From: Tricholoma matsutake
Lineage: Eukaryota > Basidiomycota > Agaricomycetes > Agaricales > Tricholomataceae
NCBI GenBank assembly: GCA_026075535.2
Contig: AP026540.1
Coordinates: forward strand, 7,998,001 to 8,062,000
Length of the DNA stretch: 64,000 bases
Reading direction: 5' to 3'
The translations under genes were made by a program, and so were the position numbers. Shown piece by piece: positions 1 to 64,000 of this stretch (position 1 is its first letter; the number at the start of each line of letters is the position of its first letter). The notes under the pieces were generated by a model. It ran no database searches and had not been told where the DNA came from. It saw nothing but the letters and a program-made list of their open reading frames with translations.

Positions 1-1488
1 GGCATGTTTGGAATGAGGGATATCTTTGTAAGTGATGTTCTCCCCCTTACTGAGATCTGAAGGAAGGGCAAATGTTGGTTGAAGTGAATGCGATGGGAAT
101 GGGCGAGTCATGAGTGGATTGATTTGATAAATGAAACCATGTAGCCGGTCAATCCAATCTTCAAAGGATTTGTTGTTGGGTTGGGCATCATCTCCATTTT
201 GTAGAGGACATCACGAAAGTCCATCTGGACCATGGTGCATTCCTGCAACATGTACAAGCATAAAGTAGAAGGTAAGAATGGATACAATCCATCGATTGAT
301 GCTGGTGCTTGGTGCAATGTCTGGATTTGCTAGCATGCCTTTGATGTACCTGGCATTGACTTCGATGATGAGATTTTGTATGCCGATAACATAGAGTCAA
401 AGTGCGCCAAGTGTGCAATAGAGTCCATAGAGTTTGAGTTTGGGTTGCGAAAAGTGAGATTTGTGGGCATTGAGCATGATAGATCCAAAATGACTGTAAT
501 AGTGTTTGCAAAGGTTTTCAGGGTCACACTGAGCTAAGAAAAATCTGACTGCGATGTGTGAAGTGTCGACTGAAAGGATGATGGGTGTGTTCAAGGTGTA
601 GTTGATTGCATGAATTGCAGGAGAAGTGATGAGAGCGAGTTTGAGATCTTCTTGTGCTGCGATTTGTGTTGGACAAAATTCAAATGGAACGTCCTTATGC
701 ATGAGGTTGATAAGTGCAGCTGCACATTTAGCAAAGTTCTGTATGAAAATGTGACAAACCCCAATGGTTCCTAAGAAGGCTTTGACTTCAGTGAGACTTT
801 GACAAGGTCCCCATTTGCTGATTGCATCGATCTGAGTTGGGTTGGCCATGGGACCTTCAATGTTGCAACAATGCCCTAAAACAGTGATTTCGGGGATGCA
901 AAGGAATAGCTTGGGTTCTGAGAATGTTCCTCCACAATATTTCATGCATTGGACAACACGATTGAGATTTTCAAAGTGTTCCCAAATGAAACGATGAATT
1001 CCTGGGTTCTGCAAAATAGTTTCATAGCCTCCACCAGGGAGTGGGTAGCATGATTTTGGACCTTTAATGGGTGCGTCATCAATGTAGGGGATTGTAACAT
1101 GGGGAATCCCAGGTTGTAGGATGAACAAAACATTGTCATGCATGATGGGTACTGAGTTTGTCCAACCCATTGGTAGGGTGACGATGTGAAGTGCACCAAA
1201 AGGTGTTTGAAAAGTAGTAAGGTCTCAAGATGATTTGGCAACTTTTTGTTTGTCAAAGGGAATGTAGAGGTCTAACATTCCTCCACAAGCACGTCCTCCA
1301 AACTGTTCTGCTAAGTGTTCAGGGATTGGAACGACACCTGAGTGCTGTATAGTGACTTTGATGAGTTGTTTGAGACTGTGGACTGAGCAAAGTGCTTTGC
1401 CATCTTTCTTTGTGACACAAAACCAACATGAATGGTAAGATGAGTTCAAAGGTTCATATACACCTGCTTCTATTTTCTTCTTGAGCAT
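1..1488 (-). pseudogene. Reverse transcriptase-RNase H-connection region of Gypsy family 1
   Basis: The RT fingers carry FCVTKKDGKALCSVHSLKQ (1225-1488), matching the K-K-D-G-K..R..V/D.R.LN signature of Gypsy RTs. The palm continues at 397-1170 with MGWTNSVPIMHD and the catalytic box YIDD. RNase H follows with a degraded first motif (LSVDTSH) and SIMLN. The remaining frames to base 1 still match the RNase H/connection region (NPDIAP-type and PDGLSR-type blocks are recognisable across frames). Two frameshifts, near 1170-1225 and near 400, prevent translation of one polyprotein. Assignment to Ty3/Gypsy is firm; function is lost. Confidence 0.8.
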
Positions 1489-2357
1489 GGCACAAACATC
1501 TTCGTAGATCCCTGGCAGAATGGGGATGTTATGTTCAACCCAAGGGCCCAGGGTGTGAGGAATGATGGGGAATTCAACAGGAGGGAAGAAGTCAGGGCAA
1601 AAACTTCCTCATTCTTGTTCGGTCTATGTGTAACCAGTTTTGTGATTTCGAATAAAATCGTGCATGAGGTTTGGTTCTTTGGGTTGCTGGGATGATTATT
1701 ATCAATAATGGCTTTTATGTTCAAGAGTGTATCGGGAAGATGGCAAAAATGTCAGAGGTTTAGGATTAAGTTTTGGCATTTCTTTGAGAGGATCTCCTGT
1801 GATAGTGTGAGTAATGTGAAATCAATCAGGAAGGTCAGTGATGACTGGTCAAACTTTCAATGTGATGGACTTGTACTTCTTCTTAGTGGCTGCAAAGGCA
1901 GGGTATAGAGAATTGGAGGATAAATAGGGTGTGGAACATATTGATGAATCTTGCATAGAGGGGGCCATCGAGGCCAATAAAAATGTAACATACTGTTCAC
2001 TAGCTGTCAAATAGAGATGGGCAATAATATCTGAAGTAGGAGTGGAGTTCAAAGAAGGCAAGGATTCAAAGCCGGGAATGTTCGCAGTGCATTCAATAAA
2101 TATAGAAGAATTCAAATAGTCAAAAGAAATGATGAATGTGCACTGTTTGGTCTCCAAAATATCATCCTCTAGTTGTGAAAATCCTCACGAACTACTTTTT
2201 GACATTTTGTAGACCTAGGGAAGGTTGGAATGGTAGAGGAGTGTGTCAAGTTAGGATCATAGATAGTGATTGTCTGAGATTTGTCGCTACAGTTCTTGAC
2301 AGCGCTTTCAGTGACTACATCAAAGGGTTGACCAAGTAGGATGTTGTAGGCAGGGTT

Positions 2358-2549
2358 TCAGATTATATGAATCTGCATATAGATTGTGATCATGCGAACT
2401 TCACAAGGGACATTTCGTGCTAATCCTAAACTTTTGTCAATGCCACCGTTAGCTGATTGAAGTGGAATGTGGACGGAAGGATCATATGCAAGACCTAGTT
2501 CATGACAGACTTCTTTGTACATAGCGATAATCAAAGAACCAGGATCCAC
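2358..2549 (-). pseudogene. Retropepsin-like aspartic protease, Gypsy family 1
   Basis: The fragment begins at the active-site loop DPGS (D-S/T-G class) and continues IIAM..EVCHELGLAYDPS...QSANGGIDKSLGLARNVP, a block shared with the second family 1 copy (47898-48355: ILDPSLQII...QLANGKVDESLGLTCNV). A stop separates it from the upstream linker (2568-3515), and the flap and C-terminal part are in other frames. The homologous block in two copies shows that this is a conserved retroelement domain and not a chance frame. Confidence 0.75.
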
Positions 2550-2567
2550 TACACTTTTGACAGGGTT

Positions 2568-3515
2568 TCAACTGTTGACGTTCATCATAACTGATCTGAT
2601 TGAATGAGATTCCTTTGCAGTGACAAAGGGTTTAGGAATACAAAGAGTGCTGATATAAGTTTCATACGGGTCATTGATCATAAGTACCTCTTCATTGATG
2701 AGGTGCACTGTGTTGTTTCTGTCCTGATTCAGAATGTGATGTGGAGTCAGCTGTTCCTTCCATTTCACACAAACTTCGGGTGATAATGAAAGAAGTTCTT
2801 CCATAGTGAGGGTGACAATTGGTGTCTTCATTGAACATGAAAATATGTCCTGAGTGATTTTGTCATTCTGAATGGGGGCTACTGTGTGGTACGAAGGACC
2901 ATTGTGTTCTTCACCTTTACTAGTAGAGGCAAAGTTTTGCTCATGAGGCAGGAGGTAAGTGTTCTCCAATGCTGCAGCATAAGGATGGACTGGGGGTTGC
3001 AAACTCACGGCCAGTTGTGAACTTGGGGTGGGTTGCAAATTTGAAGTTGGCTGCAAAGCCATTGCTGGTGCTATGTTGGAAGTAGGTGGATTGGTCACAG
3101 TGTATGATATCAAAGGAGCAGTGATGGTCGGAATGGGAAGTGCAACTGGTACTGCTGACGGAGGTGCAGACAAGATTGATGGCTGAACTACAGGAGCTGC
3201 AGTTGGGTCAGGTTCGGGTCGAGCGAAGTTTCGACCACTTCGTAAGGCATATAGCTCTTGTTCTAAACAAGCGATATGAATATCAGCTGAGGTACTCATG
3301 TCAGTGATCTGGTAGATTCCCCTAGGAGCGGGAGCTGGAGCGGGTGAAGGCACAATGCCATACATGAGGGTGGGGACAATATTTACATCTGGATTTTGAT
3401 GAATCCACTTGTCGATGCAATCTTTGATGCAATGCCCAGGAATGTTTCGAGGCATGAACTGTCTGTCCATTTGGAAGCACAACCTTTCCTTCAGCATTTT
3501 TCTTGCACTTTCCAT
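2568..3515 (-). pseudogene. Gag-protease linker of Gypsy family 1
   Basis: A 315-codon open frame rich in Pro, Ala, Thr and Ser. It includes a short predicted helix (DIHIACLEQELYALRSG) and the blocks GPSYHTVAPIQ and TLTMEELLSLSPEV. The same blocks occur in the plus-strand copy at 48370-48960 (EHINTLERELMALQ, PSYHMVIPIQDPKI, EELLSLSLDL), which fixes both as the same polyprotein segment. It lies between the zinc knuckle and the protease. No catalytic role is evident; it is probably a Gag-Pol spacer. Confidence 0.7.
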
Positions 3516-3528
3516 TGTTAATATATGT

Positions 3529-4650
3529 TTAACAGACTAAACAATCGCTAATGAAGTGTCCCAAAAGACCGCAGAAAATACAGACTAGATTTTTGAGTTG
3601 ATCCTGGCAAAACCCTTGATTAACACAAGGTGAATTGTTGTTGCTATTGTTGGGGCGAGATCCTGTTAAGGCAGTGATGAGAGTGGTCACAAATTTCTCA
3701 AGAATTGCTGATAAATCCTCTGTTTTGATTTGTGGAGATGATGTAGAAGTAGTAGGGATAGAGGTCAAAGTCAAAGATGAGGACAGGACTTGCAAAGTGG
3801 CCGAGGGAGTTCACGAGGATGTGGTGCCTGCTAAAACAAATTTCACAGCAGCATGGATGTCATCGAGAGGATAAGGGTTGTCTGGGTAATGATCAAGGAA
3901 TTTGAGTTCAAGATGGTGTGCAATTTGTGTCCATAATCCTGGTTGAAAGCCGTGAACAAAAGCCCTGCTTTGTTCAGCAGCTGAAAGTCAATTTTTCATG
4001 GTGAGGAATTTAGTGATGTTGTAGAAAGACCAGTAATATAATCCTAATTCGTTTGCGTCGTAGATACCAATGCGAAGTTGTTCACTGATAAGCTTATCCA
4101 TATTGGCGATTGACCACTTGCAGTCATCTTCAGATCCAGGGTACAACTTATGAATAGCAGTATGAAAGGCATTGAATGAGACCCCTGTGTCATATTCTGG
4201 GATTGATTCCCAAAGTTTGGAAGTATCGATGTCGACGTAGCAGCAGGCATGCTTCTTCATATCTTCTGAATCGGTAGTTCTGCATGCTGGAAACAACATT
4301 TCGAGTTCATTAAAGTACCTGCAAAGTTCTCGAGGCTGAGTAGGATTGAACTTCAGAGCTGTGGAATGACCACAAGCTGGCATAGTGGCTTGTGTAGTCA
4401 TGAGTGCGATAGCTCTTGGAGTAGGGGTTAGGACTTGGGTTATAGAGGGTAGAGGTGTTGAAGTTATTGGAAGGATGAATGAAGAGGTAGAAGCTGAGGA
4501 CAAAGAGGTAGAAGATGATGATGAAGACAATGGAACAGGTGAAGGAAAAAGTCGACAATGAGTCAATTCTGCTTCGGTTACTGGAATTAAGATATCTCCC
4601 GATTGTTCGAGAGATTCGAAGGTGTGGTGAGTATCAATTCAGAGGTTTCT
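3529..4650 (-). pseudogene. Gag with CCHC zinc knuckle, Gypsy family 1
   Basis: The capsid-like part lies at 3988-4566, with the open frame extending upstream to about 4635 (blocks LKFNPTQPRELCRYFNELEMLF and ELGLYYWSFYNITKFL). It is preceded by a Ser/Thr/Pro-rich N-terminus. After a frame break at about 3980, 3529-3795 encodes the nucleocapsid knuckle CIFCGLLGHFISDC, a perfect C-X2-C-X4-H-X4-C. The true ATG is not identifiable because a TGA interrupts the frame at about 4640. Confidence 0.75.
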
Positions 4651-5911
4651 GGCTTGTGTTGGCCTAAGCCAGGAGATTCAAGATGGATTAGGCAATGAAA
4701 TGATTCAGAAACCCCTCATGGTGGGCTCCAGAATGGTGATGCTAACCCAGAAACTCAACCAAAACCAACTAAACTGGTCTTAGGAGATATAACATGAGTC
4801 AGAGGAAGGGTGCGAGGTGGTACTGAATATCACCGTGCTAACCAAAAGTCGGTAGATGTTATATGAACCATTGCAAAGTGATGCGAAGTCCAGTGAAGCA
4901 GTACGAGGTAGTACGAAACACTACAAAGTGTTTTGAAATGATACAAAAGAATATGCAGTAGTGCGAAAGAATTCAAAGAGCCTTGAAACAGTTTTGAGAG
5001 GTTCATGAGACGATGACAATCAGTGAAGATGATGAAGAAGATGATAACAAGGTTGATAGACAATTGATGATAGTTTCGAGGGACTAAGTAGCAGAACAAA
5101 GAAGTTTGCAGAAGACTGGGGAGCTTCAGACTAAGACTGAGCTGAGACCCAAGAGTTAAACCCTTAAATCTGATGATATGTGATAAGGGAAGACAATTTT
5201 TCTGCCTGAAGACAGTAAATAGTACAAGCTATATGTGTTTTAGAGAGATAGTACTAAAAAGGGTAAAAGGCCATGAGGCAAACATGTGGTAGACATAAGG
5301 CAGTGAAAAAGGTGTCAAAATCACAAAGTAAATGAGAAAATTATGAGAAGGAAATGTGCAATAGTCATGATATATCAAATCTCCTTGTCTTGTTGTTCCA
5401 ATAAATCATGAAAATGTCGAAAAGCGCCTTGATGTGTGCTAAGGTGCTAGCCATTGTGTCTCCTTGTGTCCATCATGCCCGAAATGTGATACGTCTGCAT
5501 GTGGAATGTTGGAAATGTGTGTCCAAAGGTGGTACAATATGAATATGGCAGCCGAAGGCATTCGAAACTGTACGAAGTCTTTCAAAATGTTTCGAAGTGT
5601 CATGTCATTGTTTTGTGCGTTCATAGGCATTCATAAGTATTCATGAAATTGTAGGACGTTGTGAGAGATGTGTCCAAGTGTGATGTATTGTTTTCAGAGC
5701 TTAGCCACAAGGTGGACCTATCAGTGGCATGCACATTCATTGAAGAAATGGAAGAGCAAATGATGGCTGCAAAATACAACCTCCTTCAGCCAAAATTCAG
5801 CAAGCTCATACATGGAAGGTTGCTGAGTTTGGCAGCCTACACTAGACTTAGGTTTACTAAAAGACAGGATCAAATTATCTTTGTTGCATGGAAGTAGGAA
5901 CCATAAGTTAC
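4651..5911. other. Gene-free stretch between family 1 Gag and the family 2 insertion
   Basis: No convincing gene. The part near 4790-4820 (catgagtcagaggaagggtg) recurs at 62772, and the A-rich sequence to about 5400 resembles 63180-63300. This suggests the leader/5' LTR side of family 1 Gypsy elements. Short frames at 5464-5897 have no recognisable domain. 5881-5900 (ttgcatggaagtaggaac) recurs just beyond the far side of the family 2 element at 15759-15776, so the chromovirus seems to have landed within an older short direct repeat. Confidence 0.45.
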
Positions 5912-6494
5912 TGTCAAGACCGATTCTTCCAACCGGACTTCCGATTGTTTTCTGCCCCCCTTCCCAGCCGCCTTACATCACAGCCCACCTCCTATCAGCA
6001 GCACTGCCTAGAGGCGAAATTCCCTCATTTCCAATTAGGTGAAACGGTTTCAGGAATTGCCTTGGAAGCCGGTTTTTATATTAGCCACAGCCTTGGAAAC
6101 TCCGACCTTAGTATTTAAGCTAGCTACTTCCGTTTTGTATTGCCAGTTTGTAAATCAACCAAGTCTCCCACTTAATCCTATCCTCTTTAAACTCCAATTA
6201 CGTTCTTAAGTCATTCTCGAACTCTTACTCATCCTCTCCAGAAATTCTCCAGACCTCTGGTCATCTTCCTTACCCTCACCTTGAAATTAGGACACTCAAT
6301 GAGGAGAAGGGCGCAACTTCTTATAAGTTGAAGCCAAGTTCTTTCTGCTCCCCCACTTGGTACGACACATCAAGTAAACCCTGTCCTGGATTTCCGTAGG
6401 ATTCCCTGTCTTACTCAATCCATCCTCTACAACTTCTATCGTCCAGGGATGACCAGAATTCCGACGACTTCCCCTTCAAGTTCAGTACTTAACA
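5912..6494 (+). repeat. 5' LTR of family 2 copy 1
   Basis: Starts TGTCAAGACC and ends CTTAACA, with TG...CA termini. Aligns end to end with 15134-15716 (same length, scattered substitutions). Contains 'agtatttaagctagc' at 6111-6125, a plausible TATA-like box, followed by pyrimidine-rich leader sequence. Confidence 0.95.
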
Positions 6495-7649
6495 GTATTT
6501 ACAAACTCTCACTTCTCTCATCAAAACCATCCCATCTTTCCTTATGACTCCTACTGAGTCACAAACCCAACAAACTACAAGAAACTCCTAGCAGTCCTGA
6601 TGGCCCCGGGGATGACCCCAATCCTGACGACCCTGATGACCCTCTACCTCCCGTTGGCGGAAATCCTGATCCAGGAGATAGGTTTCTCGATGCTCTCTCT
6701 GAGCTCTCGGATAGTCTCCGAACCCTCCAGCAGAACCAAGCACCTAAGACCGAGAAGATCAAAGTTTGTGATCCTGATACTTTCAATGGGGCTAATCCCC
6801 AGAAACTTCAGGACTTCCTAGTCTCGTGCAACCTTCACTTCCACGATCGTCCTCAGGTATTCACCTCCGACGAAAAGAAAATTCTATTCATCCTTTTCTA
6901 CCTCAAAGGGTCAGCTCTTAGCTGGTTTGAACCTGGACTCAACGACCCAACAAATTCTGCCCATTGGATGTGGAACTACAAGGTATTCCTTAGTGAGTTG
7001 GAAAGCAATTTTGGTCCTCACGACCCTGTCGGGGACACGGAAAAGGCTCTTTCAGAACTCACAATGAAGAAAGGTGGAAGAATAGCAGTAATTTACACTG
7101 CCCCATATGTTCCACATGGATCCATGTGGACTGTGCAGACTCCGTGTGGAGTCCAACCATCTGGTGACCAAGATGAAAAATTACACCCCTTTCACCGCGG
7201 AGTCCACCCAAGTCCATGCGGAGTCCACATAAGTCTGTGCAGAGTCTGCATAAGTCCATGCGGAGTCCACATAAGTCTGTGCAGAGTCCACATAAGTCTG
7301 TGCAGAGTCCGCATTAGTCCGCCCAGAATCCACATAAGTCTGTGGTGAGTCTGCACTTGTAAGGGTCATTGCATAAACACTACTGACTAGCTTACAGATA
7401 CAAGGATCAACTACATGTCACTATCATCATCAGTGTCATATGATACACACACTTTTTTGCCCTTCTTGGGCTTAGGTTCCTTCCCCTTGCTTCCCTTTCT
7501 CATTCTTCTTTTCAGTTGTTTTCAGCTCAGTTTTCTTCTTCTTGGCTTTTGTAGCCTCGTCATCAACTGTTGAGATGGCATGCTTACAGCTAGCAGGAGT
7601 CATCGTGTCATTGGTAGCAGTACACAATTAAGATCAAATAAAATTTATT

Positions 7650-7930
7650 ACCTACATCCCTCACATCTAATGTGAGGGATAATACAATACAATTAACTAC
7701 ATAAAAAACACCCTCCCTCACACCTTGTGCGAGGGGGAGTCCTACAAATATTTATTTACATACAAGACTCACCTGTGTCAGATGCGAGGGGAGGGCGACA
7801 ATTATAAATAAAAAGAAAATCCCCTCGCCCACATAAAATGCGGGCAAGGGGGAAGGCATTAATATGAATTTAAAAAAAACCCCTCCCGGGGCAAAATGCG
7901 GGGGAGGGGGTGGTGTCTTGTCATGGTGCC
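7650..7930. repeat. CCCTC/GAGGG hairpin ladder in element A
   Basis: Five successive inverted repeats of the form CCCTCRCAT...ATGYGAGGG, spaced about 50-60 bp apart by A/T-rich linkers. Examples are atccctcacatctaatgtga at 7654 and cccctcccggggcaaaatgc at 7881. The same arrangement occurs in elements D, C and E. Confidence 0.8.
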
Positions 7931-8486
7931 CGCCATCCTGCATGCATCTCCGTGGTAAAGAAATAAGACAAGAAAAAAAAGAACCTACAGCCCAAGGGAC
8001 GTCGACGTCCCTTGGGCCCTCTTGCGTCATGGTGGGTGCATCTTCCTGGTTGTGTCATCCCGGTGGGGGTTGTCCTGGGCGGCTTTCATCTGTTGCTGCT
8101 GTTGCCATCATTGTCCTGCATGGTTGCTGTCATTGTGTCATTCCTGTCGTCCTGTGTCCCATGGTGCTCCTTGTCATGCTCCCCGCTGTGTGTTCCCCTT
8201 GTCATTCCCCTTGTCATCATTGCCATTCCACCTGCAATCTACCCCCCAAGCAGTGGCTCATGGGGCTGGAGGTGGGTGGTGTGTTGTTGGCCCTGTCATC
8301 ATTGTCCATCATGGTTGGTGGCCATGCTTCGCGTTCTGGGGGGTTCTGGTGCTGGTAGACGGCGGCGTCATTGTTGTCGTCACCTGCACACACTCATGAT
8401 CCACCCTACGAGCAGGGGCTCGCAGGCATGGGGTGGGTGTGTTGGCTCGTTTGCAGGTGGTGGTGTTGTTACTAGTAGACTATAAC

Positions 8487-9225
8487 CTAGAAACTAAAAA
8501 AACGAGTTAGTTAGTTTATAAAAACAAAAAGCAAATGAAAAAAACTCACATAGGGCCCATGTTGGCTTGTTTGCGAGTGGTGGCATCATTGCCAGTAGAT
8601 TATAACCTAGAAAGCTAAAAAAACAGGTTAGTTAGTTTATAAAAACAAAAAGCAAACAAAAAAAACCTTACATAGGGCCCAAACAATGCGATCTGCATCA
8701 TTTGGGCCTGCGTTGGCTCGTTTGTGAGTAGTGGCATCATTGCCAAGGGGTTAGGGGGGGGGGGTAGGCTGTGGGCATGTGTTACGCATTTTTCGCAGTT
8801 GGCAGTCTTGTCGCGTCATTCCACCCACCATCCACCCCACGAGCAGTTGCTTGTGAGGCTGGAGGTGGGTGGTGTGTTGGCGTTGTCATGGGATTCTACT
8901 TGGGGGGGTTGAGCATGTCAGTGTGATGTGGTGTGCGTACAGGGTTGCTGGGTGCTTACCGCATGGGTATCCCCCTTCTGGGGTCTCCCAGCGTCCCTCT
9001 GCACCCTCCTAGCCCATGTCGACAGCCTCACATCCCATTTGAATGGGGAGGTGGGGATTGGGTGGCTGTGCGTGTGCGTTATGCATTTTTCATTGTGGCA
9101 GGTCATCCCCAGTAGTAAACAACCTAAAAAGCATAAAATACAATTAGTTCATTGATAAAAACAAAAAGAAAAAAGAAAAAAACTTATCTGTGGCCCAAAT
9201 GACAGTTGCCGTCGTTTGGGCCCGC
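8487..9225 (-). repeat. Three palindrome-intron modules of element A
   Basis: On the minus strand, intron-like stretches lie at 8549-8487 (GTGAGT...TAACTAAC...CTAG), 8671-8607 (GTAAGG...TAACTAAC...CTAG) and 9187-9124 (donor decayed to ATAAGT). Each is preceded by a GGCCC-type arm; two have the full palindrome (8675-8706; 9191-9222: gggcccaaacgacgg arms). Lengths of 63-65 bp match real introns in this window. A fourth palindrome (7986-8016, cccaagggacgtcgacgtcc) has a GTAGGT donor but no clear acceptor. Confidence 0.8.
8960..9106 (-). other. FKWD block of element A (possible short exon)
   Basis: The minus strand reads SPFKWDVRLSTWARRVQRD followed by AGRPQKGDT and a GTAAGC donor-like hexamer. 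The same peptide and donor occur in element D (56410-56500) and, frame-damaged, in K. It is related to part of I. Nothing is known of its function. Conservation of the peptide beside a donor site suggests an exon, but a conserved RNA or DNA element (cccattcaaatggg is palindromic) is equally possible. Confidence 0.5.
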
Positions 9226-9460
9226 ATTCCATCCAGTCAGCTCGTTTGAAGGTGGTAGTGATGGTGGGAGTGGGCGTGGGAATGGTGGTGGCGTGCGTGC
9301 ACACAGTGGTGGTGGTGGTAGAGTGGAGGGGAGGGAGGGAGGTGGTGGTGTCGATGGTGGTGGTGAGTGATGAGCTGGCAACCTTGATGACGTGACTGTG
9401 TGCTTTGTCATACAAAGCCAAACAGTGGTATGTAGTTGCATCAATGGCCACAAACAATAA

Positions 9461-9540
9461 CGGCTGCGTAGTGTAACGGTAATGCATGTCTGTACTTTCT
9501 TACTTCGTCATGAGGCTACAGGTTCAAATACCATTTGTGA
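9461..9540 (+). other. tRNA-like sequence near the right end of element A
   Basis: Reads ggctgcgtagtgtaacggta (A-box-like TRGYNNARNGG) and, about 45 bp later, ggttcaaatac (B-box GGTTCRANNCC with one change). The 3' side faces the right terminus. It is not a canonical tRNA, since acceptor arms do not pair convincingly. Related features sit in elements C, D and E. Confidence 0.6.
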
Positions 9541-10399
9541 CATTATTTTGCTAAGCTCAAATGGTCTGTTTGGATGCATGTGGACTGTCCTTGCTCATCC
9601 AACCTGGTTTATCATGGATGTGGATGGATGAAATCTGCGGAATCCGAGTAAAATATGTGGAATCCATGTTAGTCTGCATGGATCCGTGTGGACTGTCACA
9701 CCCTGTTGCACAGCTAAAATGGTTTATTGTATGGATTGCAAATGTGCATAGAGTCCGTGCGGATCTGTGTGGAGTCCATGCAATTCCGCACGGATCCACA
9801 TGGAACATATGGGGCAGTGTAAAGACCTCAAGAATAGTGAAGTATAATGTGGACTTCTGGGAACTGGCTTCCTGGGTCAACTGGAATGAGGCTGCTCTTC
9901 ACGACCAGTATTTCTGCAGTCTTCCACTCCATCTCTGCATAGAAGTCTCATGGGGGGGATGACCCAAAACTCTAGCATCCCTACATCTTAAAGCCCAGGA
10001 TGCTGACAACATCTATTGGATGCAGGAAGAAGAAACCTGCTTAGAAACAAAGACCCCCGGAAATTCCGCGCACACCGGAAAGAAGGAATCTAAAGGTTCT
10101 TCTAGCTCCAATTCCAACACTCAGTCCAAACCCCAGCCCTCGTCCAGCACCAACCGCACAAACTAATCCTTGTCCGGCAGCTCCTCTGGGTCAAAGAACA
10201 ACTTCCAGAAGGACAAGCCAAAAAACTCTATTTCTGACAAGTTGGGGAAAGACGGTAAACTAACTGGAGACGAGCGTGAATGCCACATGAAGGAAGGACT
10301 TTGCCTCTACTGCGGTGAGAAAGGACATTGTCCAAAGTCTAAAGCAGCCAAAGCCTGTGCTGCAGCAGTCACTGAGTCCAAGCTGGACTCTGCGGACCC

Positions 10400-10450
10400 A
10401 AAAAAATAGTCTGCAACCCTCGGGAACATGCCATTGGGGCTGAGGGTTGC
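10400..10450 (+). promoter_or_regulatory. -1 ribosomal frameshift signal, gag-pol of family 2 copy 1
   Basis: The gag frame ends CCA AAA AAA TAG, giving a slippery A AAA AAA at 10400-10406. Six bases later a 9-bp perfect stem GCAACCCTC (10413-10421) pairs with GAGGGTTGC (10442-10450). Slipping back one base at 10406 enters a frame open as IVCNPREHAIGAEGCVDLSQ into the protease. Slippery heptamer, spacer and stem all fit the known -1 frameshift architecture. Copy 2 keeps the stem, spacer and frame relation. Confidence 0.8.
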
Positions 10451-11299
10451 GTTGACCTTTCCCAACTGGCTGCTTATGTCCATCTCAAGGTGTCTGCTCT
10501 TTCTGATCCTGAATCCCTTACCATCCTGTTATCCCTTTCCAAACAATCCCTAAATATCCAAACTCTTATCGACTCTGGTTCCTCACATTGTTTCCTCGAT
10601 TCATCATTTGTGCAGGACAACCAACTTAGTACCAAAACCATTCCTCCGATCGGACTCTGACTATTTGATGGAACTTGTAACTCCACCATAACTCAAGTCC
10701 TGGAACTCCTGGTCACTTTTCCATCTGGTGAAGTGTTCAATCTGACATTTTATGTAACCTCGCTGGACTCTTCCTGTTCTGCAGTACTTGGTCATAACTG
10801 GCTGAAGCAATACAATCTGTTGATTGACTGGTCCTCAGGCCAAATAAATTTCCGTTCTGCAGTTCAAAGAGGTCCTGCCCCCTCGACGTCCTCTGACTCT
10901 CCTGTCTTGTGTGAGTCACCTTCAACTCTGAACCTTCCAGTGGAAACCCGTGAAAACCCCATAATCACTAAACCCTCAAAACTTGTACCTCCTGAGATCT
11001 CTTTCATCAATGCCGCTGCTTACATGCATGCAAGCAAACTTCCTGGGGCTGTTGCCTTTCAGATGACATTCTCCCCAGAAGGACTGGCGGCTAAATCCTC
11101 AGCAGTGTCTGGAAATCCCCTGGACCTTTCTGATGTTCCAGAAGAATATCACAAATTTGCAGATGTTTTCAATAAACAAAAAGCTGACACCCTTCCTCCA
11201 CACCGTCCCTACGACCTCAAGATAGAGATGGAGGACAATGCTCCCCCACCTCCAGGTCGCATGTACTCCCTCTCTCCCTCTGAGCTCGAGGCCCTCTGA
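10406..11299 (+). pseudogene. Aspartic protease and linker of family 2 pol, copy 1
   Basis: Active site TLIDSGSSHCFLD (DSG at 10571-10579), followed by the retropepsin-like segment FNLTFYVTSLDSSCSAVLGH and NWLKQYNLLIDW. The spacer ends at [18 protein letters not shown] and a TGA at 11297. Another TGA at 10658 (PIGL-stop-LFDG) is shared by position with copy 2. The reading frame is the same one used by RT and integrase, so both stops are base changes and not frameshifts. Confidence 0.85.
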
Positions 11300-12604
11300 A
11301 TATTCATTGAAGAAAATGTTCATTCAGGCTTTATCTGCCCCTCCAAATCCCCTCACAGTGCTCCTATACTCTTTGTCAAGAAAAAGGATGGGAGTCTCCG
11401 ACTTTGCGTCGACTACCGGGGACTCAATTGCATCTCAAAAAAGGACTGCTACCCACTTCCTCTAATCTCGGACCTCCTGGACTCTCCGGGAAAGGCACAT
11501 GTGTTCACCAAAATTGACCTCTGGCATGCTTATCACTTAGTCTGCATTGCTGAGGGAGATGAATGGAAGACCACTTTCTGCATGCACTATGGTTCTTTCG
11601 AGTGGCTGGTAGTTCTTTTCAGACTCACCAATGCACCTGCTGCCTTCCAGTGCCTCATGAATGACATCTTCAGTGACCTATTAGATGTCAGTGTCATTGT
11701 CTATCTCAATGATATCCTAATCTACTCCAACGACATGAGTCAACACAAGGCTCATGTCAAGGAAGTCCTCTGGAGACTCCGGAAGAATGGCATCTACGCT
11801 GCTCCGCAGAAATGCGAGTTCCATAAAGACAGCGTGGAATACTTGGGGTTCATCCTCTCTCCAGATGGGCTCCGGATGTCCAAAGATAAAGTCAAAACCA
11901 TCCTCGACTGGCCTGAACCTCAAAAGGTTAAGGATATCCAATCCTTCCTGGGATTCTGCAACTTCTACCGACGGTTCATCCATGGATATTCTGACATCGT
12001 CATTCCACTCACCAGACTCACCCGGAAACATATGCCTTGGGACTTTGGCAAGAAATGTCAAGAAGCCTTCAACAAACTAAAAGAAGAATTCACTCATGCC
12101 CCAATACTCACTCAATGGCTACTGGATTCCCACATTATCTTGGAGACAGACACCTCAGATTATCCATTAGCAGCAATCCTTTCCATCTATACCTCGGATG
12201 GAGAAATCCACCTGGTTGCATTCCACTCTCGTTCCTTCAACCCAGCTGAATTGAACTATGACACCCATGATAAGGAACTTCTTGCTATCTTCAAAGCTTT
12301 CAAACACTGGCAACAGTACCTCGAAGGTTCCGGAAATCCAATAGATGTGGTCACGGATCACAAAAACTTGGAATACTTCAGTACCATAAAACTCCTTACT
12401 CATCATCAAGCTCGGTGGTCAGAATACCTTTCACAGTTCAACCTCGCCATCTGCTTCCACCCTGGTAAACTATGGGCTAAACCTGATGCGCTCACTAGAC
12501 GCTGGGACGTCTACCGCAAAGGGGGAAATAGCGACTTCGCCTTGGTAAATCTGAGCAACTTCCATCCAGTCTTTACTCAAGAACAACTCACATCCTCCCT
12601 CTGA
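11300..12604 (+). pseudogene. Reverse transcriptase and RNase H, family 2 copy 1
   Basis: Continues in the protease frame: [20 protein letters not shown] (fingers), FTKIDLWHAYH, TNAPAAFQCLMND, and the catalytic box YLND where copy 2 has YLDD. Then [16 protein letters not shown], RNase H with TDTSDYPLAAIL and ELLAIFKAF, and DHKNLEYFST. A TGA at 12602 separates it from the integrase. The first Asp of the YxDD pair replaced by Asn would abolish polymerase activity, so this copy is catalytically dead apart from its stops. Confidence 0.9.
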
Positions 12605-14116
12605 GCCACTTTCCTTGCTACTCCTATCCTCCATCAAGCCATCCTCATGGACATTGAAAAACTCCACAACGATATTCGATCTTCACTTCCTCTTGATCCC
12701 ATCTCCTCCTCACACCTTCCTTCACCATCCACCCCAAATTGGTCTCTAGATGACAGTGGACTTCTCTGCCACTTTGACCGGATTTACATTCCAGATGTTG
12801 TGGACCTCCATCTTAAAGTCTTACAATACAAGCATGACCACATCCTCTCAGGTCACTATGGGCAAAACAAAACTCTTCAGCTTATCCGATGGGAATATGT
12901 CTGGCCCAATCTCTGCACCTTTGTGCAGGACTTTTGCAAGTCTTGTACTACCTGCAAACACTCCAAATCTCCCCACCACAAACCCTACGGATTTCTGAAG
13001 CAACTTCCGGTCCCAGAAAGGCCTTGGAACTCAATCTCCATGGACTTTATTGAACAGTTACTGGACTCCAATGGTCACACTGCCATCTTAGTTATTGTAG
13101 ACCAGCTCTCCAAACAGGGTATCTTCATGCCCACAGTAAATGAAATCACAGCACAAGAACTCGCTAATCTCTTCGTCATGCACATCTTCTCCAAACATGG
13201 TGTATCATCCCATGTCACCTGCGACCGGGGTTCCGAGTTCATTTCCCATTTCTTCTGCTCTCTTGGGCAAGCCCTGGACATGAAAATCCATTTCACTTTG
13301 GGTTACCATCCAGAAGGCAATGGACAAACTGAACGCCTCAACCAGACCCTCAAACAGTACTTGCGGATCTTCTGCAACTACCAACAGGACAACTGGTCCC
13401 AGCTTTTACCCTTAGGGGAATTTGTGTACAACAATGCTCCCTCAGCTTCCACCAGAGTTTCACCCTTCTTCACCAACAAGGGTTACCACCCAAACATCAT
13501 GGTTTTCCTGGAGTGTGAACTAGCCTCGCAATGCGCGTGCCATTTTGTGGTTGACCTTGATGATCTCCACCAGGAACTCTGGAAGCAACTCTCAGAAGCA
13601 CAGAAGTGCTATCAAGGTCCTGCAGACAAATGTTGGGCACCTGCTCCTGACTTCAAAATTGGTGATTACACTTTCGTCAAAGGTGAGCACCTACACACTA
13701 CAAGACCCTCCAAGAAGCTCTCAGAAAAGTTCTATGGCCCTTTCGAGATCATTGCCTGTCTGGGTACTCACTCGGTTACCCTTCGACTTCCGGATCACCT
13801 CCGGGGTGTCCACCCGGTATTCCATCTCTCCCAACTAGAAGAAGACACTCCCAACACAATTCCTAATCGTATTCAACCTCCACCTCCTCCAGTCATTATA
13901 GACAACAAACTGGAGTATGAGATTGCGGAAATCCTCAATTCAAAGATTGACAACCACTGTTGATGCAAGTTACTCTATTTCGTATGGTGGAAAGGTTACC
14001 AAGGAACCGACGAAGAAACCTCCTGGCTTCCAGCTATGGAACTTGATCATGCCCAGGAACTTGTTATGGACTTCCACACTCGTTACCCAGGGAAACCCGG
14101 ACCTCTTTCCACTTAA
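12605..14116 (+). pseudogene. Integrase with C-terminal chromodomain, family 2 copy 1
   Basis: HHCC zinc domain (HDHILSGHYGQNK...CKSCTTCKHSK), then a DDE core: D in SISMDFIEQ, D in TCDRGSEFIS, E in GNGQTERLNQT. The GPY/F-like module includes FYGPFEIIACLG. A chromodomain ends the protein (YEIAEILNSKIDN ... LYFVWWKGYQGTDEETSWLP), broken by a TGA at 13961. The frame ends at TAA 14114-14116. The chromodomain places the element among chromoviruses, whose integrases are thought to target modified chromatin. Confidence 0.9.
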
Positions 14117-14208
14117 CACCCTTCATTTTTCAAACAAGATCCTCAAAAATTATTATTAGAAAATTTAAAAGAAAACTCCGGATTCCCTGCCCATTTCCTA
14201 CTCCTCCC

Positions 14209-15015
14209 CTACTCCCTCACCCCTGCTTCATCAGCGAGTCCCAGCAGCTCCCCTTGTACCTCCAACTCCTCCTCCTCTTCACCCTCTTCTTCTTCATCCT
14301 CTTCCTCCTCAGACTCCTGGTTCCACTCTGGATCCAATGCCACTAGGATGTCTGACATTGGTTCTTGGATGCCGATCACACCCTCGCTTATCACCCGGAG
14401 CTCCTGGAGTTCCCGCATTTCTTTCTTCACCCCCTTTACTGCCACCAACTCCTTAAGCAACTCCATCACTCCCTCATTCTCCCCTAGCCCGGGTCCTGCC
14501 TGCAACACCTGGCCCTCCCACACCACCTCTTCGCACTTGTGCTTCACTTTTGTGCAGGGCTCACAGGCCCAACCCCGGGTTCCCATCTGGAAACATGACA
14601 ACTTTTGATTTGAACATCTACTAGGAGTCAGCATACAAGGGCAACAAGAATAAAGAGCGACTCACCTTTTGCAAGAAATAGTGGCTTGTAGCTGCAAAGG
14701 GACTTCATTCTTGGGCACCTCCACCCGCACCTTTCCTTTCGCCTTCTTCTTGGGGGGGGACCTCCCTTCAGCCTCTTCAGGCTCCACTTCTCCAGCTTTC
14801 CACTTCTTTTCCGCCCTCTTAGCGGCAGCGGTCTTCTTCCATTCCTCCTCTGCAGCCTTTTTCTTGGCCTCCACCCTAGCCGCCTCCACTTTTGCAGCCT
14901 CCTCAGCAACCCTGCGCTCCTCAGCCTCCCTCGCCTCTTCCTCGAGCTGAAGCTCCTCCATCAGCTTTTCTTGCTGGGCCCTGAGGGCCACAATCTTCTC
15001 CGCATGCGAGGACAT
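14209..15015 (-). CDS. Antisense two-exon zinc-cluster (Zn2Cys6-like) coiled-coil protein inside chromovirus copy 1
   Basis: Lies on the opposite strand between the chromodomain and the 3' LTR. Exon 1 (15015-14666) starts at MSSHAEK and encodes a charged predicted coiled coil (KLMEELQLEEEAREAEERR) and a Lys-rich stretch, ending SCKR. A 48-bp intron (14665-14618, GTGAGT...CTAG) follows. Exon 2 (14617-14209) continues CSNQKLSC...WACEPC...HKCEE and an acidic tail. The splice creates C-X2-C-X6-C-X9-C-X2-C-X6-C, the spacing of fungal binuclear zinc clusters. Exons sum to 759 bp (252 aa plus stop) without interruption. Copies 2 and 3 have the same gene. The role is unknown; it could be a nucleic-acid-binding regulator of the element. 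The short basic linkers differ from classic activators. Confidence 0.75.
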
Positions 15016-15133
15016 GTTAGAGGTGGTGGTGGTTGAAGAAAAAGCCTGAGAACCCATCAACATCAAATCAACATACCTGATTTGGATTCGAACCTTCACG
15101 TGCCTCGTAGGCTCGGCACTAAGGGGGAAATAC

Positions 15134-15716
15134 TGTCAAGACCAATTCTTCTGACTGGACTTCCGATCATTTTCTGCCCCCCTTCCCAGCTGCCTTACAT
15201 CACAGCCCACCTCCTATCAGCAGCACTGCCTAGAGGCAAAATTCCCTCATTTCCAATTAGGTGAAACGGTTTCAGGAATTGCCTTGGAAGCCAGTTTTCA
15301 TATTAGCCACAGCCTCGGAAACTCCAACCTTAGTATTTAATCTAGCTACTTCCATTTTGTATCGCCAGTTTGTAAATCAACCAAGTCTCCCACTTAATCC
15401 TATCCTCTTTAAACTCCAATTACGTTCTTAAGTCATTCTCGAACTCTTACTCATCCTCTCCAGAAATTCTCTGGACCTCTGGTCATCTTCCTTACCCTCG
15501 CCTTGAAATTAGGACACTTGACGAGGAGAAGGGTGCAACTTCTTATAAGTTGAAGCCAAGTCCTTTCTGCTCCCCCACTTGGTACGACACATCAAGTAAA
15601 CCCTGCCCCGGATTTCTGTAGGATTCCCTGTCTTACTCAATCCATCCTCTACAACTTCTATCATCCGGGTACGACTGGAATTCCGATGACTTCCCCTTCA
15701 AGTTCAGTACTTAACA
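15134..15716 (+). repeat. 3' LTR of family 2 copy 1
   Basis: Same ends and length (583 bp) as 5912-6494, preceded by the purine-rich aagggggaaa and followed by the target duplication gttac. Scattered substitutions relative to the 5' LTR indicate an old insertion. Confidence 0.95.
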
Positions 15717-16533
15717 GTTACTACAAATCAAAGAATAGGAAGTTACTATACTTCATTGCATGGAAGTAGGAACAAAGGTTAAGGAATGAAAAATAAGTAA
15801 TATATAAGAAAAAGATTGACCATGTAAGTAAAAGGCCGCATCAAGTGTAGTGTGTGATTTGGGAAGGCCACATCAGGCGTAGTCACAAAATAGGAAGGTA
15901 CTGCATCAATAGGATAATGTTGGCACTGCTGGATGTGGATAGAAGGGTAATAAGGATGTATGGTGCTGTTGCCAGGATGCATGTCACCAGTTGTTATTGT
16001 CGTATTTGCTGGTGGCTGTGCTGGCGGCGAGGGTGATTGTGTCAGCAATGTGTGTGGCTGTGTCAGCGCCATGGGAGTGTGTTGGCAGCGTAGGGTGGCC
16101 ATAACTCACTGTAACACAGACATTGGTATATCTGGTGTTGGTGAGTCATTTATGCACTGTAGGTGGCTATGCTATCACCGGTGGCTGTGTTGGCAGTGAG
16201 GGTGGTTGTGTCAGTGATGTGTGTGGTGTGCCAGTGCCGTGGAAGTGTGTAATAAGTTGTTTATGCGCCGTAGGTGGCTGTGCTATCACCGGTGGTTGTG
16301 TCGGTGGCGAGGGTGGTTGTGTCGGTGATGTGTGTAGTGTGCCAGCACCATGGAAGTGTGTAATGAGTTGTTTATGCGCCATAGGTGGCTGTGCTATTGC
16401 CGGTGGCTGTGTCGGCAGCGAGGGTGGTTGTGTCAGCGATGTGTGTGGTGTGCCGGCGCCGTGGAAGTGTGTAACGGTGGTGTAGGTAAATTAACTTGTC
16501 GTAATGTCATGAGTCTGTGGGGCCAGACTTACA
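15717..16533 (-). repeat. Probable 3' LTR region of minus-strand chromovirus family 4
   Basis: Directly beyond the family 4 chromodomain, a purine-rich stretch (ggggaggag on minus) is followed at 16533 by TGTAAGTCTGGCC, a plausible LTR start. The region continues left to the family 2 insertion at 15717, so the rest of the LTR, if any, would lie left of 5912. No matching 5' LTR was found beyond gag, so the LTR call rests on position and the TG start only. Confidence 0.45.
15990..16485. repeat. 111-bp tandem repeat, about four units
   Basis: The phrase ggtggctgtgctatcaccgg recurs at 16161, 16272 and 16383, a period of exactly 111 bp, with a partial earlier unit from about 15990. Units differ by scattered substitutions. 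Because 111 is a multiple of three, long frames run through in several phases; these are repeat artefacts and not genes. Confidence 0.85.
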
Positions 16534-16579
16534 CTCCTCCCCACTTGAAAAAATTGTGTGGGTCTCAGACCTCCATCCC

Positions 16580-18639
16580 ATTTTCATCTTCCCACTGGTC
16601 AAGGGCATCAGTGTCAGCCATTTCAGAGCCGGGGCGCCACTCGTCGTGTTCTTTCCTGTATCCTTCATAACGGACAAGGTATTGTACACCCCTGCTGTGT
16701 CAGCATGCATCCACAATTCTGTCAATGTACCACTCCTCGGTGCCATCTTCAGTGACAATTGGCATTGGCCGAGCTGGCTCCCGGTCAGGGAAGAGGAGTG
16801 GGTCATTGGGGACATATCGTTTTAGTAGGTGTGCATGGAACCCAGGGAAGGTGTTGGGGTTGTTGGGAAGTTAGAGAGTGTATTTGGAGCATTCAGGGAA
16901 GGTATGTGTGACCATGTAGGGGCCATCGTGTCACAGCATGAATTTGGCAACTTGTGTTTTGCCTTTGCATTTGTAATTGTGGTGGCGATTTTCGGTGGAG
17001 AGCATGACAAGGTCACCAACCTCATAGACATCCTCCAGTGCCCGGTGCTCGTTGGGGTGATATGCCTGGTAAATTTTGGCAGCAAGGAGATTGTCCTGTG
17101 CTTCCTGAACATCGAGGTGGACACATGTAATGATGTTGTGTGCAGTGATCTGCTCAGCGGTGGCATTTTCGGTGAGGGGCACAATAGGCAGGATGATGCA
17201 TGGAGATCGGCCAGTTTTGAGTTGGAAACCAGAGAAGCCAGTTGATGCATTCATGGTGTTCATGACGGCAAACCGTACATGGGGGAGTTTAGCTACCAGC
17301 CCTTCTGGTTGTTGTCAACATGGTACCAAATGGCTTGGTTCACAGTTTTGTTTGTCCATTCACTGCTGCCATCAGTTTCAGGGTGATAGGATGTGGACAT
17401 TTTTAGTTTAACGCCGGTGAGCTTGTGGAGTGCAGTCCAAAGGTCGGTGGTGAAACATGCATCTCTGTCAGAGATGAAGTGTAGCATGAGGCCATTTTCA
17501 CAGTACCATTCGTCAAAGAGCACACACAAGAGGCAGAGCAATATATTAGCCTGGAGAATATGCTGAGAATAATAAGAGAAAAAGACACTTTTTCCCTTGG
17601 GAAAAATAAAAGGAACCATCAGTGAAAATATATCATTTTCCCACACTTTTCTCTTTGTTCTTACTCAACTAAAATAACTTATCTATTCCTGAGAGAAAAT
17701 CAGGTGAAAATAGAGGGGAAATATCTCTTTTTTTCAACATTTTCTCTATTTTTGGTGAAAAGAACTTTTTTTCTCCTGATTTTCACAATATTTTCTCCTA
17801 GCAACAGATTAGATATTTTTCTCTCTAAGTTTCTCAGGTTTTTCTCCTGGAAACAGGTTAGTTATTTTTTAGCAACAACCAAAAGGAGAAAAGTGTGGGA
17901 AAATAACATATTTTTACTGATGGTTCCTTTTATTTTTCCCTAGTGAAAAAGTGTCTTTTTCTCTCATTATTCTCAACATATTCTCTTAGGCAAAATATTG
18001 CTTTGCCTCTTGTGACAATGGCGACCTGGGCAGTGGTATATGAGGAGTGAATGCTGACGATATGTATGTCAGCACTGAGGAGGTCTGTCAGGGTCAGGAT
18101 GGTGTCCTTTCCATTCTCCTCTGGTAGTGGGCCAATGAAATCCAGGGCCACGGTGTCGAAGCGGTCATCAGGTACTGGTAGTGACCGGTGGGTTTTGTGG
18201 TCCGGTTTTTGTTTCGCTGGCACTCGGTGCATGATGGGATGTATGCATTTTCCAAGTCCCGGCGCATGTTTGGCCAGTAATAAGAGCCACAGAGTGATTC
18301 GTAGCTTTTGTCAAAGCCAAAATGTCCCAAGGTATCATGTGCCAGGTTGTAGAGTAGTTTGCATACCTTGAGATCTTGTGGGATCACAAGTTGGTGGCTG
18401 ACATAGAGGAGTTGATTGGTGAGGGTTGCCCCTTTGATGCTCCTCATGTCAATATCCTTCATAAGTTGTTTGGCAAAGGAATCAGTCTCATAGCCGGTGA
18501 TGATGGCATCGAGAAGTGACTGGTCTGCAGCAATGTTTAGTATGCCAGTGGCATGTGTAGCCGGTGCATTGCGTGTGTATGTGATCACACAGGCAGTGAG
18601 GCATGCATCTGGTGTGACATCAGGCATGCAGGATAGTGC
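16580..18639 (-). pseudogene. Integrase and chromodomain of family 4, split by MITE J1
   Basis: Zinc domain (HDTLGHFGFDKSYESL...CTECQRNK), core with D in VALDFIGPLPE, D in FISDRDACF and E in DGSSEWTNKTV. The core is interrupted between AIV and LFDEWYCENGL by J1; removing J1 plus one target copy restores the reading. C-terminal segments (LEDVYEVGDLVMLSTENRHH) and a chromodomain (YLVRYEGYRKEHDEWRPG, in another frame near 16600-16690) follow. Frameshifts near 18130, 17290, 16930 and 16830 break the protein. Confidence 0.85.
17525..18014. mobile_element. MITE J1 (490 bp, CACTA-like ends)
   Basis: Terminal inverted repeats CACAAGAGGCAGAGCAATAT / complement of CACAAGAGGCAAAGCAATAT, flanked by a 3-bp duplication aca (17522-17524 and 18015-18017). 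Inverted similarity extends about 90 bp inward. CAC termini with 3-bp duplications fit CACTA (EnSpm) elements. No coding capacity: T-rich repeats of ttttctcc only. A second copy, J2, lies at 46634-47166. Confidence 0.85.
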
Positions 18640-20010
18640 ATCTGCAGCGGTGTTTTCTTTGCCATGGATGTAGGTAATGTTGTAGTCGACATCGGCAATG
18701 TACATTGACCATCTCATTTGTCATCTCAACATCTCCTTCTGTGATTGGAAGTATTTGAGTGTTTGGTGGTCGGTGAAGACCTCAAAATGGGCACCGAGGA
18801 GGTGGAATCTCCATTTCTTAAATGCCTTGACAATAGCAAGGAGTTCCTTCTCGTGAACAGGGTAATTCTTCTCGGCATCATTGAGTTGGTAGGAGTCATA
18901 GGCAACTGGTCTCACAGTTTCCCAAGTTGCACCAAAACTCAACACGGTGCCAGTTTGGCAGTCGCTGGCATCAGTGGTGACATAGATGTTTGATGCCTTG
19001 TCTTTGTAATTAATTACAGTGAGACAGTTGGCGCCGAGAACCAGGTCTTTGATGTGTTCAAAGGTGGCCTGGTGTTCTGTGGTCCATGGGGGGAATTCTC
19101 AGTCACATTCCTTGGTGGTGAGCGGTGTGAGTACACTTGTATATTCAGCGAGTGCCAGAAGGAAAGTGGCAATGTATCTGGTGAGTCCCAGGAACCCCCT
19201 GACATTAGTGGCAGTCGTTGGTTGTGGCCAAGATGCAATTTGGTCAGTTTTGCAGGGGTCAGGTTTGATACCTGTCCCCGAGATGACATGACCGAGGAAA
19301 CATAATTCGGTGGTGAAGAGGTTGGATTTCACCTGATTGCAGTAGATACTGGCTTTTCAGAGGGCTTCAAGAACAGTGGTGCAGTTTCGTTTGTGTTCCT
19401 CCAGAGTTTGTGACCATATGATGATATCATCAAGATACACATGGCAAACCTTGCCGATGAGTTCTCGTAGTGCATCAGTCATTTGGCACTGATGTGTGGC
19501 CGGAGCATTGCATCCACCCTGTGGCATGATGGTCCACTCATAAAGTCCCCACAGTGTTCTTACGGTGGTGAGGTGAATGTCGTTTGGGTGTACTTGTGTC
19601 TGGAAGAAGGAGTTTGTCATGTCCATCTTGCCAAATATTTTTCCCTTCCTGCAGTCGGCAAGTATATCGTCTATGTGGGGTAAGGGGAAGGCGTCTTGTA
19701 CAGTGTTACTGTTGAGTGCTCAGTAGTCATTCACCCACCAAGGGTCAACTGTTAAGTCAGGCACCCCGGCAATGTATTTCAGCATGCAGAATGCTGGTGA
19801 GGCGAATTCTGAGGAGGATGGCTGAATGCGGCCAGCCTTGAGGTCATCCAGCAGTCTCTTCCAAGGTTCTTGGTATTTCTTGGGAGCTGCACATCCTTTG
19901 CCATTGTTGACCTTGGTGGGGTCTTTGAGTCAGATGTGGTGGAACATGTGGCCAGGAATATCTTTGGTGCTATCAGGGAGACGAAGTGGGAAGCGGTCTG
20001 CAAATTTGAG
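18640..20010 (-). pseudogene. Reverse transcriptase and RNase H of family 4
   Basis: Blocks in order on minus: KDIPGHMFHH-type start, LKAGRIQPSSSEFASPAFC, the palm MDMTNSFFQTQVHPNDIHLT, PQGGCNAPATHQ, catalytic YLDDIIIWS (19357-19626), CFLGHVISGTGIKPDPCK, FLGLTRYIATF (19099-19332). RNase H follows with VTTDASDCQTGTVLS, HEKELLAIVKAFKKWR and FTDHQTLKYFQ (18721-18990). Stops and frameshifts interrupt it near 19730, 19350, 19098 and 18720, but the RT active site is intact. Confidence 0.85.
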
Positions 20011-20440
20011 TTTCATTTTCACATCCCTCTCTTTGAGGAGTTCTTGGAATGCTAAGCCTTCAATGCGGTCTCACATGGCAGCCATGATGGGTCTGGGGAG
20101 AAGGCATCCAGCAAGTGCTGGTGCTCCAGAGTTTTCCAGTGTAGGTGGTTTTGGAGTCCGAATTTTCTTCGGTGTTGGTGGAGGTGTAACCCATTGTTTG
20201 CCCTGGGGCTGGGGTGTTCGAGAGGGTGGATTTAGGAGGTCAAAACTGGAGTGTTTGTCAATGGCAGTTCACTCATGGGTATCAATCACGATCTGTTCTG
20301 ATGAAAGAAATGGCATTCGTAATATAATGGGGAATGATAATCCCTTATTTACTTTTGTTACTCCTGACATACTCCTCACAGTTGATTTTCTGCTGGGTCA
20401 ATGATGACATGTTATTTTCCTTTTTTGGGAGAGGATAACG

Positions 20441-21535
20441 TCAGAGGCTGAGATGCTCGCAGAGTTCAAGGCTAATCACTGTGCAGGGGCAACCAATGTC
20501 CATCAGTGGATAGATTTTAATGGGGAATTTGGTGATGAGGGGGCCAGTAGCATAGAGGGTAGGAAATAGGTGTGATACAGTAAAGGGGACATCAGCAGGG
20601 GGAGGGATGTACAAGTTGGTTTTGTTGTCCTCCACTGCCGCCTTTGTTGCTGCTGCCGGCGCTGTGAGTGTAATGTATGTCTCGGTGTCAGGCCAGGTGT
20701 TGTCTGCCTTCATGGGACAGTCAGGGTTCTTGTGGCCAGCATACAATTTCTGGCATCATGTGCAGCCAGCATGTTTTTCGAGGATTGCCCATTCTTTGAG
20801 TGTGAGGGCAGAGAGGCATTTCTTTTCAACCTGTTTTGTTTTGCTGGGGCCAGCAGAGGGAGAGTTTCTCTTCGCCAGTGGGTCAGTGAGTCAAGAAAGT
20901 AGGTCTTTCTTCTCACCACGGTGTGTGGCATGTGCAGCGGTGGAGGTGTCAATGAGTTTTTGGGTGCGTGCATCTTCTGCATGCATGCGGTCATCATGTT
21001 CCTTTACCTCGAGGGCCCAGGGGGCAAGTTCAGTGGCCAGGATGGGCTCGAGACTGATGTTGAGTCTCAAGTCAGGGTGGAGGTTGGATTGGAGTTGGTT
21101 TTTGAGTTTGGCCTTGGTCAGGGCCTTGGCCGGTGCAGAGGTGGCGAGGATGGTGTTCAGGTTCTCAATCTCGATTTTCCAGTCAATGAAGACCTGGTCG
21201 CCTTGCAATGAGGAGAGGATGGTTTTGAGGATGTTGTGGGCCCAGTTCTTCTCCAAGATGAGTTGGGAGAGCTCACCAAGGTATCCATCCAGGGAGAGGG
21301 CATCAATCCGAGTTTGGTCGGCTTGGTACCATGCCACAAGGCGAGGTTCAAACATGCCCTCGGCGACGTAGCTGACAATTTCGTTGTCTGTCTTCCCACC
21401 ATGCTTCTTGTAGTGTTTGCATGCGAGGGTCCACATTTGCATGATGAGAGGGGTGATTTTTCCGGCGGTGAGCATTGGGCATTCCTTCATCTTTGTGACC
21501 TTCACTTCGGCAAGGGGTTGTGTGGAGGATGACAT
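20441..21535 (-). pseudogene. Gag, zinc knuckle and protease of family 4
   Basis: Starts at ATG 21535 (MSSSTQPLAEVKVTK). Capsid-like sequence (GMFEPRLVAWYQADQTRID, LILEKNWAHNILKTIL, KNQLQSNLHPDLRLN) runs to a TGA near 20891. The same frame continues through LTLKEWAILEKHAGCT-stop-CQKLYAGHKNPDC (zinc knuckle with one Cys region interrupted by TGA) to the protease PLMDIGCPCTVIS, where the active-site DSG has become DIG. Both stops are TGA. Confidence 0.85.
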
Positions 21536-22748
21536 TTTGGTTTGAGCGACAGGTGGTGTGGCCCAGTAGTTGGGATGGTTAATTGTGATGGTTGGTGTAC
21601 TTTTGTTGGTGGATGAGTCAGTATCAGTGTTTGATGGTGACAGTGGCGGTGATCAGCAGAGGTGCCGGCACTTTTGTCGTGTGGTTGGTAGTGTCTCAAA
21701 TTTGGCTGGTTGGCCAGAATCCTGTAGTTGCAAAATGGCAACAAGAACACATTTAGTTTTTCAAGAGGGAATATGTGAGTGTAAGAGAATCATCTCTTAC
21801 CAGTACTTCTTTGTATGCCTTATTCTATTATTCTCTTATTCTATTATTATTGGTGTCATGCATCACGTGCAACATGTTGATTATTGTACGATGTAATTTC
21901 CTAGCTTTTTCATCTTGAATTCATACCAACCTTCTGTTTATCTTGTTCGCCCTCTGAGTGTACAGAAGTACAGGAGTGCTTTTGTTTCAACTTGGACTGT
22001 ATGGAGACTGCACAAACTGAGTCTGTGCAGACTATATGGGGGACTCCACTCAGAATCTGCTCATTCCACGGACTCACTTGGAATCTGTGTGGAATCTGCT
22101 CATCCTGTGCAGACACATGGGGGAGTGTAAATTACTGCTTCAAAGGGTAGCTTGTTGACATGAAATTTAGAGACAGTGTGGATAGAGGGCAGGTTTCGGT
22201 GAGTGGGATCTGTGGAGGGGAACTGTCCTTAAGTTGATAGAGACTAATTAAACTGTGCCATCTCTTGTATTCTGAGTGCATGCTTCAAACTCCGCTCACC
22301 ATGCTCATTTCAAATTCTCCGTCGAACAGGCTAGAGCCACCCATAAAATTTGGTACAGAGCTTGTTTTCTATACAAGGATTATGGGTATAAAAAAAATCC
22401 AGAGATCGTGACCCATAGAAATATTTCCGACACTGTTTCCTCACAATCAGCAGAATTTTCTCTTACTATTCCTGTAATTTCACCAAAACTCGGACGATTT
22501 GCTCGAAACAAAATTTACGGCCATACTGATATACTGATATGTGCTGCGACCTATTCCGAGAATACCGAGATCCCAAGTGCAAGGGAACAAGAACTAATAT
22601 CGAGTTTTCAAACACCTACCCACTTTCAAACCCACCAGGGATAGTAGATTTTTCTAGATCCTTACAGGAAGTCACCCACTATTAGTTGGGTCGATTCTAG
22701 AAGGACCTCGAACTATTCATCGCTGCCGCAAAAAAGGGGGCTCACCAT
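21536..22748. other. Gene-free stretch: leader, LTR-like fragment, hAT-like end fragment
   Basis: 21536-21760 is probably the leader upstream of family 4 gag. TGTAAGAGAATCATCTCTTACC at 21779 resembles the LTR start at 61433 (TGTAAGAGTATCTCTTACC). 21960-22131 holds subterminal repeats (gactgtgtggaatctgctca type) ending in gggggagtgtaaattactg, a right end of the TTTACACTCCCCC family; no left end was found, so it is a fragment. 22132-22748 shows nothing recognisable; a 122-codon frame at 22276 has no supported function. Confidence 0.5.
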
Positions 22749-23495
22749 TCACTGCTCATGTAAGCACCGAACAACCTCGTCAATTTTCTTAACTTTCTCG
22801 TGAGTGGGCATCTGGAAAATATCTGTGAGCCATGAATTTGGGGATCCAGCAATTTGACACACATCGAAAAAAATGTGCATCTGTCGTTTTTGTTCCTCGT
22901 CCGCTGATCGCTGCCTTGCAATATATTCCACAAAGTCGAAGGCATTGGTAAATGACTCCTTTTCTCTATAATTGATGTTCCGATCCCTTCGTAATTTCAT
23001 TTGTCCGCGCTGCCTTCCGCTTTTCTGTCTCACCTGAGAATTCGAATCAGATCTGATTCTCGATCCAATCGCCGACGACGTCGACTTTATGTCCCACGCA
23101 TCTGCCTTGACATTGTCCCATCTACCCCAGCCCTCCTCCCCCCAACCTTGATCGGAATTCGCGTGCAGCCAGGGATTCTCGGAATTACAGCGCTGCCATG
23201 CATCTGACGCCTCTTGCAACGTTTCTAGGAAATGTTCAAGCCTCAGCACCTCCCCTTTCTCTGCCGCCTCGACCCCTCGGATCCAAAATGGAACCATATC
23301 TTGAACGTGATCTACATGCATCCGATTTTCTCTCATTTTCATCTCCTTTATGGTTAACGGCGGATCTTCTGCGATTGGGGTATTCCAGGCAGCTGCATCC
23401 TGAGCTAGCGGGTTCCACCACATCTCAGATTCCGCAACATTGCGGGTGTGATCTACAGAGTGCAGTTCGTGGCGTTGGGCCGTGCTGGTATTCAT
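22749..23495 (-). CDS. Unrecognised 248-aa protein (probable host gene)
   Basis: A single uninterrupted frame from ATG 23495 to TGA 22749. The protein is hydrophilic, Trp- and charge-rich, with no signal peptide or membrane segment. It includes PLTIKEMKMRENRMHVDHVQ, a helical LRLEHFLETLQEASDAWQRC, a low-complexity Gly/Trp stretch (GWGEEGWGRWD), a basic patch (RQRGQMKLRRDR) and a C-terminal helix ending EKVKKIDEVVRCLHEQ. I do not recognise a family. The balanced composition, the lack of stops among otherwise ruined neighbours, and its position beside the LCCL gene on the same strand support a real host gene. It might be the last exon of a larger gene. A regulatory or scaffold role cannot be inferred. 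Confidence 0.6.
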   Translation of the reverse strand: MNTSTAQRHELHSVDHTRNVAESEMWWNPLAQDAAAWNTPIAEDPPLTIKEMKMRENRMHVDHVQDMVPFWIRGVEAAEKGEVLRLEHFLETLQEASDAWQRCNSENPWLHANSDQGWGEEGWGRWDNVKADAWDIKSTSSAIGSRIRSDSNSQVRQKSGRQRGQMKLRRDRNINYREKESFTNAFDFVEYIARQRSADEEQKRQMHIFFDVCQIAGSPNSWLTDIFQMPTHEKVKKIDEVVRCLHEQ

Positions 23496-24384
23496 GAATT
23501 CGACATGTCCATTGTTGGGTGGCGTGCAGACGTTACAGAACCATCTATCTAGACTCGGCGATTGTGTAAAGTCTGCGCAACAGAATTATTTCAAGTTACT
23601 GAGCGATTATTTATCAATTGGGCGCACGATGTGGCTTGATGAATGTTAATCTCGCAGATGAGGTCGAAGACGAAGACATACTTATTTGATTGCACCTGCG
23701 GGAGTAGGCGACTTCATGGCTTGGGTGTAAATAGATATAAATAAATGTCTTTCCGCCAAGTACTATCACGGGTGTTGCACAGTCACCTAGTGTTGCAAAA
23801 TGGCCTCGTAAAACAACTCCAGCCACAGCCTCAAGGCTTCTGGATCAGATGTATTTATGCATAATAGATAGTTATCTTTCTATTTGTGTTAAGTAGCACG
23901 CTGTGATAAAATTTGCAACACTAGGTGAATTCGTTGTCTGCCATCGTCCTTTACATCAACGCAATATAAAAAGATAAGGGCAACAAAGACTTGAAGTTGA
24001 CGTTGTAGGCTACCTTGGATCTCTTACATCAAGAGATTTGAAGGAGCCATTGTGAAGGAGCCATTGTGGAGATACAAAAAAATTTGCAACAGCCTACGAT
24101 GGTATTGGCTCAATTATTAGCGATGTGCGTGACCCAGACAGTTGACCTGAGTCTAACACATCGACGCGCGCTCATGGGTACGAGGGAGTGTAGGTCCTCT
24201 TTGGAATGGTCGCCGACACCACATTCTTATCCAGCTGAAAATATTCCTAGGTTAGACATGTACAACTATTCGAGTTTCTGCCTATTATACGCCAAGTTCC
24301 GGTTCTACTAGCAAGGCCATTTGCAGATTGCTTGTACATCGCAAAAACAGTATGGTAGGTGTTGATCAAGCCCAACGATGATTT
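23496..24384. other. Intergenic region with a short hAT-type inverted repeat
   Basis: No gene seen. 23784-23927 is bounded by CACCTAGTGTTGCAAA and its complement (tttgcaacactaggtg), resembling a 140-bp hAT-type MITE with TAGTG tips, though the flanks do not show a clear 8-bp duplication. A short direct repeat gaaggagccattgt occurs twice at about 24040-24066. Confidence 0.45.
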
Positions 24385-26482
24385 TCACGAAGGTCCCGGG
24401 AGCGGATCTACCCATGTCCTATTCGGCCATAATATTGCAGGCATTGTGAAATCCCCCGCCGTGCCTCCTGATGTAAACTATTCCCAGATGAGACAAGCGT
24501 ACAATATAACCTTGAAGGCACTTACAGCCAACCTGAAGAAGTGGGGTGTTGAAGGGTTGAAGGCGGCGAGAGAAAAGTTGAGTGCAGCTCCCACGTATCT
24601 TTCTACATCATCCACTATGAGGGCAAAACCATCCCAACCAGCAGCGAGTACATCCCACGCAATGGTCTGATTCGCGAAAGGGACAGAGGTATTGTACGTT
24701 GTCGAATTTGTCAAAAAGGTCGGTAATGGCGACCCGAGTGGACCATCTTGGCGAAGCTGTGTAGGTGTAAAATATCATAACTTAACACAAACAGCATGCA
24801 TTATAACAGGACGCACGTCAGCAGATGTCTGTAAGATCGAGTCGAATCCGAAGGCAGCAGCGCCATTCAAGAACATCCCTAGTAAAAAGCCTTGATAGAT
24901 GGCAGACCATCTTGTGGGAAATCCAGTTCCAGGCATGAGTACCATTGATATAATGTAATGGTGCAATCGTAGCTGTAGGCCCGGTAATTGTGATATCACT
25001 AGCGTGACCAAACCTCCAAGGATGTACCATCCAGCATAATATGGAAGCCAGCCAGTTTTACGAATGACTCGGATTTGGTTCGTTACCATAATCGCTACAA
25101 TAACAATGATGATAGCAAGCGCAGTGATGGCATCTGATCGTTTCGTGAGGTCAGAAGCCGTGAGGCGACTAATGGGAATCTTATCAGTTGTTAGGTTGGT
25201 AAGCACTCCAGCCCAAAAAGGCGCAAGGTACCAGACCGCTGCTTCCACGGGAGCTTTAGCGAATGCCGGCAAAGTGAAACGGAACGCCAGTCGCCAGAAT
25301 GCGTAGGCAATAAAGAGAGCTGGCAAAAATGTGCCAAATGCAACATCGAGAGGTGGGGGAGAACTTCGCAGTTGTGAAAATAGGGCGACGTGCCAATATC
25401 CGATGGAGACAATGCACCAGTAGAGAATGATGGGCTTGGGCCTGAGAATGACAAAGAGAAACCAAGTGACGAGGATGTTGACTGTAAGTGCATCATCACG
25501 GCGATCTTCGCAATGGCTTAGAGGGATTGATTGAAGAAATCTGAACGAGAGGGGGAATACTGTCGGGAAACCAATAGATTGAAGTCCATTTGCAGTCATC
25601 GGGAGGAAATTCGTGAAATTCCCAATCAGCTCTAGTGAACCACATCCTCCTTTGGAGTTGCGAATTAAACCGCTGCAGTAGAGGCATGGCAGTGAGTGAT
25701 CACTGCACGTCCTTCTGAATGAAAGCCACGCACGCTTGAGTGGCAGCAGCACATATAAAAGTGTCTCCTCGATATGTTCGATTCACGTCACCCCCACCCA
25801 CGATAAGAGGCTCGAACACCACTTGTTCATTTCCGACCGTTCGAGGATTCTGCAGCGTGACGCTTTTACACTGTGCGGGACATCGGAAGTCAAAAGTAAA
25901 GTTGGTAAATGGTCCACAGAGCTCTCCGTCGAGGCTACAACCATCATTGGCCATCCAGAATACCGTAGTACAACCGATTGATGAGGACCCAGGTACAAGG
26001 AAGGATTGTGCGCGCGAGAAAAATGCAAATCCTATAATGTACACTGCCCCAAGAACAAGGAGAAGCCAGGGACTCGTCAACGGTCGGGTCAGTCTGATCA
26101 GACTTGATTCGAGACGTAAAACCACATCTCGCCCTCGAATCTTCAAGTCGACGTTCAAGAGAGGGTAAGGTTCTTGGAACACTCAAATACACATCATTGC
26201 GGGGGTGCAAGGCAATCACGAACCTGGGAGTTCAACTTTGGGCCTGGGACCATTCCAATACACCGAGATCCGGGTAAGCCTGCTGTAGAATCCAGGATAT
26301 CTAGACGCAAATCGTTTGCAGGAACGCCATGCATCGTGATGATGACGAGGAGCTGTTGCTTCGGAGTCGAACTGATACTCTTCAGGTCGAAAGCCTCTTT
26401 CCAGCATGGGCTTCACATCGCCTGAAGATGCAAGGATTTCGACCGGATGCAACGTTGACATAGAGCCTGAGCCGACCTCCAT
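24385..26482 (-). CDS. LCCL-domain multi-pass membrane protein (spliced host gene)
   Basis: Start ATG 26482 (MEVGSGSMSTLHPVEIL). Exons on minus: 26482-26224, 26181-25734, 25672-24817, 24756-24526 and a last exon of about 24467-24385. Introns of 42, 61, 60 and about 58 bp have GT...AG ends (GTGCGT donors at introns 2 and 3). Exons 1-4 total 1,794 bp, a multiple of three. After a membrane segment (LVLGAVYIIGFAFFSRAQSF) comes the LCCL-type domain (IGCTTVFW, CGPFTNFTFDFRCPAQC, EPLIVGGGDVNRTYRGDTFIC, GGCGSLELIGNF), then several hydrophobic helices (NILVTWFLFVILRPKP, YWCIVSIGYWHVALFSQ, AITALAIIIVIVAIMV) and GWLPYYAGWYILGG. This matches the fungal LCCL membrane-protein family; the molecular role is not established. 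The final junction is uncertain: the natural C-terminus (WVDPLPGPS) is one base out of phase with the GTAAGT donor at 24525. Confidence 0.85.
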
Positions 26483-26788
26483 GGCTAGTGACCAGGGTTG
26501 ATGCGTGTAAGGTAGAATTCATCCATAACCAACGAACGTCACATCACCAGCGTGACAATCTCCATAACAAGGAATTTGTTACAAAATCAATTTCTCCGTA
26601 GCACACAGACACTTTATCCGAAAAGCGTTTTCAGGGAAATGTTTTACTAACTTACTAACTTACTTAATAACTTATTTAGAGCATGTTCGGCAATGGAAAT
26701 TCAGAAAATACTCACATAAGCTCAAGGCAGCCGAGCAATGCCGAGATTGTGACATGGGTGTGACCATCTACAGTCAACGTTCCTTATC
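26483..26788. other. Intergenic, nothing identified
   Basis: A/T-rich stretch with tactaacttactaacttact (26648) and agagcatgttcggcaatgg (26679), the latter a possible left end of the Harbinger element. No matching right terminus was found. Confidence 0.3.
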
Positions 26789-27798
26789 ATGCACGAAACC
26801 CGCCTCTCGTCGAAGAGCCCATCAATCCCAGATGTCGATCCCACTGGTGATTCTGCTGCTGATGTGCTCGGAGATCCGGGTGCCCAGTGCTCCTGGACCA
26901 AGCAAGAGGAGGAGCTTCTGATCCTATTTCTCTGTGATAACAAAGATAAGCAGGCCGATGGTGGTAACTTTCAAGTTAGAGCCGTCATCTGGAATGATGC
27001 TGTCAAACACCTGGTACCATATCGCAAGAAGGGGGGTGTGAAGACAGTGAAAGCATGCCAGTCCAAGTATGCACAGGTACATGATTGTCTCAGTTATTTG
27101 ATTTCTGGACTAACTGTTGCATCTAGTTACGATCTGCTTACAACATGGTTGCCACTCTGAAGGGCCTCTCAGGGTTTTCATGGGATGCTGAATGTGGGAT
27201 GAATATTGGTGTAAATGAGAAATGTGCTTGGGATGTGTATACAGAAGTATGCCTTACCCAGGAAGTTACCCTTCATTGATCAAGCATTCTGATTGTGATT
27301 ACTGGCTAGAAACACCTGGGTGCGAAGTCTTATGCACACAAGAGTTTTGTGCTGTACGATCTCATGGCTCCACTTATGCCCAGCCTCAGAAATGGTAGCT
27401 ATGCCTTTCATCCATCACAACAATCCAGGGGTACTGCTAGTATGATGTCAGTAGACCAACAACCACCTGAAACTGAGGGATCTGATCAAATGGATACTGG
27501 TTGCCTGGCTACTCCCCCAGTAAATGCCATGGATGATGGTGATCCTGGTCTACCACCCTTGTCACTGCAGCCTCCACCACCCTCATCTCCCCAGTGTCTG
27601 ACACCATCTGTGGCATCCACATACGCCACATCTACATCTGCTATGTTGACATCTACATCCTCCAAGTGCAAACAGTCTGTGCTCGAGCTCCATTCAGAGA
27701 CCAAAAGGGCTTGCACAACAATGCCTCTCTCTGGTGCAGTTGCACTAAATGGAATCAAGGAGACCCTAGTTACATTTAATAATACTATAGAGCATACT

Positions 27799-28504
27799 TG
27801 TCAAGAACCGTTCCTCGCCTGATCAGAACCCGCATCCGTCTGACCCTTTCCCACACATCGAACCTGATTTTTGTCCATGCCTCCCAATTTTGTTCCCGGC
27901 CGCCTTGCACTGCCCACACTGCTGTGCACCAGGCCACCTTGTACAGCATCCACAGCTGCCTTCCCAAGGCTGCCATCTCTATTGCAAATTTGACTACGGA
28001 TTCCTGTGTGGCTCCCACTAGATAATTTATCTACGCAGTCGAGACACTGCCGCAGTCTTCATTCCTGTTCCGCATTATTCTGGACTACAGTATTTAAGCT
28101 TAGTTAGTTTCGCCTTGTATTTCTCAGTTCATATATCGACATAGACTCAACTTTAATCTGCCAATCCAAACCTCCTTCTACTCCAACCTCAGTTCTCTAA
28201 GAGTCTGAACTCCATTTGACTTGACCTCCAGTCTCCCTCTGAAGTTCTAACCTCATCTGAACTTAACCTAAGTCCCTCCGTACTCCTTCCTGCGTTTACC
28301 CGCACTTTCCCGCTCCTACCTCCAAACCTCCAACTTGAAATTAGGACACCAGACGAGGTGAAAGGCACAGCTTCTTACAAGCTGAAGCCAAGTCCTTTCC
28401 GTTTCCCCTCCTGCAGAATCCGCAACGACCCAACAACCTTCTGTAAACAACACCTGCAGTGTCCGATTGGATTCCGACGAACCCTCTAGGATCAGTTCTT
28501 AACA
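27799..28504 (+). repeat. 5' LTR of family 2 copy 2
   Basis: TG...CA ends. Contains agtatttaagcttagttagt (28089), the same TATA-like context as in copy 1, followed by a pyrimidine-rich leader. Nearly identical to 34832-35525. Confidence 0.93.
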
Positions 28505-28542
28505 GTATATATGAACTCACACTTCACTCGTCCATTTCCTCT

Positions 28543-29936
28543 CTATGACCCCTACCGAGACCCACCAGCGCACAACAAGAAATTCCCAACGCGCCGGTAC
28601 TATTCCAGGGATCTCTGCAATCCAGCGATCCACCCTTTCTGACCCTTGACCCGCCACTACTTTTGGAGTGTCTTCCAGACCCTCAAACATCTTCCAACAA
28701 ATCGGCTCAGGAGCCCCATCAATCAGTGCCAATCTCATGTCCACCTGTGCCCTGCAACCTTCCGGCAACCCAAAAGGTTTTTGATCAAGAACTCCCCTTG
28801 AGTACGTAGGGGCCATCAACCAGCCTGAACCCTTTGGGTTGGAAGATCCTGGTCTAGAGGATGGACCCCCCGGTGGACCCGACAACCCTAGTGGTCCTGA
28901 CGGCCCTGGGGGTCACCCCGATCCCAATGATCCTGAGGATCAACCTCCCGCAGGGGAACACCCTGACCCAGGGGATAGGTTCATAGATGTCCTTTACAAC
29001 CTCTCGGAGAGTATCCGCACCCTTCATCAGAATAACACACCCAAGACCGAGAAAATCAAAGTTTGCGACCCCAACACTTTCGATGGCGCCAATCCAAAGA
29101 AACTTAAAGACTCCCTAGTCTCCTGCAATCTTCATTTCCATGACCGTCCGCACATATTTTCCTCTGATGAGAAAAAGATCATATTCATCCTTTCTTATCT
29201 TAAGGGATCAGCTCTCAGTTGGTTTGAGCCTGGTCTTAATGACCCAACAGATTCCGCACACTGGATGTGGGACTATGATGCTTTCCTCGCCGAGCTGGAA
29301 AGCAACTTCGGTCCGCACAACCCGGTTGGAGACATGGAAAAAGCTCTCTCTGACTTAGCAATGAAGAAAGGTGGTCATATCACGAAATATAATGTTGACT
29401 TCTGGGAATTAGCTTCTAGGGTCAACTGGAATGAAGCAGCCCTTCGTGACCGCTATTTCCGCGGTCTTCCGCTCCAGCTTCGCATAGAAGTTCTCTGGGG
29501 TGGTAAACCCAATACTCTTGCAGAACTGCGCTTGAAAGCACAGGACAGTGATGACATGTACTGGATGCAAGAAGACGAATCCTGTTTCGAAACAAAGAAT
29601 TCCAGTAACATCACTAACTCTAGTTGGAAGGACTCTTCCAAAAGCCCTTCCCTGTCGACAAACCAAGCCTCTTCAAAGTCTGCCCGCGGTAACACCTCCA
29701 ACCAGCAGTCTTCCACAACAAAGAACACTTCCCAGGACAAGCCCAAGTTGTCCATCTCTGATAAGTTGGGGAAGAATGGCAAGCTTACTGGGGAGGAACA
29801 AGAACGTCGCATGAGAGAATGACTTTGTCTCTACTGCAGTGAGGAAGGGCACGTAGCAGGAAACTGCCCAAAATCCAAAGCCGCAAAAGCCCAGGCATCC
29901 ACTGTTGTTCCCGAGACTACGGACTCGGAAAAATAG
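28543..29936 (+). pseudogene. Gag of family 2 copy 2
   Basis: An initial MTPTETHQRTTRNSQ (28543) is followed by a frame break. The main frame from 28839 (PGLEDGPPGGPDNPSG...) has a Gly/Pro/Asp-rich N-terminus, capsid-like KIKVCDPNTFDGANPKKL, LKGSALSWFEPGLNDPTDSA, ELESNFGPHNPVGDMEKAL, VDFWELASRVNWNEAALRD, and a Ser/Asn/Lys-rich tail. A TGA near 29820 precedes an intact CCHC knuckle CLYCSEEGHVAGNC. The frame ends at TAG 29934. The intact capsid shows what element A split in copy 1. Confidence 0.9.
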
Positions 29937-29977
29937 TCCACAACCCTCAGGATACAGCCATTGGGGCTGGGGGTTGC
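29927..29977 (+). promoter_or_regulatory. -1 frameshift signal, family 2 copy 2 (slippery site altered)
   Basis: Gag ends TCG GAA AAA TAG. The stem CAACCCTC (29941-29948) pairs with 29969-29976 (8 bp with one G-U), 7 bases after the A run. The -1 frame opens as IVHNPQDTAIGAGGC into the protease. The heptamer GGAAAAA is a weaker slippery site than copy 1's seven A's, possibly a decayed version. Confidence 0.65.
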
Positions 29978-32900
29978 ATTGACCTTACCCACTTGGCTGC
30001 CTACGTTCGTCTCAATGTGTCTGCTCTTTCCGACCCTGAGTCCCTAACCATTCTTTTAACCTTTCCCAACTCTTCTGCCCCTTTCCGAACCCTTATCGAC
30101 TCTGGATCCTCCCACTGCTTCCTTGACTCCTCTTTCATGTTGAATAACCAACTCAGCACAGAATCCATTAACCTGATCGGTTTATGACTCTTTGATGGAT
30201 CTTGCAACTCCACCATAACTCAGGTCATCAAACTTCCAGTCACCTTCCCTGCCGGTGAAGTGTTCAATTTGTCATTTTATGTAACCTCACTCGACTCTTC
30301 CTGTTCTGCCGTACTCGGTCATAACTGGCTGAAGCAATACAATCCGTTGATTGACTGGTCTTCAAGCCAACTTGGTTTCTGCTCTGCAGATCATAGAGAT
30401 CCAGCACCCCTGATGTCACCTTTGTCCCCAAATCTTCCAGTAGAAATCCTTGACTCCTCCACACTTTCCGAAACCCCTATTCCTCCTAAAATTACACCCC
30501 CCAACATCTCCTTCATCAACGCTGCCGCTTATGCATGTGCTAGCAAACTTCCTGGGGCAGTAGCTTTTCAGATGACCTTCGCTCCAGAAGGGTTATCTGC
30601 CTGCTCTGCCCAATCTGCTAACTCATCTGACCTCTCCAATATTCCACCCGAGTATCACAAATTCACTGATATCTTTAATAAGACTAAAGCAGATACCCTT
30701 CCTCTGCATCGGTCTTATGACCTCAAGATAGAGACAGAAGACAATACTCCTCTGCCTCCGGGCTGAATGTATTCTCTCTCCCCCTCTGAATTAGAAGCCT
30801 TACGAGTCTTTATTGACGAAAATGTCTGCTCAGGTTTCATCTGGCCATCCAAGTCTCCGCATGGCGCTCCGATTCTCTTTGTCAAGAAGAAGGACGGTAG
30901 TCTCTGACTTTGTGTCGACTACCAAGGACTTAACCGTCTTATGAAGAAAGACCACTACCCACTTCCTCTCATCTCCAACCTACTTGACTCTCCCCGCAAA
31001 GCTTGCTTATTCACCAAGATAGACTTGCAGCATGCTTATCACCTAGTCCGCATCGCTGATGGTGATGAGTGGAAAACTACTTTCCACACCCGCTATGGAT
31101 CCTTCGAGTTGTTGGTGGTTCCCTTTGGACTCACTAATGCACCCGCAGCTTTACAGCAGTTTATGAACGACATCTTCAGTGACATGCTGGATGTTTGTGT
31201 CATCATATACCTCGACGACATCCTGATCTATTCCGATGACAAGTCCCAGCACGGGGCTCACATCAAAGAAGTCCTCTGCCATCTCCGGAAAAATGGACTT
31301 TACGCCTCTCCACAGAAATGTGAGTTCCACAAAGACACCGTCGAATATTTAGGTTTCATCCTTTCACCGGATGGACTGCAGATGTCTGAGGATAAAGTCA
31401 AAACTGTGCTTGACTGGCCCAAGCCTAGGAAATTAAGGATATTCAATCCTTCTTAGGCTTTTGCAACTTTTACCGCCGCTTCATTAATGGCTACTCAGAC
31501 ATTGTCATCCCACTCACCCGCTTGACGCGGAAATCTGCACCCTGGGACTTCAACAAGAAGTGCCGCGACACTTTTGAAAAGCTCAAACAAGAATTCACCC
31601 ACACTCCCGTCTTAATGCAATGGGTACCTGACTCACAGATGGTACTCGAAACCGATGCTTCCGACTATGCCTTAGTGGCTATCCTTTCAGTTTACACTGT
31701 GGATGGAGAAATCCATCCGGTCACTTTTCATTCATGCTCCTTCAATCCTGCTGAACTAAATCACGACACTCATGATAAGGAACTCTTGGCCATTTTCGAA
31801 GCCTTCAAACACTGGTGGCAGTATTTCAAGGGTTCCACAAACCCGGTTGATGTGGTCACCGACCACAAAAATCTTGAGTACTTCAGCACTACCAAGTTGC
31901 TCACCCGCCGCCAGGCCCGTTGGTCTGAGTACCTTTCCCAGTTCAATCTTGTCATCCGCTTCCGCCCTGGAAAATTAGGGGCCAAGCCAGACGTGCTCAC
32001 TAGATGTTGGGACATCTACCGCAAAGGGGGAAATAGCGACTTTGCCTACGTAAACCCAACCAACTTCCAACCTGTATTCACACAGGAACAGCTCACCTCT
32101 TCCCTTCACGCCACCTATTTCGCCACACCCATCCTTCGACAAGCAGTAATCATGGATGTTGAGAGACTTCACCATGACATCTGCACCTCCCTACCCCTTG
32201 ACCCCTTATCATCCGCACATCTTCTGACACCTGTTGACCCCAACTGGACCATAGATGAGGCAGGTCTTCTCTGCCACTTTGACTTGATTTATGTTCCAGA
32301 CGTCGCGGATCTTTGCCTCAAGGTCCTTCAGTACAAACACGATCACATCCTCTCTGGCCACTTCGGACAAAACAAAACCCAGCAGCTTGTCTGCCGGGAA
32401 TATGACTGGCCAAACCTCCGCACCTTTGTGCAGGAATTCTGCAAATCCTGTACCACTTGCAAACGATCCAAATCACCTCAACACAAGCCCTATGGGTTTC
32501 TAAAGCAACTTCCGGTTCCAGAACAACCTTGGAACTCCATCTCCATGGATTTCATTGAGCAATCACCCGACTCCGATGGTCACACTGCTATCCTGGTCAT
32601 CGTTGACTGTCTCACCAAACAAGGCATCTTCATCCCAACTGTCAATGAAATCACAGCCCAAGAACTAGCCAACCTGTTCGTCCTCCACATCTTCTCCAAG
32701 CATGGCGTTCCATCGCACGTCACTTGCGACTGGGGATCTGAGTTTGTCTCCCATTTCTTCTGCTCCCTCAGAAAAGTGCTCGACATGCGGATCCACTTCA
32801 CTTCCAGTTATCACCTGCAAGGTGATGGTCAGACAGAATGACTTAATCAGACCTTGGAGCAGTACCTCCGGATCTTCTGCAACTATCAGCAGGACGACTG

Positions 32901-33621
32901 GTCTCACCTCTTACCCTTGGGCAAATTTGCTTACAACAATGCTCCTTCTGCCTCTACAGGCATATCCCCTTTCTTTGCCAACAAAGGCTATCACCCAAAC
33001 ATTTCCATCTTTCCAGAATGTGACTTAGCTTCACAGCGCGCCCACGAGTTTGTCATCGACTTAGATGACCTTCATCAGGAGCTTTGGAAACAGCTTGCGG
33101 CCGCTCAAGAGCATTATCAAGGTCCTGCAGACAAACATCGGGCACCTGCACCCGACTTCAACATTGGTGACTCTGCCTACGTCACTGCGGAAAATATCTG
33201 CACCACGTGTCCTTCCAAGAAACTTTCCAAAAAGAACCATGGCCCCTTCAAAATCATCGCTTGCCCGGGCACTCACTCAGTCACCCTGTGGCTCCTGGAT
33301 CACATGCGGGCCATTCACCCTGTTTTCCATGTCTCTCAACTAGAGAAGCACTCCCCAAACACAATTCCAAATCGAGTACAACCTCCACCTCCTCCGATCA
33401 CCATTGACGACGAGCTCAAATATGAGATTCCCAAAGTCCTCGACTCCAAAGTTGACAACCGACGTTGCTGCAAGATTCTCTACCTCGTCTGATGGGAAGG
33501 TTACCAGGGAACCGATGAAGAGACCTCCTGGCTACCTGTTACAGAACTTGACCATGCCCAAGAACTCCTTGCGGATTTTCACACCCACTACCTGCAGAAA
33601 CCCGGACCATTACCCGCTTAA
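29933..33621 (+). pseudogene. Pol polyprotein of family 2 copy 2 (protease, RT, RNase H, integrase, chromodomain)
   Basis: Protease TLIDSGSSHCFLD; RT with [18 protein letters not shown] and an intact YLDD box near 31210; RNase H TDASDYALVAILS; integrase HDHILSGHFGQNK...CKSCTTCKRSK with D in ISMDFIEQ, D in TCDWGSEFVS and E in GDGQTE. It ends in a chromodomain (YEIPKVLDSKVDN...WEGYQGTDEETSWLP). Interrupted by TGA at 30185, 30764, 30905, 32839 and 33490 and by one missing base near 31445. All five stops are TGA, several where copy 1 has an Arg codon (CGC or CGA). Frame ends TAA 33619-33621. Confidence 0.9.
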
Positions 33622-33707
33622 AGACTATTCACGTTACTTATTCACTCAGTCTGAACTCAGAAACAAACTTTATTGAAAAAAGATTTTTTTTGGATCCGAC
33701 TGGATCC

Positions 33708-34696
33708 CTACACCACCTCTGCTTCTCCCTCTCCGTCTTTGTCACCCTCTCCCCCAACCTCGCCCTCTTCTCCACCCTCGTCCTTCTCTCCACCCTCCTC
33801 ATCTCCACTCTCACTCTCCTCCTTGTCATCCGCCTGCCTTTTCTCCAGATATCTCTGGAAGGCCTCCCAGTCATCTCCAGACTTGCGGATCCCATGTCTT
33901 TCCCGCCGGGACTCTTGCACTGCCCACTCCACCTCTTCATCACCCTCATCACTCTCCTCCCCAGTGCTTTCTTCCTCCACCCACTCTGGGTCCAAAGCAT
34001 CCCGGATCTCCCCCATCGACTCCCGCACCACATTGGCCACCTCAGCGAATCCCTTCCTTATCAACTTCATCATCTGTTGCATTACCTCTGGGTTATCCCT
34101 GGTTGCCCCTGTCATTCCCGCCGTTTTTGCTGCAGGGGCTTCCTGCCCCTCCCACACTACCTCCTCGCACTTATGTTTGATGCGCATGCAGTTGTTGCAC
34201 ATGTGTCCCTTTGCACCCATCTTGAAACAAGCAATCTTTTGATATTTGCATCTAGGCCACTTATCAGTAAAAGGAGACTGGGAAGGGAAACAAGTATGCA
34301 CCTTTTGCAGGGCAACGCGGTTTGCACCCGCACCGGACCCTCTGACTCCTCCGACCCCACTCGCGCCTTCAACTTGGCAACTTTCTTTTTCTTTGGGGAC
34401 TTGCTCCCCTCAGCCTCATCTTCCAAACCCGCATCCACAGCTGCCCGCTTCTTCTGTGCTCGTCTTGCAGCCGCTGCCTCTTTTTTCCGCACCTCTGCCT
34501 GGTGTGCCTCCTCAACCTTTGCAGCCTCCTCTGCTGCCTTTTGCTCCTCCTGTGCCCAGCGTTCCTCCTCCCTTGCCACTTCCTCTAGCTCCTTCATCTC
34601 CCTTTCCATCTGCTCCCTCAGTGCCCGCTCCCTCTGTTCGTGTTGGGCCTTCATTGCAGCCATTTTGATCTGTGTGGAGACTGCTGAGGTGGACAT
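33708..34696 (-). CDS. Antisense two-exon zinc-cluster (Zn2Cys6-like) protein in chromovirus copy 2
   Basis: Same position and strand as in copy 1. Exon 1 (34696-34302) starts MSTSAVSTQIKMAAMK, is a predicted coiled coil (REQMEREMKELEEVAREEER) with a Lys-rich end (SPKKKKVAKLK), and stops at LPCKR. Intron 34301-34252 (50 bp, GTGCAT...CTAG). Exon 2 (34251-33708) gives CKYQKIACFKMGAKGHMCNN then CMRIKHKCE. The spliced cluster is C-X2-C-X6-C-X9-C-X2-C-X6-C. A very acidic C-terminus follows (EESESGDEEGGEKDEGGEEG). Total 939 bp, 312 aa, with no stops, although pol on the other strand is riddled with them. Conservation of frame, splice sites and Cys spacing against copy 1 argues for past selection. 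Confidence 0.75.
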
Positions 34697-34831
34697 TTCT
34701 GATACGTGATGGGAGTAGGAAACGACATGAAAAATTTTCAACCAATTGCCGCATTCAGAAATTCAACCAACTTCCTCATTTGGACTCAAACCCTCATGTG
34801 CCTCATAGGCTTGGCACTAAGGGGGAAATAC

Positions 34832-35525
34832 TGTCAAGAACTGTTCCTTGCCTAATTGGAACCCGCATCTATCTGACCCTTTCCCACACGTCAAACTTGA
34901 TTTTTGTCTATGCCTCCTGATTTTGTTCCGGGCCGCCTTGCACTGCCCACCAGGCTGCCTTGTACAGCATCCACAGCTGCCTTCCCAAGGCTGCCATCTC
35001 TATTGCAAATTCGACTACGGATTCCTGTGCAGCTCCCGCTAGGTAATTTATCTATGCAGTCGAGACACTGCTGCAGTCTTCATTCCTGTTCCACATTATT
35101 CTGGACTACAGTATTTAAGCTTAGTTAGTTTCACCTTGTATTCCTCAGTTCATATATCGACATAGACTCAACTTTAATCTGCCAATCCAAACCTCCTTCT
35201 ACTCCAACCTCAGTTCTCTAAGAGTCTGAACTCCATTTGACTTGACCTCCAGTCTCCCTCTGAAGTTCTAACCTCATCTGAACTTAACCTAAGCCCCTCC
35301 GTACTCCTTCCTGCATTTACCTGCACTTTCCCGCTCCTACCTCCAAACCTCCAACTTGAAATTAGGACACCAGATGAGGTGAAGGGCACAGCTTCTTACA
35401 AGCTGAAGCCAAGTCCTTTCCGTTTCCCCTCCTGCAGAATCTGCAATGACCCAACAACCTTCTGTAAACAACACCCGCAGTGTCCGATTGGATTCTGACA
35501 AACCCTCTAGGATCAGTTCTTAACA
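34832..35525 (+). repeat. 3' LTR of family 2 copy 2
   Basis: Preceded by the polypurine ctaagggggaaatac and followed by gtact. Nearly identical to the 5' LTR apart from a 12-bp deletion and scattered substitutions. Confidence 0.93.
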
Positions 35526-35822
35526 GTACTCTTGGGCAAGCAGATCGAATGTGTGCTGATACATCACCAGAGCGGTGGTCTAAAGCCATGGATCTCATCC
35601 AGGAGAAGGAGGGCAATTTGTGTGATGAACAGCTTGTCACACTTATTGATCTTTTCCAGGAAAATACAGGTGCCGCTGATGCATATATATCACTAAAGCA
35701 TGACACGCTCCACTGGGTGTGGGTTCAGAAGCATCTCATTGAGCTTGGCTTTCCTCAAGCATGATTGTTGTATGAAAACTACACTATACATTTCAATATG
35801 ATTCTGACTATACTACAAAGGA

Positions 35823-37213
35823 TCATGTCAAATCCCTATGTGTGAGCTCCCGCTGATATTGGATCCACATTTGCTGAGTGATGTTTTCCTTCCTCTGATC
35901 TGCTTCTTGCTTCTTGTTTCTTCTTGCAGGCCCTGTTGCCAACTCTCCTTCGCGTCCTCCTGGTTGTGGATCTTCTATATCATCTGTAATATAGTCATTG
36001 ATTTCCTCATTGTCATATTCGCGAATGAAGTTATGGATTGCTGTGAGTGCTGGTGGGATGAGTGCCTGTATGTTCATGTCAACATCAGGGCTGGATCACA
36101 AAATCCTGAAACAATTTTTGAGGATACCAAACATTTGCTCAACAATATTACAAGCTGATGCATGGCGAAGGTTGAATAACTCTGGTGCAGTAGCTGGGCT
36201 ATAAGCATATAACTGTAAGCTTAGGCACAAAAGACTATACTTAAAAATTACAGCATACCAAAGCTCAGCATGCGCCCATTCAGCAAGATGATAATGTACC
36301 CCCCAAAAAGGTATGAGAAGTGCAAGGCAGATAGGGAAGCCTGCATCTGCCAGATAGTACCTACCAGGAGGAATTCTCATATCAGTGATATGGGCATCAT
36401 TGAACATAGTTGAATCTGAAACAGATCCCTCCCAGCCACTGAAGATATAAACAAATCTGTGATTGAAATTGCATGCAGCAAGACAGTTCTGGGTTACACA
36501 CCCTTTGCAGTCACAAGCAATAGCATGTTGCTCTGCTGTACCAGAGCAGTCAAAATGTGTTCCATCAATTGCGCCAATAGCATCATTGAAGTATGGGTGA
36601 AACTTTGGGTTGTCGAGGATATATGGGGAAATGGGGTCATTGATTTTTGGCAGCTGGACAAAGTTAGAATATAAAGGTTTAGATGAAAAAATGTGTAGCA
36701 TCTTCATGAAATATCTAAAGGCAAGGTTAAAATAAATCTCTAGCCAAAAGGAGGGAACATACTTGGAAATTGTATCATTTGAATGTTGAAACCTTTCACC
36801 TACATGTCGAGTTGAAAGTCCTGTAACACATTTATACAAGAATATTGCCAGCTGTTCTTCAAGGAGAACATTCTGAGAGTGTGATACTCCAATGATTTGG
36901 AGGTATGCAATGAGGATCTGAAAGACATGTTTATGGACACCAAGCTCACAGTGAATGCACTCAGGGTGACTATTTAATAATTCAGCAACCCAAGCAGCAC
37001 CTGACAAGGCAGAGGTATGGTACAGTGTTTGTCAAAGAGTGGTGTGGCAAAAGCAACAGATGCAGCTACAGCAGCATTGATGACAAGACATGCAGCTTGC
37101 GCAACAAAGTGTTTCCTCTGATTGTGGTCCATAGAAGATAAAACAGCAAACAACATATCTTGTGCACTATATAGACAGGAGTGCCTAAGCAGATGTCCCA
37201 TTGAAGCAAACAA
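35823..37213 (-). pseudogene. PIF/Harbinger DDE transposase (HARBI1-like)
   Basis: Minus-strand exons carry a helical N-terminus (MFASMGHLLRHS..., VAQAACLVINAAVAA), TSALSGAAWVAELLNSHPE, LEEQLAIFLYKCVTGLSTRH (DNA-binding helix), then DDE motifs AIGAIDGTHFDC, YYLADAGFPICLALLIPF and NIVEQMFGILKNCFRIL. Two spliceosomal introns are evident: GTATGTTCCC...CTTTAG restores ISK-YFMKML near 36715-36760, and GTATGC...TATAG restores AEL-C-PATAPELFNLRHA near 36205-36255. A frame break near 37020 and one TGA at about 36095 inactivate it. The C-terminus ends QRELTHRDLT. The transposase would cut and rejoin with help from the Myb-like partner. Confidence 0.8.
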
Positions 37214-37568
37214 TGTTATCTTGTGCAGGTCACTAGATGTGTCTTATGCTGCGCAAGTACACGTATCTTGCATGCAAGCCTCATTTGAGTGTATCTATCT
37301 TGTATGCGAGTGCATGTATCTTGTATGTGAGTGCATGTATCTTGTATGTGAGTGTACATATCTATGCGAGTGGTGACATATCTGCAATGAGGATCTGACA
37401 TATCTTGTGTATGTTGCACATACAAGACTGCATCTCGTCACACTTTTCCAATTCTGACTGATCTGATCACCAGATTTTGCAAAATGTATGTGGGAGAAGA
37501 AATCCATTTTTGTGATCTTAAATTAGCTAGTACAGAATATGAGATAGTAAGTTTTATGTAAGAACACA
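37214..37568. repeat. Minisatellite (about 21-bp unit) and gene-free flank
   Basis: From 37287 to about 37390 the unit gagtgcatgtatcttgtatg repeats about 4.5 times with drift. The flanking sequence shows tatcttg words on both sides but no gene. It may be the subterminal zone of the Harbinger element. Confidence 0.6.
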
Positions 37569-38030
37569 TAAGGTAGAGAAAATCCATAGTCATCCAATGT
37601 CACATGTTTGGTCAGATAACTCAAAATTACAATGAAATGTGAGCATAGAAAACTTTTGAGAACAGTAATAAAAATTCTGCTTCCCACAAAAGTTTTATAT
37701 GTTAGATTAGAAGCTTTTGAATCAGATAGATTTATTTTAGAGTGCTGTGAGGAAGTGGAGATTTTGCAACAAGTTCCAATCCTTTCTACATCAAGCATCA
37801 TGTGCACATTGAACCTCTTGCACAACTCTTGTGGAATCTCCACTTCCTTACAGCACTCTAAAATAAATCTATCTGATTCAAAAGTCTCTAATCTAACATA
37901 TAAAACTTTTGTGGGAATCAGAATTTTTATTACTGTTCTCAAAAGTTTTCTATGCTCACATTTCATTGTAATTTTGAGTTATCTGACCAAACACGTGACA
38001 TTGGATGACTATGAATTTGCTCTACCTTAG
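37569..38030. mobile_element. Foldback MITE with TA ends (mariner-type)
   Basis: Left arm TAAGGTAGAGAAAATCCATA... and right arm (complement TAAGGTAGAGCAAATTCATA...) pair over roughly 210 bp with few mismatches, leaving a short centre. TA flanks both AGGTAGAG ends, consistent with the TA duplication of Tc1/mariner elements. Mirror-image frames on both strands encode the same peptide and are artefacts of the palindrome. Confidence 0.8.
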
Positions 38031-38152
38031 TGAAATCAATTTGATCAAAATAACATGTAAATACATCAATTTCAGTGTGTTGCATCTCGGAAAAACCTCA
38101 TGGCTTTCTCTGAATGCACCGGTTGCATGGGAGTTGAGCGGAGATTATAAGC

Positions 38153-38490
38153 ATGCAAGATAGCATGTTGACAGATGGGACAGTGCAGCCTCTGTACCTC
38201 CCTGAAGGCCATGAACGTGCTGGTGTGTTCAAAGGTATGGCAGTAATTTTAGAAGAGCATGGCTGTGCACAAAAGTTACATGCTGAGTGCAAAAACTTCA
38301 AATGCACCCCACCTGCATTGGACTGCTGCTGCTGCCAACTTCTTTTCAACCAACCGGATTTCCAGGATGTCGACACTATTCTTGGAGCTGCATATGGTGA
38401 GGCTCGCAGTTTTCAGGTCATTTTCTTGCCAAAGTTTCACTGCGAGCTCAATTTCATAGAACAGTGCTGGGGCTATGCTAAGTGACTCTA
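38153..38490 (+). pseudogene. DDE transposase C-terminal fragment (Tc1/mariner-like fungal family)
   Basis: The fragment reads LPEGHERAGVFKGMAVILEE, ECKNFKCTPPALDCCCCQLL, FNQPDFQDVDTILGAAYGEA, ending in FLPKFHCELNFIEQCWGYAK, with the last catalytic Glu in NFIEQCWG. The FLPKFHCELNFIE block is typical of fungal mariner-like DDE endonucleases. A TGA follows AK and the N-terminal half is missing. A weak continuation (LDVIPVE) at 38870 suggests the original extended further right. Confidence 0.75.
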
Positions 38491-39203
38491 TCGATTTGCT
38501 AAAGTCTGAGGTTGCCTTTAGTGCAGTTTAACCTAGCAACTGTAAAGGGAGACTCAGATAGACTGAACAGCTGGAGTCCAGAGTGAGCAACTAATATATT
38601 AGATGAGACAATAAGGAGTACAGTACCTGGAGTCCAGAGTAAGCAACTGAAGAGTGTAAAACTCCAGACTCTGAGTCTACATACTGTGAAACAAACAGTG
38701 ATAAACACAAGGTGGAAACTACTCTAAGTGCCCATGAGTGTAACTATAAGTGATAGGACATGGAATAGCAGTAGAATAGAAGTAAAATAGGGAGATGGTG
38801 AATCATACATTTAACACGATTAAATCTGGAATCATTGCAAGAAGATCATCTTGGGAGAAATGCATTGGCAGCCCTTGATGTGATCCCTGTTGAGAATCAC
38901 ACTGTGAGTAAAAACATCATTGCATCATTTGATGCAGTTGTTCCAGCACACATGATGTGTGGACTATATTTAGTGCATCCCTTTGATGTGCATGTTTGAC
39001 AATACCCTTTTTGAATGAACTGATTGTTTAGATACTCATATATATACCTTGACTGATAGTCTAGACACCTCAGTTGCTTATACAAGGACTGAGATGAGTA
39101 CATTTATTTCAGCTATGAATAACATATTGCTTACTGTACATGTACATCAGAGAAATGGATCATAGCTAAGCGAGTTAGCCAAGTGATCTGCACCAGTCTG
39201 TAC
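38491..39203. other. Gene-free stretch, possibly Copia 5' LTR side
   Basis: Contains the eroded tail of the transposase to about 38900, then A/T-rich sequence with atatatacc at about 39040, a possible promoter of the Copia element whose gag starts at 44102 once elements I, H and the solo LTR are removed. LTR boundaries cannot be fixed. Confidence 0.35.
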
Positions 39204-39403
39204 TAGTGTTGCCACGGCTTGGCTAGCTGCGAGCCGGTTTAGGTAAGCAGTGCAACTCAGCTATTGGTGACTTCATAGCTGGTACAACATGGCTCGACTT
39301 GGCTAAGCTGGTGGCTCTAAGCCAGCTATAGCCACCCAAGTGATGCGTGTTAATCAACAATGTGTTGCTGCCAAATCCTCCTTCCCTTTCTACCACCACC
39401 ATT

Positions 39404-39877
39404 GGCCCAAATAACGATTGCATTGTTCGGGCCTTAGGTAAGTTTTCTATGGTTCATTTCTTGTTTTTATCAACTCACGAAATGTGCTTTTATTGTTTAG
39501 GAGCTGTTCTACTGCAAATGAGGAACATCAATGCCAAACTATGATTGCATCATTTGTAGCCTAGGTAAGTTTGTTTTTGCTTGCTTCTTCTTTTTATCAA
39601 CTGACTAAATGTATTTCTTCATTACTTAGGAGCTATTCTACTGCCAATGACACGTGCCAACAAGGTATGTCCCACACCGAGTGACCATGGCACTACCCGC
39701 TCCTCCCCATCCAAATGGGACATGATAGGTGTTAATTATGGACAAGAGGGTGAAGGGGACGGGGTGGGTGATGCAATGCAGGCCCAAACAATGCAATCGT
39801 TGTTTGGGTCCTAGGCATGTTTTTTTTACTCAATTATTGTTTTTCACTAGCTAACTATTTGTTTTCTTTCCTTTTAG
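39404..39877 (+). repeat. Three palindrome-intron modules of element I
   Basis: Intron-like stretches at 39438-39500 (GTAAGT...TTTAG), 39565-39629 (GTAAGT...CTTAG) and 39815-39877 (donor GCATGT, branch-like GCTAACTA, TTTTAG), each preceded by a palindrome arm such as ggcccaaacaatgc/gttgtttgggtc. After each acceptor the text gagctgttctactgcaaatg or a variant follows. Confidence 0.75.
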
Positions 39878-39919
39878 GATCTAAACTACAGGTAGCAGTG
39901 CAGGCCAACCACCAACAGG

Positions 39920-40065
39920 CCACGACCATGCCACTGGCATCCTCCCCATTCAAATGGGACCTGTTTAGCAGGGTTAGGATGACAGAGAGGAGAGCTTGGA
40001 GACCCGAGAAGCAGGATACCTGCATGGTGCACACCTATGCACCCCCCAAATCTGTGCCCTGACAT
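39920..40065 (+). other. FKWD-like block of element I
   Basis: Reads ASSPFKWDLFSRVRMTERRA then WRPEKQDTCMV. It shares the SPFKWD start and the RP.K.DTC end with elements A and D but diverges between. Function unknown. Confidence 0.4.
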
Positions 40066-40128
40066 GCTAACAAACCCACCAAAGCAGGTGTGGCACTGAC
40101 CCCAGCTCCTCATAACCACCCACCACCT

Positions 40129-40403
40129 GGGGGCTTCCCATGCTTTTATTTCCTAATTTATTCAATGAGTTTTGCATGAAAAATCATGAAAAAATGATTT
40201 TCTGTAACTGTTTTGTTGGCTCTTTGTGATCCAACACATAAAACAATATTTGGGTGACATTTCTCATGTCTCAAGGATGCAAATATATTATTTTGTCTAT
40301 GGTATCACAAGCACCCAATGAATAGCCACTAGAAACTCATTTTTTCATGATTTTTCATGCAAAACTCATTGAATAAATTGGGAAATAAAAGCATGGGAAA
40401 CCC
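40129..40403. mobile_element. MITE M nested in element I
   Basis: Inverted arms of about 75 bp starting CTTCCCATGCTTTTATTTCC at left and its complement at right (ggaaataaaagcatggga). The central 120 bp are not palindromic. No clear target duplication, so the family is unassigned. Confidence 0.75.
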
Positions 40404-41657
40404 ATGGGTAAAACCTGTGCATTTCCCTAGGTGGAACAGCACCAACAATGACTGCACACCCTGCCACTGCTATGAGTGACTGCTCATGGGGTGGAATGGG
40501 GGGTGCTATAGAGGTACAGGCCTCATGAGAGAAGGACCACAAACACTGAAAAGCAACCAGGACCACGATCTTCAAGATGCCACAATGACACAGATGACAC
40601 ACCACCTGCCCCCAGCCTCATGAGCAACTGCTCATGGGGTGCTTAGTGGGTGGAATGGTAACAACAAAGGAGAGATGCTGGCAGATGGGGAGAAGACAAT
40701 GGGCCAACCACCCCTCCCACTGTTGCGAGCAGCTGCTTGCAGGGTGGATGGGAGGAACTGCCAGCAAGGAAGATGGCGGGGAGGAGTAATGAGACTGAGG
40801 GAGCACCAGCAATACCCACTCCGCCTCTGCCTCACACCACAACAAGCACCCCCCACCACCGCTGCGAGCAACTGCTCGTGGGGTGGATATGGGATAAGGG
40901 AGTTTGTGGATGACAGAGGGATGGGGAGACAAAGGCAGAGAGGGCAGGGGAAATCCAGGTGAGAGAGGTGGGGAACCATGACAACAATGACCACAAGGAG
41001 CCGCTGCCACTGCTCCACCATGGCGGGCACCACCACGACTGCACCCCCACGAACAACCCATCCACCTGCCTCTAACCTCACAAACAACTGCTCATGGGAT
41101 GGATGGTGGGTGGAATGACGTGATGATGAAGGGGAACGGGGGCGACACCACCACACTGCAAACCCCAGCTTGTTGGGTGGGTGAGTGGTGAGTGATGACA
41201 GTGGGAGGAGGAGACAAGGGGAGTGATGACAGCCCTGCCCCCCCCCCACCACTGCAAGCATTCACTCGCAGGGTGGCATGGGTGCTAACAGCCATGTCAC
41301 TACCTGTGAGAAAGGGAGACAACAAGAGACAACAATGGCAGGGGGAGATGATGGAGGCAAAGGGATGAGATGGCAAAGGAAGATGACAGCGAGCAGATGC
41401 ACATCATATGCTTTTTTGCCTTTTTTGGCTTTCTTTTCATTTTCATGTAATTATTGTGTATAATCTCAGAATATACATGTTTCTGTTCAATTATTACTAC
41501 ATGAAGTGACACTTGGTAATCCTAAAAATGCAATGAAAAAACTTCTTTATCAATTTTTGAATGTCGAGCCCAAATTCAACAACAATTTTTGTGTTGTTCA
41601 TACCATACTAGCTTAGCTGGCTCCAGCCAGTTCTGAGCCAGAGCCACGGCAAGACTA

Positions 41658-41917
41658 GTCTGTACTGGTAGATACCAACACCCAATTTACTGATGTAGTT
41701 TATCTTGTATATTCTAGGATCAATTTTCTACAGGTTATGGGCCACTCTCATTCCCTCTAGGTAACGACAGGAAATTTCCTAGCCACTCATCTGTCCCAAT
41801 GCCCAGACCAATGTCCCATCGCAGATCAGATCCCTCCCTTTGTCTAATCAACCCCTAACGGGCTTTGTTGTTTCTCTATCATTGTCCTCCTTCATCCTAT
41901 AGACACTCATCGATGCT
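41658..41917. other. Copia leader remnant between elements I and H
   Basis: 260 bp without a gene. With I, H and the solo LTR removed it joins directly to the Copia Gag start at 44102. It includes attctacaggttatgggcc (41731), which could mark an LTR end and primer site, but this is not certain. Confidence 0.4.
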
Positions 41918-42186
41918 TAAGGCATGACACGGGTATAAGTAAACCCATGATAATATGGTTATGGGTATGCATGGTTATGGGTATGGATTGTAAGTTGCCA
42001 TACCTGGGCAATACTGTACCCATTTCCATGGTGTTACAGTTATGTGCGGGTATGCCAGTGCTGGGATTTTGGTCAGGTGAGTGATCATCTGACCTTGTTG
42101 ATTCACTCACAACACCTCTAATTTTAAACTATAGGACGATTCATGACCACCACCAGACTAGTAAGCAACCATAATGGCCACATCAC

Positions 42187-42286
42187 AGCCCAAATGACAT
42201 CTATTGTCGTTTGGGCCCTAGGTATTTTTTTCTATCTTTCGTTCTTGTTTTTTTCTAACTAACTAATGTTTTTATTTGGCTTTTAG
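42187..42286 (+). repeat. Palindrome-intron module of element H
   Basis: Palindrome agcccaaatgac...gtcgtttgggccc (42187-42217), donor GTATTT at 42222, branch-like TAACTAACTAA, acceptor TTTTAG at 42286 (65 bp), followed by gttctaatagtgct. Confidence 0.75.
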
Positions 42287-42354
42287 GTTCTAATAGTGCT
42301 ATAACAATGAGACAACACCATCAACAACACCACCCCACCACCGTTGCAAGCCTC

Positions 42355-42798
42355 TAGGGAAGCACAAGGGTTTTCAAGGGTTTTGAGAACTTTAAAATGA
42401 TTTTGTAAATTATGAGTTCAAATTCAGCAGCAAATGTTTTAATGCATTAAGAAAAAGGATAGGTAGTAGCCCTGTCAAGATTGCTTCCAAAGGCCAAACC
42501 CAACAGAATGCCCTTTGAACCAATGCTGCCCAAAGTGTTGTACAAAATCCATCAGTTAAACACCAAGGGTTCAAAGTAATGAAAACCTTGGAGTTTGCAG
42601 GGGATAATATATTTATTTTATTTTTAACATCTAGAAATTATATGTTCTTGCATAATATTACATGTGAATATTAATGCTAAGCATATGAAGAATGTCTGAT
42701 AAAGATTTTGAGCTCAACAACTGATTAGAAGCAGGACATTTTTATTGGTAGCAGAAATTTGGCTATTACACTTAGGCTAAAACCCTTGTGGTTCCCTA
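42355..42798. mobile_element. Short hAT-type element L (444 bp) nested in H
   Basis: Tips TAGGGAAGCACAAGGGTTTT and, complemented, TAGGGAACCACAAGGGTTTT. Flanks caagcctc / tgagcctc agree at 6 of 8 bases. It interrupts one of the GC-rich hairpins of H (gcaagcctct|gcttgc). No coding capacity. Confidence 0.7.
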
Positions 42799-43497
42799 TG
42801 AGCCTCTGCTTGCAAGGTGGATAACAACAGGGATGGGACCAATGACAAACAAGAAGTGACACACCCTGCCCCCCAGCCTCATGAGCAACTGCTCGTGGGG
42901 TGGATTGTGGGTGGGATGACAATGGGCAGCACCAGCAATGAGGAGTGGTGGGGAGGGAGAACAACAACAAATGATGACAACACCAGGCAAGCAACAACCA
43001 ATGGATGACACACCACCTGCAACTGCTCGTGAGGTGGATTGTGGGTGGAATGACAATGACAATGACAAGGACATGAGGACCACCACCACAACAGCACCCC
43101 CAACCGCTGCCATGAGCAACTGCTCATGGGGTGGAAATGGGGAGCAACTGGTTTTGTTCTGGGCAACTATGGCCACTGTCCCCCCCCCCTCTCGCTGCAA
43201 ACATGAGCAGGGGGGTTTCTTGTTCTGTTCTTGGTGACTCCAGGCAGCACCCCCCCCTCTCTTGCTGCAAATGCAAGTGGGGGGGTTTATTGTTCTATAT
43301 ATTAGCTTAATGTGATTAATTTAGTGTACTTAGATTATTAAGATACATATTTATGTCAAAACCCATGAATAACGATGGGTAACCCACCAAAACAGGTAAT
43401 ACCACACCCTTAACCATAGGAGTATGGTGTTGATGGGTATGGGTGTGGGTATCACAAAATATACCTGGGGGTTACCTGTATCATGCCCTATTGATGC

Positions 43498-44095
43498 TGT
43501 CAAGACCGATTCCCTGACCGGAATTCTGATTGTTTTCTGCCACCTTTCCCAGCTGCCTTGCATCACAGCCCACCTCCTATCAGCAGCACTGCCTAGAGAT
43601 GAAATTCTCTTATTTCCAATTCAATGAAACAGTTTCAGGATATTTGCCTTGGAGGCCGGTTTGGAAATTATCACAGCCTCAGAAACTCTGATCACCTCTG
43701 GCCCTTAGTATTTAAGCTAGCTACTTTTGTCTTGTATCAGACAGTTTGTAAATCAACAAAGTTACCCACTTAATTCCAACCCAGTTACACTCCCAATATT
43801 CTCTCAAGTCCATCTCAAACTTTAGCTCATCCTCTCTGGAAAATCTCCGGACCTCTGATCATCCTCCTTACCCTTGTCTTGAAATTAGGACACTTGATGA
43901 GGAGAAGGGTGCAACTTCTTATAAGTTGAAGCCAAGTCCTTTCTGTTCCCCACACTTGGTATGGCACATCAAGCAAACCTTGCCCCAGAATCCCATTGGG
44001 TTCCCTCCCCTGTTTGATCCTTCCCTTATCGACTTCTACCATCTGGGTATGATCAGAAATCTGATGACTTCCTTTGTTCAGCTCAGAACTTAACA
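43498..44095 (+). repeat. Solo LTR of chromovirus family 2
   Basis: 598 bp, TGTCAAGACCGATTC...TTAACA, clearly the copy 1 LTR type. The perfect 5-bp duplication gatgc (43493-43497 and 44096-44100) shows that a full element inserted here and its interior was lost by LTR-LTR recombination. Confidence 0.93.
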
Positions 44096-44101
44096 GATGC
44101 C

Positions 44102-45717
44102 ATGACTGTCAACTTGGACTCCCCCTTGATCTCTTTGATCAAACTCTCTGTACAATACTCTGGTGAGAAGCTGGACAAACTGAAATCTAACTACAAAGAG
44201 TGGTGCAAAGAAATTACAATTGCCCTTTCACTAAATGGTCTTTATGACTACGTTATGGGTGGCATTGCTGAACCCCTCACTTCAGAGACATGCACTATCA
44301 CTAACTGGAAGGCCAACTCTTGTCTAGCCTTTGCATTCATTGCATCCAGTATTGCATCTTTGGAGCATCCTTTTATTGACATGTCCAAAAGTTCCACTGT
44401 CAACTAGGAAACACTTCACGAGTGTCACCAATCTGAGGGTCCAGTCCATCAGGTCAGTTGTTACAACAGGCATTAACCGTCCAATGCACAACCAAAACCC
44501 CCCTTCCTGAGACTGCCAATAAGATCTGTGCTTTTATCAACCAAGCCTTTGCCATGGGGGACATTTACTCAAATGTATTGCTCTACTTAACTCACTAGGG
44601 GACCATTCTCCTCATGAGCACTCCATCATATCACAAGATATTGCTGCCTCTATGACAAAATCCCCTTACATGTCAAAGGACATTATTCCTTGAAAATGAG
44701 CAATCCCTTCTCAAGAACAGTCGTCATAACAATTTATGACCCCCTGTGGCCCTCTCTTCCCAAACAAAACCCGCCAGGTCTCTGAATGCACCAATTTGCA
44801 TGAACCCTACTTGCAAGAAGCTGGAACACACTATTGAATATTGCATCAAGGCAGGGGGAGGTATGGTGTGTAAATCCCTTGAATTGATCACTGCTCAGAG
44901 AATGGCAGGAAACCCAACACACACCACAACCCTGGTTCAAGGGTCCCAGTTACAATGATGGACACTAATGGCAAGGCCTTCACGGTCATGTTTAATTCTG
45001 CTGACATGTCACCACCTAATAATGACAACCCTGCCTTCGCTGGCATTGCCAGTGATCTGCTCCCCACTGCCACCATTGACAAAATAGAGTATGAGGGTTG
45101 GGTAGCCATTGAGGAGGAGGCAACCTCTACCATAGACTGGATGAACAATATGACAGCTCCCACTGAGGATGCATTTTCCATAACACCCCTCAACCAAGCC
45201 TCTCACTCTGATCTATCTGTCATAGATCACCCATTTATCGTTGACATGGGAGTGACAGTCCACCTTTCCCCTGACAAATCTGACTTCCTCACCTTATGTC
45301 CATGCTGCCTCACCCCATAAAAGGGGTTGGAGATTCTTATGTCATGGCCATTGGAAAATTGAGGATTGCTTGGGGCACATCATAACCTTATGTAATGCCC
45401 TATACATTCCAAATGTGGCAGCCCGACTTATATCCATGGGTACATTGGAGAACAACTCAAATGCTGTAGCACATTTCAACAATTATACATGCTGGATTAT
45501 GTACAAATCATCCTGGGAGCTCATTGCACGAGGGTCTAGGCTTTCCAAGAAACTCTACACACTCAACCTTCATTCCACAACTGCTGGCCATGCCTTTACA
45601 GTCCATAAACCTCTCAACCTCAAAACATGGCATCATTGCCTTGGTTATGCCAATTATCAATTGCTCTGGGACATGGCTAAGAAAGGGACACTAACAGGTG
45701 TGATTGAGCATAATTGA
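44102..45717 (+). pseudogene. Copia-type retrotransposon fragment: Gag, protease, GAG-pre-integrase
   Basis: Gag starts MTVNLDSPLISLIKLSVQY and includes LKSNYKEWCKEITIALSLNG, typical of Copia Gag (UBN2-like). Frame-broken remnants lead to a knuckle-like CKKLEHTIEYCIKAGGGM near 44815. The protease is degraded (PFIVDMGVTVHLSPDKSDF; DTG changed to DMG). NVAARLISMGTLEN and LNLKTWHHCLGYANYQLLWD form the GAG-pre-integrase region. It ends abruptly at about 45717 against Gypsy family 1; RT is absent. At least four frame breaks. Confidence 0.8.
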
Positions 45718-48360
45718 GCTGAATCTGTTATAAGAGCATTTCTTAGTGTTTGCTGGATCTTGCTGGCAAAGGTAAAAGCTGACTGCTATTTTCAAAGTGT
45801 TGACAGCAAGTATGACAGGGAAATCTGATGTATAGTTGATGGATTTTAATGTGGGGCAATTTAGTATGGCTTGTTTGATGTCATATTGTGCAGCTGCCTG
45901 TTCTGGGCCCCATTTGAAGGAAATATATTTATGCATAAGTTTGTTAAGTGCATTAATGCAATGTGCATAGTTGTAAATGTAAATGTGCATTAGGCCAACT
46001 GTACCAATGAATGTGTGTACTTACTTCAGAGAGGGTATGGCATGGACCCCAATTGTGAATAATATTGACTTTGCCACAATCTGGTTTCCTTCCATCTGGA
46101 GTGCAATAATTGCTGATGATGATGAAGTTCTTGATGCATAACATGGATTTTGTGCCTGAAAATGTACTACCACTATATTTCATGTGCTGGACTATGCAAT
46201 TTATGTTCTGGAAGTGCTCCCACATGAAGCACTGAATTCCAAGGTTAGTGGCTAGGGTTTTGCATGAACTGTCAGGTAATATGTAGCATGTCAAAGGGCT
46301 TTTGACTGGAATGTCATTGATGTATGGTATGGTATAGGTTGGGATTTCAGGCTGGAGAATGTGGCAGACATCATCATGGAAAATAGGGACTGAGTTTGTC
46401 CATCCCATTGGTAGGGTGACAAGTCACATAGTGCCATAGGGAATTTGGAAAGTTGTGAGGTTATGTGATGACTCTTTAATTAAGCACTCATTGTAGCTGA
46501 CATACAGATCTGCTGCACAGTGCTCAGAGAGAGGGGTAATGCTGGAATGTTTGATCATGATGCGGTTAAGCAGTTTGAGGCTGTGGACAATGCTGTGTCC
46601 TTCTTAAGAGTACAGAACCATCACAAACAATAACACAAGAGGCAGAGCAATATATTAGCCTGGAGAATATGCTGAGAATAATAAGAGAAAAAGACACTTT
46701 TTCCCTTGGGAAAAATAAAAGGAACCATCAGTGAAAATGTGTCATTTTCCCACACTTTTCTCTTTGTTCTTACTCAACTAAAATAACTTATCTATTCCTG
46801 AGAGAAAATCAGGTGAAAATAGAGGGGAAATATCTCTTTTTTTCAACATTTTCTCTATTTTTGGTGAAAATAACATTTTTTCTCCTGATTTTCACAATAT
46901 TTTCTCCTAGCAACAGATTAGATATTTTTTCATAGAGAAAAAAGTGGGAATGTATGGGGAAATAACCTTTTTCTCCTTAAGTTTCTCAGGTTTTTCTCCT
47001 GGAAACAGGTTAGTTATTCTTCAGCAACAACCAAAAGGAGAAAATTGTGGGAAAATAACATATTTTTACTGATGGTTCCTTTTACTGTTCCCTAGTGAAA
47101 AAGTGTCTTTTTCTCTCATTATTCTCAACATATTCTCTTAGGCAAAATATTGCTTTGCCTCTTGTGTAAGCCAAATTTGAGTGCTCATAGACACCTGACT
47201 CAATCTTCTTGCACATAATACTGCAGACTTCATTGTAGATGCCTGGTGGGATTGGGATGTTGTGCTTGATCCAAGATGTGTGAGGTATAATGGGTATTTC
47301 AACAGGGGGGGAAGAATTTGGTCTTAAAGCTGCCTCGCTTGAGGTTGCTCCACATGAATGCTTCATTCTGCAAGGACATTAAATGGTGCAAAAGATTCAT
47401 CTCTTTGGGTAGCAAGAAGTCACCATGGTGCATCTGTAGTGTGATCATATGCTCTTCAGTATAGTGCCAAATCAGTGTGAATCGTGGAGGGTTTTGTATC
47501 AGTGTTGGTATTGCAGCAAGTGGGTTGCCAATAATATTGTGTTCAATGCAGAACTTGCTTGGAAGAGATGTGATAACTGATTTCAGCTTCTTTGCAATGG
47601 GTTTGTACTTCTTCTTTGTCACAACACCCTTTCAAGTTATGATCATTGGTTGTGCCTTAAATGTAGTTTGTACAATGTTGGAGTTAGTAGTGTCAGCAGG
47701 AATAAATACCATAGAGTTGATAGAATTGAAAAGTGCTGGCATAGGTATGTTGGTACACTGAGATAAATAGAGTTGGGACATTATAGCGGTGGATGGAATC
47801 AAATCAGAAAGGGGAATAGGTGCATAAGCAGAGATCTCATAAGAGTGGGTATCAGAATCAAATGTTACAATGATTGTGGCTTCTCCTTGGTCATCAATCA
47901 AATCCTTGAAGTGCTGCACAAATTTCCTTGTTGCTTGACTTCAACAGCTAGATGTGCCATCATAGCAGATGGTAAATAGTGTTGCAGTCCACCCCTAGGT
48001 TTTTTAGGAACAGTAGAAATAGTGCTAGTACCAGGGTCTTGAATAGTTATAGTTTGTGCTTTGTTCACAAAGTTGTGCACTATGGAACACATTAAGATGT
48101 TGAAGGGTTGATCAAGTAGAATGTTATATGCTGTGGAGCAGATAACATGCACCTGAATATAGACAATGATTTCTCCAATGCATGCTGAGACATTGCATGT
48201 GAGTCCAAGCGATTCATCTACTTTGCCATTGGCCAATTGCATATGTAGCCAAATTCGGAGGTCATACTGAAAACCAAGATGATGACACACTGCTTCTGAC
48301 ATTGTGATAATTTGCAAACTGGGGTCTAGGATAGCCTCAGACTGCCACCAGAAGACTTTC
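45718..48360 (-). pseudogene. Protease-RT-RNase H half of Gypsy family 1 copy 2
   Basis: On minus: protease EAILDPSLQIITMSEAVCHH (47898-48355), a frame-broken linker (47632-47919), RT start GIYNEVCSIMCKKIESGVYE (47170-47300), interruption by MITE J2, then WTNSVPIFHDDVC, PYINDIPVKSP (YIND for YIDD) and RNase H (VILAVNTLKIAVSFYLCQQ) to about 45718. It starts exactly where the plus-strand half (48361-53357) stops, so the two are one element broken by inversion. The active-site Asp-to-Asn change and stops make it inert. Confidence 0.85.
46634..47166. mobile_element. MITE J2 (533 bp, CACTA-like ends)
   Basis: Same ends as J1 (CACAAGAGGCAGAGC... / complement) with a 3-bp duplication taa (46631-46633 and 47167-47169). 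It splits the RT reading between SNLAY and CL-stop-WFC. It has a 43-bp segment (near 46930-46972) that J1 lacks and is otherwise nearly identical. Confidence 0.88.
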
Positions 48361-48959
48361 ATCAAATACAAATTCACAGCTCATTTACAACATCGTGCCT
48401 CAACCAGTCCCTGCAGCTCCAATCTGTCACTGCATTGGCAACTTCTGAATACCATGCCAACCATTTCAACTCTGCAGTTAACAAAGGAACACATCAACAC
48501 ACTGGAAAGAGAATTGATGGCACTTCAAAAGAAGCAGGTGCTTGATGGCATTGAGATCCTCCAATATCCACCACCCACTATGTCAAATGAAGAAAGTGCA
48601 CCAACTAAAACAACCAAAACTCAGCCAGAATGTAATAATGAGCACCAGCCTTCACCCCCTGTCAAGCACAAGAATGAGCCTATCAATGATTCTCCAGTTC
48701 ACCCCTACTCTAATATTCCTGAAGTGTGCTTTGCACCTACCATAACCAACAAGCCAGATAACCAGCCAAGTGCTTTGAAAAGCAAGGAGCCATCATATCA
48801 CATGGTCATCCCTATACAGGATCCAAAGATTGTCGATGATGTATATAACCACATAATGAAAGTGCCTTCTGTTACTATTTTGCATGAAGAGTTACTATCA
48901 CTTTCTCTGGACCTGCAGCAGCACCATCAAGAACAAGTTACCCTGAAGTGTGTTGTAAT

Positions 48960-50461
48960 TAGTGCTGTGCTTGGCCCAGCCTGGAGCTGTGAGCTGGGCC
49001 AAGCCAAGCCCAAATAGGCCAAGCCAAGCCAGGCTGTGAAGATGGCTTCATGACAGCTTTGGCCTGGCTTGGGGTTCCGAAAAGCCAAAGCCAAGCTGCT
49101 AAGCCATGGCTTCTTGGTGGGCTTGAGCAAAATTTTTGGTGATGAGAAAATTATTTCAATATGGCAATTTAATCGATCGTTGATTGAAGTACATTTCTTG
49201 ATCGTTGCTGAACCATCCTTGAGTAATCCACCATGCACATCAGCTGCATTGCTTATGCCCCTACCATATATTCAACTACCTACTCCTTCAACTTGATTTG
49301 GCAGCAAACTCCATCCATATCCTAGGTGGCTGTGTTTGACAAACATCGCTCATGTTGGCGGCAAATGCACAATGATGGCATTGTGTATGATAAGCTTTTT
49401 GTCATTCTTTGCTTATTCTTTAACTAGTAACCAAATACAAGTTCCATCACACAACACCCATGGCTACACCAGCAAATGACACAAATGGGTCACATCACAC
49501 AGTGTGCACAAAATGCGGCCAAATGACATTTGGGCCAGGTAATTTTTTCCATGTTCGTTTCTTGTTTTTTGCTTAACTAACATATGTTTTCATTAATCTA
49601 GGGGATCTAACGGTGTTGCAACAACACGATGATGACAAAACAAGCCCACACCTAATGATGCCACCACCACCAACCCCAACTGCCACCATCCGTGAGTCAC
49701 TACTTGTAGGAATGGGGAGCAACAATAAAATGGCCAACAACGAGGAAGTAGTTGGGAACAAGGGGAACCAGGAAGAGGGAGAGGACAATGAGGGGAGACA
49801 ACGATGACATGACAACAAGACCAACGAAAATGGGGATGACAGGGGCCAAATAAAAGGACGCCAACAAGACAAGGACAACTTGAAGGACACTGGTGGGTAG
49901 CAGAGGATGATGGCATCAGTGACGATGATGATGGGATGACCAGGACCAGGACCAGACGGCGACATTGACATCAGGGAAGAGAACAATGATGGGGATGAGG
50001 GAGAGGATGATGAGGCCTAGACAATGGGGAAGAGGACAATGACAGGGACAATGAGGATGACGACAATGACACCCCAGCATCAACAATGAATGGCCCAGCA
50101 TCCACCCCTACCATTACTGGTGAGTGGGAAACATGCAACATGTGGTCACAATTTTTTGGTGGACATGTATTTAATTCCACCTCCTCTCTCGCATTTAGGC
50201 GAGTTTAAATTTAATTCAAATTGTTTCTTTGTACATTGGTGGCTCGTAGTTACCCTGAGTGAACACAGTCTGGGGCTGTTTATTGGACAAGAAGACTTGT
50301 ATTGTTCTAATTAGCTTTTTGTATAACTTTATAACCAATGGACCTGTGGGCAAAATTTGAACATTTTACATACAAAAGCCATGGCCTGATGTTCAAGAAA
50401 GCCAACCTCAAGCCAAGCCAAAGCCGCAGCTTTCAGGCCAAGCTGGGCTGGAACAGCACTA
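48960..50461. mobile_element. Non-autonomous hAT element F (1,502 bp)
   Basis: Tips TAGTGCTGTGCTTGGCC and, complemented, TAGTGCTGTTCCAGCC. Perfect 8-bp duplication gttgtaat (48952-48959 and 50462-50469). Subterminal repeats of ccaagccaagcc on both sides. One palindrome-intron module; no GC hairpin ladder and no transposase. Confidence 0.93.
49515..49601 (+). repeat. Palindrome-intron module of element F
   Basis: Short palindrome ggccaaatgacatttgggcc (49517-49536), donor GTAATT at 49539, branch-like CTTAACTAAC, acceptor TCTAG at 49601 (63 bp). Confidence 0.7.
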
Positions 50462-50610
50462 GTTGTAATGAACAGTGCTGAAGTAGTCTCAACTAATTTT
50501 ACTGGAGTTATGCCATTTGCAGATTATGAGTTGGGCATCACTGAGACAGACGATAGACCCTTAAATGTGACACCCCCAGCTAGCACACCAGTTGTGATGC
50601 CTCTGCCTAT

Positions 50611-51470
50611 TAGTGAATGACCTGGGTAACCCTGGGGTAAAAAAATCTGACCCGTATCCTTACCCATGCATACCCGTACCCATGAATGAAGGGTAAGGGT
50701 AAGGGTGGGTAAGGGTCAAGGGTACAGTGGGTATGATGGGTCGCAAAACCTGTGTGGGGGGTGTGTCATAATATGAGAAATATAACTACATGCTATCTAC
50801 TATTGAATTACATCCCAATGTGGGTAATGTGCATGGGTATGCCGTACTTCATTTGTTCATCACCATTTGTTGAGCACCCCCTATCCACCCTGTGAGCAGA
50901 TGCTTGCAGCGGCGGTGAGGGGCACTGGGTTGTTGTAAGTTGCATTGTTAGTATTACACACCCTGCGAGCAGATGCTCGCAGCAGCAGTGAGGGAGGTGT
51001 GTCACTACTCTATTATAGACCTTTTACTATACATAACTATTTATACTACATGACTTTTAACCAGATGGGGGGGACACATTCAAATGTGCCATAGTTATAT
51101 AGTTCTTACAAGTTGCACATGTTTGTATGCAATAAACAGAATCATGTGACTGTTTATGTTGACATGTTTATTCAACAAACATGTGCATGCTGTGTCACAT
51201 TCTGTTTATGATGAACAAATATACACAATTAGCATAAGTATATAAACACTGCCCATCCTCTGCCTACTATCAGGCATGCCCCTGCCTTGTAATTAGTATA
51301 ATGAGGATATTAAATGTAGTTCTAAATGTTAAAATAAATCCCGATGAAACCTGCCAACTTGTGCTATGGGTATGGGTTTCTCAAGGGTCACAAATTTTGT
51401 GCCCATACCCATACCTGTGGCTTACCCTTGCCAATACCTGCACAGGTTTCAAAACCCTTGACAATCACTA
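50611..51470. mobile_element. Short hAT element G (860 bp)
   Basis: Tips TAGTGAATGACC and, complemented, TAGTGATTGTCA. Perfect 8-bp duplication ctgcctat (50603-50610 and 51471-51478). Subterminal repeats gggtaagggtaagggtgggt. It has two GC hairpins of the shared type (gcgagcagatgctcgcagc at 50967) but no palindrome-intron module. Confidence 0.9.
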
Positions 51471-51734
51471 CTGCCTATTGCCTTGCAGGATCCTCTTGAG
51501 CAACATGTCAACAAGTTGCTGCCAGGCAAAGAGGTCTTTACACTCCCCCCCCCAATCCGAGCAGAGTCCGCTCAGACACTTGGACTATACTTGGACTGTC
51601 TGAGGACTTTGCTCAGACTTTGCTTGGACTTCTTTGGTTGAAAGTCCTGCCAAACTAGATGTCCAGTCTGAGCTGAGTCCGAGCTGAATCCTTGGACTGT
51701 CTGAGTTGCTTATATAATTGACTGAAAAATCAGT

Positions 51735-51815
51735 GGCTACCACAGGGATTGAACCCTTGTAGTCACATGATAAAGTACATTTAAGGCAACAATATAACCG
51801 TTAGACTAAAGTATC
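51735..51815 (-). other. tRNA-like sequence, left side of element E
   Basis: The minus strand reads tagtctaacggttat (A-box-like) ... gggttcaatccc, a perfect B-box (GGTTCRANYCC) within a T-arm-like stem (ggg/ccc). The 3' side faces the left terminus about 200 bp away. No matching acceptor arm. Confidence 0.6.
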
Positions 51816-52034
51816 ATTACAGGTAGATAGTTTTATCTCTCTATGTACCGCCCTGGCTGTGATGACAAATCAACACAGCCGCATCACCAATGATGATGCC
51901 AGCTCATCATTGATCATCACCAACCACCACCACCACCACCACTCAATGATGACACCTCCCTCCCATGTCCTGCTGCCGCCACTGCCCCCTGAACACCCCA
52001 CAGCCACAGGCCCCATGCCAGCACACGATGAAAT

Positions 52035-52533
52035 GGGCCCAAACAACTCTATCATTGTTTGGGCCCCAGGCGAGTTTTTTCTTTTTTCTTTTCTCATGTT
52101 TTCTTTAAGCTAACACATTTTTTCATTAATTATAGGTTATATCTATACTGTAGCAGCACAATGACCCCAAAACCACCAAACGAGGAACAACGACGAGACC
52201 ACGACCCAGCACCCGCCCCCGCCAGTGTGAGCAACTGCTCACATGGGGGAGAGCAGCTGCTAATGACGACACCACCTGCCCCAGCCCTACGAGCCACTGC
52301 TCGTAGGGTGGACGATGGGTGGAACAATGACAATTAGGGGAGACCCCAACAACAGCCAGCACCCCCCATAACCGCTGCAGGCAACTGCTCATGGGGTGGA
52401 TGGGGGGTGCGAGAGTGCAGGTACCAACAGGGAGACAAAAAAGGCCCAAGGGACGTCAATGTCTCTTGGGTCCTAGGTAAGTTTTTTTTTTCCTTTTCTC
52501 ATTTCATTTTTTGATGCTAACCAATTTTTTTAG
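52035..52533 (+). repeat. Two palindrome-intron modules of element E
   Basis: 52070-52135 (donor GCGAGT, branch-like GCTAACAC, acceptor TATAG; palindrome gggcccaaac...gtttgggccc at 52035-52066) and 52477-52533 (GTAAGT, GCTAACC, TTTAG; palindrome ggcccaagggac...ctcttgggtcc). Confidence 0.75.
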
Positions 52534-52754
52534 GTACAAACTACTACTGGTGATGATGATGATGGGGGGACACCACCACCACCACTGCTGTGAGCCCCTG
52601 CTCACAGGGTGGAAGGTGAGGGTGAAGAGACGAGGGGGAAGGGAGACGAGAGGGAAGGGAGATGAGAGGGAAGGGAGACGACGCGGGGATAGACGAATGC
52701 CGCCATGAGCAACAGTTGCTCATGGTGGGTGTTTTTAATTTATTTTTATTATTG

Positions 52755-52850
52755 ATAGTTACGGCTCCCTCCCCTCGAGCTTGTGAGGGGAGGGCCTAGT
52801 ATTACACATATTAATTACCCCTCTCACAGATGCGAGGGGGTCAATTTAAT
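52755..52850. repeat. CCCTC/GAGGG hairpins in element E
   Basis: Two inverted repeats: ctcccctcgagcttgtgagg (52767) and acccctctcacagatgcgag (52817), with A/T-rich linkers, just inside the right tRNA-like sequence. Confidence 0.7.
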
Positions 52851-52921
52851 AATCTATTCATGATATATATAAAAATTAGATTTCAGTAATAAATAGATAT
52901 AATGTATGTGACTTTAAATGA

Positions 52922-53010
52922 CTACTTGGCTTAAGTGGTAGAGTGTGCATGTTTGGTCATCATGTGATTGCTAGTCCAGAAGTCTGTTGGTTCAATTCCT
53001 GCTGTGCACA
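52922..53010 (+). other. tRNA-like sequence, right side of element E
   Basis: ttggcttaagtggtagagtg (A-box-like, D-arm-like) and ggttcaattcc (B-box) 55 bp later, ending ctgtgcaca. Oriented toward the right terminus. Confidence 0.6.
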
Positions 53011-53357
53011 CATCATTTTGTGAGACTTATAAGAATTTCTGTAAGTCTGGAACTTGGACAGTACTTTAAAGGTGTAAGTAAATGCACAATTGATGTTGTC
53101 TGAGCAAAGTCCGAGTGCAGTCCTCGGACTTTTACTCGGACAACTCGGACAGTCCTAGGACAGTCCGAGTGTCTGAGCAGAGTCCGAGTGAAGTCTGAGG
53201 ACAGTCCGAGTGTCCGAGTGTGTCCGAGCGGAGTCTGCTTGGACTTGGGGGGGAGTGTAAAGTACTGCCAGGCAAACATGAAGACCCAGACATCTTGAAA
53301 GTTGCAAAGGAGTCACACCCATTGCACTTCATTGAATTATCGATTGACAACCAAGGA

Positions 53358-54142
53358 TATTCTGTTTGTCATGCATGTCTTCTCTAAGCATGGAGTTCCA
53401 TCTCACATCACCTGCAACTGGGGTTCTGAGTTCATTTCCCACTTTTTCCACTCTCTTGGACAAGCCCTGGACATAAAGATCCACTTCACTTCAGGTTATC
53501 ACCCAGAAGGCAATGGACAGACTGAACACCTCAACCAGACCCTCAAACAGTACTTGCAGATCTCCTGCAACTACCAGCAGGACAACTGATCCCAACCCTT
53601 CCTCTTAGGGGAATTTGCTTACAACAATGCACCTTTGGCTTCCACCAGGGTTCCACCCTTCTTTGCCAACAAAGGTTATCACCTGAACATCACTGTTTTC
53701 CTGGAACATGAGCTAGCTTTACAACATGCTTGCCGTTTTGTGGTCAACCTTGGCAACCTCCACCAGGAACTCCAGAAACAACTCAAAGAAGCACAGAAGT
53801 CCTGTGGACAAATGCCAAGCTCCCACTCCTGACCTCAAAATTGGAGACTAGACCTATGTTAAAGACAGACACTTACACACAACCCCAATTCCTAATTGTA
53901 TCCAACCTCCACCTCCTCTGGTCACTATAGACAATGAACTGGAGTATGTGATTTCAGAAATCCTGGACTCCAAAATTGACAACCGTTGATGGTGCAAGTT
54001 ACTCTACTTTGTGCAGTGGAAAGGCGACCAAGGAACTGATGAAGAAACTTCTTGGCTTCCAGCCACAGAACTTGATCATGCCCAGGAACTCATTGCAGAC
54101 TTCCACACTCATTATCCAGAAAAACCCAGACCACTTCCCATT
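53358..54142 (+). pseudogene. Integrase C-terminal half and chromodomain, family 2 copy 3
   Basis: Begins mid-core (LFVMHVFSKHGVPSHITCNW, with the second Asp replaced: CNWGSEF for CDRGSEF), then HPEGNGQTEHLNQTLKQYL, FAYNNAPLASTRVPPFFANK, and a damaged chromodomain (LEYVISEILDSKIDN, LYFVQWKGDQGTDEETSWLP). A TGA at 53587 replaces a Trp codon, and there are deletions near 53800-53900. The abrupt start marks the rearrangement junction with Gypsy family 1. Confidence 0.85.
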
Positions 54143-54258
54143 TAATATTCCCTTGAACCAATTCAAAACTTCTTTCAAAAAACAAACAAATCTATAAAAG
54201 AAAAAGTTTTTGGATCCTGACCGGATCCCTACTTGCCCTCACCCTCACCTTCCTCACC

Positions 54259-55027
54259 CTACATTTCCTCCCCCAACCCTTGCAGCTCCCTCTGAGCCTC
54301 TCCCACACTAAACTCATCCTCCTCCTCCTCCTCCTTGGACTCCACTTCCCACTTGGGATCCACTGCATCCCAGATATCCACTATTGCATCCTGGAGTTCT
54401 CGCAGCTCCCACAGTTCCCACAGCTCCCTCTTCATCCCCTTTACCACTCCCCCTAGCTCCATTATCAACTCTACCATCTCCTCCCTAGACCCCAATGATT
54501 TCCCTTGGAGGGGCTTCCTGCCCCTCCCACACCACCTCCTTGCACCTGTGCTTTGCCTTGGTGCAGGCCTTGCATGCGCATCCCCAGGACCCCATCCAGA
54601 AGCACAACAACTTTTGACTCATACATCTAAGGGTGGCCAGCTATGCACACAACAAGGAAAAGAGGACTCACCTTTTGCAGGAAATTGTTGCCTGCACCCA
54701 CATTGGAACCTCAGGTTCTGTGGCATCCACATGTGCCTTCCCCTTTGACTTCTTTTTCTGGGGAGTCCCACTCCCCTCTGCCTCCCCAGCCTTCTGCTTC
54801 TTTTCCACTCTCTTGGTGGCAGCTGCTTTCTTCCACTCCTCCTCCGCTGCCTTTTTCTCTGCCTCCAATTTGGCTGCCTCTACCCTGGCTGCCTCCTCTG
54901 CCACCTTATGCTCCTCCTCTTCCCTTCTTGCATCCTCCTCCAGGTGTTGCTCCTCTAAGAGCAGTTGCTCTTGTCATGCCTTGAAGGCAGTGAGTCTCTC
55001 AGCAGTGGTTAGTGATGGAGCAGACAT
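54259..55027 (-). pseudogene. Antisense zinc-cluster gene, family 2 copy 3
   Basis: Exon 1 (55027-54672) starts MSAPSLTTAERLTAFKA, hits a TGA, then continues QEQLLLEEQHLEEDARREEE...TISCKR. Intron 54671-54627 (45 bp, GTGAGT...CTTAG). Exon 2 gives CMSQKLLCFWMG...CACKAC...HRCKE, keeping the CX2CX6CX9CX2CX6C spacing after splicing, then breaks frame near 54495 before an acidic tail (KEEEEEDEF). Same position relative to chromodomain and LTR as in copies 1 and 2. Confidence 0.75.
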
Positions 55028-55139
55028 GATGATGGTGGTGGTTGGAAGATAACCTTAAAATTCCAATGGATCAACAAACTTCCTGATTCAGACTCAAACT
55101 TTCACATGCCTCATAGGCTCAGCACTAAGGGGGAGATAC

Positions 55140-55350
55140 TGTCAAGACCTGATTTCTCTGTCTGGATTTCCAATCATTTCTGCCAATTTTTTTGGCTGCC
55201 TTGCAGCACTGCTTACCTCCTGTCTGGAGCACAGCCTATGAAATTCCCTCATTTCAGTTATGATGAGGCAGTTCTAGGTCATTGCCTCAGTAGGCTGGTT
55301 ACTAGTTATAGGACAAATAACATATATTGTGAGTGTGTGTCTGGTTTAAG
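55140..55350 (+). repeat. LTR start of family 2 copy 3 (interrupted)
   Basis: TGTCAAGACCTGATTTCTC after gggggagatac resembles the start of the copy 1 and 2 LTRs (homology of the first 150 bp is visible). Element D follows at 55351. Sequence between D and C and beyond C no longer aligns clearly with the LTR end. Confidence 0.7.
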
Positions 55351-55599
55351 GAGTACTTTACACTCCCCCACCTATTCCGGTTGGATTCCGGTTCGTCCGG
55401 CCAGAATTTCCGGAATTTCTGGAATCCGGTGGAATTTTTTTTGTATGTAGTTTTCCCTATGCAGCACAATTCCAGTCGGAATAAGGATCCAATTTACAGC
55501 CGGAATCCCTGGAATCTGACCGGACTCATCACAACCGGAATAACTGGACTAACTGGAATAACCGGAATGCACGTGCTTTCCCAAATAAAAGTTCAACAC

Positions 55600-55670
55600 A
55601 CATCAAGAATTGAACACTCGACCTTGGGTCTGCATATGTAACAGCACACTTAACCACTGAGCTACCAAGC
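55600..55670 (-). other. tRNA-like sequence, left side of element D
   Basis: Minus strand: tggtagctcagtggttaagt (A-box TRGCNNAGTGG, perfect) ... gtgttcaattctt (B-box with one change). 3' side toward the left terminus, about 250 bp away. Confidence 0.65.
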
Positions 55671-55924
55671 AATTATTCTTGGGCATACATTAAATACTTT
55701 TATTACTCAACCAAGGTACATAGTTAATCACAGCCATTAACGGAATAATTAATAAGTATGCATACACATGACATGTGACACGTGACTGCCACCACCACCA
55801 CTGTCGCCAATGCCACCTCCTCCTCTCCACTCTACCACCACCACTGCATGCGCACCCACCACCACCATTCCCACGCCCAATGCCACCATCACCACCACCT
55901 TCAAACGAGCCGACTGGACGGAAC

Positions 55925-56337
55925 GTGGGCCCAAATGACGTAGATCACGTTGTTTGGGGCCTAAGTATGTTTTTTTTTGTTTGCTTCTTGTTTTTCATAC
56001 TAACTAACTTGTTTCGTTTGTTTTATAGGTTCTACTCGACTGCCAGACATAACATGGGCCCAAACAACGTGATTGGACAGAACACAGGCCCAAACGATGC
56101 AGATTGCGTTGTTTCGGCCCTAAGTAAGGTTTTTTTTGTTTGCTTTTTGTTTTTATAAACTAACTAACCTTTTTTTTAGCTTTCTAGGTTATAATCTACT
56201 GGCAATGATGCCACCACTCACAAACGAGCCAATGCAGGCCCAAACGACGCAGATCGCGTCGTTTGGGCCCTATGTGAGTTTTTTTCATTTGCTTTTTGTT
56301 TTTATAAACTAACTAATTGTAATGTATTGCTTTTTAG
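55925..56337 (+). repeat. Three palindrome-intron modules of element D
   Basis: 55965-56028 (GTATGT, TAACTAAC, ATAG), 56124-56187 (GTAAGG, TAACTAAC, CTAG) and 56273-56337 (GTGAGT, TAACTAA, TTAG). Upstream palindromes include aggcccaaacgacgcagatc / gatc...cgtcgtttgggccct at 56235-56270. Units repeat every about 150-160 bp with nearly constant text around them. Confidence 0.85.
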
Positions 56338-56395
56338 GTTGTATACTACTGGGGATGACCTGCCACAATGAAAAACGCGCAACCCATGCCCACGC

Positions 56396-56505
56396 CCACC
56401 CGATCCCCTCCTCCCCATTCAAATGGGATGTGAGGCTGTCGACACGGGCTAGGAGGGTGCAGAGGGATGCCAGGAGACCCCGGAAGGGGGGTACCTGCCT
56501 AGTAA
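56396..56505 (+). other. FKWD block of element D
   Basis: SSPFKWDVRLSTRARRVQRD followed by ARRPRKGGTCL and the donor-like GTAAGC. Near-identical peptide in element A on the opposite strand. The best candidate for a real exon in the shared cassette. Confidence 0.5.
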
Positions 56506-56859
56506 GCACCCACCAACTTCTGTACTCATGCCATGTCACACTGATGTGCCCAAACCCCCCCCCCCCCCAAAAAAAAAGAAAGAAAAAAAAACAGAAATCC
56601 AGACAGGGGACAACAAGCCACCCACCCCCAGCCTCACGAGCAACTGCTCGTGGGGTGGATCGTGGGTGGAATGACGCCCAGGTGCAGGGACAGGAGACAA
56701 CAACGACACACCACCTGCCCCCAGCCTCATGAGCAACTGCTCGTGGGGTGGATCGCGGGTGGAACGACAACGATGACAAGCCACCCACCCCTAGCCTCAT
56801 GAGCAACTGCTTGTGGGGTGGATCATGGGTGGAAGGACAGACAATGGTGGGGTCGCATC

Positions 56860-57131
56860 CCCTCCCCCTCCCCCTCCCCCACACGAAGTGTGGGGAGGGA
56901 TTTTTTTTGTACTTTTAATTATTTATTAGTATTGTGCCCCCCCTCCCCTGTTTTGCATGGGGGAGGGATTTTTTTCTTCATGTTTTTACCTCCCCCCTCG
57001 TGTTCAGCACGAGGGGTTAGCTTTTTATGTATATAAATAAAACTCCCTCTTGCATCTTGTGAGAGGGAGGATTTTTTGTTTATCTATGTAATCACAATCA
57101 TCCCCACTCCCTCGCATTCAATGTGAGGGAT
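56860..57131. repeat. CCCTC/GAGGG hairpin ladder in element D
   Basis: Five inverted repeats at 56868, 56938, 56989, 57042 and 57108 (for example cctcgtgttcagcacgaggg), three followed at once by runs of 6-8 T on plus, like hairpin-T-tract signals. Confidence 0.8.
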
Positions 57132-57216
57132 GTGGTTAATTAAAAAAATTTGATCTTTCACTACTCCGAAAAAAATTAGAGTGTCATGAATAAACATTAT
57201 ATTACTATCTAATAAT

Positions 57217-57309
57217 TCTCCTGTGGCTCAACTGGTTAAGCACACATGTTTGGTTTGTCATGTGATCACTCTAATCAAGATATCTTGAGTTCAATCCTTA
57301 CTCTGCACA
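57217..57309 (+). other. tRNA-like sequence, right side of element D
   Basis: ctgtggctcaactggttaag (A-box-like) ... cacatg-loop-catgtg (anticodon-arm-like stem) ... gagttcaatcc (B-box-like). The 58741 sequence of element C is clearly related. Confidence 0.65.
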
Positions 57310-57849
57310 AATATATTTTGTAGGCACTTTGACAACTTAAGACTTGAAATTTGACTATCCATTAGAGTATATACTCTAAGTTGAGGATCTGGAGTAACCA
57401 GAATCTGGTCGGAATAACCAGAATAACTGGACTCTGACCGGAATAACTGGACTCCAATCAGAATAACTGGACTCTGACCAGAATAACTGGACTCTGACCG
57501 GAATAACTGGACTCCAATCAGAATAACTGGACTCCAACCAGAATAATTGGACTCCAACCAGAATAACTGGACTCCAACCAGAATAACTGGACTCCAACTG
57601 GAATAACTGGACTCCGACCGGAATAGGTGGGGGAGGGTAAATTACAGGGTTTAAGCTACTCTACTAATTAGGAAGGAACCAATTTTTATAGAAAGCAGGA
57701 GCTCTTTACACTGCCCCACGTATTCCTGGAGGAATCCTGGTCTTCCTGGTAGGACTACCAGGATTCCTCCAGGACTATGTGGGGCAGTGTAAAGTTCAGG
57801 AAACCAGCTATCTACTGGTAATGACACCACCACCCACAAATGAGCTGAC

Positions 57850-58050
57850 TGGATGGGCCCTACATAAGTTTTTTTTTCGTTTGCTTTTTGTTTTTATAAA
57901 CTAACTAACCTGTTTCTCTAGTTTTCTAGGTTATAATCTACTGGTAACGATGCCACCACCCACAAATGAGCTGACTGGATGGGCCCTATGTAATTTTTTT
58001 TTTGTTTGCTTTTTGTTTTTATAAACTAACTCATTTCTTTTGTTTTATAG
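57850..58050 (+). repeat. Two palindrome-intron modules of element C
   Basis: 57864-57929 (donor decayed to ATAAGT, TAACTAAC, CTAG) and 57990-58050 (GTAATT, ACTAACTC, ATAG). Only the right palindrome arm (gggcccta) remains in each. Confidence 0.75.
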
Positions 58051-58484
58051 GTTCTACTCTACTGGTAACGACAGCCAGACATGAGACAACCCAACACACC
58101 CACCCCATGCCTGCAAGCCTCTGCTCATAGGGTGGATCGTGAGTGTGCACAACAACAACACCACCACCTACCAGCACCAGAACCCTGAGAATGCAAAGCA
58201 CGGCCACCAACCACGATGGACGATGACAACAGGGCCAACGACACACCACCCGCCTCCAGCCCCATGAGCCACTGCTCATGGGGTGGATTGTGGGTGGAAT
58301 GGCGATGATGGCCACCACCACAGCAGCACCCCAATCTGCCGCCATGAGCAACTGCTTGTGGGGCAGAAACAGGGAACCATTGGGATGGGGACAATGGGGA
58401 GACGGGGACAGGGACAGGGATGGGGACAAGGACGGGGAGCGGGACCCATGCGCCCACACCATGACGAGACACCACCAGGCCGCC

Positions 58485-58640
58485 CCCTCCCCCGCATTTT
58501 GCATGGGGAGGGTTTTTTTTCATTTTTTTTCTTTCATATTAATGCCCTCCCCCTCGCCCACATTTTACAACGGCGAGGGGATTTTCTTTATTTATTCATA
58601 ATTGTCGCCCTCCCCTCGCATTTGATGCAAGGGATGTAGT
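58485..58640. repeat. CCCTC/GAGGG hairpin ladder in element C
   Basis: Three inverted repeats at 58489, 58551 and 58608 (cccgcattttgcatggggag; cctcgcatttgatgcaaggg), T-runs after the first. Confidence 0.75.
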
Positions 58641-58740
58641 TGATTAAAATTATTGATCTTAATAGTGACTTTGAGAGAGATTACATGCTTGAGTTTGAGT
58701 TTGAGTCATAAATAAACTTTATATGGATAACAAATAATTC

Positions 58741-58830
58741 TCCTGTGGCTCAACTGGTTGAGCACACTTGTCTGGTTTGTCGTGTGATTCCTCATCATGA
58801 GGTCTTGAGTTCAATTCCTGCTTTGCACAG
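58741..58830 (+). other. tRNA-like sequence, right side of element C
   Basis: tcctgtggctcaactggttg with an A-box-like core, and gagttcaattcctg as B-box 55 bp later, then ctttgcaca. Oriented to the right terminus 236 bp away. Confidence 0.65.
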
Positions 58831-59074
58831 ATCTGTTTTGTGGGCACATTGTGAAATTTCTGAAGTTGAGGCACTTGAACTCGTAAGATATCAAATTGAC
58901 TTTCCATTATGGTTGGATGTTTGGTAACATACCAGGAATCCTGGTAAGTCCCACTGGATTCCTGGTGAGTCCTGGTGAGTCCTACTGGATTCCTGGAGGA
59001 TTCCTGGTCTTCCTGGTAGGACTACCAGGATTCCTCCAGGACTATGTGGGGCAGTGTAAAGTTCAGGAAACCAG

Positions 59075-61433
59075 CTACATTGAGATATAATAAGTGCAAA
59101 CATGTCCCCCCCAGGTTTGGTGGGGATCACTGCATTCTCCCCCTTTAGCTTCACCCATGGGTGAAGGTAACAAGAAGAAAAGAAACCTTGCAAGTACAAG
59201 GTAAAATTTAAAAAAAAAAACTGAGTCACACCCTGGTGACTCAGTAATGAGAACATCAGTACCACTCAACCTGCAAGTGATGCCAGATGTCAGTTACCAC
59301 ACTCGGCATCCATTGTTGATGCTCTCAAGTCTCCAAATGAACTTCAACATGGAACTCCAAGTCCATGTTGATGAGGACACAGGTATCACTCAGCCCTGCA
59401 AGTGACATGCATTGTTCATAATTCTTGTTGTTAACCAACTAGAATACCTCCATTGATTTAACTTCATGGAGATATTCATAGCATGCATGTGTGTTGCATA
59501 TCATGGCATGTGGCAGGTGTAGGGTGGATTGTAATGTGCTTGGTGACACGTTGGGGCTCAGGCTACAGGTGAATTTATCCCCTGTATGTGTGGGGACAGT
59601 GCAAGAGGCACTGTCTGACATTTACTGATGTTTTTATCCATAGAACAATGAAATTCATTGTTCTTCAGGTCTGGTACTTGATGCAACCACATTGAGTCCA
59701 TCACCTCGACATAAACAAGCTCTGAGTCTCATTCTCCCATCATGGCTGGCTGCTCTGCTCTGTCTTGACTCATGGCTGAAGTGTTCAATGTTTGATTTGA
59801 CCTGTATCACTTGGGTACACATCTATTCCATTTTTTCAATGGCTGATGGATGTTACTGGATGTCTGTCCTTTTCTACATTAGTTTCTCCCCCTCTGCCTT
59901 GATTCTCTGCTGAGGTCTTTAGGTCTTCAACAGGATATGTATCACACTGACCCACATCTCTCTTTCTTTGTTGCAAATGACAGTTCTTGTCATTTTCCTG
60001 TAGCTTCATGGTGCAATTGTATGCTGCCAGTATGTTTGTTTTCTTCATGCATTTTCTTAGCCTCGATGCTAACTCATTGTGGCTATTGACCAGTGCACCA
60101 TGTCTTGGGTTTCCTGAACATGATACTCTGTTCTCCTTGTCGATGAGCATATTGTCTCATTGACTCTGCATTTCTTGGAGCTCCGAATGATGTGAAATGA
60201 CATCCTTCTGGTTGGGTACTGGATGATCATTTCTGATTGTCTCTTTCTCTCTGGTACAGACAATGCTTTGTCTGGGGACTTTCATGGCTGCTTGCCTCAA
60301 ACAACAACCTCTCTGTCATTGTTATCCCATCTATTTCTGTGGGGCCTGGTGGCCCACAGTTTTCTGCTCAGTCTTGACAACCTTGACTCTATGTCTTTTG
60401 TGGTCATCTTGTCTTTCTCTCTACCTCACACCATGGGCAAGGTATTAGATCTCTCATTGTGGCATGTATTGTCTTGTTGCATGCATCTGTTCTCTATTTG
60501 AAAATGGTCACCACATGGTTCTTGTTCATTGACAATGCTATCTGCATTGTCATCTCCTTGCTTGGCAGTGAGGTCATTATAACTACACTCAGCCATTCTC
60601 ACATCAGAGTGATGTGCATCTGGCCAATGTACATCTCAATTATTTGCTATCAAGGCATCCAAATAATGTCTATCATCAAGTTTTATTGTCTGCCAGGATC
60701 CAACTCCATCCCAATGACTATCTTTGGTTGTCTCCTCTTTACTTGGTATCTGTGTGTCTGGTTGACACGCAGCTCTCTGCTGATTTTTGATAACTTTGAC
60801 TCTGCATTGGTTAGTTGTCTTCATCTCAGTTCTCTGCTCTCTCTCAATGACCTTGACTTTGTGTCAGTCATTTTCCTTCACCTTCAGACTTGGCTTTTGC
60901 TGGGGGGCATGCCCAGCAGTGTCACTATATGCTCATCTCTTGATGAGCAGTGGAAAATTGCTGGTTAAAGCCTCTCCAGTTACACAAGTCTTACTTTGTG
61001 TATCTAGATTTCTCAGTTCTCATCTGGGTTGCTGAGGGTCAAGATGTGAGCATCTGAGTGGCACACTACTATCTCAAGTACTGCTTGAGAATACTGCTCA
61101 ACAGTAACTAACTTATGATGCCCATGGGCCTCATAAAAATCTCTGGACTTTTGAAAGCCAGCTGAACATGGATTATCTTGTGCCCAAGAAGTGCTATCTC
61201 ACACCTTCAAGGTGCAAGAATGATGATGGGTATCTTGACAAGCCATGCAGGGTGAGAAAAAAATTTGGGCATTGTGGAAGGATGACAGGGCATCCAACAC
61301 TAAGGTAACACAGAACTAAAGTGGAATGGAATATATTGTTTGTGGTATGAGATGAGGATACAATGTGTGGTTGATAATGGTTATAAAGGGTATGTCAGGT
61401 GATCACATGTATTAGGTAAGAGATACTCTTACA
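59075..61433. other. Gene-poor, eroded sequence; LTR-like end at 61433
   Basis: No intact coding region. Minus-strand fragments (THACYEYLHEVKSMEVF, ETQDMVHW) hint at an eroded Copia-type element, but no catalytic motif is visible. Plus-strand hydrophobic frames (60459-60968) come from repeated cttgactctg/tctttctct text. 61433 reads, on minus, TGTAAGAGTATCTCTTACC, a plausible LTR start just beyond the chromointegrase fragment. Confidence 0.35.
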
Positions 61434-61444
61434 CTCTCCCATGT

Positions 61445-61990
61445 ATTAAAAATTGCTTACGGTGCCATTTTGAGCCAGTTTGCATACACTTCTGTCTCTG
61501 CGACCTCTCATTTTGGTAGCCACAAATCAGCCTCTGGACCATATTCTAGCCACCTGACAAGGAACTGTTTTCCATGGCCACAAGTTTGCTGGTCCACAAT
61601 TTGGTCAATGAAATATTCTGTTTTGCCCTTGGCCATTACTATTGGTCCTGGACATTCCAGTGTGCGTGATGAGGATAGGTTGGGGTCATTCTCTATGAAT
61701 GGGCAAAGCAAGGAGGAATGGAAGGTGCAGTGGATTTTTGTTGCTTTGGGGAGTAGTAGTGTGTATGTGGAAGAGTCAGGGTACACTTGGGTTACTTTGA
61801 AAGGCCCATCGAATCTGGGCATAAACTTTGCCACCTGGCCATCTTTCACTTGCATGTATTCCCAATGTCTGTGGGCTGTTGCAAGTAATATGTGGTTGCC
61901 CACTTCAAATGTCAGGTCAGGTGCATGGTCTTTGTTTGCTTGGAGGGCTTGGCTTATCTTTGCCGCCATCAGTGATAGTCTTTGAGGGTC
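61445..61990 (-). pseudogene. Chromointegrase C-terminal fragment (Gypsy)
   Basis: Minus strand: KISQALQANKDHAPDLTFEV (GNHILLAT, GPY/F region: KFMPRFDGPFKVTQVYPDSS), HSSLLCPFIENDPNLSSS and a chromodomain EYFIDQIVDQQTCGHGKQFL-VRWLEYGPEADLWLP. Open over 160 codons, ending near 61445. The upstream part is cut by element K. Different from families 2 and 4. Confidence 0.8.
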
Positions 61991-62771
61991 CAGTTGCTGC
62001 AACTGAAAAAAAACCGGAACTCAACTGGACCCAACCGGAACTCAACTGGACCCAACCGCAAGCAACTGGTCTTTCCAGTTGCAGTTGGGCCTCATTGTCA
62101 ACAGTTGTGGTTGCAGTTGGTAGGCTCAGGCCCGCAAGTCCAACCAATTGGAACCGGTCACAACCGGTCGCAACTGGGTGGCCTTACCTCGCTACTCAAT
62201 CTTAGATAGTACAATTTTTATTTTATTTTCTATGTAATTTACTTACTCCATAACAAATTTGGGGCATGCCCAAGGAATGACGGATGGGCAAGGGTTTATA
62301 TATGTTTGGGCCATTTGTATATGTTTGAATATATGTGGTGCAAGTAAACAGCAATGCAACACATTTGTTTGTATGTGTCATCGTTCACTTCTCATGACAA
62401 CAACAACAATGGCCACAAACAACATGGGCCCAAACGACGTTATCATCGTTTGGGCCCACAGTAAGTTTTATTTTGTATATCTTTATGTTTACTAACTTTA
62501 TTTCTATGTTTTTAGGTTGAAATTCTTTGGTAACAACATGCGCCAATGCATACAAACCACACCCACCCACTCTACCTCCTCCTCCCCATCGAAATGGGAT
62601 GTGAGGAGTGCCAATCAGTCAGGAGGATGGGGAGGGACACCAGGAGACCCCAGCAGGGGGATACCTGCCAGGTAAGCCCCCCCAGCCACACCCACCTCCA
62701 TGCCACATTGATGATACTCAACTCGGGAAAACCACCAAAACAGCCAATGAGGCAACCAATGATATTTGCAT
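61991..62771. mobile_element. Element K, modular non-autonomous element (ends not defined)
   Basis: Starts with repeats of ggaactcaactggacccaac and ccggtcacaaccggtcgcaa, typical of the subterminal zones of its relatives, then one palindrome-intron module and an FKWD block (62575-62670) with the donor-like GTAAGC. Terminal repeats and a target duplication were not found. It stops where the 62772 Gypsy-like sequence begins. Confidence 0.55.
62425..62515 (+). repeat. Palindrome-intron module of element K
   Basis: Palindrome gggcccaaacgacgttatca / tcgtttgggccc (62426-62457), donor GTAAGT at 62461, branch-like TTACTAAC, acceptor TTTAG at 62515 (55 bp). Confidence 0.75.
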
Positions 62772-63400
62772 GAGTCAGAGGAAGGGTGCGAGATGTTCCG
62801 AATGTTTGTGGTCCAACCTATGGGAAGACAACTAGTTGGTACTAGTTGTAAAGGTAGTTCTATAAGAGAGGAAGGTGTTTGGCATGGTCTGATGGAGTAT
62901 CGATTGATATCGAGGACGATCAATGATATTGACGGCAAATGATGTTTATCGTCGATGGTCGATGTGTGAATTCTGAGGACCTTTTGATAGGTCGATAGTA
63001 TACGAAGGCTATAGCTGATGGCTAGGAAGTGTCAGGATGGTTACTAGTGCTAACGATAAGAGGGTTGAAAGAGGATTGAGGACGAGGATGATCACAGAGG
63101 TTTCCCGTCGATCAAGAAAACTCGTAGAAGCTTAGATTGTTTTAGAGGATAGATCGGATTCTTAGAACTTTATACGAGGCAGTATGTGAAGACAATTTCT
63201 TGTCATTTCCAAGTAGATACTACAGAGTTTTATATGTTTTAAAAGAAACTTCCTAAAATGGTATAAGAAACATGTGTAGAACATGTGGCAAAAGATATGA
63301 GTTAAGACACTGAGGCCAAAAAGGAGACTGGAATCTGAACAAGAAAGAGATATATCATATGATGAAGGAGTAATAAAGGGTATAGAACTAAAAAGGGACT
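62772..63400. other. Gypsy family 1-like leader sequence
   Basis: catgagtcagaggaagggtg at 62772 matches 4794, and the A-rich text to 63330 loosely follows 4900-5400. No gene. Confidence 0.4.
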
Positions 63401-64000
63401 GTCCTTTGTGTTACAATTTTCTGTTATCGTAACCCACAACGACCAGACATACGCCGGCAAGGCTGGGTACTTTAATTTTTCCATTTGACTCAACTCACCT
63501 CTGACGGAAGATGCCTTGATGCATGGTGACTCCATGCACCCGAACCCACTCCCACATGCACCGTGGTATGACAACCCCTTTACATGAGGTCCATGACATC
63601 GGATCCTTGACATCGGATCCGTGATATTGGATGCCTCATGCTATGCATGAGGCTTATCTCTTATTGTTCTCTGACATGCTGCGCTGCAGCACTCCATGGC
63701 ATCGGACGCCTCATGCAAGGCATGAGGCCTGTCTTTTCTATTGTTCTTTCTATTTATACTTGATAACGATCTTACATTCTGATTGGACAATAGACATCCT
63801 CAAACCATATATAAGCTGTAGTAATACTGTCTGTATTCCTCAGCTTGACCTAATTCAACCAACAGTCTTAGACTCAACCAGAACACTCGACAACTAAGGA
63901 AGTCCCTTAGTTGTGATACACTTGAACTCGACAGCTTAGGAAGCCCCTAGCTGTGATAACCCGAACTCGACAGTTGGAAAGCCTCCAACTGATACACGAA
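63401..64000 (+). other. LTR-like region with promoter motif and tandem hairpins
   Basis: Contains two diverged copies of a palindrome (gcctcatgctatgcatgagg at 63630; gcctcatgcaaggcatgagg at 63709), a TATA-like atatataagc (63808) and downstream three 40-41-bp tandem units each forming a hairpin. Layout resembles U3-R-U5 of an LTR continuing past the window. No second LTR is in view. Confidence 0.45.
63890..63991 (+). repeat. Three tandem hairpins (about 40-bp period) with compensatory changes
   Basis: Stems ACAACTAAGG/CCTTAGTTGT (63890-63914), ACAGCTTAGG/CCTAGCTGT (63931-63954) and CAGTTGG/CCAACTG (63971-63991), separated by gatacacttgaactcg-like linkers. Bases differ between units, yet pairing is kept. 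Confidence 0.7.

Follow-up and report, generated by a model that had tools for sequence, protein, structure and literature searches.

A stretch of 64,000 nucleotides from the genome of Tricholoma matsutake (the window) holds eight transposons in which a hairpin is followed by a short tract with the look of an intron. What is such a unit doing inside DNA transposons, and how does it come to lie under different ends? Our answer is that the modules are, on balance, probably parts of one inherited, spliced, structured non-coding RNA unit within non-autonomous hAT-like transposons.

Hairpin-intron modules in the window

Sixteen modules of hairpin plus intron-like tract had been reported in elements A, C, D, E, F, H, I and K, and a recount of the window confirmed this number. 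Seventeen hairpins or remnants are present (four in A, three each in E and F, two each in C and D, and one each in H, I and K), and all but one are followed by a tract; the exception is a variant hairpin in A (GCCCAAGGGACG, 7989–8018, minus strand) without a clear intron. The GT-type start claimed for the tracts holds in 12 of the 16, with GC in two more (52070 and 39815); the remaining two start with CATAAG (C, ~57864) and GATAAG (A, ~9188). In element I, a doubtful call of the module hairpin (HP1) at position 14 falls in the tip region and was discarded.

Target-site duplications of 8 bp flank seven of the eight elements, matching at 8/8 positions in A, D, E, F and I and at 7/8 in C and H. 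Element A (7086–9829, minus strand) has the tips CAGTAATTTACACT (left) and GAGGTCTTTACACT (right) and the duplication AAGAATAG. Its modules, all on the minus strand, comprise a hairpin at 8676–8708 with the tract GTAAGG..CTAAC..TAG (8600–8708), a decayed hairpin reduced to its right arm with a tract starting GTGAGT (8470–8575), and a hairpin at 9192–9222 whose tract has the degenerate GATAAG 5' site (9110–9222). The other seven elements lie on the plus strand. Element F (39204–41657; tips TAGTGTTGCCACGG and TAGTCTTGCCGTGG; duplication gtctgtac) has a first module at 39404–39501 (hairpin 39404–39433, tract 39438–39501), a second with a decayed hairpin at 39531–39629 (tract 39565–39629) and a third, with the GC 5' site, at 39781–39877 (hairpin 39781–39810, tract 39815–39877). 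Single modules are found in element H (41918–43490; tips TAAGGCATGACACGG and TAGGGCATGATACAGG) at 42187–42286 (hairpin 42187–42217, tract 42222–42286) and in element I (48960–50461; tips TAGTGCTGTGCTTGG and TAGTGCTGTTCCAGC; duplication gttgtaat) at 49505–49601 (hairpin 49505–49536, tract from the GT at 49539).

Element D (51531–53268; tips GAGGTCTTTACACT and CAGTACTTTACACT; duplication CAGGCAAA), whose ends are ambiguous by a few bases, carries a module with a GC 5' site at 52036–52135 (hairpin 52036–52065, tract 52070–52135) and another at 52443–52533 with the variant hairpin GGCCCAAGGGACG..GTCTCTTGGGTC (tract 52477–52533). The three modules of element E (55351–57647; tips GAGTACTTTACACT and CTGTAATTTACCCT; duplication GGTTTAAG) occupy 55928–56028 (hairpin 55928–55960, tract 55965–56028), 56087–56187 (hairpin 56087–56119, tract 56124–56187) and 56237–56337 (hairpin 56237–56269, tract 56274–56337). 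Both modules of element C (57699–59066; tips GAGCTCTTTACACT and CTGAACTTTACACT) lie within 57848–58050 and have a decayed left hairpin arm, with tracts at ~57864 (CATAAG) and ~57989 (GTAATT). Element K (from 61976; left tip TAGTCTTTGAGGGTCC) has one module at 62427–62515 (hairpin 62427–62456, tract 62461–62515); its right end was not found, and 62700 is a lower limit.

Abundance in the genome

The module is repeated throughout the 161,040,721 bp (13 contigs) that were searched. The exact sequence GGCCCAAACGACG gave 625 + 568 matches against 0 + 1 for the reversed control, and the pattern CGTCGTTTGGGCCN{2,6}GTRNGTTT gave 366 against none in the control. The longer pattern TTTGGGCCN{30,60}AACTAACN{4,30}TAG matched 2,850 times, a count into which a single module may enter more than once, and once in the reversed control. 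Scans of prokaryote and viral contigs returned 0 and 0 module matches, in line with a fungal repeat, and no such repeat family was found in the open-access literature among the matches listed.

For closer study we used loci L011–L070 (n = 60), the first-listed hairpin matches on contig C1, to about 10 Mb; the sample is therefore ascertained on the hairpin, not on the intron. Among 123 hairpins from the window and these loci, the canonical order GT..YTRAY..YAG occurs on one side only in 91, on both sides in one and on neither in 31; the background is 4.9% per side after shuffling and 773/18,300 at random places. Most of the 31 hairpins without the signals have a one-sided tract with an altered site (CATAAG, GATAAG, GC or a lost 3' AG).

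Element ends and target duplications

The original prediction took TTTACACT(C/G)CCCC as the tip of one group of elements. This does not hold: the elements go on for ~6 nt beyond TTTACACT to their real tips (GAGxxC.../CAGTAA...), and the 8-bp duplications fit the longer ends. The TAGNG tips ascribed to F, H and I stand except at one end of H, which has TAAGG and carries TAGGG at the other. The hAT tip consensus is YARNG. It is matched by the TAGTG and TAAGG tips of F, H, I, L012, L022 and L027, whereas the tips of the TTTACACT group, CAGTA/CTGTA and GAGxxC, depart from it in part. Duplications of 8 bp are a hAT trait, though not a unique one; a section of PMC12730594 gives Zisupton as an example outside hAT.

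Among the sampled loci, 12 of 20 have an 8/8 or 7/8 duplication (two tip patterns), and L019 has one of 7/8. The claim that one cassette travels under unrelated ends survives in part: the cassette is shared, as an internal block aligns across different tips (see below), but 8-bp duplications in both end groups make the ends look less unrelated than first claimed. The elements are hAT-like by their duplications, and all the ends may or may not belong to one superfamily; different tips over one cassette may reflect end exchange or old common descent. The genome contains 151 matches to hAT transposase domains. Comparison by eye of the listed exact tips with the listed hAT domains found no transposase partner with the same ends, and a candidate autonomous partner at C2 (L071) was rejected because its hAT dimerisation domain falls outside the module-bearing element.

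The boundaries bear on the suggestion that the hairpin-intron module is introner-like, a unit that by itself invades transposons and genes. Its high copy number, full set of splice signals and neighbouring inverted repeat speak for this. Against this, duplication-bounded elements hold 16 of the 17 window modules and 13 of the 20 sampled central modules (seven of the 20 loci are unbounded), the modules keep the same order and the same neighbours, and the additional copies include tandem units of ~150 bp. From this sample we consider independent spreading very improbable.

Splice signals beside the first hairpin

The tracts have the features of spliceosomal introns: a GT or GC 5' site, a branch motif, a YAG and a short, fungal length. 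The 5' site is kept in 115 of 134 modules having a T-run (GT in 110, GC in five), and it starts 4 nt past the stem arm in 83 of the 104 modules with G[TC]RNG. On the T-rich sides of hairpins (n = 144), a YTRAY branch motif occurs in 133 and a YAG in 127, the distance to the first YAG being 48–73 nt. A stem ends at most 8 nt upstream of 35/65 T-rich intron signatures, at loci ascertained on HP1, versus 7/325 control positions. When 143 modules were grouped so that no between-cluster alignment reached at least 130 nt at 72% identity or more, 19 clusters resulted, most of which retain the splice signals. Only two candidate host introns (52 and 69 nt) were available for comparison, too few for use. 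One pattern of exons joined as after splicing, built for the main 3' exon type, has 0 genome matches and so revealed no intronless or processed copy.

The hairpin with its T-run could instead terminate or attenuate transcription, or act as a signal at the DNA level, the likeness to an intron being secondary. The T runs do begin within about 10 nt of a GC-rich stem, and like units of stem and T-run occur close to the 3' end of the cassette, but such a role leaves unexplained the GTAAGT at a fixed distance, the branch-spaced CTAAC, the terminal YAG and the alternative GC 5' site; we regard it as unlikely.

The main rival to a spliced RNA is inherited ballast: a cassette from one ancestor would have been amplified without RNA function, its signals surviving as the source copies are recent. 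Several properties of the sample speak for this. A single cluster holds 109 of the 143 sampled modules, and subfamilies with altered sites (CATAAG, GATAAG, lost 3' AG) recur in several copies. The three bases directly after the stem are conserved at 75–84% and the GTAAGT positions at 75–82%, so within the sample the splice site is no better conserved than its neighbours. Variation in the HP1 arms is mostly of the CpG type, by which copies decay, and uncompensated; covariation is confined to pair 8, and HP1 covariation thus failed as a general proof of structure. A further point against a spliced RNA comes from E-type copies, where divergence at non-CpG sites peaks in three 100-nt windows of the module array (10.1–14.7%, against 2.2–9.8% in the other 20 windows), a figure inflated by slipped alignment of the tandem units. 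What weighs against ballast is that signals and order persist across families whose flanks and ends fall below the alignment threshold, together with the compensatory changes in the rest of the interior that are described next. We hold ballast to be possible, if rather doubtful.

A polarised non-coding interior

The interior is polarised. It starts with the hairpin-intron modules, continues with a conserved middle block and an array of second hairpins (HP2), and leads on to U-rich stem-loops. Orientation is uniform among the bounded TTTACACT-type elements: in 15 of 15, the GAGxxC-type tip (GAATAC in L071) lies on the 5' side of the sense strand and the CxGxAx-type tip on its 3' side. A pattern search over 16 elements detected HP2 in 12, on the sense strand in every case, and the first HP1 lies upstream of the first HP2 in 12/12 of them. 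Element E displays the complete series on its plus strand: the middle block CTCCCCATTCAAATGGGA..GGTACCTG (56405–56515), homologous in A, F and K by a 19-row alignment; an array of three HP2 hairpins, GAGCAACTGCTC..GGGGTGGAT (56620–56830), with covariation; and U-rich stem-loops followed by an A-rich tract (56860–57150), presumably the 3' region of the RNA. E and A, which have CAGTAATTTACACT-type ends, can be aligned over the middle block with F (TAGTGTTGCC ends; two copies) and K (62578–62685; TAGTCTTTGAGG left tip).

Compensatory base changes are found in HP2 and the 3' stems and are weak in the middle block. At the third outward pair of HP2 the combinations are TA 23, CG 15 and GC 2, with 40/42 paired versus 19.9 when shuffled (0/2000 shuffles as high). 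The 3' stems, whose structure was derived from the same alignment used for its test, are paired in 95.8% of cells (45–67% in slid controls) and change on both sides in 8/46 pairs, against a shuffled mean of 4.0, with 3/500 shuffles reaching 8; a contrary measure, 21 further pair types, is as high in 489/500 shuffles.

Known RNA families gave no match in the window at the Rfam gathering threshold, and none of the 18 sub-threshold matches in 51400–59200 is named tRNA or ENE. Element E has an outward-facing tRNA-like stretch with box A/B at 57211–57330 and a second at 55607–55664 (minus strand); since ARAGORN reports no tRNA in the window, tRNA-like here means box A/B only. The identity of the cassette with megB1 is unsupported: in the parts of the literature covered, megB1 is dimeric and Alu-like, with its section Caligata copy outside the rRNA gene.

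Coding potential

The exons between introns measure 86, 95, 106 or 236 nt, none divisible by three, and the spliced interiors of six elements contain 8–21 stops per frame. The middle block has no codon-position bias (17 rows). Protein coding was rejected on these exon lengths, stops and absent bias. Some open frames remain: they reach 193 aa in spliced interiors, and in the middle block, which is short, 14 of 17 rows lack a stop in one sense frame. The introns could be left over from a protein gene, of a transposase or taken from the host, whose coding sequence has been lost. Non-autonomous elements commonly hold decayed genes, and hAT transposase domains are common in this genome, as would suit such an origin. 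Such a remnant is hard to reconcile with the lengths, stops and missing bias just given, or with exons that terminate in hairpins, and we think it scarcely probable.

A candidate spliced RNA

Of the three options offered in the original prediction, a spliced non-coding RNA fits best. In this proposal, the 5' part would consist of one to four exons, each ending in HP1; some 4 nt further on would come the 5' splice site of a spliceosomal intron, T-rich and ~50–70 nt long. The conserved middle block of ~110 nt and the HP2 array would follow, and then a 3' part of GC-rich stem-loops split by U-tracts and an A-rich stretch; some families with CAGTAATTTACACT tips would add outward-facing tRNA-like sequences close to their ends. 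RNA polymerase II would transcribe the cassette, and the introns would then be removed. The mature RNA would be a chain of small hairpins whose stem-loop 3' end may give stability or nuclear retention, and it may help source elements to escape silencing or to be mobilised in trans. That the cassette is transcribed and spliced, that its RNA is stable and that it serves transposition are all inferred from the sequence. We suggest only tentatively that DNA transposons of mushrooms carry, in this cassette, an undescribed kind of functional, structured, spliced non-coding RNA with a stabilised 3' end, needed for mobilisation or escape from RNA silencing, in which hairpins at the 5' splice sites control splicing, and which has been kept through exchange or divergence of tips and subterminal repeats.

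Comparison with known systems

The elements resemble non-autonomous hAT elements and MITEs in their 8-bp target duplications, short inverted tips and thousands of related ends, but differ in what they share beneath several families of ends: a non-coding unit that is polarised and structured and has intron-like tracts. The tips of the TTTACACT group also depart from the hAT consensus in starting with CAGTA or GAGxxC. Introners insert as introns into genes. The cassette units share with them repeated intron units, complete splice signals and inverted-repeat sequence, but in this sample occupy a constant position inside transposons. In 3' ends of the MALAT1-mascRNA type, U-rich stem-loops and an A-rich tract are followed by a downstream tRNA-like sequence. 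E-type elements have the same succession; unlike mascRNA, their tRNA-like parts match no tRNA model and lie about 70 nt past the A-tract, and a second one, facing the opposite way, lies near the 5' end.

The U-rich-tract stem-loops near the 3' end of the cassette also recall the ENEs of plant and fungal transposon RNAs (Tycowski et al. 2016), for which the relevant part of PMC12501189 puts the weight on the poly(A) tail and on LTR retrotransposons. E-type copies have an A-tract and U-runs next to stems, but a U-rich internal loop closed by an enclosing stem was not found in the consensus fold; an ENE at this 3' end is only a suggestion. The TET+ hAT7 elements of rust fungi are likewise fungal hAT elements with cargo, but in the part of PMC12730594 concerned that cargo is protein and the duplications are 7 bp; the term Tricholoma is absent from the main text of that paper.

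If the proposed RNA is real, some DNA transposons would rely on an RNA shared across elements with different ends. The usual view is that a cut-and-paste DNA transposon needs nothing beyond its ends and a transposase. The cassette would then offer a concrete test of the bearing that introns in transposon transcripts have on basidiomycete genome defence. Should the RNA turn out not to be made or not to be spliced, the cassette would still define a large repeat family, of which no description was found in the literature searched. PMC10211490 lists 25.4% of the T. matsutake genome as 'unclassified', and the cassette would help to name repeats in that genome.

Hairpin-intron modules

Seventeen hairpins or hairpin remnants were read directly in the window across eight transposon elements (A, C, D, E, F, H, I, and K), and 16 of them precede an intron-like tract, bearing out the sixteen modules of the original prediction. 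Each module joins a palindromic hairpin (HP1) to a T-rich tract of ~50-70 nt that defines the sense strand; the sixteen tracts start with GT (12), GC (2), or neither (2). Pattern searches of the genome (161,040,721 bases, 13 contigs) returned 1,193 exact matches to the arm GGCCCAAACGACG versus one in a reversed control, 366 matches to the arm plus GTRNGTTT versus none, and 2,850 matches to TTTGGGCC with a branch motif and TAG at intron spacing versus one, a count in which some modules with two fitting TAGs appear twice.

Hairpin and intron are closely associated. Among 123 hairpins from the window and 60 genome loci sampled on the HP1 arm, defined independently of the intron, a canonical full intron lies on exactly one side of 91, on both sides of one, and on neither side of 31, compared with a shuffled-sequence rate of 4.9% per side; an altered-site tract is recognisable in most of the 31. 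In the window and 20 long loci, a stem ends at most 8 nt upstream of 35 of 65 T-rich intron signatures versus 7 of 325 control positions, the former figure being inflated because the loci were picked on the hairpin. Of 104 cases, 83 place the splice site 4 nt from the stem and 99 place it 3-5 nt away, and RNA folding of eight modules gave the HP1 stem in all eight (z-scores -5.1 to -1.6).

One cassette under different ends

We compared interior order in 16 elements, including one (L024) without a confirmed duplication. A pattern search detected a second hairpin (HP2) in 12 of the 16, always on the same strand as the introns, and the first HP1 lies upstream of the first HP2 in all 12; A and D carry further HP1 copies between HP2. 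The HP2 pattern had no match in I, L012, L022, or L027, although HP2-like variants were recognised in L012 and L027 on reading. Units of a stem and a T-run lie 3' of HP2 in 9 of the 16. A middle block of ~110 nt aligns over 19 stretches, among them stretches from A, E, and K and a pair from F, which upholds the claim that the same internal cassette travels under different ends. In all 15 bounded TTTACACT-type elements (A, C, D, E, L013, L017, L018, L019, L020, L023, L025, L028, L029, L030, and L071), the sense strand runs from a GAGxxC-type tip, which in L071 reads GAATAC, to a CxGxAx-type tip; these elements share ancestry, and the polarity is therefore one fact seen repeatedly.

Element ends

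The proposed tip TTTACACT(C/G)CCCC did not hold, as the elements reach ~6 nt further out. After this extension, A and E have 8/8 target duplications (AAGAATAG and GGTTTAAG), D has an 8/8 duplication (CAGGCAAA) with ends that could shift by a few bases, and C has 7/8. Duplications are 8/8 in F and I and 7/8 in H; K has the left tip TAGTCTTTGAGGGTCC, and a search for its right end found none. In 12 of the 20 long loci, plus L019 separately, duplications (8/8 or 7/8) bound the element that holds the central module; no bounds were found for this module in L011, L014, L015, L016, L021, L024, or L026. CAGTAATTTACACTCCCC, allowing two mismatches, has 2,227 genome matches versus 29 in the control. Duplications of 8 bp are common to quite different tips (CAGTAATTTACACT/GAGGTCTTTACACT, TAGTGTTTTAAGGTC, TAGTGTTGCCACGG, TAGTGCTGTGCTTGG, and TAAGGCATGACACGG). 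Among the tips, TAG/TAA is of hAT type. The hAT tip consensus is YARNG, from which the CAGTA/GAGxxC pair departs; this group is likely hAT but unproven, because of that misfit and because 8-bp duplications also occur outside hAT. No partner transposase was found when exact tips, among the matches listed, were set against hAT domains.

Outward-facing tRNA-like box A/B pairs occur near the ends of C, D, E, L020, L025, and L029, which are six of the nine TTTACACT-type elements tested, with none in A, L019, L024, or seven other elements: ten pairs in 16 elements versus 0.1 in base-composition shuffles. Those in the window are in E (55607-55664, minus strand; 57224-57297, plus), D (51746-51808, minus; 52927-52998, plus), and C (58746-58817, plus). 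The tRNA-like stretches matched no tRNA model.

Other repeats

Retrotransposon reading frames occupy 10661-13963 and 28785-33492; Pfam confirms only a reverse transcriptase/RNase H frame at 11300-12604, the others being assigned by resemblance. A DDE_Tnp_4 transposase frame (36096-37031, minus strand) lies near an inverted repeat with 195-nt arms (37569-38029). Two inverted repeats with ~200-nt, 78% complementary arms (17525-18014 and 46633-47167) are ~71% alike. L014, L015, and L016, 95-191 kb apart on contig C1, carry cassette-bearing stretches of 3-9 kb at 96-99% identity, which look like recent repeats or a segmental duplication. A palindromic stretch at L015:170-1994 has a TAGTGTTGCC-type tip like that of element F and was apparently inserted just 5' of the L015 element's second intron. 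In the 3.5-kb element at L019:4328-7860, two introns flank a long GACGACTGGACAAGACAAC-like array, and the downstream intron is preceded by the left hairpin arm only.

RNA structure and covariation

Four 3' stems, with a structure taken from the same alignment as tested, are paired in 95.8% of cells across nine elements versus 93.7% when shuffled and 45-67% in slid controls. Two-sided changes occur at 8 of 46 pairs versus 4.0 shuffled (3/500 shuffles) and in 14 cells versus 4.7 (0/500), and the covariation score exceeds 500/500 shuffles; further pair types are not raised (21 versus 23.0; 489/500). Among 42 unique sense-strand HP2 copies, the third outward pair is Watson-Crick in 40, with three pair types, versus 19.9 shuffled (0/2000); pairs 1 (16/2000) and 2 (0/2000) exceed shuffles, and pairs 4 and 5 do not. 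In 82 unique HP1 copies, pair 8 covaries because the GGGAC/GAGAT class is compensated; pairs 9, 10, 12, and 13 vary mainly by CpG-type transitions, without significant compensation. The consensus fold of the middle block is weak. Stabilising U-rich stem-loops such as ENEs have been reported for transposon RNAs of both plants and fungi (PMC12501189); the cassette 3' end may resemble such stem-loops, and its consensus fold showed no U-rich internal loop with a closing stem.

Coding potential

Predicted exons flanked by two introns measure 86 or 95 nt in most cases, with lengths of 106 and 236 nt as well. Interiors of six elements joined across the predicted introns (330 nt upstream, exons, and 500 nt downstream) contain 8-21 stops in every frame, with longest open stretches of 72-193 aa. 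In 17 middle-block rows, variable columns are spread evenly across codon positions in all frames; one sense frame is stop-free in 14. A protein-coding cassette was rejected on the stops in every frame and the lack of codon-position bias. A 200-aa antisense frame across the middle block and HP2 array matches 40 unnamed proteins from ENA/JGI sources (E <= 1e-5). HP2-encoded short peptide words recur in 33 of the 40. Eight were inspected; two of these, P0001 and P0013, additionally contain the middle-block antisense, and P0001 keeps the sense order of middle block to HP2. A frame across HP1 has four protein matches, and P0042 appears, from its sequence, to hold an intron start, hairpin, and exon (64% identity). 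Some of the proteins matched by these two frames could be matsutake's own.

Splice signals and the nature of the cassette

Clustering of 143 modules gave one group with 109 members and eighteen with 1 to 5 each, the antisense side standing for four of the 19. Most clusters retain a branch motif, YAG, and, close to the stem, GT or GC; the branch motif is not clear in L030_3676, L041, and W_8018, and the L048_504 cluster is without a 3' AG. These signals lay outside the search pattern, except T-richness, used for strand choice; conservation of the GGCCCAA core, which is in the pattern, is no evidence. In 134 modules with a T-run, the 5' site is GT in 110, GC in 5, and neither in 19, and the last exon base is unconstrained (G 35, T 27, A 24, C 14%). 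Subfamilies with changed splice sites recur in the sample. A joined-exon pattern of the main 3'-exon type found no intronless copies in the genome.

Compared with 55353-57648, E-type copies differ at 11.8-30.7% of CpG-type sites in most 100-nt windows, suggesting CpG mutation or methylation, and at 0-4.4% in 57053-57352; other sites differ by 2.2-14.7%. At non-CpG sites, three module-array windows of these copies are 10.1-14.7% diverged versus 2.2-9.8% in the others.

Conservation is 75-82% at the GTAAGT positions and 75-84% at the three bases after the stem, so the splice site is not distinct from adjoining bases in a sample dominated by one family. This slightly strengthens the idea that the cassette came from one ancestral element and is carried along without RNA function, which we consider unlikely, and slightly weakens the reading of a spliced RNA. 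Also counting against a spliced RNA are the recurring subfamilies with altered splice sites, the zero matches for intronless copies, the divergence of the three module-array windows, and the failure to find a partner transposase. We somewhat favour the spliced RNA, predicted from sequence, because it fits the order of the parts, their polarity on one strand, the splice signals, the covariation of hairpins, and the absence of coding: the cassette would be transcribed as an RNA whose introns are removed, leaving a structural RNA.
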